Shown: piece by piece, positions 1 to 64,000 of the stretch
Numbering within the stretch: position 1 is the stretch's first letter
Layout: the number at the start of each line of letters is the position of its first letter
DNA from: Lacinutrix mariniflava
GTDB lineage: Bacteria > Bacteroidota > Bacteroidia > Flavobacteriales > Flavobacteriaceae
DNA: 64,000 nt
Assembly (NCBI RefSeq): GCF_001418015.1
Contig: NZ_LIQG01000026.1
Span: 868,001 to 932,000, forward strand
Direction: 5' to 3'
Program-made: the position numbers and the translations under genes
The notes under the pieces: model-generated
The model's input: only the letters and a program-made list of their open reading frames with translations
Database searches by the model: none
What the model was told of the DNA's origin: nothing

Positions 1-456
1 GTTCCTTATACTTTAGAAGGTTGGAGTAACTCTCAAGTATTAACAGAAATAGATCAGGACGTTTTAGAACAAGAGGTGTTACTTTTTTATAACAAATTTT
101 CAAATACTGTTTCGAAAAAAGAAAAATCAGTTTGGGAAAATGAAATCTACAACAGAGAGAAAGAAATTGCTTTTTCTAGATATTTTAACGAGGATGATTC
201 AAAAAGAATTGCAGATGATTTATCCTTAAGTTTACAGTCCGAATATTTAGAAGTCTTACCAATAGAAAATTATAATATGGTTTTTTATGGAAACGGAAGA
301 ATTGTAAAACTAGAGAGTAAAAAATTTAAAAAAAAATCAGCATTAATTTCTATAGAGGAAAGGGACTCTAATGGACAACCGAGAAAAGCATATATATTTC
401 ATGGGTTAGCTCTTCACAAACCAAAAGGCAGCAATAAATTAGAAATTATAAGATAA
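1..456 (+). CDS. Lipoprotein-family paralog, 5' end outside window
   Basis: The reading frame is open from base 1, so the gene starts before the window and the signal peptide is not visible. The visible 151 residues begin VPYTLEGWSNSQVLT and align with the middle and end of the next gene (VPYTLEGWSNSQVL there too), ending in the shared HKPKGSNKLEIIR tail. An internal GTG at 76 could be mistaken for a start, but homology runs upstream of it. The TAA stop overlaps the ATG of the next gene by one base, so the genes are probably translationally coupled. I do not recognise a named family. The paralogs are lipoproteins, so a periplasmic or membrane-anchored role is inferred. Confidence 0.75.
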   Translation, partial: VPYTLEGWSNSQVLTEIDQDVLEQEVLLFYNKFSNTVSKKEKSVWENEIYNREKEIAFSRYFNEDDSKRIADDLSLSLQSEYLEVLPIENYNMVFYGNGRIVKLESKKFKKKSALISIEERDSNGQPRKAYIFHGLALHKPKGSNKLEIIR

Positions 457-1424
457 TGTTTAGTAGAAGTTTTTCAAGTGTAATTTTGGTTTTGTGTTTT
501 CTGTTTTGTCTTACAGCATGTGGGCAGAAGAAGCAAGACGTAAATACTAGACCAATTACTCAACTCTACGAGAACGAAAAACAATTAGACTACCCATCAA
601 TGCCACAATATTATATAGAAGGCTACCAAAGTGGATGCTATTACGAGTTATACGTTAATGGAATAATGGTATTTAAACATTACGAAAATGTGGGTTTATC
701 AAATCATGCGGTACCAATAAATGATGATATTTTAAAAAGTGGTTTGCAAGAAGTCACTATTAAACTGTTCCCGCTAGGAGAAATAGAAGACGAAAATTAT
801 ACTACTATAGATCCAGACGATAGCTTTAGATTAAAAATATTTTCTCGCGACAAGCTTAAACCTTATAAAGCTTTCGATTATGATTTTTTACAAGAGCATA
901 AGGTAGATATAAAAACAAGTGTCCCTTATTTTGAAGAAACTATTACTTTTAATGTAGAAGTACCTTATACATTAGAAGGTTGGAGTAATTCTCAAGTTTT
1001 AACAGATATGGATCAAGACGTCCTGGAACAAGAAATATTAGCTTTCTATGAAAATTATGCCACCATTATTAACACTCAAGATGAAAAAGCTTGGGTTGAG
1101 CTAATAGAAACTAGGGAAAAAGAGTATTTCAAGGCAGTATTTTATAACGATAATAATGATGAAGAATTAAAGGCAAGAATTGAAGATTTTACTGTAACCT
1201 TCGATAGTGACTTTCAAGAAAAATTTCCTTTAGATAATTATGAAATGTTATTTTCTAAAGATGGCAAAACTGTGACCTTAAAAAGTACAGAACATCGTGG
1301 TAGATCTCCTTTAAATTATGGTATTGAAATAATAAAAAATGAACAGAGCTATAAATACAAAAGGAATAGATACTTATTTCTACACAAACCAAAAGGCAGT
1401 AATAAATTAGAAATTATAAGATAA
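456..1424 (+). CDS. Lipoprotein, tandem paralog family of unknown function
   Basis: 322 residues. The N-terminus is a lipoprotein signal peptide ending in the lipobox LTAC (Cys about 22), followed by a polar mature region, so the product is an exported, lipid-anchored protein. It shares the segment VPYTLEGWSNSQVLT and the C-terminal LHKPKGSNKLEIIR with the upstream partial gene, and the signal peptide and C-terminal tail with the next gene. The start codon overlaps the upstream stop (TAATG), and the same overlap recurs at the 3' end, so these genes form one coupled operon. The divergent middle and conserved ends suggest duplication followed by diversification. No catalytic motif or named domain is recognised. 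Confidence 0.8.
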   Translation: MFSRSFSSVILVLCFLFCLTACGQKKQDVNTRPITQLYENEKQLDYPSMPQYYIEGYQSGCYYELYVNGIMVFKHYENVGLSNHAVPINDDILKSGLQEVTIKLFPLGEIEDENYTTIDPDDSFRLKIFSRDKLKPYKAFDYDFLQEHKVDIKTSVPYFEETITFNVEVPYTLEGWSNSQVLTDMDQDVLEQEILAFYENYATIINTQDEKAWVELIETREKEYFKAVFYNDNNDEELKARIEDFTVTFDSDFQEKFPLDNYEMLFSKDGKTVTLKSTEHRGRSPLNYGIEIIKNEQSYKYKRNRYLFLHKPKGSNKLEIIR

Positions 1425-2506
1425 TGCTTAATAAAAGCTTTTCAAGTGTGTTTTTGCTTTTGTGTTCTCTATTTTGCCTTACGTCATGTGGACAGAATAA
1501 GTATGACGTAAATATTAGATCTCTATTGCAAGAAAAAATAGACACCTATATAAACTCAATACTTAAAGATATTAAACATCCAACGGAAGAGTTGGTCTAT
1601 TTTGTTGAACCCTTTTTTACCTATTCCTACTATGAAATAAAGGTAAATGATATAATTGTTCGACAAAAATATTATACCAATAATAATCCTTATGAAAATT
1701 TTACAAGTATTAATAATGCTTTAAATAGCAAAGGAAAACAAAAATTATCTTTTATAGCTTATCCTTCAAAGGAAACAACTTTTCAATCAAATGATAACAT
1801 TGATATAGATATAAGCACAATTGATAAATTTAGAAATACAGAAACAATTTATAGTTACGAAGCTCCAATAAATGAAGATGAGCTTTCAGAATTTATAGGT
1901 TTAGAGAGTTATAAATCTAGTTTTGAGTTTGAGGCAAAATTACCTTACAAAAAAGTAATTGATTGGTCGGATTCCGAAAATTTGAAAGAACAAAAAAATA
2001 TAGAAAAAGAAGTGCTTGAAGCATATAAAGAAATCATGAATTTATATGCAGATGGAGATATAGATAACCTTTTAAAACTCTATAAACCTATTTTTCAAGA
2101 CGAAGCACAATCAGTTTATGCTACTGCCGAAAAAAAGAGCAGGTTACTTTACGAATTAAATTTAAAGCGTATGTATCCATTCTTCTATAAATCTATACCA
2201 ACTTTAGATAATAATTACGAGTTAAAGTTTTACGCTAATGGCAAATTGGTAACCTTAGAAAAGAAAAAAGAAAATCCTTTAAGCTACAGTAAAAGTGCAT
2301 TGTCTATAGTTTATAATAAAGATTTAGATGTATTCCCAGAAACATTTAATATTGAAGAAGAAGAATATTTAGTAGCAGATAAAGGACTTGTACCTCAAAA
2401 ACAAATGGAAATATATATAATGTTCCATAAACCTAAAGGTTCTAATAAACTAGAATTAGCTACAGATGTTTTTAGAGAAGAAATTTTATTAAATGGAGTG
2501 GAATAA
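1424..2506 (+). CDS. Lipoprotein, tandem paralog family of unknown function
   Basis: 360 residues, with a lipoprotein signal peptide (lipobox LTSC, Cys about 22) nearly identical at DNA level to that of the preceding gene. The middle differs (it holds HPTEELVYFVEPFFTYSYYEIKV), but the C-terminal part again carries HKPKGSNKLE, here extended by about 15 residues. The ATG overlaps the previous stop as TAATG. The middle region is repeated in the decayed copy immediately downstream, so this gene is the parent or sister of that pseudogene. Function unknown; an exported lipid-anchored protein is all that can be supported. Confidence 0.8.
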   Translation: MLNKSFSSVFLLLCSLFCLTSCGQNKYDVNIRSLLQEKIDTYINSILKDIKHPTEELVYFVEPFFTYSYYEIKVNDIIVRQKYYTNNNPYENFTSINNALNSKGKQKLSFIAYPSKETTFQSNDNIDIDISTIDKFRNTETIYSYEAPINEDELSEFIGLESYKSSFEFEAKLPYKKVIDWSDSENLKEQKNIEKEVLEAYKEIMNLYADGDIDNLLKLYKPIFQDEAQSVYATAEKKSRLLYELNLKRMYPFFYKSIPTLDNNYELKFYANGKLVTLEKKKENPLSYSKSALSIVYNKDLDVFPETFNIEEEEYLVADKGLVPQKQMEIYIMFHKPKGSNKLELATDVFREEILLNGVE

Positions 2507-3060
2507 TGTAATTTAAGGTTAGTATTCTTATTGCTCTCTTTTACTGCATGCTCAAAATTAAAAGATGAAAATAGTTTTGAAGAGCATTCAATTGAAATGA
2601 GAAGTACATTAATTTAATACTTAAAAATGGTAACCATCCAACTGAGGAATTAGTTTATTTTGTTGAACCGTTTTTAACCTATTCTTATTATGAAATAAAG
2701 GTAAATGATATTATCGTTAGACAAAAATATTACACCAAAAATGATAACAACAATCCTTATAAGAACTTTACAAGTATTAATCATGCTTTAAGTAGCAAAG
2801 GGAGACAAAAATTATCCTTTACAACTTCTCAATCAAATGACAATATTAATATAGATGTAAGCATAATTGATAGGTTTAAAAAAAATAGTAACAATTCATA
2901 GCTATGATACTTCAAAAGAAAAAGGTTGTCTTTTAGTACCTGTAGGCTTATAGAGTTTTGATTCTAGTTCTAAGTAAGCTCACTTATATAAAACAGTGAT
3001 TTCTGAAAAATTTTAAAAACCAAACAAAATATAGAAGAGGAAGTGTTAGAAGATTTTTTC
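2506..3060 (+). pseudogene. Decayed fourth copy of the lipoprotein family
   Basis: The usual TAATG junction is present at the previous stop, but the ATG at 2506 is followed at once by TAA. A lipoprotein-like signal (LLLSFTACSK) survives in another frame and soon meets a stop. A further frame from about 2610 encodes NGNHPTEELVYFVEPFLT and continues as a close match to the middle of the preceding protein until a frameshift near 2880, after which TIHSYD continues in another frame. A last relic near 3030 (KQNIEEEVLE) matches KNIEKEVLE of the paralog. Several independent lesions show that this copy is dead. Confidence 0.85.
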
Positions 3061-3482
3061 TTTTTTTGCAAAAAAAATAGTTGTTTTGTTTTGATGAGCA
3101 TAATAGTCCATCAATATGGTAAATAGCTTAAACCGATGAGAAGCTTTCCTTTTTTCTTCCGTTTACGGAAAAGAAAATCGGGATGTTTTTTTTATTTATA
3201 GTGTTTTTTTTACAGTTTAACGTTGTTTTAAATCATAAAATAAACAATTGCACACTTAATCCTTGCATTTATGCATTTAATCGATTATATTGATCTAATC
3301 TGCTTGTTAATAATATATTAGCGCCTCTTGTTGAATCCCTTCACAGTAATATGTGTCAATAAGAAATCCATTGTATAGACTTTCTGTCTATTTTACTAAT
3401 TATTTGTTTGTTGTACTAATAAAATGGTATCATTTGCCATTTTTTTATATTTGAATTAATAGCAACAATAAAATAAATAATT
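3061..3482 (+). other. Intergenic region with hairpin and promoter for the peptide array
   Basis: No gene is seen. An imperfect inverted repeat with the core CCGT-TT-ACGG lies at about 3149-3176, and a run of eight T follows some 10 bases later. It may end transcription of the lipoprotein operon, though the spacing is not that of a classical terminator. Immediately before the peptide array, TATATTTG at 3446-3453 fits the Bacteroidota -7 element TAnnTTTG and would place the transcript start about 20 bases before the first ATG. A TTTG at 3433-3436 is too close to serve as the -33 element. Confidence 0.5.
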
Positions 3483-3665
3483 ATGAAATTCCTTAAACTA
3501 ACATTAGTAGCCATCTTCTCTATCTCATTATTAACTGCAGTTTTGCCATCTAACGAAACAGAGCCAACAGTTGAAACAACAAACCACGAATTATCTAAGC
3601 CAAATATAGATATGACAGCTTTTATTGAGATTAAAGCTAAAAAGCGCGTTCCAACCGAAGGATAA
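3483..3665 (+). CDS. Small secreted peptide, array copy 1
   Basis: 60 residues. Residues 1-19 (MKFLKLTLVAIFSISLLTA) form a basic start and hydrophobic core typical of a Sec signal peptide. There is no lipobox Cys, so the product should be released or periplasmic. The mature part of about 40 residues is polar and acidic (SNETEPTVETTNHE), then basic, ending KAKKRVPTEG. The family is not recognised. It lies first in the array, behind a TATATTTG promoter, upstream of a sensor kinase and regulator. A signal, or a target of that two-component system, is inferred and not shown. Confidence 0.8.
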   Translation: MKFLKLTLVAIFSISLLTAVLPSNETEPTVETTNHELSKPNIDMTAFIEIKAKKRVPTEG

Positions 3666-3722
3666 GCTCTTTTGTAATTCTACCCTTACTACATAATTAA
3701 TTCCCTTAATAACATAATCAAT

Positions 3723-3905
3723 ATGAAATTCCTTAAACTAACATTAGTAGCCATCTTTTCTATCTCATTGTTAACTGCAGTTTTACCGTCTAACGAAACA
3801 GAGCCAACAGTTGAAACAACAAACCACGAATTATCTAAGCCAAATATAGATATGACAGCTTTTATTGAGATTAAAGCTAAAAAGCGTGTTCCAACCGAAG
3901 GATAA
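3723..3905 (+). CDS. Small secreted peptide, array copy 2
   Basis: The 60-residue product is identical to that of copy 1. The DNA differs from copy 1 at five third-codon positions only (Phe12, Leu17, Leu21, Pro22 and Arg55 codons). That is the pattern expected if the protein sequence is under purifying selection. The signal peptide and the KKRVPTEG C-terminus are as in copy 1. Confidence 0.8.
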   Translation: MKFLKLTLVAIFSISLLTAVLPSNETEPTVETTNHELSKPNIDMTAFIEIKAKKRVPTEG

Positions 3906-3962
3906 GCTCTTTTGTAATTCTACCCTTACTACATAATTAATTCCCTTAATAACATAATCAAT

Positions 3963-4145
3963 ATGAAATTCCTTAAACTAACATTAGTAGCCATCTTTTC
4001 TATCTCATTGTTAACTGCAGTTTTACCGTCTAACGAAACAGAGCCAACAGTTGAAACAACAAACCACGAATTATCTAAGCCAAATATAGATATGACAGCT
4101 TTTATTGAGATTAAAGCTAAAAAGCGTGTTCCAACCGAAGGATAA
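3963..4145 (+). CDS. Small secreted peptide, array copy 3
   Basis: The coding sequence is base-for-base identical to copy 2, so this is the most recent duplication or conversion in the array. The protein is identical to copies 1 and 2. The spacer behind it differs from that behind copy 2 by one base (ACCCTTTCT instead of ACCCTTACT). Confidence 0.8.
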   Translation: MKFLKLTLVAIFSISLLTAVLPSNETEPTVETTNHELSKPNIDMTAFIEIKAKKRVPTEG

Positions 4146-4202
4146 GCTCTTTTGTAATTCTACCCTTTCTACATAATTAATTCCCTTAATAACATAATCA
4201 AT

Positions 4203-4385
4203 ATGAAATTCTTTAAACTAACATTAGTAGCCATCTTTTCTATCTCATTATTAACTGCAGTTTTACCATCTAACGAAACCGAGCCAACAGTTGAAACAAC
4301 AAACCACGAATTATCTAAGCCAAATATAGATATGACAGCTTTTATTGAGATTAAAGCTAAAAAGCGCGTTCCAACCGAAGGATAA
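4203..4385 (+). CDS. Small secreted peptide, array copy 4
   Basis: 60 residues, differing from copies 1-3 only by Leu4 to Phe (MKFFK) inside the signal peptide, so the predicted mature peptide is unchanged. One further synonymous change lies in a Thr codon (ACA to ACC). It keeps the same spacer and C-terminal KKRVPTEG. Confidence 0.8.
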   Translation: MKFFKLTLVAIFSISLLTAVLPSNETEPTVETTNHELSKPNIDMTAFIEIKAKKRVPTEG

Positions 4386-4442
4386 GCTCTTTTTTAATTC
4401 TACCCTTTCTACATAATTAATTCCCTTAATAGCACAATCAAT

Positions 4443-4625
4443 ATGAAATTATTTAAACTAACATTAGTAGCCATCTTCTCTATCTCATTATTAACTGCAG
4501 TTTTGCCATCTAACGAAACAGAGCCAACAGTTGAAACAGCAAACCACGAATTATCTAAGCCAAATATAGATATGACAGCATTTATTGAGATTAAAGCTAA
4601 AAAGCGCGTTCCAACCGAAGGATAA
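4443..4625 (+). CDS. Small secreted peptide, array copy 5
   Basis: 60 residues, the most diverged copy: MKLFK at the start and Thr33 to Ala in the mature part. Its silent sites resemble copy 1 more than copies 2-3. The sequence after its stop departs from the spacer of the other units, so the repeat ends here. The sensor kinase begins 78 bases later, with TAAATTTG (a possible -7 element) at 4676-4683 between them. Confidence 0.8.
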   Translation: MKLFKLTLVAIFSISLLTAVLPSNETEPTVETANHELSKPNIDMTAFIEIKAKKRVPTEG

Positions 4626-4675
4626 TATTTTTTTGTCCTTTATAGTTACGGCTGCTTTTTTTGTTTTATTTAGTT

Positions 4676-4683
4676 TAAATTTG
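4676..4683 (+). promoter_or_regulatory. Possible -7 promoter element for the sensor kinase
   Basis: TAAATTTG matches TAnnTTTG and lies 20 bases before the kinase start codon, leaving a very short leader. No well-spaced -33 TTTG is seen. The kinase could therefore be transcribed on its own as well as by read-through from the peptide array. Confidence 0.4.
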
Positions 4684-4703
4684 ATAAAACCAAAGCCTCA
4701 ACC

Positions 4704-6719
4704 TTGAGACATTCAATCTTTTTAATTTTATTTTTTTCTGTTTTTTTTTCTTTTGGACAAGAAAAATTATCGAATAGGACTTTAGATTCTATTTCAGCTT
4801 TTATTAAGGGCTCAAAAGATGTGAGTTTCACTTCCGATGAGCGCATTGCTTATGCTAATAAGGCCATTAGTTATTCTAATTCTTTTGGTAATGATTCAAC
4901 ATTAATTAAAAGTTATAAAGCATTATCCTCCGTTTATTTGAATGAATGGGATATTGAGAATCTTAAATCGGTTAATCTTAAAATTTTAAAATTAGCAGAC
5001 AAGAATCGAGATACTACAGTGTCTGCCAATGCAAATTATATTTTAGGTTTTGCCTATCATGATGAACTAAGATTAGATAGCGCGTATTTTTATTATTCAA
5101 AAGCAGTAAAGCAATTTAAGGCTATTGGTAAAACTAAAAGCTATTTAGATGTGCTGATTAATATGAGTGATATTCAGCATACCGAACGAGACTACATAGG
5201 TGCAGAAATTAATGCGGTAAGTGCTTTAAAAACATTAGAAGACCTGCCCAAAACGGATGACAATATTGAGTTACAATGGTCTAGATATAATTTAATTGGT
5301 ATAATTTCTGGCGAGCTTAAAAATTATGAGAAAGCATTAGAATATCATAAACTAGCTTTTAATGTTATCAAAGGACACCCAAAGGAATATTTTTATCGCG
5401 TTTATTCAAAGAATAATATAGCTTCTATTTATCGAAGAGCAGGAGATTATAAACAGGCGGTAGAATTATTTAATGAAATATTAGAAGACAAAATCCTAAA
5501 GACCAGCGATTCTTTGCGTTATGCGAATATTACGGCTAATTTAGGATATTCTCAATTTTTAAGTGGAAATTATAATAAAGAAACGATTAATGCATTGTTT
5601 AAAGAGTCGTTTCAGTTAGCAAAAGTATTAGATGATAAAATAGAAATAATGGCTACTAGTGCTTATTATTCAGAATTTTTGAACAAAGAAAATGAAAAAG
5701 ATTCGGCTAAAAAATATGTAAACTTAGCATACAAAATAGCTAAGGATATAAATATGAACGACTTTGTTTTTCAAACCTTAAAAGTGAAATCTCAACTTGA
5801 GAAGGATTCGTCAAACTTATTTTTAAATGAATATATAAAATTAAACGACAGTCTAATAACAGCAGAGCGTTCAATAAGAAACAAGTTTGCAAGGATAGAT
5901 TATGAAACTGATGTTATAAAACAAGAAAAAGAAGCTATTTCAAGACAGAATTTATGGTTACTAATTACCTCTATAGGCCTTTTGCTATCTATATTACTTC
6001 TATATATTATCAAGACGCAAAGAGAAAAAAACAAAGAATTACAACTTGTACAGCAACAGCAAGAGGCTAATGAAGAAATTTATAACCTCATGTTATCTCA
6101 ACAAGATAAAATGGACGAAGCTAGAGCAATCGAAAAGAAAAGAATAAGTCAAGAACTACACGATGGTATTTTAGGAAGACTTTTTGGAGCGCGTTTAAGT
6201 TTAGATAGTTTAAATTATAGTACTACAGAAGAGGCTATAAACAATAGGTTTAATTATATAGATGAATTAAAGGGAATTGAGCAAGATATTAGAAAAGTAT
6301 CTCACGATTTAAATACAGATTTTATTACCCAGGCAAGTTTTTCTGAAATGCTAAATACCCTTATTACAACGCAGTGTAATGCTTATAAAATTAATTATAA
6401 AGCAACTATTTCTGATAAAATTAATTGGGATGATATAACGAATATAACTAAGATTCATATCTATAGAATTGTACAAGAGTCACTTCAGAATATTTATAAA
6501 CATGCCAAAGCGAAACTTATAAATGTAACCTTGAAACAAGAGGATAATTTAATATCTTTATCGATAATAGATAATGGAGTAGGTTACGATAAATCAAAAC
6601 AAAAGGAAGGAATAGGTTTAAAAAATATTAAATCTAGAGTGAGTGCTATAGGAGGAAAACAAATTATTGACTCTCAAATTAATCAAGGCACAACAATAAA
6701 TATAGAAATCCCAATTTAA
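4704..6719 (+). CDS. TPR-containing membrane sensor histidine kinase (HisKA_3 type)
   Basis: 671 residues. The start must be TTG: no ATG or GTG lies between the upstream in-frame stop and the signal peptide MRHSIFLILFFSVFFSFGQ. An exported TPR-like helical region (about 60-400, with pairs such as NYEKALEYHKLAF and DYKQAVELF) is followed by one membrane segment near 415-435, a coiled coil, and a HisKA_3 phospho-acceptor helix (KKRISQELHDG, His about 485). The HATPase has an N-box (QESLQNIYKHA) and G-boxes (DNGVGYD, GIGLKN). It should sense something in the periplasm through its TPRs and phosphorylate the regulator 13-19 bases downstream. Its position behind five secreted-peptide genes suggests the peptides as ligand or as regulated product; this is inference. 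Confidence 0.9.
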   Translation: MRHSIFLILFFSVFFSFGQEKLSNRTLDSISAFIKGSKDVSFTSDERIAYANKAISYSNSFGNDSTLIKSYKALSSVYLNEWDIENLKSVNLKILKLADKNRDTTVSANANYILGFAYHDELRLDSAYFYYSKAVKQFKAIGKTKSYLDVLINMSDIQHTERDYIGAEINAVSALKTLEDLPKTDDNIELQWSRYNLIGIISGELKNYEKALEYHKLAFNVIKGHPKEYFYRVYSKNNIASIYRRAGDYKQAVELFNEILEDKILKTSDSLRYANITANLGYSQFLSGNYNKETINALFKESFQLAKVLDDKIEIMATSAYYSEFLNKENEKDSAKKYVNLAYKIAKDINMNDFVFQTLKVKSQLEKDSSNLFLNEYIKLNDSLITAERSIRNKFARIDYETDVIKQEKEAISRQNLWLLITSIGLLLSILLLYIIKTQREKNKELQLVQQQQEANEEIYNLMLSQQDKMDEARAIEKKRISQELHDGILGRLFGARLSLDSLNYSTTEEAINNRFNYIDELKGIEQDIRKVSHDLNTDFITQASFSEMLNTLITTQCNAYKINYKATISDKINWDDITNITKIHIYRIVQESLQNIYKHAKAKLINVTLKQEDNLISLSIIDNGVGYDKSKQKEGIGLKNIKSRVSAIGGKQIIDSQINQGTTINIEIPI

Positions 6720-6738
6720 CATAGAAACCAGTTTGAAA

Positions 6739-7419
6739 ATGGCACAAGAAACCATTAAAATATTAATGACAGATGATCATCCAATGATTATTGAGGGTTA
6801 TCAAAATACATTATTAGCAACTAAAAAAGAGTCTCAAAATCTTATCATCGATTTTGCTACTAACTGTGACGAATCTTTAAGTTTAATAAATAAATCTATT
6901 GCACTAGGAGAGATTTACACGGTTTACTTCTTTGATATAAGTATGCCACCATCTAGTGACGGTAAAATTAAATCTGGTCAAGATTTAGCAATGTATGTTA
7001 GACAAAAATCTCCAAGATCTAAAATAGTTATGCTTACTATGTTCGATGAGTCTTATCGTATACATAGTATAATAAATAATATTAATCCTGAAGGGTTTTT
7101 AATTAAAAGTGATTTAACATCAAGAGAACTAGCTAGTGCATTTCAAGCAGTATTAAAAAATCCGCCTTTTTATAGCGGAACAGTAAACCAGATCATTAAG
7201 AAAACGAGATTTAGTAACTTAGAAGTAGACGAAGTTAACCATCGTATTTTGTATTTAGTTTCTAGAGGAATTAAAAATAAAGACATAGCAAAAGAAATGC
7301 AGTTGTCTTTAAGTAGTATAGAGAAGAAAAAGAAGCTTCTAAAAGAAATATTTAAAGTTGAAGAAGGTGATGAGAAAACACTAATTGAAAAAGCACGAGG
7401 CTATGGTTTTATTAGTTAA
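6739..7419 (+). CDS. NarL/LuxR-type response regulator
   Basis: 226 residues from the ATG at 6739; an in-frame TTG two codons earlier is possible but less likely. The N-terminal receiver has the acidic pocket DD (12-13), phospho-acceptor Asp66 (FFDISMP) and the Thr-Met-Phe/Lys positions of the fold. A C-terminal helix-turn-helix of LuxR type follows (VSRGIKNKDIAKEMQLSLS, about 170-190), although its recognition helix is Lys-rich (SSIEKKKKLLKE). It lies 19 bases after the HisKA_3 kinase, its expected phospho-donor. Likely targets are the adjacent peptide array or its own operon; no operator was identified. Confidence 0.9.
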   Translation: MAQETIKILMTDDHPMIIEGYQNTLLATKKESQNLIIDFATNCDESLSLINKSIALGEIYTVYFFDISMPPSSDGKIKSGQDLAMYVRQKSPRSKIVMLTMFDESYRIHSIINNINPEGFLIKSDLTSRELASAFQAVLKNPPFYSGTVNQIIKKTRFSNLEVDEVNHRILYLVSRGIKNKDIAKEMQLSLSSIEKKKKLLKEIFKVEEGDEKTLIEKARGYGFIS

Positions 7420-7645
7420 ATAAAGTTTTTTCCTACATGTATGTTAAAATTTTAAACATCCACGATTATCTTTAAAACCTTAAACCTATTGGTTTTATTA
7501 AGTTTCTTATAGATTTAAAACTTATTGTTACGGTAAACACCGTAATTGTATAATTACATATCACTTAAATTTACCCTATCAACAATCATAGGTGACTGAA
7601 TTCATAATTCAATTAGGATTTAGTTGGTAATAGCACATTTACACA

Positions 7646-7690
7646 AACCTTGTATTTTCTTAATGGAATTACAAGGTTTCTTCTTTTTAA
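7646..7690 (+). terminator. Probable terminator between convergent genes
   Basis: Inverted repeat AACCTTGTA (7646-7654) and TACAAGGTT (7670-7678) with a 15-base loop, followed by a T-rich run (TTTCTTCTTTTT). It lies between the regulator gene and the convergent DUF456 gene and may serve the plus-strand transcript. Confidence 0.55.
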
Positions 7691-8184
7691 AAAATCACAC
7701 TTTTATAATCCCAAAAAAGCTTAATGAATAAGCCAAAGTATATTATAGCAACAATAAATTTTATAAAAGTACCCGTAATAAACCCAAGAAAAGAACCAAA
7801 AGCTGCTTTTAAAGCCGTTTTTGAATCTGCTTTGTTAGATAGTTCTCCTAAAAGGGCGCCTACAAAAGGACCTATAATTATACCTCCAGGAATTGGGGCT
7901 ATTATACCAACAATAAGACCTATTGTAGTGCCTATCATTCCTGCTTTTGTTCCTCCAAATCTTTTTGCTCCAATTGCCGGGATAACATAATCTAAAGCAA
8001 AAACGAGTAATGCAATGGCTAATGTTATGCTTAAAAAAGTCCAGTTGTTAGGTATAGCATCTGTAAGATAAAGTAATAGTAATCCAACCCAACTTAAAGG
8101 AGGTCCTGGTAATATAGGTAGAAAGCTACCTATAAGTCCAACAATTATAAAAAGGAAACCAAGAATGGTTAAAAATATGTCCAT
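7687..8184 (-). CDS. DUF456 domain membrane protein
   Basis: 165 residues, almost entirely hydrophobic, with about four to five membrane segments. The motifs FLPILPGPPLSWVG near residue 25 and IPGGIIIGPFVGALLGE near 100 are typical of the DUF456 family, whose function is not known. The length fits the family (about 160). It is transcribed towards the response regulator and away from the BlaI gene; its start lies 147 bases from the BlaI start, so the operators between them could affect both. Confidence 0.85.
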   Translation of the reverse strand: MDIFLTILGFLFIIVGLIGSFLPILPGPPLSWVGLLLLYLTDAIPNNWTFLSITLAIALLVFALDYVIPAIGAKRFGGTKAGMIGTTIGLIVGIIAPIPGGIIIGPFVGALLGELSNKADSKTALKAAFGSFLGFITGTFIKFIVAIIYFGLFIKLFWDYKSVIF

Positions 8185-8222
8185 AGCAGTGTTTTGTTAT
8201 AAGACGCTTAAAATATTTAAAA

Positions 8223-8290
8223 GTTACATTTGTAACTAAAAAATTAGTTTAAACTAAAAAAATAGTTATATTTGAACTAAGTATTTAGTT
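8223..8290 (+). promoter_or_regulatory. Operator cluster and promoter for BlaI/M56 operon
   Basis: Three palindromes lie before the BlaI gene: GTTACATTTGTAAC (8223-8236), TTAGTTTAAACTAA (8244-8257) and AACTAAGTATTTAGTT (8275-8290, imperfect). TATATTTG at 8267-8274 fits the -7 element and sits between the second and third. BlaI-family repressors bind short palindromes overlapping their own promoter, so autorepression is the natural reading. Confidence 0.65.
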
Positions 8291-8330
8291 TAATGTTGCA
8301 ATAACCGAATTAAAAATACACCAATTTAAG

Positions 8331-8696
8331 ATGAAACAACTTACAAAAGCCGAAGAAGATATTATGCAAGTGCTATGGCAATTAAAAAAAGCCAATGTAA
8401 AGCAAATTATAGAAGAATTTCCTGAGCCAAAACCAGCTTATAATACAGTGTCTACTATTGTTAGAATCTTAGAGAGCAAAGGTTTTGTAGATTATGAAAA
8501 GAAAGGAAAAGGTCATATTTATTTTCCTTTATTAGAAAAGCAAGACTATAGTAACCAGTCTATTAATAAACTCGTCGATAATTATTTTCAAGGTTCTTTT
8601 AAAAGTATGGTTTCGTTTTTTATGAAAACAAACGATATCAATTTAAACGAATTAGAATCCGTTTTAGAGGAAATAGATAAAGACACTAAAAAATAA
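8331..8696 (+). CDS. BlaI/MecI/CopY-family transcriptional repressor
   Basis: 121 residues, the usual BlaI length. A winged helix-turn-helix occupies the N-terminal 70 residues (LTKAEEDIMQVLWQLKKANVK, then KPAYNTVSTIVRILESKGFV as recognition helix). A C-terminal dimerisation part contains the region cut by the partner protease in studied systems. It lies 4 bases upstream of an M56 peptidase gene, the classical repressor/antirepressor pair, and behind palindromic operators. The signal is not necessarily a beta-lactam: no beta-lactamase gene is nearby. Confidence 0.9.
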   Translation: MKQLTKAEEDIMQVLWQLKKANVKQIIEEFPEPKPAYNTVSTIVRILESKGFVDYEKKGKGHIYFPLLEKQDYSNQSINKLVDNYFQGSFKSMVSFFMKTNDINLNELESVLEEIDKDTKK

Positions 8697-8700
8697 AATT

Positions 8701-10494
8701 ATGCTACATTATATTTTACAAACTATCGTGTTTCAGTTGCTGTTTTTAATGGTTTACGACTTGTTTTTAAAGAATGAGACCTTCTTTAATTGGAATCGGT
8801 TTTATTTATTGGTTTCGGCTGTGTTGTCTATAATGTTGCCATTTGTAAAGATTGATGCTTTTAAAACTGTAATACCAGAAAGATACATTTATACTTTGCC
8901 AGAAGTTATTTTAGGAAAAAGTAGTGCGACGGCAGTTACTAATGAAGCCCTTCTAAATACAGCAGGAACAGTATCTAGTGTTTCTTTTAATTGGAGCTAT
9001 TTAATCTACTTAGGTTGCGCAATTGCCTTAGTATTATTTACTATTAAATTTTATAAGTTAATTGTAATGGCTTATAAAAATCCGAAAGTTAAGTTTGAAA
9101 AAGCCTTTTTAGTAGAGTTAGTAAATAGTAAACATGCCTTTTCTTTTTTTAATTATATATTTCTTGGAAGAGACATTAATACAGAAGATAGGCAATCCAT
9201 TTTAGAGCACGAGTTACAACACGTTAAAGAAAAACATAGCTTAGATTTATTATTTTTCGAAATTTTAAAAATTATTTTTTGGTTTAATCCATTGGTTTAT
9301 ATGTACCAAAAAAGAATAGCCAATTTACATGAGTTTGTAGCAGATTCTAAAGCTGTGAAGTCAACGAATAAAGTTAGTTATTATCAAAACTTGTTATCAC
9401 AAGTTTTCGATACCAAAAAAGTGTCATTCATCAATCCATTTTTTAAACAATCATTAATCAAAAAACGAATCATTATGTTAAGCAAATCAAAATCAAAACA
9501 AATTCATTTAGCAAAGTATTTATTAGTATTTCCAATGGTAATTGGCATGCTGTTTTATACGTCTTGTTCTAATGATGAGAAAATTAACCAGAATGTAGAA
9601 GTAAATTCTAGTTTATCGGAAGAGGAATTAGTAGAAAAGTATTTAAAAGAGGTTAGAATATTAAGTAATGACGATTATTTTTATAATATAAAGAATGATA
9701 AAACAAAACCTTATCATTTGATTCTTAATAGTAATAATTATCTTGAAAATTTAGATGAATTTGCTAGACATAAAGCGTTTAAAATAAATGGTTATGAAAG
9801 GTTTGGTTCAAAAGCATCCGAAGATTCAGTTAAGCTTTCTTGGTCGCAAACAATGCTAACTAAAATCCGTGATAAAAATTATGAAACTTATTTAGCTAAA
9901 AAGAAAACAGAGAAGTCAATGAAGGATTGGGAAAATACTTCTAGTGATGGAAAAATTAGGAAGTTGGTAGTCGATTTAGATAATATATCTATTGAAGAAC
10001 AAAAAATAATTGATGATCAAGTGGTTAGAATAAATAATGATAGCTATTATCATACTCAAATTATTTCTGATGGATTAAGACATGAGAAAAGAGAGTTTAA
10101 AACTCAAAATAATAATGAAGAAATTATTGGTAAACAAATGTCTTTCGCAGTAATCGGTCAAGTTCCTGCTTTTCCAGGTTGTGATACTTCAGTTTCAAAC
10201 GATATACAAAGAAAATGCTTTAGTGATAAAATAAATAATATAGTTCGAGAGAATTTTAATTTAAGCCTCGGAAAAACACTTGGTTTAGTTGGTAAACAGA
10301 AAATATATGTAAGGTTTACTATTAATAAAGAAGGAAATATTACAAATGTTAAATCTAGAGCTCCACATCCAGAATTAGAGAGAGAAGCTAGGAGAGTCGT
10401 TAAACTTATTCCACAAGTTGAACCTGGAAAACAAGATGGAGAGCTAGTTAATGTAACTTTCGATTTACCAATAAGATTTAATGTTCTAGAGTAA
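8701..10494 (+). CDS. M56 (BlaR1-like) membrane metallopeptidase with TonB-like C-terminus
   Basis: 597 residues. N-terminal membrane segments are followed by the zinc motif HELQH (about 170-174) and then ADSKAVK, the expected downstream region. A further membrane segment (LAKYLLVFPMVIGMLFYTS, about 273-291) leads to a long extracytoplasmic part. The last 110 residues (PAFPGCD, VRFTINKEGNITNVKS, VNVTFDLPIRF) look like a TonB C-terminal fold. In studied pairs the M56 protein senses an envelope signal and inactivates BlaI by proteolysis. The same C-terminal module recurs in the next gene and, more distantly, in the gene at 12337. Confidence 0.88.
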   Translation: MLHYILQTIVFQLLFLMVYDLFLKNETFFNWNRFYLLVSAVLSIMLPFVKIDAFKTVIPERYIYTLPEVILGKSSATAVTNEALLNTAGTVSSVSFNWSYLIYLGCAIALVLFTIKFYKLIVMAYKNPKVKFEKAFLVELVNSKHAFSFFNYIFLGRDINTEDRQSILEHELQHVKEKHSLDLLFFEILKIIFWFNPLVYMYQKRIANLHEFVADSKAVKSTNKVSYYQNLLSQVFDTKKVSFINPFFKQSLIKKRIIMLSKSKSKQIHLAKYLLVFPMVIGMLFYTSCSNDEKINQNVEVNSSLSEEELVEKYLKEVRILSNDDYFYNIKNDKTKPYHLILNSNNYLENLDEFARHKAFKINGYERFGSKASEDSVKLSWSQTMLTKIRDKNYETYLAKKKTEKSMKDWENTSSDGKIRKLVVDLDNISIEEQKIIDDQVVRINNDSYYHTQIISDGLRHEKREFKTQNNNEEIIGKQMSFAVIGQVPAFPGCDTSVSNDIQRKCFSDKINNIVRENFNLSLGKTLGLVGKQKIYVRFTINKEGNITNVKSRAPHPELEREARRVVKLIPQVEPGKQDGELVNVTFDLPIRFNVLE

Positions 10495-10535
10495 TAAAAA
10501 TTTTAGTAACCATTTTAATTAATAAAAAGAAGATT

Positions 10536-11018
10536 ATGTTAAACAAATTAAACAATAAAAAAAGAGCAAAATGTTTTTCACTATTTACAATAATGATAGG
10601 GATGTTGTTTTGTGCACCTAGTTATTCTCAAGTAGACGTTGAAAAAGATAAAAGTGAGTTAGTTAATTTTGAAATTTTAGAAGTCTCACCAACACACTCA
10701 GATTGTGATTCGGCTGCTTCAAACCAAGAACAAAAAAAATGTTTTAGTGATAAAATAAATAAATTAGTTCGTGAAAATTTTGATTTAGATCTTGGTAAAA
10801 AACTTGGTTTATCTGGAATAGTAAAAATACATTCTAAGTTTATAATTAATAAAGAAGGAAATATAGAAGACCTAAAAGTAGTAGCAGAGCACCCAAAACT
10901 AAAAGAAGAGGTACGCAGGGTAATCAGTTTAATTCCACAATTACAACCAGGGAAGCAAAAAGGAGAAGCTGTTAATGTTTTATACAATTTGCCGATACAA
11001 TTTAATATCCAAGGATGA
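10536..11018 (+). CDS. Exported TonB-C-like protein, offshoot of the M56 C-terminus
   Basis: 160 residues. It starts like the last membrane segment of the preceding M56 protein (LFTIMIGMLFCAPSYSQ compared with PMVIGMLFYTS), which here acts as signal peptide or anchor. It then carries the same module: CDSAASNQEQKKCFSDKIN, INKEGNIEDLKV, RVISLIPQLQPGKQ, NLPIQFN. It therefore looks like a duplication of the 3' half of the peptidase gene without the protease. Its stop overlaps the next start (ATGA), indicating one operon. Possible roles are as a free ligand-binding copy or periplasmic partner of the sensor; this is not shown. Confidence 0.75.
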   Translation: MLNKLNNKKRAKCFSLFTIMIGMLFCAPSYSQVDVEKDKSELVNFEILEVSPTHSDCDSAASNQEQKKCFSDKINKLVRENFDLDLGKKLGLSGIVKIHSKFIINKEGNIEDLKVVAEHPKLKEEVRRVISLIPQLQPGKQKGEAVNVLYNLPIQFNIQG

Positions 11019-12166
11019 GAAACATTTTAATAGCACTATTAGTCCTAATAACCTTTAAAACCGAAGCTCAAACTTCGGTTTTAACTGTTTCAGATAGTTT
11101 AATGGCAAATGGAAACTTCTCTAAAGCTATAGCATTACTTGAAAATAGTAACACCGAAAATTCCGCGTACAGATTAGCAAGAGCATACAATGCTATTGGT
11201 AATTACGATAAATCTATTCTAAGTTTTAAAAAAGCGATAGAAAGCACACCAGAGAACACCTTATTACAATACGAATATGCAAAACTATTAAGCAAAGTAA
11301 AAAAGAATACAGAGGCTGTTACTATATTTAATAATCTAAAAGCAACAGATAGTACAAATCCAAATTACCATTACGAATTAGGAGTAGTATTAGAGCGTTT
11401 AAAACAAACAGAAGAAGCTCAAAACAGTTTTAATACAACTTATAAGTTAGATAAAACACACCAAAAAGCAATTTATAAACTAGCAAAGTATAGTCTTAAA
11501 AGTAAAGCCTTCGAAAGGCTTGATACTTTAGTTGCTGTGGGTTTAAATAGTTATCCTAAAAATGCAGCTTTAACAAGTTTAAAAGCACAAAGCTTGTATT
11601 TGTTACAAGATTATACAAACGCAATTGTTTGGTTCGAAAACTTATTAGAATTAGGAGAAAGAAGTCAGTTTATTTTCGAGAAATTAAGCTTCGCTTATCG
11701 TAAAGATTTAGAGTACAAAAAGGCAATAGAAAACCTAAAGCAAGCTCTGCTTTTTCAGCCTAAAAATGCAGAAAACTTATACAAATTAGGAGGTTTGTAC
11801 CAATTGGTTAAAGATTATAAAAATGCCGAAAAGTATATAAAACAATCACTTGAAATTCAAGATGTGCCTTTAAATAATGAGTATAGAAAATTAGCAACAG
11901 TCTATAATCGCCTAGAAAAACCGCAGATAGCAATTAAATATTTTAAAAAGGCGCTCAAAGAAAATCCAGATGACGAGTTTGCTAAATTCTACCTTGTAAT
12001 CGCAAAATCGAGCTACTATAAAGACATGCAAAGTAAGATTGAGTTGTTTAATGTTTACATTAAAAACAACCCAGAAAGTATGTTTGTAGAATATGCAAAA
12101 AGGGAAAGATTAAAACTAAAACAAGAAGCATTTTTAAAAGTTGAAGAGCATAAAGAAGAGCGGTAA
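11015..12166 (+). CDS. Exported tetratricopeptide-repeat protein
   Basis: 383 residues with a signal peptide (MRNILIALLVLITFKTEAQ), followed by about nine TPR units of 34 residues (for example NYDKSILSFKKAIESTPEN, EYKKAIENLKQALLFQPKN, KPQIAIKYFKKALKENPDD). No catalytic domain is seen. It is translationally coupled to the preceding TonB-like gene (4-base overlap) and so belongs to the BlaI/M56 operon, presumably as a periplasmic scaffold. TPR proteins are found beside BlaI/M56 pairs in other Bacteroidota. Confidence 0.85.
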   Translation: MRNILIALLVLITFKTEAQTSVLTVSDSLMANGNFSKAIALLENSNTENSAYRLARAYNAIGNYDKSILSFKKAIESTPENTLLQYEYAKLLSKVKKNTEAVTIFNNLKATDSTNPNYHYELGVVLERLKQTEEAQNSFNTTYKLDKTHQKAIYKLAKYSLKSKAFERLDTLVAVGLNSYPKNAALTSLKAQSLYLLQDYTNAIVWFENLLELGERSQFIFEKLSFAYRKDLEYKKAIENLKQALLFQPKNAENLYKLGGLYQLVKDYKNAEKYIKQSLEIQDVPLNNEYRKLATVYNRLEKPQIAIKYFKKALKENPDDEFAKFYLVIAKSSYYKDMQSKIELFNVYIKNNPESMFVEYAKRERLKLKQEAFLKVEEHKEER

Positions 12167-12336
12167 TATTCTTACTAATTTAGGCACTACATTCTATATG
12201 TTTTTTATTGTAAATTATTGTTGTTTAACCTAAGTGTCTATAAACCGAAGGCATAAGTTTTTGGTTTTTTTATTTTTAAGATAATATATTGTACTTTTCG
12301 GTTTTATATCAATCTAAATTGGTGTTAATTAAAGCC

Positions 12337-12813
12337 ATGCAAAAATTATTTGTTTTTTTATTAATTATATCCGCAACTTCTTGCGAGTATTTTAATGCAA
12401 AAAAAATAACATCGGAATCGATCTATAATGAAGAATTAAAAATGGTTAATTGGAATGCTGTAGATACCTATCCAACCTTTTCTGTCTGCGATACTTTTGA
12501 AACAAAGAATGAAAAGAAAACGTGTTTTGAAAATACATTATCACAACACATTACCTCAAGCTTGCAAAATGAAGCAATTGTAGTTTCTCAAGATATTGAA
12601 GATACTGTGGTGTTAGAGTTTCAGATTTCTGAACTTGGAGAGATTACAGTTAAACACATTAATTTAAACGCAGTTACAGTCTTAGAGATTCCTGAAATTA
12701 AAAACATGATAGCAAGTAGTCTAAATACGCTACCTCAAGTTTTTCCAGCAATTAAACGTAACCAGCCAGTAAGAACAGAGTTTAAACTACCTATTGTTAT
12801 TGCAGTAAACTAA
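12337..12813 (+). CDS. Small lipoprotein with degenerate TonB-like module
   Basis: 158 residues from the ATG at 12337, where a lipoprotein signal begins (MQKLFVFLLIISATSC). A TTG-initiated extension to 12289 would bury the signal peptide and is rejected. The mature part resembles the M56 C-terminal module: YPTFSVCDTFETKNEKKTCF matches the FPGCD...KCF pattern, followed by a strand-rich part ending FKLPIVIAVN (compare FDLPIRFN). It lies about 170 bases after the TPR gene and may be a fourth member of the same sensory operon. The relationship is my reading of short motifs. Confidence 0.7.
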   Translation: MQKLFVFLLIISATSCEYFNAKKITSESIYNEELKMVNWNAVDTYPTFSVCDTFETKNEKKTCFENTLSQHITSSLQNEAIVVSQDIEDTVVLEFQISELGEITVKHINLNAVTVLEIPEIKNMIASSLNTLPQVFPAIKRNQPVRTEFKLPIVIAVN

Positions 12814-12992
12814 AAGCACCAAGAAAAAACCTTTTGCAATAGCATATAATGGCACTAATTTGTAAACTCATTTTTCCTTAACAGAAACTATAATGCTAAT
12901 CATAATAGCAGAAACCGTCATTCTTCTTTTTGAAGTATAATTGTCTTCCCAAAATAAGGAGTAAAATCGGGATTAGATATTTTAAAAGCGAA

Positions 12993-13868
12993 CTATAAGT
13001 TAAACTTATACCCAACGGCAAAGTCAACAGGAAAGTTGTCTTGAGAGTCTAAAGCAGCCGCTATAATAGAATCGTAAACTAAAGTTAAATAGCCTTTGCC
13101 TAGTTTAATATCTGCGCCTAAACCAAAAATAAAAGGAACGTCGAAAGCTGTAGAGGTATCTTCAATTGTTATAAAAGCGTTCGAATCACTTGGATCTGCA
13201 ATTGTAGATGTTATTTTAGAGCTTGTAAAAGTGGCAAATTTTGTTTGTGCATAAATATTAAAACTCGCTTTACTAATAAAACGGAAGCGATATCCCAAAG
13301 CGACCTGTGTAGCAGAATATTTAAAATCATCATTATCCGTTGTATGTCTTACATTTAAAAAACCAGCATGCCTAGAAGCTACATTGTCCGAAACGGCTTC
13401 AAGTTCTGTTCCAAAAAGTGCTGTTTTTTGGTTGTTAGGGTTTTTGTTAAATGGGCTATTAGTAACACCTCCAAAGATACCTAGCCTAAGCTTTACTTTA
13501 GACTTTGGTTCGCTTGAAACGTAATTAGAATCTATAGAGCCGTTGTATTTATCAATAAACGATTTAAGGCTATAAGTTGTTAATTTAACTTTAGAGGTAT
13601 TCATAGACGTTAAGTCTTCGAGTACAGATTTGTACTCTTCTTGGTATTTATTATCCGTATCCTTAGTATTGTTAAGTTCTGTAATTTTCCCGTTTTTGGT
13701 TTTTATGAAATAGCGATATTGCTCGTTTATGGTATTCCAAAGTAAGTCTAAAGTGCCTTCTGTCTCAGTTTTAAGTGCTAAGGTTTCATTTCCAACAGTG
13801 TAGGTTTGTTGTGCAAAGGTCCATGTGGTAAATGATAGAAAGACGAGTAACAAGATGAATTTTTTCAT
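12993..13868 (-). CDS. Outer-membrane beta-barrel protein
   Basis: 291 residues with a signal peptide (MKKFILLLVFLSFTTWTFAQ). A helical or linker region of about 100 residues is followed by alternating hydrophobic/polar strands (VKLRLGIFGGV, ATQVALGYRFRF, NIYAQTKFATF) and the terminal strand VDFAVGYKFNL, ending in an aromatic/hydrophobic pattern typical of outer-membrane barrels. No specific function is recognised. It is followed by no gene on its strand and appears monocistronic. Confidence 0.7.
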   Translation of the reverse strand: MKKFILLLVFLSFTTWTFAQQTYTVGNETLALKTETEGTLDLLWNTINEQYRYFIKTKNGKITELNNTKDTDNKYQEEYKSVLEDLTSMNTSKVKLTTYSLKSFIDKYNGSIDSNYVSSEPKSKVKLRLGIFGGVTNSPFNKNPNNQKTALFGTELEAVSDNVASRHAGFLNVRHTTDNDDFKYSATQVALGYRFRFISKASFNIYAQTKFATFTSSKITSTIADPSDSNAFITIEDTSTAFDVPFIFGLGADIKLGKGYLTLVYDSIIAAALDSQDNFPVDFAVGYKFNL

Positions 13869-13923
13869 AATAAAATAGATTTGGTTCTTAGGGTAAATGT
13901 ATTAATTTAAACTGACTTTTATA

Positions 13924-15048
13924 TTACTTCCTAAAACTTCTACCTTTCCATTTATACGTTGTAAATAAAGATATAAAGGCAATATAAACGCTAAAGAAAG
14001 GATATAAAATACTAGAAAATAGAAAACTTGATAGTTGGCTTTCTTGCTCAAAAAAGCGTGCAGTTTTAAAAAGAAGCAAAAAATCGACTAGACTTTTTAT
14101 TATAAAAACATAAAGTAATGGTTTAGGTTGAAGTAATCCAAGTAATACAAAAGTAAAGCTACTAACTAAAACAGCATTCATTAACAGCACAATTAATCCA
14201 ACTACTTTGCCAAAAACAGAATTGTAACTAGATGTTTTTGCTGCCCAACGTTTGCGTTGTGCTATTAGTGTTTTAAATGTTGGTTGCGCTTTCGTTTTTA
14301 CAATTACAGATTTGGATTTTAAAAATTGAACATCATTTTTATTGCTGTTAATTGCTTTTTGAAGTAGAAAAATATCGTCTCCACTTGCAATGTTATTATT
14401 GCCATTAAAACCATTAAGTTCTAAAAAAAGATCCTTTTTATAAGCCAAATTTGCGCCATTACATAAAAATGGTTTGCCTATACCAAAACCACCAATGGTT
14501 GCACCAATTAAACTTAAAAAATCTAAGAGTTGGAATCGTTTTAAAAATGAATTGACCTCATGGTAAGTAACAGGAGCAGCAACCATTTTACATTGTTCTC
14601 TTTGTATGAAATGATCCAGAGTGTCCAACCAAAATTTTGGGAGTACACAATCTGCATCTGTAGTAACAATCCAATCGTGTTTAGCAGTTTTTATGGCCGA
14701 AGTAATGGCGTCCTTTTTAGGTGAGTTTGATACTCTAACGTTATTAATTATCTGTGAGTCATTTGGAAATGATGTGAGAAAGCGCATTATTAAGTTAACT
14801 GAAGCATCATTAGACTCATCATCGACAAAAATAAATTCGTAATGCGATTTCGGGTAATTCAATATGTTGATTGAAGCAAGCAAATCTGGTAGGTTTTTAG
14901 CTTCATTTCTAAACGGAATGATGACCGAGAATTTAGTTTCAGGTTTTAAGTCTTCAGCTTTAAAATCTTCAACTTTATCAAAACCAAAAGCAAGCCATAA
15001 AATTAATAGCAAGTAGAAAATAGTTATGATTATTAAAGTAGAAATCAT
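13924..15048 (-). CDS. Membrane glycosyltransferase, GT2 family
   Basis: 374 residues. One N-terminal membrane segment is followed by a GT-A domain: FSVIIPFRNE, FVDDESND, the DxD motif in TTDADCVLP, and QRKRW, the (Q/R)xxRW motif of processive GT2 enzymes. Three to four C-terminal membrane segments end the protein. The reaction is sugar transfer from a nucleotide sugar to a lipid or growing chain at the cytoplasmic face; donor and acceptor are not predictable. Its start overlaps the stop of the upstream flippase-like gene by one base. Confidence 0.88.
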   Translation of the reverse strand: MISTLIIITIFYLLLILWLAFGFDKVEDFKAEDLKPETKFSVIIPFRNEAKNLPDLLASINILNYPKSHYEFIFVDDESNDASVNLIMRFLTSFPNDSQIINNVRVSNSPKKDAITSAIKTAKHDWIVTTDADCVLPKFWLDTLDHFIQREQCKMVAAPVTYHEVNSFLKRFQLLDFLSLIGATIGGFGIGKPFLCNGANLAYKKDLFLELNGFNGNNNIASGDDIFLLQKAINSNKNDVQFLKSKSVIVKTKAQPTFKTLIAQRKRWAAKTSSYNSVFGKVVGLIVLLMNAVLVSSFTFVLLGLLQPKPLLYVFIIKSLVDFLLLFKTARFFEQESQLSSFLFSSILYPFFSVYIAFISLFTTYKWKGRSFRK

Positions 15049-16043
15049 TATAAATCGTTTTGTTTATCAAAGTTAAAACTAAGCACATAATAGCTTCCAA
15101 AAATACTTGGTAATACAAAGTTTAAAAACCACATGGTTGTAATGATACAGAGTATAGTAAATTCATTCACACCTGCAAAAGAAAATAAATAAACAGCAAC
15201 ACTACCTTTTACAACCACATCGAATATAAATATTGAAGGAATAACAGATGCTAATAAGTACATGGAAGTTATAATTATCATAGCATCTTTATAATTAAGC
15301 TGCACTCCAAAAAGATGTAATAAATAATAAAATTGAAACGAAAATACTAAGTAGCGTAGTGTTGAAATTAGAAAAGTAAGTACACTAATTTTAAAGGGCA
15401 ACTCTGTAATAAACCGCTTTACTTTTTTAATTAAAATTCCTTGTATCCTATACCTTTTCTGTTTTAAACCGAAGAGTAGAAAGGCCAAAATTACGAGAAT
15501 AATAATAAGGAATTTGGAAACTTTGTGCGTGTTAATTTCAATAGGATAATATTGCAGAAATAATATAAGGCCTATAGTACCTAAAATAACAGTAACTGCC
15601 ATTTGCATCATGTTACCTATAAGGTTTAAAAGTAAAATACGCTTTCTATAAAGCTTTTTAAAATAGATGGCTTTTGCTCCATATTCGCCAATGCGGTTTG
15701 GTGTAAAGAGTGATGCTGTAAGCGATCCTAAACTTTGTTGTAAAGCTTCAGGGAAAGTGATTTTTTTAATAGAAGAAACTAATATTTTCCATTTCGATAT
15801 TTCTAAAAATGAATTAATAACACTTAAAAACAGTAATGAAATAATATTTTTAGTTGAAAAAATCTTGTTTTCAGTTAAAAAGGTGGCAAATTCAGAAAGA
15901 TCTAAAGAGTTGTTATTTACTAATTTGTTGTAAATAAAATAAAAAGCACCAACAACAATGCTTAATTTAATAAGTACAAAAAAGAATTGTTTAGTTTTGT
16001 ATGATAAAGCGTTGTGCAAAGCGTTATATAATGGTGCTTGCAA
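15048..16043 (-). CDS. Lysylphosphatidylglycerol synthase-type transmembrane protein (UPF0104)
   Basis: 331 residues with about eight hydrophobic segments. Motifs of the LPG synthase/UPF0104 membrane family are visible (SLTASLFTPNRIGEYGAKAIYFKK near 108, then a C-terminal IPSIFIFDVVVKGSVAVY). The family includes the flippase half of MprF and proteins associated with glycosyltransferases. It is coupled to the GT2 gene by a one-base overlap, so the pair probably builds and moves a glycolipid or lipid-linked sugar. Confidence 0.8.
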   Translation of the reverse strand: MQAPLYNALHNALSYKTKQFFFVLIKLSIVVGAFYFIYNKLVNNNSLDLSEFATFLTENKIFSTKNIISLLFLSVINSFLEISKWKILVSSIKKITFPEALQQSLGSLTASLFTPNRIGEYGAKAIYFKKLYRKRILLLNLIGNMMQMAVTVILGTIGLILFLQYYPIEINTHKVSKFLIIILVILAFLLFGLKQKRYRIQGILIKKVKRFITELPFKISVLTFLISTLRYLVFSFQFYYLLHLFGVQLNYKDAMIIITSMYLLASVIPSIFIFDVVVKGSVAVYLFSFAGVNEFTILCIITTMWFLNFVLPSIFGSYYVLSFNFDKQNDL

Positions 16044-16063
16044 ATTAAACCAAATATTATAGA

Positions 16064-16690
16064 ATGATGTCCAAATTTAATTACTATTGTCTTTTAGTCC
16101 TATTTTTAGTGAGTACTTTAGGTTTCTCTCAACAAGAAACTAGTAAATGGAAAGCAATATTTGCAGTAGGTTTAAATAGTCCGTCGCAATCAGGCTTAAT
16201 AGAACCATTTGAAGCAAAAGGAGCTAATTTTCCTACCATTAACTTAGGTGTACAACATATGTTTAAACCCAAATTAGGTGTTAAGGTTGATTTTGGTTAT
16301 AACCGTTTTTCGAATGCGGACAATACATTAGATTTTAAAGTAAACTACACTAGAATAAATGCGCAGTTTGTTTACGATACAGCAGGAGATTTTACTTTTC
16401 TTCCAATAGAAATGGGTATTATGCTGCATGCAGGTCCAGGTTACACCATGATAAAACCTTTAGATATTTATAGAGAAAATACAAATTCATATTTAAATGC
16501 AATGGCAGGAATAGAATTACATTATGGTATTTCTAGAACAGTTTCATTATTTGTAGATGGTTCTTATATTTTGGGATTTGCAAAAGAATTCGATCCGGTA
16601 ATAGATGGTGCAGGTAGTTTTAATGGAAATATGCTTAACGTAACTGTTGGCGCTTCAATTTCTTTAAGTGGTTGTAGAACTTGTAATTAA
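16064..16690 (+). CDS. Outer-membrane beta-barrel protein
   Basis: 208 residues with a signal peptide (ending GFSQ). Short amphipathic strands typical of an eight-stranded barrel follow (WKAIFAVGLNS, KLGVKVDFGYNRF, LHAGPGYTMIKP, VSLFVDGSYILGF), and the last strand is LNVTVGASISL with a short CRTCN tail. ATG codons at 16064 and 16067 are both possible starts. It directly precedes ruvC with no gap, so the two are probably cotranscribed without an obvious functional link. Divergent from the flippase-like gene. Confidence 0.72.
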   Translation: MMSKFNYYCLLVLFLVSTLGFSQQETSKWKAIFAVGLNSPSQSGLIEPFEAKGANFPTINLGVQHMFKPKLGVKVDFGYNRFSNADNTLDFKVNYTRINAQFVYDTAGDFTFLPIEMGIMLHAGPGYTMIKPLDIYRENTNSYLNAMAGIELHYGISRTVSLFVDGSYILGFAKEFDPVIDGAGSFNGNMLNVTVGASISLSGCRTCN

Positions 16691-17245
16691 ATGGCAGAAG
16701 AAAAAATAATATTAGGTATCGATCCAGGAACTACAATTATGGGTTTCGGACTTATAAAAGTAGTGAATAAAAAGATGCATTTTTTGCAACTTAACGAACT
16801 CGATCTAAAAAAGTACGATGACCATTATCTTAAACTTAAACTTATTTTCGAGCGTACTATCGAGTTAATAGACACGCATCATCCAGACGAAATAGCGATA
16901 GAAGCACCATTTTTTGGTAAAAACGTACAAAGTATGTTAAAGCTTGGTCGTGCGCAAGGTGTTGCTATGGCAGCAGGTTTGTCTCGCGAAGTTTCGATTA
17001 CGGAATATGCACCAAAGAAAATTAAAATGGCAATTACAGGAAATGGTAATGCAAGTAAAGAGCAGGTTGCTAAAATGCTGCAAAGTATGCTTGGATTAAA
17101 AACCATACCTAAAAACTTAGATTCTATGGATGGTTTAGCTGCAGCAGTTTGCCATTTTTATAATCAAGGTCGTGTTGAGATTGGTAAAAGTTATTCTGGT
17201 TGGAGTGCTTTTGTTAAGCAGAATGAGAAGAGAGTTAAGAAGTAA
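16691..17245 (+). CDS. ruvC: Crossover junction endodeoxyribonuclease RuvC
   Basis: 184 residues, the usual RuvC length. The N-terminal motif ILGIDPGTTIMGFG holds the first catalytic Asp (residue 10). IAIEAPFFGKN supplies the Glu, and the C-terminal LDSMDGLAAAVCHF supplies the last acidic pair of the RNase H-like site. It resolves Holliday junctions made during recombination, working with RuvAB. Its ATG follows directly on the stop of the upstream barrel gene. Confidence 0.95.
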   Translation: MAEEKIILGIDPGTTIMGFGLIKVVNKKMHFLQLNELDLKKYDDHYLKLKLIFERTIELIDTHHPDEIAIEAPFFGKNVQSMLKLGRAQGVAMAAGLSREVSITEYAPKKIKMAITGNGNASKEQVAKMLQSMLGLKTIPKNLDSMDGLAAAVCHFYNQGRVEIGKSYSGWSAFVKQNEKRVKK

Positions 17246-17265
17246 GTTTTGTCTTTGCGCAAAAT

Positions 17266-17397
17266 ATGGCTTGGAATATTAAATATTATTATTATAATCC
17301 AAACGAGTATAAATCTATTCTAGATTTTATCAAATTAAACGAAAATAAATTTAAGTCTAGTTACAACTTGAAAACTGCGACTACGACTGAAAACTAA
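17266..17397 (+). CDS. Small hypothetical ORF between ruvC and hemW
   Basis: A 43-residue open frame starting MAWNIKYYYYNPNEYKS and ending 2 bases before the hemW start, so it would be tightly coupled to hemW. It has no signal peptide or known motif. The Tyr-rich start and AT-rich codons could be chance, but the close packing between two genes on the same strand is in its favour. Confidence 0.35.
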   Translation: MAWNIKYYYYNPNEYKSILDFIKLNENKFKSSYNLKTATTTEN

Positions 17398-17399
17398 CG

Positions 17400-18530
17400 A
17401 TGTCCGGAATATACATACACATACCATTCTGCAAGCAAGCTTGCCATTACTGTAACTTTCATTTTTCGACATCATTGAAAAAGAAGGAAGAAATGATTGA
17501 TGCGCTTATTTCAGAAGTTGAAATGAGAAAAAACGACTTTAAAAATGTAACCGTAGAAACTATCTATTTTGGAGGCGGAACACCTTCATTGTTGTCTTCA
17601 GAAGAAATAAAAAAAATAATAGATTCGGTTTACAAAAATTATAAAGTTTCAGACACACCAGAAATTACTTTAGAAGCCAATCCAGACGATTTAACTAATA
17701 GTCGCATAATTGAAATATCTAAAAGTCCAGTAAACCGACTGTCAATAGGTATTCAATCTTTTTTAGAAAAAGATTTAAAACTCATGAATCGTGCACATAA
17801 CACTTCCGAAGCACATTCGTGTTTAGAAGAAGCTGTCAAGCATTTCGATAATATTTCGCTCGATTTAATTTATGGTATTCCAGGCACTACTAGCCAAGAA
17901 TGGATAGAGAATATTGATACGGCTTTAAGTTTTGGCGTTAAACACATTTCTAGTTATGCATTAGTGGTAGAGCCTAAAACGGCTTTAAAATCCTTTATAG
18001 ATAAAGGTGTTATTAAAAATACTCCTGACGAATTAGTAGAAGAGCAATTTCATATTTTAGTAGAGAAGTTAGAAGCTAATAATTATGAGCATTACGAGTT
18101 GTCAAGCTTTGGTAAAGCTGGTTATTTTAGCAGGAACAATACTGCGTATTGGCAAGGTAAACATTACATTGGTATTGGTCCATCTGCACATTCTTTTAAC
18201 GGGAAACAGCGTGGTTGGAACGTAGAGAATAATACAAAGTATATAAAAGCGATACAAAATAATGAGTTGCCAATAGAGATGGAAACCTTATCGCTAAACG
18301 ATCAGTATAACGAGTATATTATGATAAGTTTAAGGATGGCTTGGGGAGTTTCAATTAAAAAAGTACGTGAAGATTTTGGCATTACTTTTGAAAGTTATTT
18401 ATTGAAACATTCGCAAAAGCACATAAACGAACATTTGTTGTATATTGAGGATGAAACGCTAAAAGTGACCAAAAACAGCAAATTCTTGAGTGATGGAATT
18501 GCTAGTGATTTGTTTAAAATTGATTTATAA
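17400..18530 (+). CDS. hemW: Radical SAM haem chaperone HemW
   Basis: 376 residues. The radical SAM cluster motif is CKQACHYC near the N-terminus (HIPFCKQACHYCNFHF), with the aromatic context of HemW. SAM-binding GGGTPSLL and LEANPDDL follow, and the C-terminal HemN-like domain includes NNTAYWQGKHYIGIGPSAHS. Unlike HemN proper, the N-terminal extension is short and the CxxxCxxC is followed by NF, as in HemW, a haem-trafficking protein often misnamed coproporphyrinogen III oxidase. A haem-handling role is interesting beside the haem sensor operon further on, but the gene is common in the phylum. Confidence 0.9.
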   Translation: MSGIYIHIPFCKQACHYCNFHFSTSLKKKEEMIDALISEVEMRKNDFKNVTVETIYFGGGTPSLLSSEEIKKIIDSVYKNYKVSDTPEITLEANPDDLTNSRIIEISKSPVNRLSIGIQSFLEKDLKLMNRAHNTSEAHSCLEEAVKHFDNISLDLIYGIPGTTSQEWIENIDTALSFGVKHISSYALVVEPKTALKSFIDKGVIKNTPDELVEEQFHILVEKLEANNYEHYELSSFGKAGYFSRNNTAYWQGKHYIGIGPSAHSFNGKQRGWNVENNTKYIKAIQNNELPIEMETLSLNDQYNEYIMISLRMAWGVSIKKVREDFGITFESYLLKHSQKHINEHLLYIEDETLKVTKNSKFLSDGIASDLFKIDL

Positions 18531-18532
18531 AA

Positions 18533-19000
18533 ATGAATAAAAGAACCTTTACAAGATTAGTATTTTTAATTTTTATTTCTATTATAGCCTTTAATTGTGG
18601 TTCAGACGATGATGGAGATAACGATACAACTATTATTAATAAAGCAAAAATAATTGGCGTTTGGTATAAAGTTGGCCAATGCCAGGAACAGAACAATTAC
18701 ACGTTTAATACAAACCTGGACTATGAACTTTTAGATTCGGGAAATATAACGTGTAGCGATAATGAGTTTAACACTTTTAAATACACAGGTAATTATAATA
18801 TTATTAATAATGAGTTGTTTTTTAACCAAGAAACAGACGAGATTATTATACAAGGTACTACTTTAACAACTCAAGATTTTGAAGCCAATTCATCAACAGA
18901 ACATATAATAGAAACCTTAAACGATGCCAATTTAACAATAAAAACAACTGTTACGTCAGATATGGGTATAACGACCTATAGCAACAGTTTCGAAAGATAA
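18533..19000 (+). CDS. Lipocalin-like lipoprotein
   Basis: 155 residues. The lipoprotein signal ends IIAFNC (Cys about 22), followed by an acidic linker (GSDDDGDND). The mature domain begins IIGVWYKVGQ, the GxW motif of lipocalin-like folds, and continues as short strands. A ligand-binding, lipid-anchored periplasmic protein is likely; the ligand is unknown. It follows hemW by 2 bases and is probably cotranscribed with it. Confidence 0.72.
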   Translation: MNKRTFTRLVFLIFISIIAFNCGSDDDGDNDTTIINKAKIIGVWYKVGQCQEQNNYTFNTNLDYELLDSGNITCSDNEFNTFKYTGNYNIINNELFFNQETDEIIIQGTTLTTQDFEANSSTEHIIETLNDANLTIKTTVTSDMGITTYSNSFER

Positions 19001-19010
19001 TAAAGATTAA

Positions 19011-19757
19011 ATGCTAGCAACAATACAAATAAAATCAAGAAAAATTAAAATAGATTTATCTAAACCATTAGATATTTCTATGCCTTTACGTGCCTCTATT
19101 AAAAATGCAAATGCATGGTATGTAGATGCTCCAAAAATAGAACCCGTAGTTATAGATAACTGGATAGCTAGTGTAAAAGAAGGAGCAGCTATTAATTTTA
19201 ATAATATCTCTTTTAATCCACATGCTCATGGTACGCATACAGAAAGTGTTGGGCATATTACAGAGAAGTTTTATAGCATAAATAAATGCTTAAAGCGTTT
19301 TATGTTTACAGCCGAAGTAATTACTGTAGCACCAGAAGTTGTTGGAGAAGATAAAGTGATATCTAAAAAACAAATTCAATATTTACTAAAAAGGAAATCT
19401 CCAGAAGCATTGGTTATTCGTACAATGCCAAATACAAAAGATAAAAAATCGAGACAGTATTCGCATACTAATTGGCCTTATTTAACAGAGGAAGCTGCTC
19501 AATTTTTAAAAGAAAAAGGCATCTTACATTTGCTAATAGATTTGCCAAGTATAGATAAGGAAAAAGACGAGGGAAAACTATTGGCACACAAAGCCTTTTG
19601 GGATGTTAGTGGAGAAATAAGAACCAATGCTACAATTACAGAGTTAATTTATGTACCCAATAAAGTAGAGGATGGTAGTTATATTTTAAACCTACAAATT
19701 GCACCTATAGAGAACGATGCGACACCTAGCAAACCTGTTTTATACAAGATAGAATAA
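19011..19757 (+). CDS. Cyclase-family (kynurenine formamidase-like) metal hydrolase
   Basis: 248 residues. The family motif HAHGTHTESVGHI (about 64-76) provides the metal-binding His/Asp set of the cyclase/KynB superfamily, and DVSGEIRTNATITELI lies near the C-terminus. The kynurenine pathway is not represented nearby, so the substrate cannot be assigned. It is 2 bases upstream of the DUF4230 gene and sits in a compact cluster of unrelated small genes. Confidence 0.8.
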   Translation: MLATIQIKSRKIKIDLSKPLDISMPLRASIKNANAWYVDAPKIEPVVIDNWIASVKEGAAINFNNISFNPHAHGTHTESVGHITEKFYSINKCLKRFMFTAEVITVAPEVVGEDKVISKKQIQYLLKRKSPEALVIRTMPNTKDKKSRQYSHTNWPYLTEEAAQFLKEKGILHLLIDLPSIDKEKDEGKLLAHKAFWDVSGEIRTNATITELIYVPNKVEDGSYILNLQIAPIENDATPSKPVLYKIE

Positions 19758-19758
19758 T

Positions 19759-20370
19759 ATGGAAATAATTTTTGGAATCATATTTGGAGGTTTGTCAGCT
19801 TTAGGTGTGTCTACATATGTTAAACACATTCAAGGCAAAAAGTTAGCGCAAACACAATCTGTTATCCTTTTAGATAAGATTAAAAAGGTATGTAAAATTA
19901 TAAGTGTTGAAGGTGATTTTGCAGAAATCTACCATTACGAAGATGTAAAAGAACGATTTTTAAAACTCGTGTCGAGTAGAAAAAAAGCGTTAGTAATTAT
20001 AGATGCAAAAGCACATGTTGGTTTCGATTTATCTAAAATAGCTATGGATGCTAATCCGGAAACTAAAATGGTAACTTTAAAACATTTTCCGCAAGCGGAA
20101 ATACTTTCAATAGAAACAAATTTAAAGTATTACGATAAGCAAGATGGGATGTTTAATAAGTTTCAGGCTAACGATTTAACAGACTTGCATAACGAAGCCA
20201 AACTTCATATTCGAGAAAAAGTACCGCAAAGCGGCTTGTTTCAAATTGCACAAAAAGAAGCGCTAGATTCAATATTAATTATAGAGGGAATTGTGCAAAC
20301 CATTGGTTGGAAACTCGATTACACTGCATTAGAGGTGGGAAATACCGTAAAGAAAGAAATTAACAATTAG
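19759..20370 (+). CDS. DUF4230 domain protein
   Basis: 203 residues. One N-terminal membrane segment (IIFGIIFGGLSALGVSTYV) is followed by a domain matching DUF4230 in order: LLDKIKKVCKIISVEGDFAEIY, ALVIIDAKAHVGFDL and the C-terminal ILIIEGIVQTIGWKLDY. The family is widespread in Bacteroidota and of unknown function. The domain should lie on one face of the inner membrane. It ends this gene cluster. Confidence 0.85.
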   Translation: MEIIFGIIFGGLSALGVSTYVKHIQGKKLAQTQSVILLDKIKKVCKIISVEGDFAEIYHYEDVKERFLKLVSSRKKALVIIDAKAHVGFDLSKIAMDANPETKMVTLKHFPQAEILSIETNLKYYDKQDGMFNKFQANDLTDLHNEAKLHIREKVPQSGLFQIAQKEALDSILIIEGIVQTIGWKLDYTALEVGNTVKKEINN

Positions 20371-20408
20371 TTAATATTGAATTATGTTTTATTATGTGTA
20401 TTTTAGCG

Positions 20409-20440
20409 GTGTTAATAACACTTAATCGAATATATTTTTG
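20409..20440 (+). promoter_or_regulatory. Possible operator and -7 element
   Basis: A perfect 13-base palindrome GTGTTAATAACAC (20409-20421) lies 11 bases before TATTTTTG (20433-20440), which fits TAnnTTTG. Together they could form a regulated promoter for the small gene at 20514 and the MmcQ gene behind it. Confidence 0.4.
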
Positions 20441-20513
20441 TAGTGCTATGATAATGTTATAGTTAGTTGTTATTAATATAGTTTTATTGTTATAATAATT
20501 AAACCCAGCTATT

Positions 20514-20648
20514 ATGAACAAATTTTTACAATACATTAATGAGGTTTTAGAAAGTTTAGATATACATACCAGTATAAGATCTAATTCTAATCCCCGAAAA
20601 TCTTCATCTAGAACACAATCAAAAAATAACCATTTAGAAGAAAATTAA
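20514..20648 (+). CDS. Small hypothetical protein
   Basis: A 44-residue open frame beginning MNKFLQYINEVLESLDIHT, with a helical N-terminus and a Ser/Asn/Arg-rich polar tail. It lies alone in a 300-base gap, behind a TATTTTTG promoter-like element, and ends 24 bases before the MmcQ gene. No family is recognised. Confidence 0.45.
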   Translation: MNKFLQYINEVLESLDIHTSIRSNSNPRKSSSRTQSKNNHLEEN

Positions 20649-20672
20649 TTCTTTTTCTTATAAATTTATGTC

Positions 20673-21038
20673 ATGAATATCGAACAAGTTAGAGCGTATT
20701 GTCTTAGTAAACCGCTAGCAGAAGAAACCTTTCCGTTCGATCAAAACACATTAGTATTTAAAGTAGCCGGAAAAATGTTTGCTCTAGCTCCTTTAAATAA
20801 ATGGGAAGAAGGTTCGGCTTCATTAAACCTAAAAGCAGATCCAGACTATTCATTAGAACTAAGAGCTCAATACGAAAGTATAGAGCCAGGATTTCACATG
20901 AGTAAAAAGCATTGGAATTCTGTTTACATCTACAAAGGCGAATTACAACCTAAGTTTATTTTGGAATTAATAGACCATTCTTATGCTATGGTTGTAAAAG
21001 GAATGACCAAGAAAAGACGTCAGGAAATACAGTTGTAA
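20673..21038 (+). CDS. MmcQ/YjbR family protein
   Basis: 121 residues, the typical length. Family motifs are visible: MNIEQVRAYCLSKPLAEETFPFD at the N-terminus, KMFAL and NLKADP in the middle, and KHWNSVYI and YAMVVKGMTKK at the end. The fold resembles a CyaY-like double wing and members have been proposed to bind DNA, but the cellular role is unclear. Monocistronic or joined to the preceding small ORF. Confidence 0.88.
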   Translation: MNIEQVRAYCLSKPLAEETFPFDQNTLVFKVAGKMFALAPLNKWEEGSASLNLKADPDYSLELRAQYESIEPGFHMSKKHWNSVYIYKGELQPKFILELIDHSYAMVVKGMTKKRRQEIQL

Positions 21039-21161
21039 AAACTACTGGTCGATAGATAATGGCTATTTAACGACACAATAATTTGGATAGAAAGAATTTT
21101 AATAAATAAGAGAGTGTATAAATTTAATTTCGTGGTATAATTAATTTTAGCCCTCGATAAT

Positions 21162-21443
21162 ATGAATTTTTTTAAGAACACTATTTTTTCAATACTATTA
21201 AAAAAGAATACCACCGTTGTAGAAAAAAGAAAGAGCCTTGAGACTGAGCTAGAAAAGAAGGAAGAACATTGTAAATATCTACATGATAATTTAAAACAAT
21301 TAGAGTTTATTTCTTGTTTTGAAATGTATTTGGATGGTAGAAAAGAAAATAGTTATTCTTTAAGTTTTCTTCAAGAGCTAAACGCAGTTAAAGATAGAGC
21401 AGAATTAAATACTCTTGAGGCTATAGCGTTTTTTAAAACTTAA
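21162..21443 (+). CDS. Small coiled-coil hypothetical protein
   Basis: 93 residues. Residues 18-50 form a charged coiled coil (VVEKRKSLETELEKKEEHCKYLHDNLKQLE); the rest is helical. It has no signal peptide, although the first 15 residues are partly hydrophobic. It precedes the LytTR-type promoter of the H-NOX operon by 13 bases. No family is recognised. Confidence 0.55.
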   Translation: MNFFKNTIFSILLKKNTTVVEKRKSLETELEKKEEHCKYLHDNLKQLEFISCFEMYLDGRKENSYSLSFLQELNAVKDRAELNTLEAIAFFKT

Positions 21444-21455
21444 AAAAAAACATTT

Positions 21456-21545
21456 CCATTCGTCGACACTTAAGCGTTATTCGTCGACACTTAAATCGTT
21501 CTAAACGAAATTTAAAATTTAAAATTATCAATTACGATAGCTTTG
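21456..21545 (+). promoter_or_regulatory. LytTR-type direct-repeat promoter of the H-NOX/FIST operon
   Basis: Direct repeats CCATTCGTC (21456-21464) and TTATTCGTC (21477-21485), both continuing GACACTTAA, begin 21 bases apart. The -7 element TAGCTTTG (21538-21545) starts 61 bases after the second repeat. The first gene starts 34 bases after the -7 element begins. This is the best-preserved repeat pair of the six sites in the window. There is no TTTG at the -33 position, which suggests dependence on an activator. The LytTR regulator at 27000 is the obvious candidate, giving autoregulation. Confidence 0.75.
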
Positions 21546-21571
21546 TAATTATTAAAACAAAAACCCTCGTA

Positions 21572-21985
21572 ATGGTGAAAAAACTTAAAATACTTCTTAT
21601 AGAAGACGATATGATAGAGATCATGAAATTGAATAGAACAATTTCAAGACTGAAACTAGATCACACTATAGTTGAGGCTAATAATGGAGAAGAAGCATTA
21701 GAAGTTTTAGAGCAAAAAGATAATCTGCCAGATATTATTTTGTTAGATTTAAATATGCCCAAAATAAATGGTATTGAGTTTTTAAAAATTTTAAAAGCCG
21801 ACGACGTTTTAAAATACATTCCAACAATTATTTTATCGACATCTAATAATAAAAAAGATTTGTTAGAATGTTACAAAACAGGAGTCGCTGGTTATGTAAT
21901 AAAACCATTAAAGTATGAAGATTATGTTAGTAAAATTGAAAAATTATTAGCATATTGGAGTGTCAATGAATTAATTGTAGTTTAA
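21572..21985 (+). CDS. Single-domain receiver (CheY/Rcp1-like response regulator)
   Basis: 137 residues forming one receiver domain: acidic pocket EDD (11-13), phospho-acceptor Asp59 (LLDLNMP), Ser/Thr at ILSTS, and Lys in the VIKPL motif. The insertion around KADDVLKYIPTIILSTSNNKKDL resembles the Rcp1 subgroup that partners phytochrome-like kinases. There is no output domain, so it may shuttle phosphate in the relay or act as a phosphate sink. It is the first gene of a seven-gene signalling operon and lies 3 bases before the H-NOX gene. Confidence 0.9.
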   Translation: MVKKLKILLIEDDMIEIMKLNRTISRLKLDHTIVEANNGEEALEVLEQKDNLPDIILLDLNMPKINGIEFLKILKADDVLKYIPTIILSTSNNKKDLLECYKTGVAGYVIKPLKYEDYVSKIEKLLAYWSVNELIVV

Positions 21986-21988
21986 AGT

Positions 21989-22528
21989 ATGAAAGGAATA
22001 GTTTTTACAGAATTTTTAGAGTTAGTAGAAGATAAGTTTGGTCTTGAAATGGTCGATAATATTATAACCAGTTCTACTTTAGAATCTGAAGGTGTTTATA
22101 CCTCTGTAGGAACTTATAGTTTTTCAGAAATGTTACAACTATTAGGGCATTTAAGTGAAAACACCGGTATTTCTATAGATAATTTATTATTAGTTTATGC
22201 AGAGCACTTTTTTAGTGTTATAGAAAAAAGTTATCCTGGACTTTTAGCAACTTATAAAGATCCTATTGAAATGATTTCTTCAATAGAAAATCACATACAT
22301 GTAGAGGTCAGGAAAATATATCCAGATGCTGAGCTTCCAACTTTTGAAGTTGTAGAAAAGACAAAAAATTCTTTAATAATGATTTATACATCTAGTCGAG
22401 CAATGCATCACTTTGGTTTAGGATTAATGAATAAAACATTTGAGCATTTTAATTCAACGGCTAAAATAGAATTGCAAAAAATTAAAGAAGATGGAACGGA
22501 AGTTAGATTTGTTATTCATAAAAATTAA
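21989..22528 (+). CDS. H-NOX (haem NO-binding, HNOB) sensor protein
   Basis: 179 residues, a stand-alone H-NOX domain of normal length. The family start MKGIVFTEFLELVEDKFG is present. The proximal haem ligand His104 lies in HIHVEVRKIYPDAELP, and the haem-propionate motif YxSxR is YTSSR (133-137). H-NOX proteins bind NO, in some cases O2, at ferrous haem and, in studied bacteria, control a histidine kinase encoded beside them. Here the PAS kinase gene begins on the stop codon (TAATG overlap), so that kinase is the expected partner. The protein is cytoplasmic. Gas selectivity cannot be read with certainty. Confidence 0.93.
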   Translation: MKGIVFTEFLELVEDKFGLEMVDNIITSSTLESEGVYTSVGTYSFSEMLQLLGHLSENTGISIDNLLLVYAEHFFSVIEKSYPGLLATYKDPIEMISSIENHIHVEVRKIYPDAELPTFEVVEKTKNSLIMIYTSSRAMHHFGLGLMNKTFEHFNSTAKIELQKIKEDGTEVRFVIHKN

Positions 22529-24486
22529 TGAGTGTAAACCAAACGGAAATATTAGAACGTGCTTTAAAAAGAGAAAAGGCGGCAAGAAAAGCTGCTGAGA
22601 AAATTCTTGAAGAAAAATCAAGAGAACTCTATTTAACCTCCCAAAGACTAGAGGAGCTATTAGACGAGAAATCTTCGCAACTAGAAGGTATTTTCGAAAA
22701 CATTTTAGATGCCTATGTTGTTATAGATTTAAAAGGCGATTTTATAAAATTTAATGAAGCTGCTACTAAACTTTTTGGATACGATATAACTCGAGATAAA
22801 ATTAATGTAACACACCTTATACACAAAGAAGACTATCAATATGCGATGTCTTCTTTTTTAGATTTACAGACTAAAGGTTTTTTTAAAGATTATGAAGCCC
22901 GAGTTTACACCAAGTCTAAGGAAGTAAAATGGGTACATATTAATGGAAGTATTGTATTTGATAAAAACAAAAAGCCAATTGCCGCACAAGGAATTGTTAG
23001 GGATATAACAGCACAAAAAGCATCTGCTGAAAAACTAATAGAGTCAGAAAATAGATTAGCATCTCTTATTGTTAATTTAGACAGTGGTATTGTTTTAGAA
23101 GACGAAAATAGAAATATAGTACTCACAAATAATAAGTTCTGTGAGCTTTTTGGTATAGATGCAAACCCTAAAGATTTAGTTGGTATGGACTGTGTTGCTG
23201 CTTCAGAGCGTAACAAAGTTTTGTTTAAAGATCCAGAAGGATTTTTAAATAGAATGCGCGCTATAGATTTAGAAAAGAAAGTGGTTATTGGTGACGAACT
23301 AGAGATGGTAGATGGTAAAATTCTAGAGCGTAATTATATGCCAATAATAATTGGAGAGAAGTCTAAAGGGTTTTTATGGACCTTTACCGATGTTACTTTA
23401 AAACGTACCTATAGAAAGAGTCTTGAGGCACAGAAGCAAAAATATTATAATATTATTGCGAATATGAATTTAGGAATGGTAGAGTTAAATAATAACGACC
23501 AAATCCTAATGGTAAACCAGAGTTTTGAGGAAATGTCTGGTTATACTGAGGCTGAAGTTATAGGAAAGAATGCAAGAACACTTTTTTCGTCTAAAGAAGG
23601 TGCTGGGTTATTAAAAGAAGAAAGGGAGAAGCGTAAAAAAGGTGAATCAAATTCTTATGAGTTTGAAGCCATTTGTAAAAAAGGAAAGAGAAGATATTGG
23701 TTGGTAAGTGGAGCTCCAAATTATAATTTAGATGGTGAAATAATTGGTTCTATTGGAATACATTTAGATGTAACAGAAACTAAAAATCTAGAATTTCAAA
23801 AAGAAAAATTATTAGAAAAACTTGAAAAAAGTAACGACGAGTTACAAGAGTACGCGCATATCGTTTCTCATGATTTAAAATCGCCATTACGCAGTATCGA
23901 TGCTTTAGTTAGCTGGTTAAAAGAAGATAATAAAGGAAAGTTAGATGCTGTAAGTCTTCAAAATTTCGGTCTTATTGAAACTACTTTAGAGAAGATGGAA
24001 CAATTAATTACAGATGTATTAAATTATTCTAGTGTAGGTGCAGAAACATCAAAAAAAGAAGATGTAGACATAGAAACTATGTTTAATGACTTAATAAAAA
24101 TATTATATATTCCAGAGCACATTATTATAAAAAAATGCAATGTTTTACCTGTTATAAAAGGCGATAAAACAAAATTACAGCAAGTGTTTCAAAACCTAAT
24201 TAGTAATTCGGTTAAGTTTATAGATAAGGACGATGGAAATATTATAATAGATGTAGAAGATTTAAAAAGCCATTATAAATTTTCAATACAAGATAATGGT
24301 ATTGGTATTGATAAAAAGTATCACGATAAAATATTTAAAATTTTTCATTCTTTAAAGAAAAGTAAAGATTCTTCAGGAATAGGTTTGTCTATTGTTAAAA
24401 AGATTGTCAATTTACATGAAGGAGAAATTTGGTTAGATAGTGAACCCAATGTAGGTACCACCTTTTATTTCACATTAAAAAAATAA
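22528..24486 (+). CDS. Soluble multi-PAS histidine kinase, probable H-NOX partner
   Basis: 652 residues without a membrane segment. A coiled coil (about 8-50) is followed by three PAS units, each with connecting helices: ILDAYVVIDLKGDFIKFN near 58, a second near 180-290, and NMNLGMVELNNNDQILMVN near 310. The HisKA domain has EYAHIVSHDLKSPLRSID (His about 448), and the HATPase has NLISNSVKF, DNGIGID and SSGIGLSIV. The N-terminal helix-PAS arrangement resembles H-NOX-associated kinases. Coupling to the H-NOX gene supports direct control by haem ligand state. Its HisKA and ATPase segments are strikingly like those of the second kinase in the operon. Confidence 0.9.
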   Translation: MSVNQTEILERALKREKAARKAAEKILEEKSRELYLTSQRLEELLDEKSSQLEGIFENILDAYVVIDLKGDFIKFNEAATKLFGYDITRDKINVTHLIHKEDYQYAMSSFLDLQTKGFFKDYEARVYTKSKEVKWVHINGSIVFDKNKKPIAAQGIVRDITAQKASAEKLIESENRLASLIVNLDSGIVLEDENRNIVLTNNKFCELFGIDANPKDLVGMDCVAASERNKVLFKDPEGFLNRMRAIDLEKKVVIGDELEMVDGKILERNYMPIIIGEKSKGFLWTFTDVTLKRTYRKSLEAQKQKYYNIIANMNLGMVELNNNDQILMVNQSFEEMSGYTEAEVIGKNARTLFSSKEGAGLLKEEREKRKKGESNSYEFEAICKKGKRRYWLVSGAPNYNLDGEIIGSIGIHLDVTETKNLEFQKEKLLEKLEKSNDELQEYAHIVSHDLKSPLRSIDALVSWLKEDNKGKLDAVSLQNFGLIETTLEKMEQLITDVLNYSSVGAETSKKEDVDIETMFNDLIKILYIPEHIIIKKCNVLPVIKGDKTKLQQVFQNLISNSVKFIDKDDGNIIIDVEDLKSHYKFSIQDNGIGIDKKYHDKIFKIFHSLKKSKDSSGIGLSIVKKIVNLHEGEIWLDSEPNVGTTFYFTLKK

Positions 24487-24488
24487 AA

Positions 24489-25622
24489 ATGAAAACAGTA
24501 CAGCTAGTAAAACATAAAAATAAAAATTGGGAGTATGTTACTAAAAATAAAGAGATAAAAGAACCTTTAGTTTTAGTGTTTGGTAATAGATTTATGTTAG
24601 AAGAGCCTACTGTTTATGCAGAAGTTAAGCAGTTTTTTCCAGATGGACATATCGTTTTCGCTTCTTCATGTGCCGAAATTTCATCTAATACTGTAAACCA
24701 AGATAGTATTACAATTACAGCAATAGAATTTGAAAAAAGTAAGTTTGTAATTAAAACTAGTAATATTTTAAATACAGATTTAGATAGTTTTAAAACAGGA
24801 AAAAACCTTATTGAACAATTACCACAAGACGGACTAAAATATGTGTTTGTAGTTTCGGAAGGTAGTTTTATTAATGGTAGCCAACTTACCAAAGGAATGA
24901 ATAATTCAACAGAAAACAATTTATTAATAACTGGTGGCTTATGTGGTGACGATGCTCGTTTTGAAAAAACACTAGCATCTTACAACGAAAACCCTAAAGA
25001 AGGAGAGTTAGTTGCTATTGGTTTTTATGGCGATACACTCGAAATATCTTTTTCAATACATGGTGGATGGACACCTTTTGGGCCTGAACGTATTGTAACA
25101 AAATCTGAAAACAACATACTTTATGAGTTAGATGGGCAACCAGCTTTAGATTTGTATAAAAAATACTTAGGAGACAAAGCAAAAGACCTTCCTGGTGCAG
25201 CTTTGTTATATCCTTTAAACGTTACATCTATAGACGAAAAGCAATCTATTGTAAGATCTATTTTAAATATAAATGAAGAAGAAAATACTGTAATATTAGC
25301 AGGAGATATTAAGCAAAACTCTAAAGTACAGCTCATGATGACTAATGTCGATAATATTGCAAATGCATCAGAACGTGCAGCAAGGCAAGCGTTAGAATAT
25401 AGAAAAAACAAGCCGGAATTAGCAATTTTAGTAAGTTGTATAGGTAGAAAATTAGTTCTAGATCAACGTGTTGAAGAAGAAATAGAGGAGGTTATAGAGG
25501 TCTTAGGTGCAGATACTGTAACGAGTGGCTTTTATTCCTATGGTGAAATAGCGCCTTTTCATGGAGAAGTAGCATGCCAACTACACAACCAAACAATGAC
25601 GATAACGCTAATGAGTGAATAA
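24489..25622 (+). CDS. FIST-domain protein (possible NosP-like sensor)
   Basis: 377 residues. The whole length is accounted for by FIST_N (GHIVFASSCAEISS, NNLLITGGLCGDDARF, GFYGDTLEISFSIHGGWTPFGP) and FIST_C (ILYELDGQPALDLYKKYLG, AILVSCIGRKLVLDQRVEEE, GFYSYGEIAPF). FIST proteins are small-ligand sensors paired with signalling proteins, and a subgroup called NosP has been described as haem NO sensors. Whether this one binds haem cannot be read here. It lies between two histidine kinases; its stop overlaps the start of the second kinase, which is the likely partner. Confidence 0.88.
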   Translation: MKTVQLVKHKNKNWEYVTKNKEIKEPLVLVFGNRFMLEEPTVYAEVKQFFPDGHIVFASSCAEISSNTVNQDSITITAIEFEKSKFVIKTSNILNTDLDSFKTGKNLIEQLPQDGLKYVFVVSEGSFINGSQLTKGMNNSTENNLLITGGLCGDDARFEKTLASYNENPKEGELVAIGFYGDTLEISFSIHGGWTPFGPERIVTKSENNILYELDGQPALDLYKKYLGDKAKDLPGAALLYPLNVTSIDEKQSIVRSILNINEEENTVILAGDIKQNSKVQLMMTNVDNIANASERAARQALEYRKNKPELAILVSCIGRKLVLDQRVEEEIEEVIEVLGADTVTSGFYSYGEIAPFHGEVACQLHNQTMTITLMSE

Positions 25623-26686
25623 TGAATTCATTATTAAAAAGACAACTACGCAAATTTTTAAGCGAAGAATTAAAAGAAAATAAAGAGTTAGCTGTATTTC
25701 TTAACGCTGTAGATAGTTCTTACAACAATTTTGAGGAACAATCAACAATGATTCAAAGAGCTATGGCTATTAGTTCAGACGAGTTATATGCTGCAAACAG
25801 AAAATTACAAAACGAAGCAGAAGAACAAAAAAAAGTTATCGATAAGTTAAAAAGCGTTATTAATACTTTAAAGTTTTATAATTTAAAAGAAGATGAGAAA
25901 TTAGAAGACGTTGAGTTAACAGGTTCGGGTTTAGTAGATTTTATAGATAGCCAAACCAAGGAAATTGTTGAGGTTAATAAACAAAAACAATCTATGTTAA
26001 ATGAGTTAGCGCATCAAAATCAGGAACTTAGTGATTATGCACACATGGTGTCTCATGATTTAAAATCACCATTACGCAGTATAGATGCTTTAACTACTTG
26101 GCTATCTGAAGACTATAAGGATGCTTTTGACGATGACGGAAAAAACACACTAAGTCTCATTAGAGATAATGTAGAAAAAATGGATACTTTAATTAATGGT
26201 ATCTTAGAGTATTCAACCATTGGAAAAGACCAAGTAGAAATTTATAATGTTGATGTAAACGGTTTAATTGAAAATATATTAAATAGCATGCATATTCCCA
26301 AAAATATTAGCATTACAAAAATAAATTTGCCAATTATAAAAGGAGATAAATATAGGTTGCAACAATTGTTTCAAAACTTAATTAGCAATGCTATAAAATA
26401 TAATAATAAAGAAAAAGGCACTATAGAGATAGTTGCCCAAGACCAACAAGAATATTGGCAATTTTATATACGCGATAATGGAAAAGGTATTGAGGAAACT
26501 TATTTTAATAAAATTTTTAAAACATTTATAAAGTTAGAAAACAGCCCAGAATCTACAGGTATAGGTCTATCTATTGTTAAAAAAATTGTAGAATTATATG
26601 AAGGTAAAATATGGCTTGAATCTCAAGTAAATATAGGAACTACTTTTTATTTCACCTTAAAAAAAAATCGTGATGGAACAACCTAA
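25622..26686 (+). CDS. Soluble histidine kinase, probable FIST partner
   Basis: 354 residues without a membrane segment or PAS domain. The N-terminal 135 residues are helical or coiled coil, with FLNAVDSSYNNFEEQSTMIQ, a region also seen in kinases paired with FIST/NosP-type sensors. The HisKA domain has DYAHMVSHDLKSPLRSID (His about 145), and the HATPase has NLISNAIKY, DNGKGIE and STGIGLSIV. Its catalytic core is a near copy of that in the other kinase of the operon. Both probably feed the same HPt. The start overlaps the FIST stop (TAATG), and its 3' end overlaps the HPt start. Confidence 0.88.
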   Translation: MNSLLKRQLRKFLSEELKENKELAVFLNAVDSSYNNFEEQSTMIQRAMAISSDELYAANRKLQNEAEEQKKVIDKLKSVINTLKFYNLKEDEKLEDVELTGSGLVDFIDSQTKEIVEVNKQKQSMLNELAHQNQELSDYAHMVSHDLKSPLRSIDALTTWLSEDYKDAFDDDGKNTLSLIRDNVEKMDTLINGILEYSTIGKDQVEIYNVDVNGLIENILNSMHIPKNISITKINLPIIKGDKYRLQQLFQNLISNAIKYNNKEKGTIEIVAQDQQEYWQFYIRDNGKGIEETYFNKIFKTFIKLENSPESTGIGLSIVKKIVELYEGKIWLESQVNIGTTFYFTLKKNRDGTT

Positions 26687-26990
26687 CCAAAGTTATATTA
26701 ACAACCTTTCGGGAGGAGATGAGGTTTTTAAACAAAAATTAATTGAAATTATTAAAATGGAGTTCCCAGAGGAGAAACAAATCTATTTTGATAATTACAA
26801 CGCTAAAAAATTTAAGTTAACAGCAGGCAACGTGCATAAACTTAAACATAAAATTAGTATTTTAGGCCTTGAAAAAGGGTATGAAATCGCTGTAAATTAC
26901 GAGAAGAACTTAGAAGAAGGGAAAACCGAAGGTAAAGACCAATTTGAAGCGATACTTAGCAACATAACAAAATATCTAGAGACACTTTAA
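26673..26990 (+). CDS. Histidine phosphotransfer (HPt) protein
   Basis: 105 residues from the ATG at 26673; a GTG one codon earlier is possible. All-helical, with the HPt signature NVHKLKHKISILGLEKG, in which His55 is the likely phospho-acceptor and Lys/Gly follow at the expected spacing. It overlaps the preceding kinase gene by 14 bases and lies 9 bases before the LytTR regulator. It probably passes phosphate from one or both kinases to receivers, including the LytTR protein and perhaps the receiver-GT2 fusion at 46281. Confidence 0.85.
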   Translation: MEQPNQSYINNLSGGDEVFKQKLIEIIKMEFPEEKQIYFDNYNAKKFKLTAGNVHKLKHKISILGLEKGYEIAVNYEKNLEEGKTEGKDQFEAILSNITKYLETL

Positions 26991-26999
26991 ATATAGCCT

Positions 27000-27713
27000 A
27001 TGAATTGCATTATTATTGATGATGAAGCTACTGCTAGAATGATTATAACACAGTTATGCTCAAAGCTTCCAAGTCTTAACGTTTTAGAAGAATTTCCTAA
27101 TGCAATGCAAGCCATAAAGTATTTAAATCAAAACGAAGTAGATTTAATATTTTTAGACATACATATGCCGGATTTTACAGGTTTCGATTTTATTGAAACG
27201 CTTAAAAATCCACCAAAAATAATCTTAACAACATCAGATCCTAACTTTGCTATTCAAGCGTTTGAGTACGATTGTATTGTAGATTATTTAGTAAAACCAA
27301 TAACGCAAGAGCGTTTTGATAAAGCCATACAAAAGGCAGAGTCTAAACAAAATAAGCCAAGTGAAACGGTTTCGAAAGGTGAAAAGGTAGAAGCTACTTC
27401 TGGTAACGATTTATATGTAAATATAGATAGGCGCTTAATTAAAATAGATATCCCAAGTATTTATTTAGTAGAAGCAAAAGGCGATTATATTCAAGTTAAA
27501 ACAGAAGATAAAAACTACACAGTACATTCTACATTAAAAAAAATAGCAGACAAGCTACCAGATAGTTTGTTTTTGAAAGTACACAGGTCTTATATTATCA
27601 ACGTTCAAAAAATTATAGATATAGAAGATAATAGTGTTTTAATTAAAAAAGATGTGATTCCTGTAAGTAGATCTAACAGGCCAGAATTAATGAAACGTCT
27701 AAACTTACTATAA
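27000..27713 (+). CDS. LytTR-family response regulator
   Basis: 237 residues. The receiver has an acidic pocket DDE (7-9), phospho-acceptor Asp53 (FLDIHMP) and VKP. A linker (about 115-135) leads to a LytTR DNA-binding domain (VNIDRRLIKIDIPSIYLVEAK, then HSTLKKIADKLP, FLKVHRSYIINVQKI). LytTR proteins bind two short direct repeats on one face of DNA, usually 9 bp with about 12 bp between. Exactly such repeats precede this operon and five other transcripts in the window, so it is the most likely activator of that regulon. Last gene of the operon, followed by a strong terminator. Confidence 0.92.
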   Translation: MNCIIIDDEATARMIITQLCSKLPSLNVLEEFPNAMQAIKYLNQNEVDLIFLDIHMPDFTGFDFIETLKNPPKIILTTSDPNFAIQAFEYDCIVDYLVKPITQERFDKAIQKAESKQNKPSETVSKGEKVEATSGNDLYVNIDRRLIKIDIPSIYLVEAKGDYIQVKTEDKNYTVHSTLKKIADKLPDSLFLKVHRSYIINVQKIIDIEDNSVLIKKDVIPVSRSNRPELMKRLNLL

Positions 27714-27841
27714 GCATGTATTTCGACGGTTATTTAAGGCGTTAATCTTAAAGTTGTTTTAGAAGACGTTGTAAAAAACATAATAACTCTTAATCAAATT
27801 ACCTTTGAAGTATAATCACTTAGGGATGATTGATTAATAGT

Positions 27842-27881
27842 AAAAAAAAGACAGGAATTAATTTTTCTGTCTTTTTTTTAT
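27842..27881 (+). terminator. Terminator of the H-NOX/FIST operon
   Basis: Hairpin AAAAAGACAG / CTGTCTTTTT with an AT-rich loop and a long T run, lying about 130 bases after the LytTR stop. The A-run on the other side could make it work in both directions. Confidence 0.8.
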
Positions 27882-28019
27882 GCAATAATAATTAGAGCGC
27901 TCTTTTTTAAATCTTAAATAATAGAGTGCTTTAGTTGTCGATACTTGGTCTATTATAACGATGAAAAGTTGCTTTTGTATTATTAATTTGCATTTAGTCG
28001 TTAAAAAACGCAAATAAAT

Positions 28020-28110
28020 CGGTTTAACTGCCTTGTTTAACCATTCGTCTACATTTAAAAGGCGCCTAATCGAAAAAGAAAAAAATCTAGAGTCTTTCAA
28101 ATTAATTTTG
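28020..28110 (+). promoter_or_regulatory. LytTR-type promoter of the CAP lipoprotein gene
   Basis: The anchoring repeat CCATTCGTC (28041-28049, continuing TACA) has a weak partner CGGTTTAAC 21 bases upstream (28020-28028). TAATTTTG (28103-28110) starts 62 bases after the anchoring repeat and 30 bases before the gene. The remainder of the 420-base gap between the operon and this gene holds only the operon terminator. Confidence 0.65.
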
Positions 28111-28132
28111 TCATCAAATAACACCAACCACG

Positions 28133-28624
28133 ATGAGAAAATTAGTTTTAGTAGCCGTTTTATTTAGTACGTTTTTAATGTCTTGTTCAGTAGAAGAGGA
28201 TAATAATATTCCAGAAGAGTACAATTCTAATAATACAACAGCAGAATACACGCAACTAGATTATGAAATAGCAGAACTTATTAATACTTACAGAATTTCT
28301 CAAGGTCTTAATGCCTTAAATATTTTAAACGAAGCTTCTAATGAGGCCTCTACACATAATCAATACATGGTTAATAAAGGTGTAACAAGTCATGATTATT
28401 TTTATTTAAGATCACAAAATTTAGAAACAGCAGTTAATGCTATAAATGTCTCAGAAAATGTAGGTTATGGCTTTACTAAAGCAACGTCTGTAGTTAATGC
28501 CTGGAAAAACAGTGAAGCGCATAGATTAAATATGGTAAACCCAGATTTTACAGATTTTGGAATCTCTACAAAACAAGATGCTAATGGTAAAAACTACTTT
28601 ACTAACATCTTTGTTAAAAGATAA
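28133..28624 (+). CDS. CAP-domain (SCP/PR-1) lipoprotein
   Basis: 163 residues. The lipoprotein signal ends FLMSC (Cys about 18), then an acidic, Asn-rich linker. The CAP domain starts LDYEIAELINTYRISQGL and has HNQYMVNKGVTSHD, SENVGYG and AWKNSEAHRLNMVNPDFTDFGIS, with the two His and Glu residues of the CAP cavity. CAP proteins in bacteria are exported and of varied function; some bind lipids or act in the envelope. It has its own member of the six-site promoter class, so it probably belongs to the same regulon as the exopolysaccharide genes. Confidence 0.9.
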   Translation: MRKLVLVAVLFSTFLMSCSVEEDNNIPEEYNSNNTTAEYTQLDYEIAELINTYRISQGLNALNILNEASNEASTHNQYMVNKGVTSHDYFYLRSQNLETAVNAINVSENVGYGFTKATSVVNAWKNSEAHRLNMVNPDFTDFGISTKQDANGKNYFTNIFVKR

Positions 28625-28631
28625 GGTAAAA

Positions 28632-28721
28632 TCGTTTGTCTACAGGAAATGACCATTCGTCTACACTAAAATTACAGTAATCGAAAAACACATTTTAAGA
28701 CCAGTTTCTAAAGTAAATTTG
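28632..28721 (+). promoter_or_regulatory. LytTR-type promoter of the large T9SS protein
   Basis: TCGTTTGTC (28632-28640) and CCATTCGTC (28653-28661), both followed by TACA, begin 21 bases apart. TAAATTTG (28714-28721) starts 61 bases after the second repeat and 34 bases before the gene. It begins only 8 bases after the stop of the CAP gene, so the two genes are separately promoted. Confidence 0.7.
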
Positions 28722-28747
28722 TCTTGTAAATAAGAAATAAGCATAAT

Positions 28748-31357
28748 ATGATAACAAAAATGCACACCGTTAAAAATCAAATAGTAACAATAGTAATATT
28801 ACTTTTTGGTTTTACAAGTCAAGCTCAAAATAATCCTTTTAATTGCGATTTTAGTGCCTATTTATTTCAATATAACGATGTATACGCAATAGATCTTGCA
28901 TCTGGTAATTCTTACCTTGCAGCTTCAGATATTACAGCAGGTAATATAAACGCAACGGCTTATAATCCTGCAGACGGTTATATTTGGGGATATTTAAGTA
29001 CACCTTCTAGAACGATTGTAAGAATTGGTGACGATTTTCAAACAACAAGCTTTACGCTTCCAGAATTAACTACTGGTAATAAATACGTAGGCGATATTAG
29101 TCCAAACGGTATTTATTATTTTAAAGCAGGAGGAACAACTTATTATAAAGTAGATTTAAATCCAGATTCTGCAACTTACACGCAATACTTATCTACAGAA
29201 ACATTATCTCAAAATATAAGCATTCACGATTGGGCTTTTAATGCCGTAGATGGTAACTTATATGCAGTAGCAAAAGGTACTAATATTTTATATCGTATTA
29301 ATCCAAACACAAGTGTTGTAGAGGCTTTAGGTCCAGTTCCAATTCTATCAGGACTTAATTATACTTATGGTGCCGTTTATTTTGATGCTTCAGGTCGTTT
29401 TTATGTGTCTGCAAACCAAACAGGAACGATTTATGTTATTCAAAATGTGCAAGACTTAACGGCAACATCTATTATGGACTCTAATTTATTTGCTTTCGGC
29501 CCATCAAGTGCTAGTAACGATGGAGCACGTTGCCCAACAGCTCCTGTAGCACAAGAAATTTGCGATAATGGTATAGATGACGATGGTGATGGGTTAATAG
29601 ATTGCGAAGATCCTTCATGTTCAGGTTTTGGTACCTGTGCTGTAATCGCGCCACCTTCTACAGCTAATGATGGCGGTTTAGAAAGCAACGGAAGATTATC
29701 TGATGCCATTAACAAACGTAATTATAACCGTGCTAAACATAGTTATAAGTTTAACCAAAAAACAGCAAAACGTGTCACTAGAGATACTAGTAATGCTGCA
29801 AACAAAACATCATTTACAGGTTTTCAATTACAAGATTTTGTGCCATTAACAACCATTAACGAGGATTATGCAATAGACTCTACACCACAAGATTTACTAA
29901 ACATAACAAATGCAACAGAAGTGTACTCTGTAGATTACATGCAAAACGATGCATCAATTGCTTCTGTATTAGCTTTAAAAACAGAAAACGGTGTCTATGA
30001 ACACACAAAGTATATTTGCGACAGATTATTAGGTGCAGAACTAATTACAGTTTCTACTATTAGTATTAACGACCAGCCTTTTATAAAATCGATTATTAAA
30101 AATGCCGATGGTTCTTTTGAATACGTACTAAGTCTTTCGGCTAAAGTAGAAAATAACGACACTAATTTTGCTATAGAAAGCCACTGGAATTTAGATTTGT
30201 ACCAAGAGAATGTAACCTTCTATAATTTTCAAATTTGGTCAGATTCTATAGACGATTTATACCTTTTAGCAGAAGAAGTTTTAAATCTTTTAAATGCCGA
30301 AAAAACAATATCTGGTTACCAATTATCTACACCACCAACAGTATTTGTAAGAAAAGGAAAATATAATAATGGCGCTTTAGATCTTCAAATTATAAACACC
30401 AATGCAACCAATGTTGTTAATTTCGATTCGGGATACAGAGTAACAGAAACTAGCGATTTTAATTACACAACATCTACACTTAACTTAAACCAAAATTACA
30501 TTACAAATATTACAGTGCCAACAGGGCATTTATTTGATGTTGGTTTTAGAATAGGAGATGGCATTAATACACCAGACGATTTATTTATGTCTGATGGTCC
30601 TTGGGGAGTCGATGATTCTCAAGACAGTACAACAGTAAATAACTATACTATTGAAGCCAACACAAACACATTTGAAACCGAAGATTTTCCTGTAGAAAGA
30701 AATCTAACACTTAATGCAACAACAAGCACTTATTTTGCAGCTTACAGAGCGTTAACACCACGTTTTAAAGCTGTAGATTTAGCAGCGTATAACAACCTTA
30801 AATTAAAAGCAAACGGAACAGGAGATTTAGAGATTACACTAGTAAAACAAAGCCTAACCAATTGGGACGAGCAATACAAGGCAACAATAGCTTTAACAGA
30901 AACAAATCAAGAATATGTTATAGCATTTCAAGATTTTACATCGTCTCTAGGAACCGCATTAAATGCTAACGATATTGTAACCATGGTATTTACAATGGTA
31001 AGTAAAAATGGAACAAGTATAACACACGAAATGCAATTGCAAGATGTACGTTTCTCTAAAGGTAATACATTGTCTGTTAATGCTTTTGAAACGGAAACAG
31101 CAACAAACTCACTAGCAGTGTTTCCAAATCCAATGTTAAATAACGCAAACATACACTATACGGCTAACCAAAGCGAAACAGTAAACTTAATTATCTACAA
31201 TCAATTAGGTAAAATGGTTTACCAGACAACAGCAAAGGCACAACCTGGTAAAAACCAAATAGCAATAAGTAAACAAAATCTTAGTACTGGATTATACATT
31301 TGTAAATTATCGAGTACACAAACACATTACAGTCCCTTGAAGTTACTAGTAAAGTAA
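28748..31357 (+). CDS. Large secreted protein with T9SS C-terminal sorting domain
   Basis: 869 residues with a Sec signal peptide (ending GFTSQAQ). Residues about 30-265 look like a beta-propeller of the DUF6923 type (YVGDISPNGIYYFKAGG, DGNLYAVAKGT). A Cys/Asp-rich calcium-binding-like segment (CDNGIDDDGDGLIDCEDPSC, about 271-290) follows. The middle (about 330-780) is not recognised. The last 70 residues form a type A sorting domain (VFPNPMLNNANI, GKMVYQTTAKAQPGKN, LSTGLYICKLSS). It should be carried over the outer membrane by T9SS and stay at the surface. The promoter class links it to the LytTR regulon. Confidence 0.85.
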   Translation: MITKMHTVKNQIVTIVILLFGFTSQAQNNPFNCDFSAYLFQYNDVYAIDLASGNSYLAASDITAGNINATAYNPADGYIWGYLSTPSRTIVRIGDDFQTTSFTLPELTTGNKYVGDISPNGIYYFKAGGTTYYKVDLNPDSATYTQYLSTETLSQNISIHDWAFNAVDGNLYAVAKGTNILYRINPNTSVVEALGPVPILSGLNYTYGAVYFDASGRFYVSANQTGTIYVIQNVQDLTATSIMDSNLFAFGPSSASNDGARCPTAPVAQEICDNGIDDDGDGLIDCEDPSCSGFGTCAVIAPPSTANDGGLESNGRLSDAINKRNYNRAKHSYKFNQKTAKRVTRDTSNAANKTSFTGFQLQDFVPLTTINEDYAIDSTPQDLLNITNATEVYSVDYMQNDASIASVLALKTENGVYEHTKYICDRLLGAELITVSTISINDQPFIKSIIKNADGSFEYVLSLSAKVENNDTNFAIESHWNLDLYQENVTFYNFQIWSDSIDDLYLLAEEVLNLLNAEKTISGYQLSTPPTVFVRKGKYNNGALDLQIINTNATNVVNFDSGYRVTETSDFNYTTSTLNLNQNYITNITVPTGHLFDVGFRIGDGINTPDDLFMSDGPWGVDDSQDSTTVNNYTIEANTNTFETEDFPVERNLTLNATTSTYFAAYRALTPRFKAVDLAAYNNLKLKANGTGDLEITLVKQSLTNWDEQYKATIALTETNQEYVIAFQDFTSSLGTALNANDIVTMVFTMVSKNGTSITHEMQLQDVRFSKGNTLSVNAFETETATNSLAVFPNPMLNNANIHYTANQSETVNLIIYNQLGKMVYQTTAKAQPGKNQIAISKQNLSTGLYICKLSSTQTHYSPLKLLVK

Positions 31358-31436
31358 TACTTTTATTTAGTTTTTTTTGATTGATAGCGTAGAAACCTAG
31401 GGTTTATAATAGCAATTTAATATTGGTTTCTACTAA

Positions 31437-31469
31437 TGGGCAAAAGAGTAATCTTTTGTCCATTTTTTT
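31437..31469 (+). terminator. Strong intrinsic terminator
   Basis: A 10-bp stem, GGGCAAAAGA / TCTTTTGTCC, closed by the tetraloop GTAA and followed by ATTTTTTT. It lies about 80 bases after the T9SS gene. Confidence 0.9.
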
Positions 31470-31742
31470 GTTTTAATGTGAATTGTTAATAGGAAGAAAC
31501 CTATCTGTTATTTACAAGAGACATCTAAGTTCTTATTAAATGACTAAATAATTTCTTGAATTTTATCTAAAATGACCAAAGCAATTGCACCTTGTTAAAA
31601 ACTTTTAATAGCAATTACGGGAAACCTCAATATTTGCGAATTTTTAAATAGTACATTTATGGTATTAGTTTTCTGGATGATAAGAATTTGTTCTTTTTGT
31701 CCGGAGTTAGCATTCATTAAAAAAACCAATCATTAATATTAA
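31470..31742. other. Gap before the cassette-like genes
   Basis: No gene, no clear TAnnTTTG and no copy of the cassette-like repeat was found here. The sequence is AT-rich and undistinguished. TACATTTA near 31650 is one base from the -7 consensus and might serve the next gene. Confidence 0.4.
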
Positions 31743-32525
31743 ATGTACAAAAGAGAAATAGAAGACCTTAAAAGTAGTATAGCATCGGCACGTCAAGCTA
31801 TAAAAAGTACCAGAGAAAATATGGCTCGACAGAGAACTAATAAAGCTCCAAAACATTATCAAGAATCTGGAAAAAGAAATATTGAGAATCAAAAAAAAAT
31901 AATAGAAGGATACAATAAGGAAATTGCTAATTATAGAGAAAAGAAAAAAAAGATGGGGAAAGCTACAGATTCGTTTAAGCGTGAAATCGGAAAAAATACT
32001 GGAAAATGGGTCAGTAATAAAGTATTTGGAGACGGACATTCTACACCACATAGAGTTGACGTTAATCGAACAGAAGGTCAATACAAAAGCGAAAACAAGG
32101 AAAGCCTATTAAGCAAAGGAAAAGATTTTTTTTCTGATGTTTACGAGGAAGATTTAGAAGAAAAAGAACAAATTAAAAAATTCAATTCAAAAAAAGAAGA
32201 TGTAATTGCTACCTATATTCCAAATAACGCAGACGAAATAATGAATTTTGTTAATTTAATGTTATCTACCATTAAATCAAACGGATGGAAAGCAGGAAAT
32301 AATGAAGAGCATATTAATTTACTTTCTGACGCTTGTTTGACAAAATTAGAACAATGCGTCATTAAGTTAAAGTCAATGAATGAAATACATCAAGCCGAAT
32401 ATGTTGATACAGAGATTATTAAACTAAAAAAGAAAAAGAAATTTCAAAAATATGCTTTGTGGGTTGGAATAGTACTATTCTTTCTTGTTGGATTTATACT
32501 TTATAAATTAGAAATTCTAAAATAA
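31743..32525 (+). CDS. Hypothetical coiled-coil protein with C-terminal membrane anchor
   Basis: 260 residues. An N-terminal charged coiled coil spans about 1-75 (IEDLKSSIASARQAIKSTRE and following). The middle contains KWVSNKVFGDGHSTPHR. A helical part is followed by one C-terminal membrane segment (YALWVGIVLFFLVGFILYKL), so the protein is tail-anchored with most mass in the cytoplasm. No family is recognised. A folded repeat begins 10 bases after its stop, so the gene looks like part of a cassette and probably belongs to the accessory genome. Confidence 0.65.
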   Translation: MYKREIEDLKSSIASARQAIKSTRENMARQRTNKAPKHYQESGKRNIENQKKIIEGYNKEIANYREKKKKMGKATDSFKREIGKNTGKWVSNKVFGDGHSTPHRVDVNRTEGQYKSENKESLLSKGKDFFSDVYEEDLEEKEQIKKFNSKKEDVIATYIPNNADEIMNFVNLMLSTIKSNGWKAGNNEEHINLLSDACLTKLEQCVIKLKSMNEIHQAEYVDTEIIKLKKKKKFQKYALWVGIVLFFLVGFILYKLEILK

Positions 32526-32534
32526 CGAAATGCT

Positions 32535-32659
32535 AACACCGTATATAATTTATTGCTCGCTTCTCGCCCACTTACGAAATTCCTCGCGGACTTTCTTGGT
32601 CAGTAATTATTTACTAAATTAGTTGCTTGAAACACGCAACAAACCATATACAACAACGT
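32535..32659 (+). repeat. Cassette-like folded element A
   Basis: 125 bases running from AACACC to AACAACGTT. The ends are inverted: GTATATAATTTATTGC on the left and the reverse complement of the right arm, GTATATGGTTTGTTGC, agree at 13 of 16 positions, and every mismatch is A/G, so the strand can pair with G-T wobbles. The centre is more GC-rich (CTCGCTTCTCGCCCAC). The element lies between two unrelated unknown genes, 10 bases after one and 17 before the next. The layout recalls integron attC sites but no integrase is in the window. Confidence 0.6.
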
Positions 32660-32676
32660 TTTAGGTAATTTGAGAA

Positions 32677-33066
32677 ATGACGAAAAAAAGCAAAACGTAT
32701 CATTTAAGAAATAAAGAAAAGAGAGATTCTCGAATTAAAGAAACTCTGAACTTTATACTCGAAAAAAACTACGGAAGTCTATTGAATAATCAAAAATGGT
32801 TTCGAATTTTTGAATGGATTGAACAGAACAATTTTGAATTTGAATTAAAAACTTTGCTTACGTCTGATATAAAAAAAGTTAACGACATTTTTGAACTTGA
32901 ACATAATTCTATTCTAATTGACTACTCTGGCAATTTTATCGAGTTCTTGGAATTGGAGAAACTAATTCTGAATAGTACGTCGGAATTAAAAACTGAATTG
33001 AAAAAACTGAATATTGAATTCTATGAGGAATTGAACACTATAATTATAGAGGGTTATCGGAAATAA
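32677..33066 (+). CDS. Hypothetical protein in cassette-like unit
   Basis: 129 residues, strongly charged at the N-terminus (TKKSKTYHLRNKEKRDSR), then mixed helix/strand with FRIFEWIEQNNFEFELKTL and IDYSGNFIEFLELEKLIL. It has no signal peptide or membrane segment. No family is recognised. It is bracketed by two folded elements, the second starting one base after its stop, which marks it as a mobile or accessory gene. Cytoplasmic. Confidence 0.6.
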   Translation: MTKKSKTYHLRNKEKRDSRIKETLNFILEKNYGSLLNNQKWFRIFEWIEQNNFEFELKTLLTSDIKKVNDIFELEHNSILIDYSGNFIEFLELEKLILNSTSELKTELKKLNIEFYEELNTIIIEGYRK

Positions 33067-33067
33067 A

Positions 33068-33171
33068 AACACCCTACAACAATAATTACGGTTTTGTACT
33101 TTTGTTACGTCTGATTTTCCTTCAGAAAAACCTCGCATACAAGCCCGCAACTATTCTTATACAACAACGTT
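33068..33171 (+). repeat. Cassette-like folded element B
   Basis: 104 bases with the same ends as element A (AACACC to ACAACAACGTT). CTACAACAATAATTACGG and the reverse complement of the right arm agree at 13 of 18 positions. The two elements share terminal motifs and fold but not the central sequence, as expected of recombination sites rather than simple duplications. Confidence 0.55.
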
Positions 33172-33239
33172 CAAAAAATAATAATCCCTATTAAACCTTT
33201 TCTATTTTTCAAAGTCTAATAAAAATAAACCAATAGATT

Positions 33240-33797
33240 TTGAGAAACACTATCATTTCAAAACAAAAGATAAAGCAGTTATTTTACACACTATTAGTAG
33301 TGTGTTTTTTTGTGAGTTGTAACAATACAAAAACAGAAGAAGTTTCTGTAGCAAGTAAAACAGTAACGACTATTAACGATAGTATTCCTGTTTATAATTT
33401 TGAAGACATTGAACCTCTACTATATACAAATACCAACAAAACATACATTGTTAATTTTTGGGCCATGTGGTGCGCACCATGTGTAAAAGAGTTGCCATAT
33501 ATTAAAGCCTATTCAGATGCACATCCAGAGGTTGAGGTTTTATTAGTAAGTATGGACTTTCCTAAAGACAAAGAAACAAAGCTAAAACCTTTTTTAAAGC
33601 AAAAAAACATAACCAATAAAGTGGTGGTTTTAGACGATGCAGATTCCAACACTTGGATCGATAAAATAGATCCTAATTGGTCTGGAGCCATACCATATAC
33701 AATCATTTTTAATAATAAAAAACGTGCATTTTACGAGCGTTCTTTTGAAAGTGCAGAAGACTTAGAAGCCGAAATAAATAAAACAATTAACAAATAA
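33240..33797 (+). CDS. TlpA-like thioredoxin-fold lipoprotein
   Basis: 185 residues. TTG is the only possible start that keeps the lipoprotein signal (MRNTIISKQKIKQ, hydrophobic core, lipobox FFVSC); an in-frame stop lies just upstream. The thioredoxin-like domain has IVNFWAMWCAPCVKELP with the CxxC active site WCAPC, and the cis-Pro in GAIPYTI. Members carry out thiol-disulfide exchange in the periplasm, often for cytochrome maturation or protein repair. It is 6 bases upstream of another thioredoxin-like lipoprotein, forming a two-gene redox operon. Confidence 0.85.
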   Translation: MRNTIISKQKIKQLFYTLLVVCFFVSCNNTKTEEVSVASKTVTTINDSIPVYNFEDIEPLLYTNTNKTYIVNFWAMWCAPCVKELPYIKAYSDAHPEVEVLLVSMDFPKDKETKLKPFLKQKNITNKVVVLDDADSNTWIDKIDPNWSGAIPYTIIFNNKKRAFYERSFESAEDLEAEINKTINK

Positions 33798-33803
33798 TTT
33801 AAG

Positions 33804-34607
33804 ATGAAAAGAATAAGAGTAGTATTTGCTTTGATTGCGGTTTTGGCAATCGTATTAGTGTCTTGCAAAGACAAAGAAAGCAATAAAAAAGAGACCGCTT
33901 TAGAGCATGCAGAACGTGGCGACCATAAACATGGGCCAGATGGAGAGCATCCACCAAGAGATGGAAAAGGAAAACACCATGAAGGAGACCGAAAAGGACC
34001 ACCACATGGAGGCGATAGAAAAGGACCACCAAGCGGAGGAGGACCAGAGCAAACAAAAACATTAGAAGAAATTGGAGGTTATAAAATTGGTGAAGTCGCT
34101 ACAGATTTTAATCTTAAAAATGTAGATGGTGCAATGGTATCTTTAGCAAGTATAGATAATGCTAAAGGCTATATTGTAACATTTACGTGTAACGAATGTC
34201 CTTTTGCAAAATTATACGAAGACCGTTTAATCGAATTGCATAACGCCTATGCACCACAAGGTTACTCTGTAATAGCTATTAACCCAAATAGCCCAGAAAA
34301 CGAAAAGGAAGGTTATGCAGCAATGCAAGCTAGAGCAAAAGAAAAAGGATTCCCTTTTGCTTACTTAGTAGACGAAGGACAAAAAATCTATCCACAATAT
34401 GGAGCAGTAAGAACGCCACACGTATTCTTATTAGATAAAGATAGAAAAGTACAATACATTGGCGCAATAGACGATAATTCTAAAGCTCCAGAAGATGTAA
34501 AAACAAAGTATGTTGAAGATGCCATTAAAGCATTAGAAGCTGGTAAGAAGCCAAGTCTTACTATTACTAAAGCTATAGGTTGCCCAATTAAGGCAAGTAA
34601 AGCATAA
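33804..34607 (+). CDS. Thioredoxin/redoxin-family lipoprotein with His-rich linker
   Basis: 267 residues. The lipoprotein signal ends VLVSC (Cys about 18). Residues about 30-80 are rich in His, Gly, Pro and charged residues (HGPDGEHPPRDGKGKHHEGD and repeats of RKGPPHGGD). The thioredoxin-like domain contains FTCNECPFAK with CNEC in the active-site position, VIAINPNS, a cis-Pro at RTPHVFLLD, and GCPIK near the end. The His-rich linker may bind metal such as copper, so a metallochaperone or redox role is possible; this is inference. Cotranscribed with the TlpA-like gene and followed by a strong terminator. Confidence 0.8.
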   Translation: MKRIRVVFALIAVLAIVLVSCKDKESNKKETALEHAERGDHKHGPDGEHPPRDGKGKHHEGDRKGPPHGGDRKGPPSGGGPEQTKTLEEIGGYKIGEVATDFNLKNVDGAMVSLASIDNAKGYIVTFTCNECPFAKLYEDRLIELHNAYAPQGYSVIAINPNSPENEKEGYAAMQARAKEKGFPFAYLVDEGQKIYPQYGAVRTPHVFLLDKDRKVQYIGAIDDNSKAPEDVKTKYVEDAIKALEAGKKPSLTITKAIGCPIKASKA

Positions 34608-34631
34608 TTGATAGCCAAGTATTTTATACTT

Positions 34632-34663
34632 AAAAAACACAAGTGTAATGCTTGTGTTTTTTT
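34632..34663 (+). terminator. Bidirectional terminator
   Basis: AAAAAACACAAG / CTTGTGTTTTTT with a 7-base loop; the A run and T run on either side allow use by both the redox operon and the convergent TPR/barrel gene. Confidence 0.85.
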
Positions 34664-34688
34664 ATGCTTTTTTTTAATGTTACTACTG

Positions 34689-36749
34689 TTAGTCTCTAAA
34701 AACAGGTTTGTCGAATAATAGCCATTTAAAACGTAAGCCTATTTCATTAAAAGTAAATCCAGCTGCGGTTGCAGAGGCTATATTACTTCGCGTAGCAAAT
34801 AAATTTGCCAAACAACGGTCGTTAAATTTATAACCTAATTTACCTTGAAAACGATAAGTGCTTTGGCTACTGTCATCATCTATAAATTGTAATCCTGTTG
34901 CAGCTGTTAGTTCGTAAAACCATTCTTTAGGTTTTGTAACCGCTTCATCTTTAATAATATTTGCAAATACTTCTGCTGCATTAAAGGTTTCTGGAGAAAA
35001 ATAAATGGTTGGGACTTGGTTTTTAAAAGTAATGTATTGGTAATTTACACCTGCTTTAAGTGATGGTTTTGGTAAAATATTATAGTACAAAGAAGTAAAC
35101 AGGAGGTTTCTTGCATTATCATCACTCTGTTTAGTATAAAAATATTGTGTAAACCAACCTAAATTAAAATTGGTGTTTAAGCTGTAATTAGCGTAAAAAT
35201 TATCTTGCACGATTTCACGATCTAATAATTCGGCATTAAAACTTTGTAATTCGCGTTTGTAACCAACAGTTAAATCCTGTAGTTTAAAGGGCTTAATGTT
35301 AAAAGAAACGTCTGTTAAAAACTGTGTGTAATCGTTAGTCGTTGCTTTTGCTGAGGTTAATCCAGCGGTACCTTTAAACGTTAGATTAGGCAATAATTGG
35401 TAAGATAAACCTAAACTAAAATCGTTTGAGGTTGCATCGTTATTAGTCACAGGATTTGTTGTGCTTCTGTAATTATAGCTTGCTAAGGCTTTAAATTTTG
35501 TAGAAAACGGAAACTCTAAATTATTATTAAATGCAAATGCTTCATTGTCACCATTATCAAAAGTATACGATGTTTTTCCTTCGTAAGTAGGTGTAAATGT
35601 ATTGTCTAGATTTTTTATAAAGTTAGTTGCATCCTTTTGGTTGGCGTAAAATTTTAAAGTGTTTTCGGCAGACTTATAAGCAGCATCATATTTTCCTATA
35701 GCTTTAAGAGCATTTGCGTTTCCTAAGTTACCATCAAACGATGTGCTGTCATTTACTAAAATTTTATTGTAATCTGTAACACTCTTTTTAAAGTCGCTTT
35801 TATAAATATTTAGCGTTGCACGTAAAGCTAAAACCCAATTGTCGTTAGGTTTTGTTTCAATTAATTTTGCAATAAGTGTATCTGCAGCTTTGTATTTTTT
35901 ATTCCAAATTAAAGCTTGTGCATAACGCTCTGTCGTTTGTTGTGTAAGTGTTGCGCCTGTATTTTTATTTAAACTGTTATAAGCTTCGGTGCTTAAGTTG
36001 AGTGCGTCTTTTTCTTTTCCTTTTAAGTGAGATACTAAAGCTAAACCGTTTAATGCTGTGATTTTGTTTTCAGGATTTTCTATTAAAATGTTATAAGTGG
36101 CTTTAGCATCGTCATATCTATTTGCAATTAAATATAAGTTAGCTAAATTTAATAAAGTGTCTTTGTCGTTATTAAAAAGCGTTAGATTTTGTTTTAATAA
36201 TGCTTCAGCTTCGTCATACTGTTGTGCTTGTTGCTTTTGGTAAGCATAACCTAAATACATGTATTTTTTTGAGGTTAATGCATTTGGGTTTCCTGGTAAA
36301 ACGTCTAAAGCTTTATCGACATATTTTAATGCGTCTTCGTATTCTTTTAAATTAGATAATGTATTGGCATAACTTAATAATGCTGGGAAACTTTTAGGGT
36401 CTTCATTTATTAAACCTTTAAAGTAAGTTTTAGCTTTAGGGAAATTGCTATTCCATAATAAAGACTCACCGTAATTTAATTTTACTTCAAAATCATCTGG
36501 ATGATCTGCTAGTAGGTTTGTAAATAAAGTATTTGCTGCTTCAGGTTTTCCGTTTAAGCCTATAGCGCGACCATAACATAGTCTTGCAGTTTTATTATTT
36601 GGGTACTCTTTTAGTATTGTTTTAAAAAACGTTTCCGCTTTAGCATACTTACCAGTTTCTAAATAAGTAAAGCCTTCTTGCATGTCTTGAGCGTAGCTAA
36701 AGACAACAGTTAATAATAAGGTTAGTAGGAGTATCGATTTGAGTTTCAT
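34689..36749 (-). CDS. TPR plus outer-membrane beta-barrel protein (exopolysaccharide export-like)
   Basis: 686 residues with a signal peptide (ending VFSYAQ). About ten TPR units span 25-400 (GKYAKAETFFKTILKEYPNN, EYEDALKYVDKALDVLPGN). The C-terminal 290 residues are an outer-membrane barrel (FKALASYNYRS, DFSLGLSYQLLPNLTFKGTAGL, final strand EIGLRFKWLLFDKP). A periplasmic TPR scaffold fused to a barrel is the layout of PgaA, BcsC, PelB and YaiO-type proteins that export polysaccharides. It lies beside the flippase/glycosyltransferase locus and diverges from its first operon, so an export channel role is plausible. Confidence 0.8.
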   Translation of the reverse strand: MKLKSILLLTLLLTVVFSYAQDMQEGFTYLETGKYAKAETFFKTILKEYPNNKTARLCYGRAIGLNGKPEAANTLFTNLLADHPDDFEVKLNYGESLLWNSNFPKAKTYFKGLINEDPKSFPALLSYANTLSNLKEYEDALKYVDKALDVLPGNPNALTSKKYMYLGYAYQKQQAQQYDEAEALLKQNLTLFNNDKDTLLNLANLYLIANRYDDAKATYNILIENPENKITALNGLALVSHLKGKEKDALNLSTEAYNSLNKNTGATLTQQTTERYAQALIWNKKYKAADTLIAKLIETKPNDNWVLALRATLNIYKSDFKKSVTDYNKILVNDSTSFDGNLGNANALKAIGKYDAAYKSAENTLKFYANQKDATNFIKNLDNTFTPTYEGKTSYTFDNGDNEAFAFNNNLEFPFSTKFKALASYNYRSTTNPVTNNDATSNDFSLGLSYQLLPNLTFKGTAGLTSAKATTNDYTQFLTDVSFNIKPFKLQDLTVGYKRELQSFNAELLDREIVQDNFYANYSLNTNFNLGWFTQYFYTKQSDDNARNLLFTSLYYNILPKPSLKAGVNYQYITFKNQVPTIYFSPETFNAAEVFANIIKDEAVTKPKEWFYELTAATGLQFIDDDSSQSTYRFQGKLGYKFNDRCLANLFATRSNIASATAAGFTFNEIGLRFKWLLFDKPVFRD

Positions 36750-36792
36750 GTTCTAGTTTTTATTCATTTGCAAGTTAAGCAATCATATTCAA

Positions 36793-36862
36793 TCATTCGT
36801 CTACAGCAATGGTCCACTCGTCGAAATTCATCAGTCTCTCAGAGGTTTGTGTTGCACCTTTG
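36793..36862 (+). promoter_or_regulatory. LytTR-type promoter of the STAS-flippase operon
   Basis: TCATTCGTC (36793-36801) and CCACTCGTC (36814-36822) begin 21 bases apart. CACCTTTG (36855-36862), one base from TAnnTTTG, starts 62 bases after the first repeat. Here the anchoring repeat is therefore the upstream one and an extra repeat lies closer to the promoter. The first gene starts at 36902. The region separates this operon from the divergent TPR/barrel gene. Confidence 0.65.
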
Positions 36863-36901
36863 TATCAGAAATTAAACAGAAACAAATTAAAAATAACAAT
36901 T

Positions 36902-37180
36902 ATGGCACTTACAATATTAAGAAACAATAACACTTTTACAGTAGAAGGAAAAATAAACACGAGTACAGTAGGCAGTTTTAAAGCACATTTTAATATTACA
37001 CTTAATACTTTAAAAAACTTAACAATAGATATTAGTAAGGTTACCGAAATTGATGTTAATGGCGTTGAAGCTATTAAGTCTATTTATAATAATGCAAAAT
37101 CTTGGAACAAACCATTTGCAATAGTTGGTAACGGTTGTAAAGAAATTTACGAAGAACTATTAACGCAAAACGTAGCATAA
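36902..37180 (+). CDS. STAS-like small protein A
   Basis: 92 residues from the ATG at 36902. A GTG-initiated extension to 36809 runs through the promoter repeats and is rejected; the next paralog also starts MALTI. The fold pattern is that of a STAS (anti-anti-sigma) domain: FTVEGKINTSTVGSFKAHF, NLTIDISKVTEIDVNGVEAIKSIY, KPFAIVG. In the loop where classic members have the phospho-acceptor Ser (D-S-S-G), this protein reads DVNG, so Ser-based regulation may be lost. First gene of an operon with a paralog and a flippase. Confidence 0.75.
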   Translation: MALTILRNNNTFTVEGKINTSTVGSFKAHFNITLNTLKNLTIDISKVTEIDVNGVEAIKSIYNNAKSWNKPFAIVGNGCKEIYEELLTQNVA

Positions 37181-37215
37181 TTAAAGATAGAACTTAACCT
37201 AATTAAACAATAACT

Positions 37216-37494
37216 ATGGCACTTACAATTACACAACAAGACACAACTATTTCTTTAGAAGGAACATTAAATGTTTTAACAGTAAATAGCTTAAAAGCAC
37301 ATTATGATTTTATTAAAAGCCCTTTTAAAAGCTTTACAATTGATATTGATAATGTATGCGAAATTGATGCTTCAGCATTATTTACTTTAAAAGAAATGTA
37401 TAGAACTGCAGCTTTGTCTTTAAATCCATTTTTTATAGTTGGAAAAAGAAGTGAAGAGGTTTATGAAGATTTTCAATTCTCGAACATAGCCTAA
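37216..37494 (+). CDS. STAS-like small protein B
   Basis: 92 residues, a paralog of the preceding gene with the same length and start (MALTITQQDTTISLEGTL). The loop here reads EIDASALFTL, so a Ser is kept near the usual phospho-acceptor position. STAS domains act in phospho-switch partner exchange or bind nucleotides. No anti-sigma kinase is visible in the window. The pair precedes a flippase gene by 28 bases, suggesting post-translational control of export. Confidence 0.75.
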   Translation: MALTITQQDTTISLEGTLNVLTVNSLKAHYDFIKSPFKSFTIDIDNVCEIDASALFTLKEMYRTAALSLNPFFIVGKRSEEVYEDFQFSNIA

Positions 37495-37522
37495 TTAAAT
37501 AACACCAAACACACCAAATAAG

Positions 37523-38767
37523 ATGCACGCTTTATCTATTTTAAAAAAGAAAACAATCTCTCCAGAGCAATTATTTATGCTAAGCGTATTAGCTGTAAAT
37601 GGAGGGAACTATTTGTACAATCTTATTTTAGGTCGTGTTTTAGGTCCAGCACAATTTGCAGATGCTGCAGTATTAATCACTTTTTTATTGGTACTATCTT
37701 TTGTTGCCATGACGTTTCAATTGGTAACTGCAAAATTCTCGGTTATTTTTGAAAACGAAACTTTTACAAACTTTGTCTCTAAAATTTATAAAAATGCAAC
37801 TATTGTAGGTTTAGGATTAGGTGCTTTAATTATTGTATTTGCAAAACAATTACAAGCCGTTTTTAATACATCGTCTTCTAGTATGTTTACCATTTTTGGC
37901 ATTGGTGTGCCTTTATATTTTTTAATGAGTGTAAACAGAGGTGTGTTTCAAGGTAAAAAAGAATTTAAATGGTTATCGATAACATATCAAGCCGAAATGT
38001 TAAGTCGTTTAATAATTACTTTAGGTTTAATATTCTTGTTTAATATTCAATCTTCGGTTGTTATTGCCATTGGTATTTTAATCTCTTTTGGTTTTGGTTT
38101 AGTGCCTTTTAAAATAAAAAATTTAAACTTTAAAAAGACAATTGCTATTGAAGCAACTAAAGCGAAACAGGTTAAAAACTTTTTTATCATCACTGCGTTT
38201 TACGAGTTAACACAAATTATTATTAACAATAGTGACATCTTATTAGTAAAACATTATTTCGATGCTTACGATGCTGGATTATATGCTTCATTAGCCTTAA
38301 TAGGCCGCATAGTATACTTCGTAGCTTGGATGTTTGTAATGTTATTATTACCAACAGTAGTACAACTTAAAAAAGAAGGGAAAGCAACTGCTCCAATATT
38401 ATTTAAATATGTTGGTTACATTGCTACAATTGCAACTGCAATAGTAATTGGTTGTGCTTTGTTTCCCGAAACAGCAATTACACTATTATTTGGAAAAAGT
38501 TATTTAACAATGGCGCCTTTATTATGGAAATACGCGTTAGCAACTGGTTTGTTTGCCATATCAAACATATTTGCTTACTACTACTTATCGTTAGACAGAT
38601 ATATTCCTGTAGTAATTTCAGGAGTTTTCGGGATGCTTCAAATGGTATTAGTAGTCTTTTTTCACGACAGTTTAGAGCAGGTAGTACACATGCAAATTAT
38701 AGCAATGTCTTTACTACTGTTTATACAAATGATCTTCTTCGCTTTCGATTCTAAATTGAAAAAATAG
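37523..38767 (+). CDS. Polysaccharide flippase (Wzx/PST-like)
   Basis: 414 residues with about twelve membrane segments (starting LFMLSVLAVNGGNYLYNLILGRVLGPAQFA, the family's typical opening). NNSDILLVKHYFDAYDAGLYASLALIGRIVYF is the conserved central helix pair of PST/MATE-like exporters. The product should move lipid-linked oligosaccharide or a polymer precursor across the inner membrane. Last gene of the STAS operon, followed by a terminator, and upstream of the GT4 gene. Confidence 0.88.
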   Translation: MHALSILKKKTISPEQLFMLSVLAVNGGNYLYNLILGRVLGPAQFADAAVLITFLLVLSFVAMTFQLVTAKFSVIFENETFTNFVSKIYKNATIVGLGLGALIIVFAKQLQAVFNTSSSSMFTIFGIGVPLYFLMSVNRGVFQGKKEFKWLSITYQAEMLSRLIITLGLIFLFNIQSSVVIAIGILISFGFGLVPFKIKNLNFKKTIAIEATKAKQVKNFFIITAFYELTQIIINNSDILLVKHYFDAYDAGLYASLALIGRIVYFVAWMFVMLLLPTVVQLKKEGKATAPILFKYVGYIATIATAIVIGCALFPETAITLLFGKSYLTMAPLLWKYALATGLFAISNIFAYYYLSLDRYIPVVISGVFGMLQMVLVVFFHDSLEQVVHMQIIAMSLLLFIQMIFFAFDSKLKK

Positions 38768-38807
38768 GACTTAAAAACAAATTTATTTTATTAGTCTAAA
38801 ATATAGG

Positions 38808-38838
38808 AAAAGGCTGTGGTTTTATACTGCAGCTTTTT
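38808..38838 (+). terminator. Terminator after the flippase gene
   Basis: A 12-position stem, AAAAGGCTGTGG with CTGCAGCTTTTT (three G-T pairs), loop TTTTATA, ending in five T. Confidence 0.75.
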
Positions 38839-38871
38839 CTGTTTTACATCTATAATTCAACTATCGGTAAA

Positions 38872-38962
38872 TGGTAAATCTACACCTTCATTCCATTCGT
38901 CGATAGCAACTTGCAACCCAACTAAAGTTGACCATTTTACTGCCTTTTATAACGCAAATTTG
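38872..38962 (+). promoter_or_regulatory. LytTR-type promoter of the GT4 gene
   Basis: The anchoring repeat CCATTCGTC (38893-38901, continuing GATA) has a weak partner TGGTAAATC followed by TACA 21 bases upstream (38872). CAAATTTG (38955-38962), one base from the -7 consensus, starts 62 bases after the anchoring repeat. The gene starts at 39013, giving the longest leader (about 45 bases) of the six. Confidence 0.65.
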
Positions 38963-39012
38963 TAGTGTAATTAACAAACAACATATTAACAAACACTTTA
39001 AAACTATACATT

Positions 39013-40248
39013 ATGAAACTAGCAATCGTAACCGCATATCCACCAAGTAAAGTAACATTAAACGAATATGCTTACCATTTAGTAAAGCACTTTAGACAAA
39101 AAGAAAGTGTTACTGAAATAGTGTTGCTTACAGATAAAACGGAAGGAGCAAAAGATATTGCTTTTACAGAAGACGGTTGTAAAATTACAGTAAAAGAATG
39201 TTGGGAATTTAATAGCTACAAAAACATAATAAATGTTACTAAAGCTATTAATAACACACAACCAGATTCAGTATTATTTAACTTACAATTCATGAAATTT
39301 GGAGACAAAAAAGTAGCAGCAGCTTTAGGCTTAATGTTACCATTAGTTTGCAAATTAAAAAAGATACCAAACATTGTCTTATTGCATAATATTTTAGAAG
39401 AAGTAGATTTAGGATCAGCAGGATTTACAAGTAACAAATTAATGCAAAAGTTATATGGTTTTATAGGAACCAGCTTAACTAAATTAATATTACAAGCAGA
39501 TACGGTTGCAGTAACCATGCAAAAGTATGTTGACGTTTTAGAGAAAAAATACAATGCTAAAAATGTAACATTAATTCCGCATGGTACTTTTGAAATCTCA
39601 GAAGAGAAACCTGAATACAGTATTCCTCAAGGACCTATACAAGTGATGACTTTTGGAAAATTTGGAACCTACAAAAAAGTAGAGGCTATGATTGAAGCTG
39701 TAGAAAAAGTAAGAGCAACAACAGGTTTAGATCTAGAAGTTGTAATTGCAGGAACAGATAATCCAAATGTACCAGGTTATTTAGCAAAAGTACAAGAAGA
39801 CTATAAGCATGTATCACAAGTACGTTTTACAGGTTATGTAGAAGAACACGAAGTACCAACTTTATTTAAAGAAAGTGCGGTTGTTGTTTTTCCTTATACC
39901 TCTACAACAGGAAGCTCTGGAGTATTACACCAAGCAGGAAGTTATGGTAAAGCAGTAGTGATGCCAGATTTAGGAGATCTTGCTTTATTAGTAAAAGACG
40001 AAGGTTATAAAGGTGAGTTTTTCGAGCCAACATCTGTAGAAAGTTTAGCAGCTGCAATAGAAGCTATTGTAACAAACGAAGCGCATAGAGTTGCTTTAGG
40101 AAAAGCTAATTACGAAGCTGCAACAGCATATCCAATGGAGAAAATAGCAAACATGTATTTAAGTAGTTTTAATAGAATTATCACTAAAAAGAATACAAGA
40201 ACAACAACTCAAGACACAGTTATACTACAACCTACAATAACAGAATAA
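39013..40248 (+). CDS. Glycosyltransferase, GT4 family
   Basis: 411 residues, GT-B fold. The N-terminal half starts KLAIVTAYPPSKVTLNEYAYHLVKHF and has LLHNILEEVDLGSAG. The C-terminal nucleotide-sugar domain has MTFGKFGTYKKVEAMIEAV, EVVIAGTDNP, VRFTGYVEEHEVPTLF and VVVFPYTSTTGSSGVLHQAGSY, the EX7E-like region of GT4 enzymes (here modified to S/T-rich). It transfers a sugar from a nucleotide donor in the cytoplasm. It has its own promoter of the shared class and is convergent with the GH-A gene. Confidence 0.88.
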   Translation: MKLAIVTAYPPSKVTLNEYAYHLVKHFRQKESVTEIVLLTDKTEGAKDIAFTEDGCKITVKECWEFNSYKNIINVTKAINNTQPDSVLFNLQFMKFGDKKVAAALGLMLPLVCKLKKIPNIVLLHNILEEVDLGSAGFTSNKLMQKLYGFIGTSLTKLILQADTVAVTMQKYVDVLEKKYNAKNVTLIPHGTFEISEEKPEYSIPQGPIQVMTFGKFGTYKKVEAMIEAVEKVRATTGLDLEVVIAGTDNPNVPGYLAKVQEDYKHVSQVRFTGYVEEHEVPTLFKESAVVVFPYTSTTGSSGVLHQAGSYGKAVVMPDLGDLALLVKDEGYKGEFFEPTSVESLAAAIEAIVTNEAHRVALGKANYEAATAYPMEKIANMYLSSFNRIITKKNTRTTTQDTVILQPTITE

Positions 40249-40282
40249 CAGAATTAAACACTGCCTTTTTTGTCCCAAACAA

Positions 40283-41797
40283 TTAGTTAGTAATGTATTT
40301 AAACGAAGCCTTTTTTGTTCCGTTTTTGTCAATAAAACCAAAGTGTTTTTGAGTGTTTTTACGCCAAGGACGACTACCTACAACGTCCTTTGGTACCGTA
40401 GTAAAATCATATAAAGTCCAAGACATAAATTGCAAATTATTAGCTGCAATGAGTTCTTGGATTTTTTTGTGGTAATTGGCTTGGTCGTCTTTAGAGCTTC
40501 CAAAAGGTTTCCAAAAACCGCTATATGATGAGATGCCAAATTCCTGTAATACTAAAGGCTTGTTTGGTATTTCTGTTTTCATGGTTTTAATTGCTGCATC
40601 CAGCTTACTTAAGTCTTCATAATAATGAAACGATACAATATCTACTTTGTCTTTTAAAATAGAAGCACTTTGTGTGTTAGACCAACCAATGGTTACAGGA
40701 TGTACAGCATCTACAGATTTTACCAAATCAATCATATTATCTAACCAAGCAATAACCGTTTCCTTTCCTCTAGATTCAAAATCTAAATTGGGTTCGTTTT
40801 TAATATCCCACGCTATTAATGCGTTGTGGTCTTTTACAGCTTCTACTATTATTTCTGCATGACGTTGGTTTAGCGTCCAACTCATAACCGAATAGTCTCC
40901 ATAAAAATCGAAAAGTGTTAAGACTACTTTTAATTCGTGAGTCTCAGCTAAATCTAAAGTTTGTTTAAGTTTTTTGAGCTTTTTAGGAATAACGTCTGCT
41001 TTTCCAAAATCATCATATTGTACAAACAGTCTCACTGAGTTTAAACCAGCATCTTTAATTATTTTAAAGTCTTTTGATATAGTATCTGTAGAAAAACCAT
41101 CTCCAAACATATCCCAAGGATTGGCTTGTGGATAATAATTTATGCCTTTAATAGTTAAACTGTCGGTTTCAATTTTTGTAATTTCTGGACTATATTCTTC
41201 GCTGTTTTTTTTCACTAAATGCCTAATGCGCCAAAAACCATCTTCTAATAAAAAAACCATTTTATATGTAGACGTTTCTGTGGTTTCAAGCACTAATTTT
41301 TCAGATTTAAAAATACGTTTGTATTCTACAACATCTCGATCTGTAATAACAGCTAGTTGTCCATCTTCACTAAAAAACTCTAAGGTTGGATTATGCTTTA
41401 AAGTTGTGGCTTCAATAGTAATATTTTCGGCTTTATTCATTTCAATAAAACCATATAAATTTTGTCTTGCACTATCTGTGTAATAATCTTTTATTCCAGC
41501 AGTTTTATTGGTTTTGTAGGCAATTTGCTTTACATACCATGCATCTAAATAATCGTTTTGTAAGGCATTTAAATTCTCATTATCCATTGGTCGTCCTTCG
41601 TTATTTAAAGGTTCCCAAATCAGTTTTGGCAAATACTGTTCTACTTTCTGTATTTCGGTATGTAGCATTGTGCTCCTATCTGCTCCAGTGTTTAAATAGC
41701 TAAACAATGCGCTAATACCAGAAATAATTAAGGCTACAATCATAATATACGAGGTTATTAATATGGTACGTAGTATGTTTTTATTTAGACCTACCAT
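40283..41797 (-). CDS. Membrane-anchored clan GH-A glycoside hydrolase (GH5-like)
   Basis: 504 residues. One N-terminal membrane segment (RTILITSYIMIVALIISGISALF) leads to an NTF2-like region of about 150 residues. A TIM-barrel hydrolase follows: GDGFSTDTISKDFKIIKDAGLNSVRLFV, acid/base Glu in DIKNEPNLDF (about 330), and nucleophile Glu in LVLQEFGISS (about 417). It likely trims or releases the locus polysaccharide in the periplasm, as GH domains do in other exopolysaccharide systems. It is the third gene of a minus-strand operon and overlaps the Ig-like gene by 7 bases. Confidence 0.85.
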   Translation of the reverse strand: MVGLNKNILRTILITSYIMIVALIISGISALFSYLNTGADRSTMLHTEIQKVEQYLPKLIWEPLNNEGRPMDNENLNALQNDYLDAWYVKQIAYKTNKTAGIKDYYTDSARQNLYGFIEMNKAENITIEATTLKHNPTLEFFSEDGQLAVITDRDVVEYKRIFKSEKLVLETTETSTYKMVFLLEDGFWRIRHLVKKNSEEYSPEITKIETDSLTIKGINYYPQANPWDMFGDGFSTDTISKDFKIIKDAGLNSVRLFVQYDDFGKADVIPKKLKKLKQTLDLAETHELKVVLTLFDFYGDYSVMSWTLNQRHAEIIVEAVKDHNALIAWDIKNEPNLDFESRGKETVIAWLDNMIDLVKSVDAVHPVTIGWSNTQSASILKDKVDIVSFHYYEDLSKLDAAIKTMKTEIPNKPLVLQEFGISSYSGFWKPFGSSKDDQANYHKKIQELIAANNLQFMSWTLYDFTTVPKDVVGSRPWRKNTQKHFGFIDKNGTKKASFKYITN

Positions 41798-43011
41798 AGC
41801 TTTTTAGTGTTAAATTCTTTTGTTTTTCCTGCGGTTTCAATACTAAAACGATACACTCCATTTTTATAAATAGCTGGTTTTAAAGTGTAATTTACATAAC
41901 CATTATACGCTGTTTTTATAACGGAATCTACCAATGTATTGTCTTTGTAAATATTCAGTTTTACATGCAATCCATCAGGAATCATTTGCTGCATAAAACT
42001 TTGTAAAGGACCAACTACAATAGCTCTATTGTTATTAGAAAAGACAACTTTAAAATCTTCAATAACTTGTTTATAGTTTAATGAAATAGTATTGCTTTCC
42101 GACATGCCATCTACATAAGCTTTAATGCTCCAATTGTCTTCATAATCTGGATGAATCATTTTTGCATGAGCAACACCTTCAATAGTTGTTCCTGTGGTTT
42201 TTAAAATATTTTCATTTTTATTTTTAATGAAGAACGTTACAAAAGTACCATCACTTACCACATTATTTTGTTTGTCTTTTATTACTGAAGTAAAAAATGT
42301 AGTAATTTGGTTTCCATCGGAATAATCATGAGGTCGTTTGGCAGAAATAGTGAAATCCGTAGGAATTGCGGCTGTAACATTTATGGTGAATTCTTTTGAG
42401 TTGATGCCTAAACTTTCTGAAGATACCAGCATACGACCACTTTCTCTTTTAGAATTTATATTCCTGTAAGCAATTAAATTATTAGTAAAAATATCTTCTT
42501 TTTCTTCTGAAGCTAAAAACTGAAACTTAGCATTTACCATTGTATTTGTTGGTACAGGATTATCTAAAGAATCTGTTGGAATAACAACCAACATAGTGTA
42601 ATCTGTTCCTCCAGCTTCAATACTTGGAGGCCCAATATAAGTTTCCATAGTGGCAACTTCTGCTTTTGGATTAATGTTAATTTTACCAGACAAGTTCTGG
42701 GACTCTTCGACCAAGGTCCAATTAACAATTCCTGTTTTTTTTGTGATATTATCAGGGATGTAAAATTCGATAAAATTATTCTTTATGTTGGAAGACACTA
42801 AAGTCGATCCATAACTATTAGAGCAATATAATATAGGATTTTTAGTTTCTGCAGAAACTAAAAATTTTAAAATAATATAATTGCCAACTTCAAAATCTGT
42901 TTGCGTAGTTAATAGTTTAACTTTATTTGAAGCGCCACTTTGTTGTGCGACAGCAAATGATGATGCAAAAATCAAACTTAAAAACAACAGATATGTTTTT
43001 TTTAACTGCAT
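41791..43011 (-). CDS. Exported Ig-like beta-sandwich protein
   Basis: 406 residues with a signal peptide (ending SSFAVAQ). Beta-rich throughout with repeated Ig-like segments (TDFEVGNYIILKFLVSAETKNP, TDYTMLVVIPTDSLDNPVP, NQITTFFTSVIKDKQNNVVSDG). The pattern 'VVSDGTFVTFFI' resembles invasin/intimin Ig-like domains. No catalytic motif is seen. It lies between the GT-C-like gene (one-base overlap) and the hydrolase gene, so it probably serves the same polysaccharide in the periplasm or on the outer membrane. Confidence 0.72.
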   Translation of the reverse strand: MQLKKTYLLFLSLIFASSFAVAQQSGASNKVKLLTTQTDFEVGNYIILKFLVSAETKNPILYCSNSYGSTLVSSNIKNNFIEFYIPDNITKKTGIVNWTLVEESQNLSGKININPKAEVATMETYIGPPSIEAGGTDYTMLVVIPTDSLDNPVPTNTMVNAKFQFLASEEKEDIFTNNLIAYRNINSKRESGRMLVSSESLGINSKEFTINVTAAIPTDFTISAKRPHDYSDGNQITTFFTSVIKDKQNNVVSDGTFVTFFIKNKNENILKTTGTTIEGVAHAKMIHPDYEDNWSIKAYVDGMSESNTISLNYKQVIEDFKVVFSNNNRAIVVGPLQSFMQQMIPDGLHVKLNIYKDNTLVDSVIKTAYNGYVNYTLKPAIYKNGVYRFSIETAGKTKEFNTKKLW

Positions 43012-46000
43012 TAATTAGGGCTTCCTATGTATGTGTTAATTTCTATTTTAATATAACTAAAATCAGGATGGTCAATTTTTTGTAATTGCGCATCACTATG
43101 GTTTTCAATTCTGTTTGGTACTATTTTTCCAGCAATGGCATCGTTTGGTAAACCATTTACAAAGATGTTTTTCATGTCTGAATTTATGATTTTTACTTTT
43201 CCGTCCTTCAAAATTTGATATTCAAAATCCTGTTTACGTTGCTGTCTCACACCTTCTTTTACAAATAAATGATCGACCCAAACCATGTTTTTATTTTCAT
43301 CGTAATAGGTGATTAATAACTGTGGAATGGTAATTTCCTGAATACCACTATTAAATAAGTTACCGTTTATAGTTTTATCTTTAATATCAATAGCGCTTAA
43401 TACTACATTTTTGTATAAATCCGATCCTGAAACATTTCCTGCTGCTTGTAAGTTGAATTTTGTTGGTTGTTCTTCAAATTCAATTGGAGTAAATTCGTCT
43501 GGATTAAAAGTGTCTGGAATAGAATCTTGAGTTCTTGACCAAGCAATGCCTTCAAAATTAATACGAAAACTACTCGATTCCTTAGGCATTAATTTATGCT
43601 TAATATGGTATTTGGCGTTGTAGGTTGCTAGTTGTTTATTATCATCGTTGTAAAGTGTTCCTTTTAAAATAACATCTGCTGGAACGTTGTCTATATTTTG
43701 CACTTCTCCAATTATAGCATAACTACCATCATACTGCACCAGTTTAGCAGAAACTACTTCTAAAACAGGTTGTTTTAAAATATCTTCGTGATGCGTTGCT
43801 TCGGTTGTAATACGTCTACGACCTTGGTTGAAATACTTGGTTGCGTTAGCAGAATACAGTTGATCTGGTGGTAAGTCGTTATTTAAATCGTCTGGTTGTA
43901 AATACCATTTATCTTTATGTTTAGATAACGATTTATAATCTACTTTTTCAATCTTTTCCAAAGGTGTAATCCATTGGCTCGTTACCTTGGCAGATACTGT
44001 ACTGTCGTTATGTTTTGTTATTTCAGTTTCAATAGCATCCATTTTTGCATAACTACTTAATAAACCATCTGTTACAGAAATTTCTAACATATATTGTGCA
44101 ATGGGCAACTTACTTTCTGGATCTATAAGGCTATGGGCTTTTTCAAATTCTTTAAAATCTAGCGCATCATAATAAGCAATAATAGCATTTTCTGGACTGC
44201 GTTGCGAATCGTTTTTTAGGTAAAACAAATAGATACCATAAAATACAGCTATTGCTAAAATTAGCGACCAAATATGCGTAATTCGTAATACATTGCGATT
44301 AAATTTATTATAAGTTGTTGGAAACTTTAAAAAATCTGGAATAGGCTTAATTTTAGATTTTAAAGCAATGACCCAAAGCATTTGTATGTTTAAAACAAAA
44401 GCAATTAAAACGGTTAAAAATGGTATGATTCCCCACATTATTTTTAGCCATTTTGCAACATCTTCTTTTGGTAAAATAGAAGATACAGGAGGAATATTAA
44501 GTCGTTCCCAAACCATAATGCCATTTTCTAATTGCCTTAAACGTTGCCAGCCACAGAAATAGAGAATGGGATCGTAAAATTTATCGTTAGAAAATATGTA
44601 TTTGAGATTGTATTTTTCTGGTGTGGTTAAAAATTGCTGTAAAGAGCCAATTCCTGCAACGCCTTTAAATTTAGAGTTTTCTAAACGCTCTATTGGTCTT
44701 GTGGTTAATTCTGGTAGACGTCTTGCAGAATGGTAGTTTCCATCTACAGTCATGGCATTTGTTTGTGCACTTAACCAAGCCATTTGGTCACCAAAGCCTA
44801 AGGTTAAAAATCGCCATTTATCGTGATCGTCTTGATTTAAGAAATTCACAATAGGTAACATTTTTATTTTTTGTGGTTGCGATGGTCTAAAATAGTTTAA
44901 ACTCATTGTAAATACTACCATAAACACCATAAGTCCTGCTAATATTCCACCAATAATACGATGGTAAATGGCACCAAATTTAGATTGAATGAGTGCTTTA
45001 AAATCGCCTTCAACAAAACGATAGGTAAACTCTCCCATTATAGGTATGGATAGAATAGAAGCCCAAAGCGTAAACCTGTCTAAGGTTAAAATATTAAAAG
45101 CAGTTTCTCCTAACATTTTTAAAGGCACAGGCGTGGTTCCTCCAGTTCCTAATATAGTACAAATGGTGATAGATAAACCGAAAAACAAGTAGCGTTTGCT
45201 GTAATATCTGTAAAAAATGTATGGTAGTAAAATTAGTAAAATTCCCCAAGGAATTAAAAAGAATACTAAACCTGACGATGTAATTTCTAAAAAATTATCT
45301 CTAGAACCATGCGGAATGGGAACTTGCGTAATTGGGTTGGCTTTAGAGTTTAGCCAATATGGAAAAATGCAACCTACAATTAATACTAGCGATAACATAC
45401 CGAAGCTTACAATACGTTTAAAAAGTTTAAAAAAACTGTTTAAAAATATTTTAAAAGTCACCTCTTTCATGGTGTTTACTTGCTCACGTGAAACATCCAT
45501 AATTACCATTCCTATTAATGGAAATATAAAAAATATCATCCCAAAAATAGGTGTAACATGATGTGAAGTAACCGTTACTGCAATTAAAGATAACGAGGTT
45601 GCTAAATACCATTTCTTACCTGTTTTTAACCACAAATAGATTTCTGGTAAGGCATGCATTAATACAGAAACACCTATAATACTTGGTAATTGCCCAAATA
45701 TGTGAAGCGTTTCTACAAAAGACGATGAGAATACAGCTAAAACGGCTGCATAACCTGCAACTGTTTTGTTAGCTGTCATCATTAATGAAAAACGATAAGC
45801 TCCTGTTATAAAAAGTACAATGGCAATTAATGCGACGCTAAACATACCAAACTTTAAGCCTCCTATTAAAGAAAATAAACCTATAGTTTGGTGGACTAAA
45901 GGTGGGTAGCTTTGTACTGTGAAACCTGTATACCATTCGTAATTCCAAGGCTCAAACCAGCTATTTGCATAATGATCTGCAAAAAATAAGTGTATTAAGG

Positions 46001-46100
46001 CATCATAAGTAGTTTCCAAAGTAAAAAAGATGGCACTACCATGAAATGCCAATCCTAATAAGATGGCAACGATTAAGTATTTGTTTGAGGTTTCCTTCAT
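43011..46100 (-). CDS. Large GT-C-like membrane glycosyltransferase with periplasmic domain
   Basis: 1029 residues. The first 600 residues have about eleven membrane segments. The first extracytoplasmic loop has TTYDALIHLFFADHYANSWF, with an acidic residue and His in the position where GT-C enzymes bind metal and donor; SQPQKIKMLPIVNFLNQ follows in a periplasmic loop. After a last membrane segment (about 625) comes a 400-residue soluble part with an NTF2-like region (ENAIIAYYDALDFKEFEKAH) and beta-rich domains. GT-C enzymes use polyprenyl-phosphate sugars, which the GT2 fusion at 46281 could supply. First gene of a three-gene minus-strand operon. Confidence 0.75.
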   Translation of the reverse strand: MKETSNKYLIVAILLGLAFHGSAIFFTLETTYDALIHLFFADHYANSWFEPWNYEWYTGFTVQSYPPLVHQTIGLFSLIGGLKFGMFSVALIAIVLFITGAYRFSLMMTANKTVAGYAAVLAVFSSSFVETLHIFGQLPSIIGVSVLMHALPEIYLWLKTGKKWYLATSLSLIAVTVTSHHVTPIFGMIFFIFPLIGMVIMDVSREQVNTMKEVTFKIFLNSFFKLFKRIVSFGMLSLVLIVGCIFPYWLNSKANPITQVPIPHGSRDNFLEITSSGLVFFLIPWGILLILLPYIFYRYYSKRYLFFGLSITICTILGTGGTTPVPLKMLGETAFNILTLDRFTLWASILSIPIMGEFTYRFVEGDFKALIQSKFGAIYHRIIGGILAGLMVFMVVFTMSLNYFRPSQPQKIKMLPIVNFLNQDDHDKWRFLTLGFGDQMAWLSAQTNAMTVDGNYHSARRLPELTTRPIERLENSKFKGVAGIGSLQQFLTTPEKYNLKYIFSNDKFYDPILYFCGWQRLRQLENGIMVWERLNIPPVSSILPKEDVAKWLKIMWGIIPFLTVLIAFVLNIQMLWVIALKSKIKPIPDFLKFPTTYNKFNRNVLRITHIWSLILAIAVFYGIYLFYLKNDSQRSPENAIIAYYDALDFKEFEKAHSLIDPESKLPIAQYMLEISVTDGLLSSYAKMDAIETEITKHNDSTVSAKVTSQWITPLEKIEKVDYKSLSKHKDKWYLQPDDLNNDLPPDQLYSANATKYFNQGRRRITTEATHHEDILKQPVLEVVSAKLVQYDGSYAIIGEVQNIDNVPADVILKGTLYNDDNKQLATYNAKYHIKHKLMPKESSSFRINFEGIAWSRTQDSIPDTFNPDEFTPIEFEEQPTKFNLQAAGNVSGSDLYKNVVLSAIDIKDKTINGNLFNSGIQEITIPQLLITYYDENKNMVWVDHLFVKEGVRQQRKQDFEYQILKDGKVKIINSDMKNIFVNGLPNDAIAGKIVPNRIENHSDAQLQKIDHPDFSYIKIEINTYIGSPN

Positions 46101-46159
46101 TTAAAGCCTGAGCTATAATATTATGGTAAAGATAAATAAATATAATAGCGGTTCAATTT

Positions 46160-46250
46160 TTAATTATCTATAGCAATCTACCATTCGTCGACACTTAAAT
46201 ATCGCTTAGTCTAAATAAGAATTTTAAGGTCTCTTTCTCTTGTACATTTG
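46160..46250 (+). promoter_or_regulatory. LytTR-type promoter of the receiver-GT2 gene
   Basis: The anchoring repeat CCATTCGTC (46181-46189, continuing GACACTTAAAT, nearly the same as before the H-NOX operon) has a weak partner TTAATTATC followed by TATAG 21 bases upstream (46160). TACATTTG (46243-46250) starts 62 bases after the anchoring repeat and 38 bases before the gene. Confidence 0.7.
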
Positions 46251-46280
46251 TACCATCAATAACAAACAAAACAACTTATT

Positions 46281-47465
46281 ATGAAAGTTTTAGCAATAGA
46301 CGACCAACAATTAGTATTACTGCCTTTACAAAAGAGATTAGCTGAGTTAGGTTACGAAGTAAAAATTGAAACAGATGCACAAAAAGGATTAGAATTATAC
46401 GAATCTTTTAATCCAGATTTAGTAATCGTTGATATTAATATGCCAGGAATTTCTGGATTAGAAGTTGTTAAACACATAAGAATTACTAAAAATTCTCAAA
46501 CACCAATAATGGTTTTATCTGGAGATACAAAAGATGAAACAATAACTGAAGGTTTTGAGTTAGGAATTAATGACTACATGAAAAAGCCATTAAGCTTAAA
46601 CGAGATTAGTGCACGTGTAAAACGTTTAATTGGAGCGCCAGAAGTGCAAAATGGAGTAACTAAAAGCGACGTGATGATCCAAGAACGTTGTGTAGGTGTT
46701 GTAATCCCTTGTTATGATGAAGAAGAGCGTTTGTTAAGTGAAGAGTTTATTAACTATATCGATAAAAATTCTGGTTACCACTTATGTTTTGTTAATGATG
46801 GCAGTAAAGATAAAACGTTAGACGTTTTAAAAACTTTACAAAAAGGAAGAGAAGATTTTATTACAGTTTACGACTGTGAAAAAAATGGAGGAAAAGCAGA
46901 AGCTGTACGTTTAGGAATGTTGCACATGGCTAAAAAAGAAGATTTAGATTATATAGGGTTTTTAGATGCAGATTTATCTACAGACTTAGCAGATTTTGAC
47001 GATTTGGTAAAGACTATTGAAACTTCAGACTTTAAAATTGTAAGTGGTTCTCGTATTTCAAGAATGGGAGCAAATATTACTAAAGAATCTGCTAGAAAAA
47101 TAATTAGTTTAACTATTAATTTTATAATCAGAAAGATTTTAAAAATGGATTTTAAAGACACACAATGTGGTGCTAAAATTTTCCATAAAGATGTTATTGA
47201 GGTTGCTTTTGCAAAGAAATTTGTAACACAATGGATTTTTGATGTCGAAATCTTTAAAAGAATGAGTATCCGTTTCGGCTTAAAAGAAGCTAAAGCAATG
47301 CTTTGCGAGCAACCTTTAAAAAGATGGATTCATGCAGATGGTTCTAAATTATCTATGAAAGACTCGGTAAAAATTGTTGGACAATTAGGGCAAATTGCTT
47401 GGGTTTATAGAACAAAAAAACAAGACACTAAAGTTGTGATTTCGTCAGAATTAAAAGTAGCATAA
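46281..47465 (+). CDS. Receiver-GT2 fusion: phospho-receiver joined to DPM1-like glycosyltransferase
   Basis: 394 residues. Residues 1-120 are a complete receiver: acidic pocket DD (7-8), phospho-acceptor Asp51 (IVDINMP), LSGD and KKPLS. A short linker joins a GT-A domain (about 135-375): VGVVIPCYDEEERL, FVNDGSKDKT, KNGGKAEAVRLGM, the DxD motif FLDADLSTD (229-231), SGSR and FKDTQCGAKIFHK. These are the marks of dolichyl/polyprenyl-phosphate mannose or glucose synthases. No membrane segment is present. The fusion suggests that phosphorylation switches sugar-phospholipid synthesis directly. It is in the H-NOX/LytTR promoter class and the only GT2 of this locus with such a domain. Confidence 0.9.
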   Translation: MKVLAIDDQQLVLLPLQKRLAELGYEVKIETDAQKGLELYESFNPDLVIVDINMPGISGLEVVKHIRITKNSQTPIMVLSGDTKDETITEGFELGINDYMKKPLSLNEISARVKRLIGAPEVQNGVTKSDVMIQERCVGVVIPCYDEEERLLSEEFINYIDKNSGYHLCFVNDGSKDKTLDVLKTLQKGREDFITVYDCEKNGGKAEAVRLGMLHMAKKEDLDYIGFLDADLSTDLADFDDLVKTIETSDFKIVSGSRISRMGANITKESARKIISLTINFIIRKILKMDFKDTQCGAKIFHKDVIEVAFAKKFVTQWIFDVEIFKRMSIRFGLKEAKAMLCEQPLKRWIHADGSKLSMKDSVKIVGQLGQIAWVYRTKKQDTKVVISSELKVA

Positions 47466-47492
47466 TTATTAATTTTTAGAAACCTTTAGATC

Positions 47493-47987
47493 ATGAAAAC
47501 AGGAATTATCATAATATTTCATAATAACGAAAAAGAGATTGATACTTCTTTTTTTATAGAACAAATAAAACAAACTAAAAACTTAGAACTCTGTTTAGTT
47601 AATAACGATAGTAAAGACAATACGTATAAATTATTAAAAGAGATTACAGAAGCTTGTAATAACGTGTCAGTAGTTAATATCAAGAAATTTAAACCTGATA
47701 ACTCTGCAGTAAGATCTGGTGCAAGATTTATGTTTAATAAGTTTGATTTAAATCATTTAGGATATGTCACTACTAATTTATTAAACATTCGTTATCATGG
47801 TTTAAATGGTTTAATAAAAGCGATTAATGAAAATGAAGAGTTTATTTTAGATTACAACCAAAATTCAGTAAAAAAGCATAAAATGAAACAAACGTTATTT
47901 CAGAGTCTGTTTTCTGTAATCGGTTACTTAAAAAACCTAAAAATTGAGAATAAGTTTATTAATCTTCAGTACCAAAGAGGTCATTAA
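47493..47987 (+). CDS. Short GT-A-like protein
   Basis: 164 residues. It starts like a GT2 enzyme (KTGIIIIFHNNEKEIDTSFF, then LCLVNNDSKDNTYKLLKEI, compare VNDGSKDKT in the preceding gene), and SAVRSGARFMFNKF matches the following helix. The DxD position reads GYVTTNLLN, so the metal-binding acidic residues are missing and the rest of the domain is short. A catalytically inactive or regulatory paralog of the GT2 part is the most likely reading. It lies 27 bases after the fusion gene and 11 bases before manA. Confidence 0.7.
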   Translation: MKTGIIIIFHNNEKEIDTSFFIEQIKQTKNLELCLVNNDSKDNTYKLLKEITEACNNVSVVNIKKFKPDNSAVRSGARFMFNKFDLNHLGYVTTNLLNIRYHGLNGLIKAINENEEFILDYNQNSVKKHKMKQTLFQSLFSVIGYLKNLKIENKFINLQYQRGH

Positions 47988-47998
47988 AAATAATAATA

Positions 47999-49000
47999 AT
48001 GAAAGTATATCCAATAAAATTCAATCCAATATTAAAAGAAAAAATTTGGGGAGGAAGTAAACTAGGGAACTTGCTAGGAAAAGAAACAAATAAAGATAAT
48101 ATTGGTGAAAGCTGGGAAATATCTGATGTTAACGGAAACATTTCTCAAGTAAGTAATGGAGTATACAAAGGATCTAGTCTAAAAAGTCTTATTGCAGAAC
48201 ACGAAGCCGATTTTTTAGGAGCAGATAATTTTGCGAATTTTGGTTATAATTTTCCATTATTAATTAAGTTTTTAGATGCAAAAACAGACCTTTCTGTACA
48301 AGTGCATCCAGATAATAAAATGGCTAAAAAACATCATAATAGTTTTGGGAAAACAGAAATGTGGTACATTATGGATAGTGATGCTAATGCAGATATTGTT
48401 TTAGGCTTAAAAGATAAAACAGTAAAACCCGAAATTTTAAACCATATTAACTCAAAAAATGTAGATTCAGTTTTTAATAGAGAATTAGTTAAAAAAGGCG
48501 ATAGTTTTTTTATTCCAGCAGGAAAAATACATGCTATTGGAGCAGGTGTTTTGGCAGCAGAAATACAACAAACCTCAGATATTACATATCGCGTTTACGA
48601 TTGGGATAGAACAGACGCTTCGGGTAAAAAGAGAGATCTACACACGCAACTAGCAGAAAAAGCAACAAAACAATTTGATTCCAACGGAAAAGCCGACTAT
48701 ACTTTACAACCAAACACAAAAACTAACCTGGTTAAATGCGAGTATTTTACAACTAATATTTTAAATATTTCAAAGCGTCAAATTAAAACATATTCTAATT
48801 TAGATTCGTTTGTAGTCTTTATGTGTGTTGAAGGCATGGTGGAAATAACAGCAGGTTTACATACCGAAACCCTAAAAATGGGAGAAACCATATTAATTCC
48901 TGCAAGCACACAGGACGTTACATTTAATTCAGATAATGCTAAGTTATTAGAGGTTTTTGTGGATAAAGGTTTAACAGAAAGTATACAGCGTGCATCTTAA
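47999..49000 (+). CDS. manA: Class I mannose-6-phosphate isomerase
   Basis: 333 residues. The start is NPILKEKIWGGSKLG. Zinc ligands are seen in LSVQVHPDN (Gln, His), KTEMWYI (Glu) and PAGKIHAIGAG (His). The C-terminal cupin ends the protein. It interconverts fructose-6-phosphate and mannose-6-phosphate, the entry to GDP-mannose. It is cotranscribed with the receiver-GT2 fusion, which makes mannose (or a mannose-derived sugar) a good guess for the donor of that enzyme. Confidence 0.92.
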   Translation: MKVYPIKFNPILKEKIWGGSKLGNLLGKETNKDNIGESWEISDVNGNISQVSNGVYKGSSLKSLIAEHEADFLGADNFANFGYNFPLLIKFLDAKTDLSVQVHPDNKMAKKHHNSFGKTEMWYIMDSDANADIVLGLKDKTVKPEILNHINSKNVDSVFNRELVKKGDSFFIPAGKIHAIGAGVLAAEIQQTSDITYRVYDWDRTDASGKKRDLHTQLAEKATKQFDSNGKADYTLQPNTKTNLVKCEYFTTNILNISKRQIKTYSNLDSFVVFMCVEGMVEITAGLHTETLKMGETILIPASTQDVTFNSDNAKLLEVFVDKGLTESIQRAS

Positions 49001-49033
49001 TCATCTTTTTATAGCATAACACAACGCAATTGT

Positions 49034-49041
49034 TATCTTTG
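49034..49041 (+). promoter_or_regulatory. -7 element of the PhnA-like gene
   Basis: TATCTTTG matches TAnnTTTG and lies 21 bases before the PhnA-like start codon, so this gene is separate from the manA operon. Confidence 0.5.
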
Positions 49042-49062
49042 TAAATATCAAAAAAATAGACA

Positions 49063-49641
49063 ATGAGCGTACTTCAAATGTTACAAGATAGAAGCAATAC
49101 AACTTGCGAGTTATGTACTTCTACTATAGATACAAGACAATATAATATACCACCATCATTAACCGAAACTGTAGATACCTGCGTATTAGTTTGCAAAAAC
49201 TGTAACGACCAAATAGAAGGTGAAACAGAAATGGATGTTAACCATTGGCGATGTTTAAACGATAGTATGTGGAGCGAGCATGTAGCTGTGCAAATTATGG
49301 CTTGGAGAATGCTACAAAGACTTAGAGGCGAAGGTTGGCCAAAAGATTTGTTAGACATGATGTATTTAGACGACGATAATCTAGCCATTGCAAGAGCAAC
49401 AGGAGAGCATGAAGACGAAGCCGATAAAATAATACACAGAGACGTAAATGGCGTTATTTTAGATAACGGAGATTCTGTCGTGTTAATTAAAGACCTTAAA
49501 ATTAAAGGATCTAGCCAAGTAGCAAAACAAGGTACAGCAGTTAGAAACATACGTTTAGACCGCGAAAATGCAACTTATATAGAAGGTAAAGTAGGTCCAA
49601 CCTTAACAGTTATTATTACAGAATACGTTAAGAAACTTTAA
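49063..49641 (+). CDS. PhnA-domain zinc-ribbon protein
   Basis: 192 residues. The N-terminal half has two CxxC pairs (CELCTS, CKNCND), giving a zinc ribbon. The C-terminal half is the PhnA domain (RDVNGVILDNGDSVVLIKDLKIKGSS, VRNIRLDRENATYIEGKVG). Despite the name, proteins of this family are not shown to act on phosphonates, and their role is unclear. Cytoplasmic, and monocistronic by its promoter. Confidence 0.85.
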   Translation: MSVLQMLQDRSNTTCELCTSTIDTRQYNIPPSLTETVDTCVLVCKNCNDQIEGETEMDVNHWRCLNDSMWSEHVAVQIMAWRMLQRLRGEGWPKDLLDMMYLDDDNLAIARATGEHEDEADKIIHRDVNGVILDNGDSVVLIKDLKIKGSSQVAKQGTAVRNIRLDRENATYIEGKVGPTLTVIITEYVKKL

Positions 49642-49653
49642 TATTATGGCGTT

Positions 49654-49700
49654 ACCTATTGTAATACTACAAGCAAAAGGCTTCTAGTATTACAATAGGT
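49654..49700 (+). repeat. Long perfect hairpin
   Basis: ACCTATTGTAATACTA (49654-49669) and its exact reverse complement (49685-49700) form a 16-bp stem. One C-C mismatch and four further pairs (AAGC/GCTT) lead to a 5-base loop AAAAG. No T-run follows, so it is not a normal intrinsic terminator. It lies 13 bases after the PhnA-like gene, convergent with the DUF4407 gene. Confidence 0.75.
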
Positions 49701-49831
49701 CAGGCTATTCACTATATCTTTTTTAAGAAAAATAAAAAAGGATGCCGTTTCTATCCTTAACGCGAGAGCATCTTAAAAAACACTATTTCAGAATTAAAAA
49801 TTAATACAACAGCTGTAAACAGTTTACTCTT

Positions 49832-50932
49832 TTACAATAATTTTTTCTGTCCATTATAAAAAGCATCCGCTTGTAATTGCATAAGTTCTCTTGCTTTTTT
49901 ACGCTTATACTCATATAACTCATCTTCCTCAGCGATATCTTTATAAACGCGATCATTAATAATAAAATCCGTTTTTAAGGCTAATTTTCGTTCTTGTACT
50001 TTTTGGTCCACTAAAGTTTTAATAGCCGTTTCTTGATCTTCTAATTTAAAATCATACTCACCTTTAGGCGACATTAATTTTGCAAAAATTGGCGACGTTT
50101 CAATAGCTAAAAACAATAAGAAAATAAAAAACGAAGGTAACCAAGGCAAGGTGTTTAAAGCCGTAACTCTGGCCATTAAACCATCGAAACCATCAATTAT
50201 AGGTTGTGTTGTAGCAACTTGTGTGTCGTAGTCTGTTTTTAGTGTAGTAATTGCAGTTTCAATAGTTGCAATTTTTTCTGCATTGGTTTCTTTTAATAAT
50301 TTTAAATCTAAAAGCGCAGCATCATGCTTATCTCGTTTTTCTTTATAAACAGGTCCTTTTCCTAAGCGTTTTGTGCCAGAAGTGCCTTCGGCTTCATTTA
50401 TAAAAACATCATAAAGTGCATTAACTTCTGTTTCTTTAGTTATAATTTCATTTTCAAGTGTAACAATTTCTTGTTCAAGTGCTTCAGTTTTTGGATTAAA
50501 CTGAAGGGCAATTTGGTCTTGATTCGCTAAGGTTAATTCGTTTTTTTGTTCTAATAAAACCTGATTAATTTCCTTTTCAAAAATCTTTAACTCCAAAGGT
50601 TTAGAAATTACAATAGCAATAATAACCGCTAAGATTAATCTTGGAGACGCTTGAATGATTTGATCTAAAGTAGAACCTCTTTTTTTAATGGTTGAGACAA
50701 TAAAGCGATCGAGATTAAAAATTAATAATCCCCAAATTAAGCCAAAACCAATGGCTGCATATAGAGTGTCGAAAACCGTAAATAATGCATAAGACGATGC
50801 TATAAAAGCTATTACAGCGGTAAAAAACACAGTAGCACCAATGCCAGCATATTTGTTTTGTTCGCCATTGGCGCTGTTTTTTAAAAGGTCTGTATCTGCT
50901 CCAGAGCAGATGATGAAGAATTGTTTAAGCAT
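49832..50932 (-). CDS. DUF4407 membrane protein
   Basis: 366 residues. The family start FFIICSGADTDLLKNS is followed by two to three membrane segments (AGIGATVFFTAVIAFIASSYALF, LYAAIGFGLIWGLLIFNLDRFIVS), a long periplasmic or cytoplasmic coiled coil (about 130-250), one more membrane segment (WLPSFFIFLLFLAIETSPIFAKL) and a charged tail. The motif FNLDRFIV is typical of DUF4407, function unknown. Monocistronic on the minus strand. Confidence 0.88.
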   Translation of the reverse strand: MLKQFFIICSGADTDLLKNSANGEQNKYAGIGATVFFTAVIAFIASSYALFTVFDTLYAAIGFGLIWGLLIFNLDRFIVSTIKKRGSTLDQIIQASPRLILAVIIAIVISKPLELKIFEKEINQVLLEQKNELTLANQDQIALQFNPKTEALEQEIVTLENEIITKETEVNALYDVFINEAEGTSGTKRLGKGPVYKEKRDKHDAALLDLKLLKETNAEKIATIETAITTLKTDYDTQVATTQPIIDGFDGLMARVTALNTLPWLPSFFIFLLFLAIETSPIFAKLMSPKGEYDFKLEDQETAIKTLVDQKVQERKLALKTDFIINDRVYKDIAEEDELYEYKRKKARELMQLQADAFYNGQKKLL

Positions 50933-51029
50933 GAGGATTGATTTTGATTGATGATTCTTTAAATTAATAAAGAATTGATTATCTATTAGAACGCAAAACC
51001 GTATGTTTTGTTACATTATTTTTGACAAA

Positions 51030-51067
51030 AAAAGACCTGTAACATTTTAAAATGTTACAGGTCTTTT
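51030..51067 (-). terminator. Perfect 38-base terminator palindrome
   Basis: A 19-base arm, AAAAGACCTGTAACATTTT, is followed directly by its exact reverse complement. It lies 20 bases after the stop of the minus-strand M56 gene; poly-T arms in both directions make it a bidirectional terminator candidate. Confidence 0.85.
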
Positions 51068-51087
51068 AATAATTGCACTTTAGTTGG

Positions 51088-53880
51088 TTATTCTTTAACT
51101 ATTTCACCATTAACCGTTTTAATTCCTTTTTTAGATAAATGAACTGTAGATACGCCATTATTATTTTGCATCGATACATTTAGTTTTGGGTTTTCTTTTG
51201 TAAGCGCAATAGCTTTGGCTTCAGAAATTTTTTCACCTTCGTAGAAAAAGGTTGTTCCATTGTCTTCCATGCCTTTAAATTGTTCAGATAGAGGTCTTCT
51301 AATTTGATTTCTTCTGTTTTCTAGTATTTCTTTTCTTTCCTCAATCATAGCTTTCCTTTCTTCTTTTTTTTCTTCTATGAGTGTCCTTTTTTGTTCTTTT
51401 AAAGTTTTAAGACTTTGTGTTTTTTGTTCTCTATTTGAAGTAGGAGAGGCTGCATTTTTAAGTATTTCTTTTCTTTCTTCAAGCAATGTTTCTCTTTCTT
51501 TTTTTCTGTCTTCAACTAATGTTTTTCTTTCTTCAAGGATTTTCTTACGTTCCTGAAGCCTAGCTTTTTTTTCATTTTGGTAGGTGCTTTTTCTGTCTTC
51601 AAAAAAAGAGTCTTTATTGTTTTTGTTAGAAGTTTTTAGGGCCTTACCATTTTCGTCTATTAAAACTCCAAAACGATTATAGTATTTAATTGTATCCTCT
51701 TCTTTTACATAATAACACGTTTTATTTTTTATTCGGATATAGCCATTACTGTTTCCTTTTATGTTTTTAATAGACTCTATAGTTCCGTATTTTTTTCCAC
51801 TTTCATCAACTTCATCACCAGATGTATTATGGTATCGAGTTATTCCATTTTTAGTAGAATAAAAATGTTTTTCTCCATTTATATCTAGAGATCCTGTTTG
51901 GGGTTTATTATTAACAACTTTACCATTTACTGTCGTAATAGGTTTGTTTGATAGATTCACAGTTCTTTTTCCATTATTACTATGGGTTGAAATGTTCATT
52001 TTAGAGTTGTTCTCTAAAAGTTTTATTGCTTTGTTAGATGAAATTGATTCGCCATTATAATAAAAATCTGCATTTATATTAGCCATTTCTCTTGCATGCT
52101 CAACTGTAGATTTTGGAGCAGCAGGAGGAGCAGGAGGTGGCGGGATATTAGAAACCTCTCCCTTTTTTACTTTTGGAGGCGCAGGCGGTGGTGGTAATTG
52201 TGATTCAGTTTTTTTAAATGCAACAACAACTTTATTGTCTTTATATACTTCAGATATGTTTTGGCCAGGAATAACTTGGTCACCATTTACAGGTTTGTTA
52301 GATAATAATTTACCATTTTCATCTGTTAAGTAGCCTTTTCTATTATAATACTTGGTGTTGCCAGAATGTGTAACCTTATAATGTGTACTACCATTTATAG
52401 TTACAAAAGTGGTTTGGACTTCATTTTCATTACTTAGTTGTTTTTGAGTGTTGCTTTTAGTAAGGTTTTCTGCTTTAATTGTAGTAGCAGCTCCTTTAGC
52501 ATCAGAAAGATTTACTGTGTATTCTCCTTGTCCAATTTGTTGCGTTAGTATATCTATTTTACCAGCTTTCTTATAAATGGCTGTCGCTTGTTTAGACGTA
52601 ATTTTTTTACCGTTATAAAAAATAGCGTCTTTATTTGCTTCAGTTTGTTTCATGTATTTTATAAAACCACTTTCACTACTAATTATTTCTTCTTTTGTTA
52701 ACGGAGCAGGTGGAGCAGGAGCAGGTGGGAAATTAGGAAATGGTTCTGCCTTCTTTTTTTGAGCATCACTTAATAAATTATATAATTCTTTAATGCGGTT
52801 AAAGTCTTTTAATTTAATTACAGCGTTGTTCTTTATTTTTGCATTGTAGTGTTTTGCTAACTTGTTGTATTCTATAACTTGTTCAGGTGTTGCTTCTTTT
52901 TGAGATTTTTCAATTTCAGAATCTGTGTTGTCTTGTTTTAGTTCAAGTATTGGATTTGTGTTATTAACTTGCTCTTCTGAAGGGAAATGCATAGCAGACT
53001 CAGCGTCCTTCTCAACCTGTTCTCTTCCGCTAAAGCTAAAAAGTAATCCGCCTAAAAGAGGCAGTAATAATAAACTTCTAAGCCATATGGCTTTTCTTGA
53101 GGTTTGTGTTTTCATAATTGTAAATCGTTTTTTGATTAATGAATAATTGATGGCATTTGCCAAAGGCATTTGGTTTGCATTCGAAGTAAATTGAAGCAAT
53201 GTCTCTTGGTAAGTTGATGAGTCTATACCTTGCTTTAAAACAGCGTCGTCTGCTAGAAATTCGTGATTAAGTTTAATGTCTTTCTTTATAATATAGAGCA
53301 ATGGATTAAACCAAAATACAATGTGTAAAAGCTCTATAAATAAAATATCTAAGGTGTGTTTTTGGCTTGCATGTGTTTGCTCGTGTAATAATACTTCCTG
53401 CGGTATGGCTTTAGCTTCAAACTTTGTTTTATTTAAAAAGATGTAACTAAAGAAGGTGTGAGGTACTATTAAATCGTTTAATAAAACTGAAATAAAATTG
53501 TTATGTTTTTGTTTTTCGTTTCTATTAATTTTCGAAACGATACCAAATAGGTTTATAGCAAATTTTGATGCAAAAAGTAAAGCACCAAGCCCATAAAGAC
53601 TCCATAATAGTATTGGTAAATAATTTGTTGGTTCTTCTATTATTGTTTCTGTTGGAAAATATAGAGGCGGAGTAAACGAATCTGTTACGAAAGTTTCAAC
53701 GTTGTAAACAGGTTCTATATATTCTACAAACGTAATAAACGGAATCACAATTGAAATAACCAATGCGGCTAATAAATAAAAACGTTTAAATTTATGAATG
53801 CTTGAACGCTCTAAAAACAATTTATAGAAGGCTATTAAAATAGCTAAGCATGCTGCCGATTTTAAGATTAGTAGTTCCAT
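51088..53880 (-). CDS. M56 (BlaR1-like) membrane metallopeptidase with repeat-rich C-terminus
   Basis: 930 residues, unusually long for the family. N-terminal membrane segments, zinc motif LLHEQTHASQKH (about 165) and ADDAVLKQG lead to the last membrane segment (SLLLLPLLGGLLFSFSG). The remaining 640 residues are extracytoplasmic. They hold three copies of a module like FYYNGESISSNKAIKLLE...VNLSNK, three WG/YN-type repeats (IKYYNRFGVLIDENGKAL), Pro-rich spacers (PAPPAPL) and a charged coiled coil of RKK/EER repeats. It should release the BlaI-type repressor encoded 2 bases upstream on sensing an envelope signal. Confidence 0.88.
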   Translation of the reverse strand: MELLILKSAACLAILIAFYKLFLERSSIHKFKRFYLLAALVISIVIPFITFVEYIEPVYNVETFVTDSFTPPLYFPTETIIEEPTNYLPILLWSLYGLGALLFASKFAINLFGIVSKINRNEKQKHNNFISVLLNDLIVPHTFFSYIFLNKTKFEAKAIPQEVLLHEQTHASQKHTLDILFIELLHIVFWFNPLLYIIKKDIKLNHEFLADDAVLKQGIDSSTYQETLLQFTSNANQMPLANAINYSLIKKRFTIMKTQTSRKAIWLRSLLLLPLLGGLLFSFSGREQVEKDAESAMHFPSEEQVNNTNPILELKQDNTDSEIEKSQKEATPEQVIEYNKLAKHYNAKIKNNAVIKLKDFNRIKELYNLLSDAQKKKAEPFPNFPPAPAPPAPLTKEEIISSESGFIKYMKQTEANKDAIFYNGKKITSKQATAIYKKAGKIDILTQQIGQGEYTVNLSDAKGAATTIKAENLTKSNTQKQLSNENEVQTTFVTINGSTHYKVTHSGNTKYYNRKGYLTDENGKLLSNKPVNGDQVIPGQNISEVYKDNKVVVAFKKTESQLPPPPAPPKVKKGEVSNIPPPPAPPAAPKSTVEHAREMANINADFYYNGESISSNKAIKLLENNSKMNISTHSNNGKRTVNLSNKPITTVNGKVVNNKPQTGSLDINGEKHFYSTKNGITRYHNTSGDEVDESGKKYGTIESIKNIKGNSNGYIRIKNKTCYYVKEEDTIKYYNRFGVLIDENGKALKTSNKNNKDSFFEDRKSTYQNEKKARLQERKKILEERKTLVEDRKKERETLLEERKEILKNAASPTSNREQKTQSLKTLKEQKRTLIEEKKEERKAMIEERKEILENRRNQIRRPLSEQFKGMEDNGTTFFYEGEKISEAKAIALTKENPKLNVSMQNNNGVSTVHLSKKGIKTVNGEIVKE

Positions 53881-53882
53881 AA

Positions 53883-54248
53883 TTATTTGTTTTGAATTTC
53901 GGTATCTATAATTGCTCTTAATTCCTGCAATTCCTGTTTAGAAAGGTTGGTTTCTTTTGTGAAAAATGAAGCGAATTGAGAACTACTATCGTTAAAGAAG
54001 TTTTTAATAAGTCCGTTAACATGCTTAGAGAAATAATCCTTTTTTTTAACCAATGGATGGTATTGTCTTGAGTTTCCAAACTTAGTATAACCAATAAAGC
54101 CTTTGTCTGCCATGCGTTTTAAAAGTGTAGCAACGGTTGTGTTTGCAGGCTTTGGTTCTGGATATGATTCTAGTAAATCTTTCATGAAAGCGGTTTCAAG
54201 TTTCCATAGGTAATTCATTAAATCTTCTTCAGTTTTTGTAAGCTGCAT
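53883..54248 (-). CDS. BlaI/MecI-family transcriptional repressor
   Basis: 121 residues: winged helix (LTKTEEDLMNYLWKLETAFMKDL, recognition region KPANTTVATLLKRMADKGFIGY) and a C-terminal dimer part. It is the first gene of the pair with the M56 gene 2 bases downstream. Its own operator cluster lies directly upstream. The sequence of these operators (CTACAAATGTAG) differs from those of the first BlaI gene in the window, so the two circuits should be insulated. Confidence 0.9.
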   Translation of the reverse strand: MQLTKTEEDLMNYLWKLETAFMKDLLESYPEPKPANTTVATLLKRMADKGFIGYTKFGNSRQYHPLVKKKDYFSKHVNGLIKNFFNDSSSQFASFFTKETNLSKQELQELRAIIDTEIQNK

Positions 54249-54250
54249 GT

Positions 54251-54343
54251 TCTACAAGTTTAGATTGTTCTCTACAAATGTAGAGTAAATAATTCTATTC
54301 TACAAATGTAGAGCTGTTTTTTTATTTTAAAATAGTACCTTTG
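54251..54343. promoter_or_regulatory. BlaI operators and divergent promoter
   Basis: Two strong palindromes with the same core CTACAAATGTAG lie at 54270-54285 (CTCTACAAATGTAGAG) and 54300-54311, with a weaker third (CTACAAGTTTAG) at 54252-54263. TACCTTTG (54336-54343) fits the -7 element for the plus-strand M28 gene at 54374. The operators sit where they could repress the BlaI/M56 operon and perhaps also affect the peptidase gene. Confidence 0.75.
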
Positions 54344-54373
54344 AGTAGTGTTTAATGATAATAAAGAAAGGTA

Positions 54374-55744
54374 ATGAGCAAGAATTTAATTAGTTTTTTA
54401 GCATGTTTTTTCATGATGTATTTGGTCGCAGGTCAAAGTATTGCAGAGATTATTAATCAAGTTAGTTTAGACTCTTTACAATTAACATTACGAGAATTTA
54501 CTGGAGAACAAACTACTATTGTCAATGGTAATTCTGTTACGATACAAAATAGAGTGCAATCTAATAATGATTTGGCAGCAGATTATTTATTCGAAAAACT
54601 AGATGGTTTAAACAATCTAACAGTAAGTAATCAATTAATTAACGGAGAAGCCGGACGCAGAAATGTTATTGCTACACAATTAGGAAAAACAAATCCAGAT
54701 GCTATTTATATTGTTTGTGCGCATTACGATTCGGTTGCAGATTATTGTGCCGATGATAATGCTAGTGGTACAGCAGCCGTTTTAGAGATTGCACGACTAC
54801 TATCTACACAATGTTTAGATAATACTATTGTTTATGCGCTTTGGGATGAAGAAGAAATTGGGCTTGTAGGTTCTAATTATTATGCAACTCAAGCTGCTGC
54901 TAATGGTGATAATATCTTGGGTGTTTTAAATATTGATATGATGGGTTATGATGGAAATAATGATAACGATTTTGATATAGATGTTAGAGACTTTGGAAAC
55001 TCTATTGCAATGAAAGATGATATTGTTTCTATTTTAAATAATCCAACATATGGTTTTACATTAAATGTAAACGTTGTTAATCCTGGAACTACAGCTAGTG
55101 ATCATGCTCGTTTTTGGAATCAAGGTTATACTGCTGTTTTGGTTGGCGAATCTTGGGAAACTAACGATCAGACTCCTTTTTATCATAGTTCTGGTGACGA
55201 TTATAGTACTTTAAATTTTCCTTATTATCATGAGCTTGCTAAATTAATTACAGGTTATATGGTTACAAAAGGAGGTCTTTTAAATATTGATAATACGGTG
55301 ACCCAAAATGCAAGTACTTTAACTGCAAGTCAATCTTCGGCTACATATCAATGGTCTAATTGCGATACAGAAACAGTAATTGCTGGTGCGACTAACCAAA
55401 GTTATACTCCGGTGGTTAATGGTAATTATAAAGTTGAAATTACGACTGGTAGCTGTACAGAAATTAGTACGTGTTTTGCTGTAAATACTTTAGGTGTTGA
55501 AGCTTTTAGTATAGATGGTCTTAAAATATTTCCAAATCCTGTAAAAACTGTTTTAAATATTGAATTACCTCAATTTAGTAAAGCAGAGTTGAAAATTGTT
55601 AATATAAATGGTCAAGTAGTCTTAAAACAATCTATTGAAGAACGATTGACTAAAGTGAAATTATCTGCACTAACAAACGGTATTTATTTTGTTAATTTAA
55701 AAGTTGATGGAAAGGTACTAACTCAAAAGATAGTTAAAGAATAA
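54374..55744 (+). CDS. M28-family zinc peptidase with T9SS sorting domain
   Basis: 456 residues with a signal peptide (ending LVAGQ). The M28 domain has all expected ligands: VCAHYDSV (His), ADDNASGTAAV (bridging Asp), WDEEEIGLVGS (Glu general base and ligand), LNIDMMGYD (Asp) and ASDHARFW (His). An Ig-like segment (about 315-375) is followed by a T9SS type A sorting domain (LKIFPNPVKTVLNI, NGQVVLKQS, LTNGIYFVNL). A secreted or surface aminopeptidase is expected. Divergent from the BlaI gene and sharing its operator region. Confidence 0.9.
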   Translation: MSKNLISFLACFFMMYLVAGQSIAEIINQVSLDSLQLTLREFTGEQTTIVNGNSVTIQNRVQSNNDLAADYLFEKLDGLNNLTVSNQLINGEAGRRNVIATQLGKTNPDAIYIVCAHYDSVADYCADDNASGTAAVLEIARLLSTQCLDNTIVYALWDEEEIGLVGSNYYATQAAANGDNILGVLNIDMMGYDGNNDNDFDIDVRDFGNSIAMKDDIVSILNNPTYGFTLNVNVVNPGTTASDHARFWNQGYTAVLVGESWETNDQTPFYHSSGDDYSTLNFPYYHELAKLITGYMVTKGGLLNIDNTVTQNASTLTASQSSATYQWSNCDTETVIAGATNQSYTPVVNGNYKVEITTGSCTEISTCFAVNTLGVEAFSIDGLKIFPNPVKTVLNIELPQFSKAELKIVNINGQVVLKQSIEERLTKVKLSALTNGIYFVNLKVDGKVLTQKIVKE

Positions 55745-55749
55745 GGTTT

Positions 55750-56613
55750 TTATGAAGCTTTTCTGGATCGTAAACTTTCTATAACTACTGTAGATAATAT
55801 TAATAAACCACCAAAAAAGGTGTTCCAAGTTGGGATTTCGTTTAAAAAGAAAAAGGCTATAATAATACCAAATATGGGTTGTGTACTACCTATAATACTT
55901 GCTGTACTTACTTTAAAGTGTTTTAAACTTTGTACAAATAAGGTATGACCTAATGCTGTAGTTACTAATGCAAGAATTATTACATAAGGAAATTGTGTGG
56001 TAATATTTGTGGTGTCTAAAAAGAAAAGGACGGGTGATAAAAGAATACTTATGATTAGTAATTGAAAAAACATGAGACTACTTCCGTTGTATTTTGTAAC
56101 ATGTTGTTTTAGTATTAAAATACGCATGGCGTAGCAAAAAGCTGAAAATAAACCAAATAGAATACCTTTTACAGAGTCACTTTCAAAATCTAATTCTGGA
56201 GATAATATATAAATACCTAAAGTGACCATGGCACCCAAAACAAGATGCATATAATCGAATTTTGTTTTCGAGAATAGAGGTTCTAAAAAGGTGGTCATTA
56301 TTGGAAAAGTAAATAAAGCAAGCATGCCTATGGCAACACTTGAAAGCTGTAAGGCTATAAAATAGGTAATCCAATGCGAGGCCATAAATAAGGCGCTAAA
56401 TATAAAAGCGACTAAATCTCTTTTAGATTGAATTTTAAGATTTACTTTTTTGTACTTACAAAACGCGAGTAGTAATAACATGGCTAATGCACTTCGCCAC
56501 CAAATGGTTACTGGAGCTGGCATGTCTATAAAACGCCCTAAAGAACCAGATGTACTTATTAAAAAAGTAGCAAATGTAAGTTCTAAAACGTGTTTTAAGT
56601 GTTGGTTTTTCAC
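55750..56613 (-). CDS. EamA/DMT-family transporter
   Basis: 287 residues from a GTG at 56613 (VKNQHLKHVLELTFATFLIS). Ten membrane segments and two EamA halves (ISTSGSLGRFIDMPAPVTIWWRSALAML; LFGLFSAFCYAMRILILKQH, LGHTLFVQSLKHFKVSTASIIGSTQPIFGIIIAFFFLNE) match the usual size of 280-300. A TTG-started extension to 56718 would cover two strong hairpins and is rejected. Substrate unknown; the family exports small metabolites. It is convergent with the M28 gene, 5 bases apart. Confidence 0.85.
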   Translation of the reverse strand: MKNQHLKHVLELTFATFLISTSGSLGRFIDMPAPVTIWWRSALAMLLLLAFCKYKKVNLKIQSKRDLVAFIFSALFMASHWITYFIALQLSSVAIGMLALFTFPIMTTFLEPLFSKTKFDYMHLVLGAMVTLGIYILSPELDFESDSVKGILFGLFSAFCYAMRILILKQHVTKYNGSSLMFFQLLIISILLSPVLFFLDTTNITTQFPYVIILALVTTALGHTLFVQSLKHFKVSTASIIGSTQPIFGIIIAFFFLNEIPTWNTFFGGLLILSTVVIESLRSRKAS

Positions 56614-56643
56614 TTGGTTTGTGTAAGTGGTAGAAGTGGCATC

Positions 56644-56726
56644 CTTTATTTTGCTGCCATATATGGCAAAATAAAGATATAACGGATGACGCGACCACCT
56701 TTTGCTACTTAAAAGCAAAAGGTGGT
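56644..56726. repeat. Two adjacent strong inverted repeats
   Basis: CTTTATTTTGC / GCAAAATAAAG (56644-56676, with the palindrome TGCCATATATGGCA inside) and ACCACCTTTTGC / GCAAAAGGTGGT (56694-56726). They lie between the M20 peptidase gene and the EamA gene, both on the minus strand. The second may end the M20 transcript, but no T-run follows; the first overlaps a near -7 element (TTATTTTG) for EamA. Confidence 0.55.
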
Positions 56727-56743
56727 TACACCATAAAAAAATA

Positions 56744-58132
56744 TTACTTAGATAATGCTGTAAAATGCTTATAAAATCCTGGAATGGTTTCGATTCCTTT
56801 TAAGTAATTCCATACGCCAAAATGTTCGTCTGGTGAGTGAATAGCATCACTATCTAGACCAAAGCCCATTAAAATAGTTTTACTTTTTAATTCTTCCTCG
56901 AATAAAGCAACAATAGGAATACTTCCTCCACTACGTTGTGGTATTGGTGTTTTACCAAAAGTGTCTTCGTAGGCCTTGCTTGCTGCTTTATAGCCAATGC
57001 TATCTATTGGTGTTACGTAACCTTGTCCACCATGATGAGGTGTTACTTTTACGGTTACACCTTTTGGAGCGATGCTTTCGAAATGGTTTTTAAATAACTC
57101 GGTTATGTTTTCCCAATCTTGATTTGGTACTAAACGCATAGATATTTTTGCAAAAGCTTGACTTGCTATTACTGTTTTTGCGCCTTCTCCTGTGTAGCCT
57201 CCCCAAATACCGTTAACGTCTAAGGTTGGCCTGATAGAGTTGCGCTCGTTTGTAGTGTAGCCCGCTTCGCCGTATACAGAGTCTATATCTAATGCTGCTT
57301 TATAATCGTCTAAAGAAAATGGTGCTTTTGCCATTTGTGCACGTTCGTCTAAAGATAATTCTTCGACATTATCGTAAAAACCAGGAATGGTAATGTGGTT
57401 GTTTTCGTCGTGAAGCGAAGCTATCATTTTAGTTAACACGTTTATTGGGTTTGCTACTGCGCCTCCATATAAACCAGAGTGTAGATCTCTATTTGGTCCT
57501 GTAACTTCTACTTCTACATAACTAAGGCCACGTAATCCTGTTGTAATAGACGGTGTGTCTTTTGCAATCATTCCAGTATCTGAAATTAAAATAACGTCGT
57601 TACTTAGTTTGTCTTGATTTTGTTTTACAAATTTTGCAAGGTTTACACTACCAACTTCTTCTTCGCCTTCTATCATGAACTTAACGTTGCATGGGAGTTG
57701 GTTTTGTGTTGTCATGTATTCCATGGCCTTAACGTGCATGTACATTTGTCCTTTGTCATCGCAAGCACCACGAGCGAAAATGGCACCTTCTGGGTGTAAT
57801 TTTGTTGCTTTAATTACAGGCTCGAATGGTGGAGAGGTCCATAACTCTAATGGATCTGGTGGTTGTACATCGTAATGTCCGTAAACTAAAACTGTTGGTA
57901 AGTTTTTATCTATAATTTTATGAGCATAGATTATTGGGTAACCTTCTGTTTCGCAAATTTCCACAACATCGCATCCGGCATCTGTTAAGCTTTTTGCAAC
58001 AACGTCTGCTGTTTGGATAGTGTGTTCCTTATAAGCAGAGTCGGCGCTTATTGATGGAATCTTTAATAATTCTATTAGTTCGTCTAGAAAACGTTGCTTG
58101 TTTTCTTGCACGTAAGTTTTTATGTTTTTCAT
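56744..58132 (-). CDS. M20-family dipeptidase
   Basis: 462 residues. The zinc-binding motifs of M20 are present in order: VLVYGHYDVQPP (His), ARGACDDKGQ (bridging Asp), MIEGEEEVGS (Glu base and ligand), LISDTGM (Asp) and DAIHSPDEHF (last His). The dimerisation domain lies in the middle (LHSGLYGGAVANPI). The length and these motifs fit the cytosolic non-specific dipeptidase/carnosinase-like group, which cleaves dipeptides. No signal peptide. Confidence 0.92.
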   Translation of the reverse strand: MKNIKTYVQENKQRFLDELIELLKIPSISADSAYKEHTIQTADVVAKSLTDAGCDVVEICETEGYPIIYAHKIIDKNLPTVLVYGHYDVQPPDPLELWTSPPFEPVIKATKLHPEGAIFARGACDDKGQMYMHVKAMEYMTTQNQLPCNVKFMIEGEEEVGSVNLAKFVKQNQDKLSNDVILISDTGMIAKDTPSITTGLRGLSYVEVEVTGPNRDLHSGLYGGAVANPINVLTKMIASLHDENNHITIPGFYDNVEELSLDERAQMAKAPFSLDDYKAALDIDSVYGEAGYTTNERNSIRPTLDVNGIWGGYTGEGAKTVIASQAFAKISMRLVPNQDWENITELFKNHFESIAPKGVTVKVTPHHGGQGYVTPIDSIGYKAASKAYEDTFGKTPIPQRSGGSIPIVALFEEELKSKTILMGFGLDSDAIHSPDEHFGVWNYLKGIETIPGFYKHFTALSK

Positions 58133-58187
58133 TAAAAATAATTGAGTTTATGTAAAAATACAAAAAAGAGTATAATTTCTTTTACGG

Positions 58188-58221
58188 TTGTTATGAATAT
58201 TCAAACTATTGTTTATATTTG
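58188..58221 (+). promoter_or_regulatory. tRNA-Leu promoter
   Basis: TATATTTG (58214-58221) is an exact -7 element, and a TTG (58188-58190) lies 23 bases upstream, at the outer limit for the -33 element. The tRNA begins 27 bases after the -7 element, so a short 5' leader is removed. Confidence 0.65.
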
Positions 58222-58247
58222 CAATCCGAAAATTATCGGAATAAGTT

Positions 58248-58329
58248 GCGGGCGTGGTGGAATTGGTAGACACGCTAGACTTAGGATCTAGTGCCGCGAG
58301 GTGTGAGAGTTCGAGTCTCTCCGCCCGTA
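58248..58329 (+). tRNA. tRNA-Leu (anticodon UAG)
   Basis: 82 bases. The acceptor stem GCGGGCG pairs with CGCCCGT (one G-U), with discriminator A. The D arm has GGTAGAC. The anticodon stem CTAGA/TCTAG holds the loop CTTAGGA, anticodon TAG. The long variable arm of class II tRNAs and the T arm with GTTCGAGTC follow. CCA is not encoded. It reads CUA and related Leu codons. Confidence 0.95.
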
Positions 58330-58335
58330 CAGAGT

Positions 58336-58369
58336 AAAAAAGCTTCAGTTTATACTGAAGCTTTTTTTT
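58336..58369 (+). terminator. tRNA terminator
   Basis: AAAAAAGCTTCAGT / ACTGAAGCTTTTTT with loop TTAT, followed by more T. It lies 6 bases after the tRNA. Confidence 0.9.
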
Positions 58370-58859
58370 GTTTTAACAATATGTTCTTGCTGTTAATAGG
58401 TGCGGCTTAACTCTCAAGGTTATCTTTTTTTTAAATGAATGCTCTAAAATGCCATTTTAAGCTTCAGTTGTCACACCCTAAATTTGCGTTTACTTTAGTT
58501 TTTAGTGTTTTATTTATAAAGAAAGCTCCATTTTGTTAGTTAAAATATTTAATTACGTCTATTGTATTGTTAGAACTGTTAACACTTATGGCGTGAAGTA
58601 ATTTAGTAGCACATCAATAAAAAACAGTGCTCAGTGTAATGCATTAAATGAAAAAAGGAATTACTTTTTTATGATGCTAATGAAATAACGACACAAATTA
58701 TTCGTAAATTAAAAACATAAAATAAAAATAAAGACATTTTAACCCAACATTAGTTTTTAAGAAAAGAACTAAACAGCTTACCTATATCTTGTCTTTTTGT
58801 AAACTACAAATACCAATCATTTTATAAATGATACAGCCATAACAACCAATAACTAACAC
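58370..58859. other. Long gap between tRNA and the large surface-protein gene
   Basis: No gene is supported. TAAATTTG at 58479-58486 matches the -7 element but has no open frame worth calling behind it. A small palindrome ATCATTT-TAT-AAATGAT lies at about 58816-58832, inside the probable leader of the next gene. Gaps beside tRNAs are common integration sites, but no direct repeat of the tRNA 3' end was found here. Confidence 0.4.
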
Positions 58860-61800
58860 ATGAATAAAGTATTAATTAATTCGTTACTATCCCTTTTTGT
58901 CTTCGGATTTGCTTACGCCCAAAATGGGAAGGAGCTTCCAAATAAAGCAAAGTCTCATTCTTTTTATGCTACAGGAAACCTTGGGACTTCCAATAATAAT
59001 GCAAATAATAGTGTTGTAGCTGCGCTTTCCAAAGCTATGAAAAATGATAGTGATGCTACGCTATTGTTATTGGGAAACAATGCATCAAACAACGGTTTTT
59101 CGGAAAAAAGGACTGCAGGTAAACTAAATATAGATAGTTATGCCGGTGTGTTGAAGCCATTCTCGAACCGTATGCGTTTTATTCCAGGATATTCAGATTG
59201 GAAAGCAGGATTAAAAGGTTTAAAAGCACAAGAGGATTATTTGGAAGGCATCTTCGATAACAAGGATGTTTTTCAACCAGAAAAAGGTTGTCCTATTGAG
59301 AAAATAGAAATTAATGATGATATAGATCTATTGATTTTAGATTCGCAATGGGCAATATCAGATTGGGATAATATTCCAAATATTAATGATCACTGCGATA
59401 TAAAAAACAAGACAGAGTTTTATGTTGAAGTAGAACACGAAATTGTAAAAAGTCAAGGAAAAACTGTTTTAATAGCCGTTTATCATCCTATTGCTACTTA
59501 CGGAAAATATGGTAATGCGTTGTCATTTGGTATCAATCCTCAAAATTTAAATAATAAGTATTATAAAGAATATAGTGAGCGTTTATTAACTATTGCGCAG
59601 CAATCTACGAACGTAGTTTTTCTTTCTGGTCACGAGCAGAATATGCAATTTATTGTAGATAAAAAGATACCCGTAATTATAAGTGGAGCAGGTGGTGAAA
59701 TTGAGAAAGCGAAAAAAGGCTTAAAAAGTAAAGTAGCATTAAATGAAAATGGGTTTACAAAAATAACAGAATATAAAGATGGTTCTATGTGGGTGGCTTT
59801 TTATGGTGCTTCAAATAATTTTACTTCACCTGTATTTGTTTCAGAAATTATAGCACCAACTAAAGCAGTTTCAATTCCAGACTATGATGAAACAAAAACA
59901 CCACAATATATCGAAGCTTCTATATACAAACCTGAAGAATTAGACCGCTCCGGTTTTTATAAAAAACTTTGGGGAGAACATTTTAGAAAGGACTATGCAA
60001 CGGCTATTAATGTTAAAACGGCTCTTTTAGATACATTGTATGGTGGATTATCAATTATAAGAAAAGGTGGTGGACACCAAACAAACTCATTGCGTCTTGA
60101 AACAAAAGATGGGAGAGAATTTGCAATGCGTTCTGCTAAAAAAAGTGCATTGCGGTTTTTACAATACTTTATGTTCAAAACACAATATTTAGAGCCAGAT
60201 GTTGAGGATACGTACTTTATTCAACTATTACAAGATTATTGGACTACAGCAAATCCTTACGGGAGTTTAACCATAGGCGATATGTCTGATGCTTTAAATA
60301 TTTATCATGCCAACACAAAAATGTATTATATCCCAAAGCAAAAAGCTTTAGATGTCTATAATGAAGCTTATGGCGATAAAATTTATTTTATTGAAGAACG
60401 TATTACAGATGGACATGGAGATGTAGCCAGCCTTGGTGGTACTAATAAAATAGAAAGTACAACAGATTTGTTAGAGAAGCTTCGTAGAAAAGATAAAATT
60501 GCTATTAACGAAAGCCTCTATATTAGAACCCGTTTGTTCGATAATATTGTTGGAGATTGGGATAGGCATGCAGACCAATGGCGTTGGGCTGTGCAAAAAC
60601 AAGAAGATGGAACGGATCTTTACGAACCAATTCCGAGAGATAGAGATCAGGTGTTTTCAGACTTTGATGGATTTATGCTAGGTGCTTTAACAGCTTTAAG
60701 TCCGCCTATGCGATTTATGCAGCGTTACGATGGGACTTATAATTCTACTAGATGGTTTAATGATGCTGGTGATGATGTCGATTTTGCAGTTTTAGCAAAC
60801 CACACGCAAGAAGATTGGTTGCGAGAAGCGCGCTTTATAAAAGAAAATTTAAGCCAAGAAGTTATTGATAAGGCTTTTAGTAATTTTCCTAAAGAAATTG
60901 ATCAGGCAAAGGTTGCAAGAACTAAAAAGGCTTTATTGGGTAGGATTTCTAAAGTTGAAGAGAATGCGGTAAGCATGTACGAATATCTTCGCTCTTGTGT
61001 AGTTATAACAGGTACAGATAAAGATGACCATTTTGTGATAACCAGAAAACCTGAAGGCATTACAAACGTGAGTATTTACCGTATTAAAAAAGGAGAGAAA
61101 GCCGATAAGTTTTGGGACGTGGATTACGATAAGTCTATTACTAACGAGTTATGGATTTACGGTTTAGACGATGAAGATATTTTTGAAGTTGATGGTAAGA
61201 GTAATAAATACGTGAAAATTAAGATAATTGGTGGTCAAAATAATGATACCTATCGTATTAAGAATAAGAGAAATCTTCGTGTATTCGATCAAAAATCAAA
61301 GCCAAATACTTTTGAAACACCAGTAAGTAAGACACTTTCAGATGACTACGATTTAAACACGTATTATTTTAAAAAGAACCGCAGAGACATAAGAAACATA
61401 CTGCCCATTATAGCATCGAACCCAGACGATGGATTAAGAATAGGAGCCACTATTAACTATACAAAAAACTCATTACAACGCAATCCGTTCACGGCAAAAC
61501 ACAGTTTAAGTGTTGCTTATATTACAGAAACATCAGGAGCAGAGGTTACTTATTCTGGAGAGTTTGCAAATGTTTTTGAAAAGATAAACCTTGGTATCGA
61601 AGCTGGATATTCGTCTTCAAGTTATACTGATAATTTTTTCGGATTTGGAAATGAAACACCCAATTTTGAAGATGATTTAGATTTAGACTTTAATAGAGTA
61701 CGATTACAAACACTATCATTTGCACCTTCTCTTATATATAGAGGTTATTATGGAAGCGTTATAAAACTAGGAGTTAGCTATGAGAATATTGAGGCAGAAA

Positions 61801-62423
61801 AAACGACTGGAAGATTTATAGAAATAGCTGGTGTTAACCCTAATGTTTTCGAAGGTCAAGATTTCTTTGGTGTAGAATCGTCTTACGAATATAAAAATTT
61901 TGATAATGCAGCGATGCCTAAATCAGGAATTGGATTTAAATTGACTGCTGGTTATAAAGCTAATTTTGATGAAGATAGGGGTTTTGCATACATAATCCCA
62001 GAAGTTCGATTGACAAAAAAGATAGATAAACGTGGGATTTTAGTATACGCAACAAAACTAAAGGGACATCTTAATTTAAGTAATGCATTCGAATTTCATC
62101 AAGCAGCATCAATTGGTGATGGTGATGGTTTAAGAGGCTATAGACAAGAGCGTTTTAGCGGGAAAAATTCATTTTATCATAATTCAGATTTAAGAGTGTC
62201 TTTCGGGAAAATTAGAAACGCATTTATTCCAATCTCTTACGGGTTTTATGGTGGATTCGATTATGGTCGTGTTTGGTTAGATAATGATAACTCTAGCGAG
62301 TGGCATACATCGCCAGGTGGAGGTGTATTCTTTAATATTGCAGGTTTTACAACGGCAAACTTTGGTTATTTTAGTTCAGACGAAGGCGGAAGATTAAATA
62401 TTTTACTAAGTCTAGCATTTTAA
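58860..62423 (+). CDS. Metallophosphoesterase-like / kinase-like / BamA-type outer-membrane protein
   Basis: 1187 residues with a signal peptide (ending FAYAQ). Residues about 30-340 resemble a calcineurin-like phosphoesterase scaffold (FYATGNLGTSN, LLLLGNNASNNG, LILDSQW, VLIAVYHP, VVFLSGHEQN), but several metal ligands look replaced (usual GDxG and GNHD are GNLG and GYSD). The middle (about 400-720) holds RKGGGHQTNSLRLETKDGREFAMRS and FDNIVGDWDRHADQWRW then PRDRDQVFSDFDG, a pattern like the atypical kinases of the HipA/Fam20 type. The last 350 residues are an Omp85/D15-type barrel (GDGDGLRGYRQERF motif, terminal LNILLSLAF). Confidence 0.7.
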   Translation: MNKVLINSLLSLFVFGFAYAQNGKELPNKAKSHSFYATGNLGTSNNNANNSVVAALSKAMKNDSDATLLLLGNNASNNGFSEKRTAGKLNIDSYAGVLKPFSNRMRFIPGYSDWKAGLKGLKAQEDYLEGIFDNKDVFQPEKGCPIEKIEINDDIDLLILDSQWAISDWDNIPNINDHCDIKNKTEFYVEVEHEIVKSQGKTVLIAVYHPIATYGKYGNALSFGINPQNLNNKYYKEYSERLLTIAQQSTNVVFLSGHEQNMQFIVDKKIPVIISGAGGEIEKAKKGLKSKVALNENGFTKITEYKDGSMWVAFYGASNNFTSPVFVSEIIAPTKAVSIPDYDETKTPQYIEASIYKPEELDRSGFYKKLWGEHFRKDYATAINVKTALLDTLYGGLSIIRKGGGHQTNSLRLETKDGREFAMRSAKKSALRFLQYFMFKTQYLEPDVEDTYFIQLLQDYWTTANPYGSLTIGDMSDALNIYHANTKMYYIPKQKALDVYNEAYGDKIYFIEERITDGHGDVASLGGTNKIESTTDLLEKLRRKDKIAINESLYIRTRLFDNIVGDWDRHADQWRWAVQKQEDGTDLYEPIPRDRDQVFSDFDGFMLGALTALSPPMRFMQRYDGTYNSTRWFNDAGDDVDFAVLANHTQEDWLREARFIKENLSQEVIDKAFSNFPKEIDQAKVARTKKALLGRISKVEENAVSMYEYLRSCVVITGTDKDDHFVITRKPEGITNVSIYRIKKGEKADKFWDVDYDKSITNELWIYGLDDEDIFEVDGKSNKYVKIKIIGGQNNDTYRIKNKRNLRVFDQKSKPNTFETPVSKTLSDDYDLNTYYFKKNRRDIRNILPIIASNPDDGLRIGATINYTKNSLQRNPFTAKHSLSVAYITETSGAEVTYSGEFANVFEKINLGIEAGYSSSSYTDNFFGFGNETPNFEDDLDLDFNRVRLQTLSFAPSLIYRGYYGSVIKLGVSYENIEAEKTTGRFIEIAGVNPNVFEGQDFFGVESSYEYKNFDNAAMPKSGIGFKLTAGYKANFDEDRGFAYIIPEVRLTKKIDKRGILVYATKLKGHLNLSNAFEFHQAASIGDGDGLRGYRQERFSGKNSFYHNSDLRVSFGKIRNAFIPISYGFYGGFDYGRVWLDNDNSSEWHTSPGGGVFFNIAGFTTANFGYFSSDEGGRLNILLSLAF

Positions 62424-62444
62424 TAAAATTAAAACAATAAATAT

Positions 62445-62549
62445 ATGAATACTATAGATTTTTATGGCGCAGAATGGTGCCCAGATTGCCAAAGAGCAAA
62501 AGCGTATTTAAAGACTTGTTTTTCTGTCAAAATCTATTTTAAGTATTAA
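62445..62549 (+). pseudogene. Truncated glutaredoxin-like gene
   Basis: A 34-residue frame starting MNTIDFYGAEWCPDCQRAKAYL, the opening strand and CPDC active site of a glutaredoxin/thioredoxin-fold protein. It then turns into a non-homologous tail (KTCFSVKIYFKY) and stops. Normal members have about 75-80 residues, so the 3' part has been lost. Confidence 0.6.
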
Positions 62550-62651
62550 GTCTTCGTGACTTTAATCTATTAACCAAATTAGAGATTGGTTTCTTTCGTT
62601 TTAATACGACGTCATTTTGTTAAAGAAAATACGACTAAGCATTATAAAGCG

Positions 62652-62659
62652 TATTTTTG
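62652..62659 (+). promoter_or_regulatory. -7 element of the GAF-protein gene
   Basis: TATTTTTG matches TAnnTTTG and lies 15 bases before the start codon at 62675. Confidence 0.45.
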
Positions 62660-62674
62660 TATAATTTTAAAACA

Positions 62675-64000
62675 ATGATTAAAGACCTTAACGATAACAT
62701 AAATTTGCCTTTCTCGCTACAAATTAGTTTTAATAAGCTAATTGAGCGCTATGAGGAATTGGCTAAAAGCGATGATCAATTTATTGCCGCTAAAGCACGT
62801 CGTGTTTTAAAAACACAAGAGTCTATTCCTGTATTAAGAGATGGTTTTAGTGAAATATCAGTTTTAAAAAAATACGAAAAAGAAATTCAGATTTTACTGC
62901 AAGATTCTTTTAGTGAAGTTTTAAGTTTAAACGAAATAAAGACAGCAAGTGTACCTTATCATAATTTTATTTTTAATGCATCAAAGCGTTTTGAAAATAT
63001 TATAAAAACGGCTGGGCCAGATTTTGAATTAGTAATTAAAAATATGCCAGAAAACGATTGGTATATTCTAAGTTGTACTATTATTATGAATTTTTGTTAT
63101 AATTATAACACTAATTTTAAGCGACCATTATATTATGAAATTCCAGATGCTAATGGTATTATAAGAATTTATAAAATCTTGTATAATGCAGATTTTATGG
63201 AAATTATAGCCACGGATAAAGCGCCAAAATTAACAGAAGAAGATTTTGATGAGTTATTAGATAACTTTGATAACATAGGACTTTGGAAAGAAAAATTCCC
63301 ACCAAATAGTTATATCTCCAAAGGATTTGTAATCTCCAATATTTTTGATGTTACAGACGATCAATCAATATCTAATATTAAAACCACTTTAATAGGAAAT
63401 AATAAGCATAAGAACGAAGGCTTTATGGGAGATTTCCAAAAGGTATTTCGTTCGTTATTAAATATAACAGATTTAGATGTCGGTTTTTCTATATATAATA
63501 AAGCAGAAGACACCTTGATGAAGGTTCACGATTCTAGTATAAATAGTTATTTGTTAAAGGCTAAAGAAGAATTTAAGTGCGAAAATTTATTTTGTCATTA
63601 CAGTTATGATAAGATTTTAAAAGAGAAAACTAATTTAGCGATATCAGATGTTGATAAGAGTTTTAAGTTATCTAAAGGCATGTCTGCTCAAGTAAAAGTT
63701 TTAAAAGAGCAAGGTTTAAAAAGTGCTATTTTTGCTCCAATAGCAGAGAACGGTGAGTTATTAGCTGTTTTAGAACTAGTTTCTAGAACACCAAAAGCTT
63801 TAAATAGCATTAATTCTAATAAGTTGGCAGATGTGATGCCGTTTATATTATCTGCTGTAAAACGCTCTAAAAGAGATGAAGAAAACCTGATACAGGCCAT
63901 TATTCAACGAGAGTGTACATCCATCCATCCAAGTGTTAAATGGAAATTTGAAAGTGCTGCAAGAAAGTTTATGCAAGAGGAATATGATGGAGGAGATAAC
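62675..64000 (+). CDS. GAF-domain protein, 3' end outside window
   Basis: 442 codons are open to the window edge, starting at ATG 62675 (MIKDLNDNINLPFSLQISFNKLIERYEEL). The part around residues 275-400 (LLNITDLDVGFSIYNKAEDT, then AIFAPIAENGELLAVLELVSR, then PFILSAVKRSKRDEEN) looks like a GAF domain. The N-terminal 120 residues are helical. No signal peptide or membrane segment is seen. GAF domains bind small ligands; an output domain, if any, would be beyond the window. Absence of a stop codon is due to the edge only. Confidence 0.75.
   Translation, partial: MIKDLNDNINLPFSLQISFNKLIERYEELAKSDDQFIAAKARRVLKTQESIPVLRDGFSEISVLKKYEKEIQILLQDSFSEVLSLNEIKTASVPYHNFIFNASKRFENIIKTAGPDFELVIKNMPENDWYILSCTIIMNFCYNYNTNFKRPLYYEIPDANGIIRIYKILYNADFMEIIATDKAPKLTEEDFDELLDNFDNIGLWKEKFPPNSYISKGFVISNIFDVTDDQSISNIKTTLIGNNKHKNEGFMGDFQKVFRSLLNITDLDVGFSIYNKAEDTLMKVHDSSINSYLLKAKEEFKCENLFCHYSYDKILKEKTNLAISDVDKSFKLSKGMSAQVKVLKEQGLKSAIFAPIAENGELLAVLELVSRTPKALNSINSNKLADVMPFILSAVKRSKRDEENLIQAIIQRECTSIHPSVKWKFESAARKFMQEEYDGGDN

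Follow-up and report, generated by a model that had tools for sequence, protein, structure and literature searches.

The window, a stretch of 64,000 nt from Lacinutrix mariniflava, contains six promoters of nearly the same layout, upstream of a signalling operon and of genes for secreted proteins and surface glycans. The question it raises is whether they answer to a single regulator and, if so, to which one and to what signal. The reading preferred here, which we consider likely, is that the LytTR response regulator encoded at 27000–27713 reads the repeat array in these promoters and activates its own operon and the surface-glycan and secreted-protein genes, by way of an H-NOX relay.

Near-copies of CCATTCGTC are present at all six positions listed in an earlier note on this DNA (21477, 28041, 28653, 36793, 38893, and 46181), and the start of a -7 box follows at 61, 62, 61, 62, 62, and 62 bases, so that both the anchors and the distances are as claimed there. 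The box is an exact TAnnTTTG in four cases and the one-off CAnnTTTG in the other two (STAS and GT4); the background at those two offsets is 0.22% of window positions for the exact box and 2.4% with up to one mismatch. Counted with at most one mismatch, CCATTCGTC occurs 11 times in the window, where 4.36 ± 1.87 occurrences would be expected, and none of 100 shuffles reached 11. Each promoter has up to three direct half-sites (A, B, and C) with a period of about 21 bp and a consensus close to TTC[G/A]TC[T/G]A[C/A]A. The anchor is the middle copy, B, in all six; A lies 21 bases before it, and C follows at a distance of 21 or 22. The second copy said to lie exactly 21 bases away is thus borne out for A and B, but C is better aligned at 22 in the 28041 and 46181 promoters (a reading from the alignment), and there are two further half-sites; exactly two half-sites at 21 gave way to a set of three in which C has a spacing of 21 or 22. 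Half-site A is weak in the 28041 and 36793 promoters. The reported lack of a good -33 element holds for five promoters, where TTG is missing, but in the GT4 promoter a TTG stands 27 bp above the box. The E values below are from R1, a promoter model built from 80 of the relatives' 139 promoters, with the window left out.

21044–21133, plus strand: seventh, weaker promoter array, before the 93-aa ORF; box TAATTTCG, one mismatch, assigned by eye; E = 3.3e-6
21456–21545, plus strand: promoter of the signalling operon; A 21456, B 21477, C about 21498–21511, -7 box TAGCTTTG at 21538–21545, ATG 21572; E 1.4e-15
28020–28110, plus strand: CAP protein promoter; A 28020 (weak), B 28041, C 28063, -7 box 28103–28110; E 2.9e-11
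28632–28721, plus strand: promoter of the T9SS-sorted protein; A 28632, B 28653, C 28674, -7 box 28714–28721; E 6.9e-17
36772–36862, plus strand: STAS-STAS-flippase promoter; A 36772 (weak), B 36793, C 36814 (strong), -7 box CACCTTTG at 36855–36862, ATG 36902; E 3.8e-8
38872–38962, plus strand: GT4 promoter; A 38872, B 38893, C 38914, -7 box CAAATTTG at 38955–38962; E 1.1e-10
46160–46250, plus strand: receiver-GT2 promoter; A 46160, B 46181, C 46203, -7 box TACATTTG at 46243–46250; E 1.9e-10

The genes downstream of these promoters, apart from the signalling operon, are as follows, assigned by domain search where no family is given.

21162–21443, plus strand: small ORF of 93 aa, no confident family
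28133–28624, plus strand: CAP-domain protein (PF00188)
28748–31357, plus strand: DUF6923 protein with a T9SS sorting tail
36902–38767, plus strand: two STAS proteins (36902–37180 and 37216–37494, the second below the Pfam cut-off) and a polysaccharide flippase (37523–38767)
39013–40248, plus strand: GT4 glycosyltransferase
46281–47465, plus strand: receiver domain fused to a GT2 glycosyltransferase

The first STAS gene starts at ATG 36902, downstream of the promoter, and not at the longest-ORF start, 36809. The family matches of the window genes do not name the type of glycan.

The same architecture was compared in relatives, including 80 loci picked by LytTR similarity, to which the locus figures given here refer. 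The half-site repeat of period 21 is found in the relatives' 139 sites, as in the window promoters, where some copies are weak. For the third half-site, an offset of 21 is best in 71 of 75 sites of the 61 class, while the 62 class is mixed (21 in 40 of 64, 22 in 18), so a constant distance from C to the -7 box holds in part only. A -33 TTG occurs in 5 of the 139 sites, compared with 9.0 ± 2.4 in shuffles. Among the 80 loci listed, 127 copies of CCATTCGTC share the strand of the LytTR gene and two are on the opposite one. An exact TAnnTTTG at offsets 40–89 follows 47 of 124 perfect anchors (listed loci plus window), in every case at 61, 62, 82, or 83 from the anchor, and boxes with one mismatch have the same peaks above scatter. 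When 80 promoters are aligned, the conserved positions fall mostly in the half-sites and the -7 box. Of the relatives' sites that have a TCGT core and no more than one mismatch, seven precede relatives of the 93-aa ORF. In some lineages the array precedes other polysaccharide genes. These last, like the third repeat, the seventh promoter, and the H-NOX and FIST genes, are not mentioned in the earlier note.

In the 3.97 Mb genome of the organism itself, where 150 of 6618 first-look candidates were scored, R1 recovers the same six promoters and the seventh at E ≤ 3.3e-6, with the next match at E 0.0012. All seven matches (E < 1e-5) lie on the LytTR strand in one 25.2 kb stretch that includes the LytTR gene. 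The whole-genome and relatives scan proposed earlier thus finds a motif that is not placed at random and clusters around this gene. Since the 80 loci were chosen by LytTR similarity, only a sample of 199 family genomes, with 21 candidates scored per genome under stricter filters, is a test of association free of that bias. Here, 77 genomes have both an R1 match and the LytTR orthologue, 7 the match only, 5 the orthologue only, and 110 neither (Fisher 3e-40, a P that ignores the relatedness of genomes). The corresponding counts for one paralogous LytTR are 30, 54, 21, and 94 (P = 0.0045, with the same caveat), and this difference supports the proposal of a probable LytTR regulon. The exact motif gives a weaker co-occurrence than the model (52, 13, 30, and 104), probably since degenerate sites escape a 13-mer.

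Among the 150 matches listed in these genomes, and hence for the strongest matches only, 128 are no more than 40 kb away from the LytTR gene, and all 128 are on its strand. Many of the distant ones fall on separate contigs, and breaks in the assembly may conceal real linkage there. On 17 other stretches, a window target's orthologue follows 11 of 21 matches, but not the other 10. A genome-wide regulon was considered and set aside: the regulon is local in the organism's own genome, and not wholly local in several relatives. Five of the 82 genomes with the LytTR orthologue lack an R1 match at E ≤ 1e-4; searched again, they gave best E values of 0.0033, 0.0456, 0.0222, and 0.014, and in one case none. 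In an order-wide sample the orthologue is present in 12 of 148 genomes, two of them outside the family, with best R1 E values of 8.7e-6 and 0.0024; the former match is about 145 kb from that genome's LytTR gene.

The operon behind the first promoter encodes sensors, kinases, and phosphotransfer proteins as well as the regulator.

21572–21985, plus strand: RR1, a single-domain receiver (PF00072)
21989–22528, plus strand: H-NOX (haem NO-binding) sensor (PF07700, E 4.7e-39)
22528–24486, plus strand: PAS histidine kinase adjoining H-NOX, several PAS matches by domain search
24489–25622, plus strand: FIST-domain protein, NosP-like (PF08495, PF10442)
25622–26686, plus strand: second histidine kinase, by domain search
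26673–26990, plus strand: Hpt-like phosphotransfer protein, ATG 26673 placed by eye
27000–27713, plus strand: LytTR response regulator, the proposed reader of the array (PF04397, E 2.2e-20; PF00072, E 6.2e-19)

The H-NOX product is the single PF07700 match in the whole genome; it has its proximal His and a partner kinase in the operon. H104, P117, Y133, and S135 are invariant in its 76 orthologues, while the Arg of YxSxR is outside the invariant and near-invariant list for these. The FIST protein has both FIST_N and FIST_C domains and lies beside a kinase, as expected of NosP. Residues D12, D13, D59, and K111 of RR1 are invariant in 77 orthologues. The Hpt-like protein falls below the PF01627 cut-off of 24.6 (12.5 bits, E 0.18), and its His 52 and His 56 (numbered in a 102-residue piece) are invariant in all 80 loci listed, as is D53 of the LytTR regulator. 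Of these loci, 76 have H-NOX, 80 the Hpt-like protein, 78 RR1, and 49 FIST, which was not detected in the other 31. A GGDEF family search of the organism's own genome gave no matches, while a control was positive in 8 of 14 genomes, and a c-di-GMP output was accordingly rejected.

An AT-rich genome and a short motif invite the thought that the sixfold similarity is chance, or else a dispersed repeat element. The probability of this is negligible: the strand and spacing results refute it, the shuffles, fixed offsets, genome scan, and 199-genome association likewise rule it out, and conservation limited mainly to the half-sites and the -7 box is unlike that of a mobile repeat. It is improbable that another LytTR or DNA-binding protein reads the array and that the linkage reflects co-inheritance of a gene cluster. 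The genome has 18 LytTR matches, R1 matches occur in 7 of the 117 genomes with no LytTR orthologue, and one genome (G049) keeps array sites before receiver and CAP genes with no orthologue at E 1e-60. Against another reader are the strong co-occurrence with this orthologue and the weak one with the single paralogue tested among 17 others; the fact that 27000–27713 holds the only LytTR match in the window; and an array in genome G123 before the T9SS-protein orthologue, which shares a contig with the LytTR gene but is 0.93 Mb away from it.

The direction of control is not readable from sequence, and HnoC of Shewanella is a repressor according to PMC8738867. A LytTR protein that blocks these promoters through the array until a signal releases it is nonetheless unlikely, given that the whole array precedes the -7 box and its closest half-site sits directly above position -33, that a -33 TTG is rare, and that the layout is that of activating LytTR systems as outlined in PMC6193735. 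There is a low but appreciable chance that LytTR controls the regulon in response to something other than NO, with H-NOX and FIST sensing O2, redox, or CO, or with a PAS kinase signal dominating; the 31 loci where FIST was not detected and the several PAS matches of the kinase would fit this. The occurrence of H-NOX in 76 of the 80 loci listed and its closeness to the Kordia algicida H-NOX (321 bits to structure 6bdd, which a paper assigns to that species) argue for NO: K. algicida is counted among the facultative anaerobes in the literature, and the H-NOX proteins of such bacteria sense NO according to an abstract and to PMC8738867.

From the computed array, its spacing, its association with LytTR, the targets, and the operon content, we infer LytTR binding, activation in preference to repression, a relay order, and NO as signal, in the following scheme. 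A LytTR dimer or larger assembly would bind an array of two or three direct half-sites immediately before a promoter with a -7 box and, as a rule, no -33 element, and would recruit RNA polymerase to this -7-only promoter. It would thereby activate its own signalling operon, a positive autoregulation, and a small regulon of surface-glycan and secreted-protein genes. In a Spo0-like phosphorelay, phosphate passes from kinase to receiver, Hpt, and regulator. LytTR probably receives its phosphate from such a relay of the same operon, from the kinases via the single receiver and the Hpt-like protein, with H-NOX (and FIST) modulating the kinases; the signal for the regulon would therefore probably be nitric oxide or some other ligand of haem. 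A broader proposal is more doubtful: that this is a widespread flavobacterial NO switch without c-di-GMP, with lineage-specific polysaccharide cassettes placed under one shared promoter code, and that the same relay phosphorylates receiver-GT2. As both a target and a relay substrate, receiver-GT2 would, if so, place the glycan under double control, of transcription and of enzyme activity.

Surface-polysaccharide and secreted-protein genes appear, on this evidence, to be switched on together via one repeated DNA signal, and the same promoter-LytTR arrangement appears to be kept in many relatives. It would supply a specific promoter code together with a list of targets and tests on single genes, and a route by which a bacterium with no GGDEF match might couple haem-gas sensing to surface polysaccharide. 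A crystal structure is available for the close H-NOX of Kordia algicida. By titles and the beginnings of abstracts, none of the papers listed, one MD paper included, deals with the function of H-NOX in flavobacteria, and for the motif string the 8 papers listed out of 20 had titles on unrelated subjects.

The locus has three features expected of a LytTR regulon: a LytTR domain with a receiver, 9 bp repeats about 12 bp apart, and an association of site with regulator. The assignment of the array to LytTR is argued from likeness to AlgR and not from a LytTR-DNA structure; against solved structures, the LytTR domain had one match below E 0.01 (3d6w, 0.0017) and no DNA complex. AlgR of Pseudomonas aeruginosa, listed under the LytTR family in a review, is likewise a response regulator of exopolysaccharide genes, those for alginate, with weak and strong sites, and its box CCGTTCGTC as given there is identical to CCATTCGTC at 8 of 9 positions. 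AlgR sites are at varied and often distant positions, in contrast to the fixed array above the -7 box here, and the kinase inputs also differ, being H-NOX/FIST here. PMC6193735 describes 9-12-9 direct repeats shortly upstream of -35 in LytTR systems, in agreement with the earlier note's remark on 9-bp repeats 12 bp apart. In HdrRM and BrsRM, as described there, 9 bp repeats mostly 12 bp apart and positive autoregulation are as proposed here, whereas the repeat is of ACC-CTTA type, a third half-site is a feature of the present array, and their regulator has a membrane protein as its partner where the one here is a response regulator. Vibrio fischeri HnoX-HahK/SypF-SypG (PMC12369376) also has an H-NOX beside a kinase and controls the syp biofilm polysaccharide; its output is SypG/SypE via SypF or LuxU, in place of LytTR with separate receiver and Hpt-like proteins. 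The H-NOX/NosP networks of Shewanella, Vibrio, and Legionella (PMC8738867) are alike in their haem NO sensors, kinases, phosphotransfer, and biofilm output, while several of them use c-di-GMP enzymes, in contrast to the present genome with no GGDEF match.

The six repeat copies to which the earlier note had anchored its promoters are all present in the window sequence, and the spacing it claimed holds, with a TAnnTTTG-like -7 box starting 61 or 62 bp past the anchor at 6/6 sites. The boxes (TAGCTTTG, TAATTTTG, TAAATTTG, CACCTTTG, CAAATTTG and TACATTTG) match TAnnTTTG exactly in four cases and with one mismatch in two. The anchors and the genes behind them are:

21477, +, signalling operon from 21572, headed by a receiver gene (RR1) and ending in the LytTR response regulator gene (27000-27713)
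28041, +, CAP gene, 28133-28624
28653, +, T9SS protein gene, 28748-31357
36793, +, STAS gene from 36902, before the flippase
38893, +, GT4 gene, 39013-40248
46181, +, receiver-GT2 gene, 46281-47465

Allowing one mismatch, CCATTCGTC has 11 matches in these 64 kb, versus 4.36 ± 1.87 in shuffles. Across the whole genome (3.97 Mb) the pattern ATTCGTC N48-56 TAnnTTTG occurs eight times, four of these inside the window, versus two occurrences of the reversed control pattern.

The architecture is clearer in relatives. In 80 loci (1.58 Mb) fetched around the closest LytTR relatives listed, mostly from genera of Flavobacteriaceae and one labelled Saprospiraceae, 127 copies of CCATTCGTC share the strand of LytTR and two lie on the opposite one. 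Downstream of 124 perfect CCATTCGTC(G/T)A anchors (80 loci plus window; offsets 40-89 scanned) there are 47 exact TAnnTTTG boxes, all at offset 61 (11), 62 (13), 82 (19) or 83 (4); with one mismatch permitted these peaks persist over scattered single matches. The 61/62 and 82/83 classes are one promoter viewed from different half-site copies. The array consists of direct half-sites A, B and C followed by the -7 box; B stands 21 bp after A, and C 21 or 22 bp after B. The second copy proposed at exactly 21 bp is thus right for A-B, but B-C varies and there are three half-sites, not two. Around the 71 sites anchored at B, the mean half-site score has peaks of z 4.3 at -21 and z 3.2 at +21; around the 68 anchored at A, the peaks are z 5.3 at +21 and z 2.5 at +42. 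Minor peaks occur elsewhere (e.g. +17, z 3.0). A is the strongest copy in the A-anchored promoters, mostly those of the signalling operon; in the others B is strongest, A is weak (TTnATCtA) and C is of type CTAATCGAAA. According to PMC2483708, the Bacteroidetes promoter consensus pairs a -7 TAnnTTTG with a -33 TTTG; full activity depends on the -33 element, but it is not essential. The lack of a good -33 element suggested earlier stands for five of the six window promoters, but not for GT4, which has a TTG near -33; in relatives a -33 TTG is found at 5/139 sites, versus 9.0 ± 2.4 in shuffles.

A promoter model using sequence alone (R1) was built from 80 promoters of relatives, with the window excluded from training. 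In the genome itself it recovers the same six sites plus 21044-21133, preceding a 93-aa ORF (21162-21443), all seven on the + strand with E <= 3.3e-6, and none at that level outside the window; the next-best matches have E 0.0012 and 0.035. The regulon in this genome is therefore local, around its regulator.

Of 199 genomes sampled from the family, 82 encode the LytTR orthologue (E <= 1e-60) and 84 contain R1 matches (E <= 1e-4): both in 77, R1 only in seven, LytTR only in five and neither in 110 (Fisher 3e-40, ignoring kinship). The exact 13-mer CCATTCGTCKACA gives 52/13/30/104 for the same cells (Fisher 6e-15, again ignoring kinship), with 128 matches in 65 genomes versus 17 in 16 for the reversed control; in genomes with the orthologue, 92 of the 114 13-mer sites lie <=27 kb from the LytTR gene and share its strand without exception. 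Among 150 R1 matches listed, 128 are <=40 kb from the LytTR gene, every one on its strand; the other 22 comprise three farther along the same contig, 17 on other contigs and two in genomes without the orthologue. The genome has 18 LytTR-family matches, one of which falls in the window; one paralogue gave 30/54/21/94 against R1 (P = 0.0045, ignoring kinship). As far as computation reaches, the reading of the array as a LytTR regulon is supported. In one genome (G131:C1:1376298-1378238) the orthologue is present in two tandem copies. The locus labelled Saprospiraceae (L081) has a LytTR 79% identical and operon-like neighbours; the record is possibly misbinned.

Array sites were found in 75/80 loci (none in L042, L079, L081, L086 or L087), giving 183 merged sites with the window. 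The next ORF is related to RR1 at 68, the T9SS protein at 38, GT4 at 22, CAP at 13, STAS at 12, the small ORF at seven, and flippase and receiver-GT2 at one each; 13 have another ORF and eight none. Family searches of eight of these 13 found two UDP-glucose/GDP-mannose dehydrogenases, one outer-membrane efflux-family protein, one sugar transferase and two O-antigen ligase family members (one below cut-off), with no confident family for two, so some relatives appear to put different polysaccharide genes under the same array. In four loci (L028, L044, L047, L048; at about 10-20 kb), other polysaccharide-type genes under the same kind of array lie downstream of the LytTR operon, as if cassettes had been swapped there. 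Seventeen stretches fetched around distant or exceptional R1 matches, covering part of the 22, contain 21 matches, 11 of them with a relative of a window target as the next ORF:

STAS relative: L112
GT4 relatives: L117, L124, L125
receiver-GT2 relatives: L123 (full orthologue including receiver), L118 and L125 (GT2 part alone)
T9SS protein relatives: L116, L120
receiver and CAP relatives: L109

The remaining ten have an unrelated ORF or none next, e.g. long secreted-looking (L110, L111) or short (L121, L122). The L120 site (G123) is 0.93 Mb from the LytTR gene on one contig; most other distant sites are on contigs apart from it, where contig breaks may mask linkage. The L111 site (G175) is strong (E 7e-11) and 2 Mb from that genome's LytTR gene; the ORF behind it is very long (2359 aa up to the stretch end), looks secreted and is unrelated to window targets. 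L109 (G049) has an array with receiver-H-NOX-kinase genes, a FIST matched only partly and no LytTR gene within the stretch.

The operon order is receiver, H-NOX, PAS kinase, FIST, kinase, Hpt-like, LytTR. In the 80 loci, some clipped by contig ends, RR1 was detected in 78, H-NOX in 76, PAS kinase in 66, FIST in 49 and Hpt-like in 80; the second kinase was detected in 80/80, where a lone kinase may be tallied. Invariant residues are D12, D13, D59 and K111 in the receiver, D53 in LytTR, H52 and H56 in the Hpt-like protein (numbered in the piece used), and H104, Y133 and S135 in H-NOX, which matches 6bdd, the Kordia algicida H-NOX according to a molecular dynamics paper (PMC7356049), with 321 bits. 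The GGDEF family has zero matches in the genome. Among the targets, the receiver domain fused to GT2 lies itself behind an array, and a tandem STAS pair (36902-37180 and 37216-37494) heads the flippase genes, where partner-switch control of glycan is possible. Three - strand genes at 40283-46100, between GT4 and receiver-GT2, encode a GH2-like protein (504 aa), a 406-aa protein and a 1029-aa membrane protein without confident family; they recur, whole or in part, near GT4/receiver-GT2 relatives in six loci (L066, L068, L083, L084, L124, L125), and with GT4 and receiver-GT2 probably form one glycan machine.

The B-C pair resembles the operator typical of LytTR regulators, with repeats of 9 bp separated by 12 bp and ending about 8 bp above -33; A is an extra third copy beside it. 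Because the array lies upstream of promoters mostly without a -33 element, activation is suggested, predicted from sequence to act through polymerase contact; the operon carries its own array, which would imply positive feedback. Since the receiver and Hpt-like proteins are separate, a relay from kinase to receiver to Hpt to LytTR may operate, in the order of the Spo0 phosphorelay. Control of the regulon by NO, in either direction, seems likely.

LytTR systems with 9-12-9 repeats near -35 are known (PMC6193735), and the AlgR box differs from the half-site here by one base (PMC4064291). H-NOX/NosP networks are reviewed in PMC8738867; among the papers listed that combine two of H-NOX, NosP and LytTR, the sole one with LytTR was PMC6769237, where it is named for AgrA nitrosylation. 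No paper treating LytTR, H-NOX and Bacteroidetes jointly was found in the open-access literature searched, and print beyond it may differ. In Vibrio fischeri, a kinase driving a biofilm polysaccharide locus is described as held back by H-NOX (PMC12369376), which makes it plausible that H-NOX restrains or otherwise controls a kinase here too, with output via LytTR.
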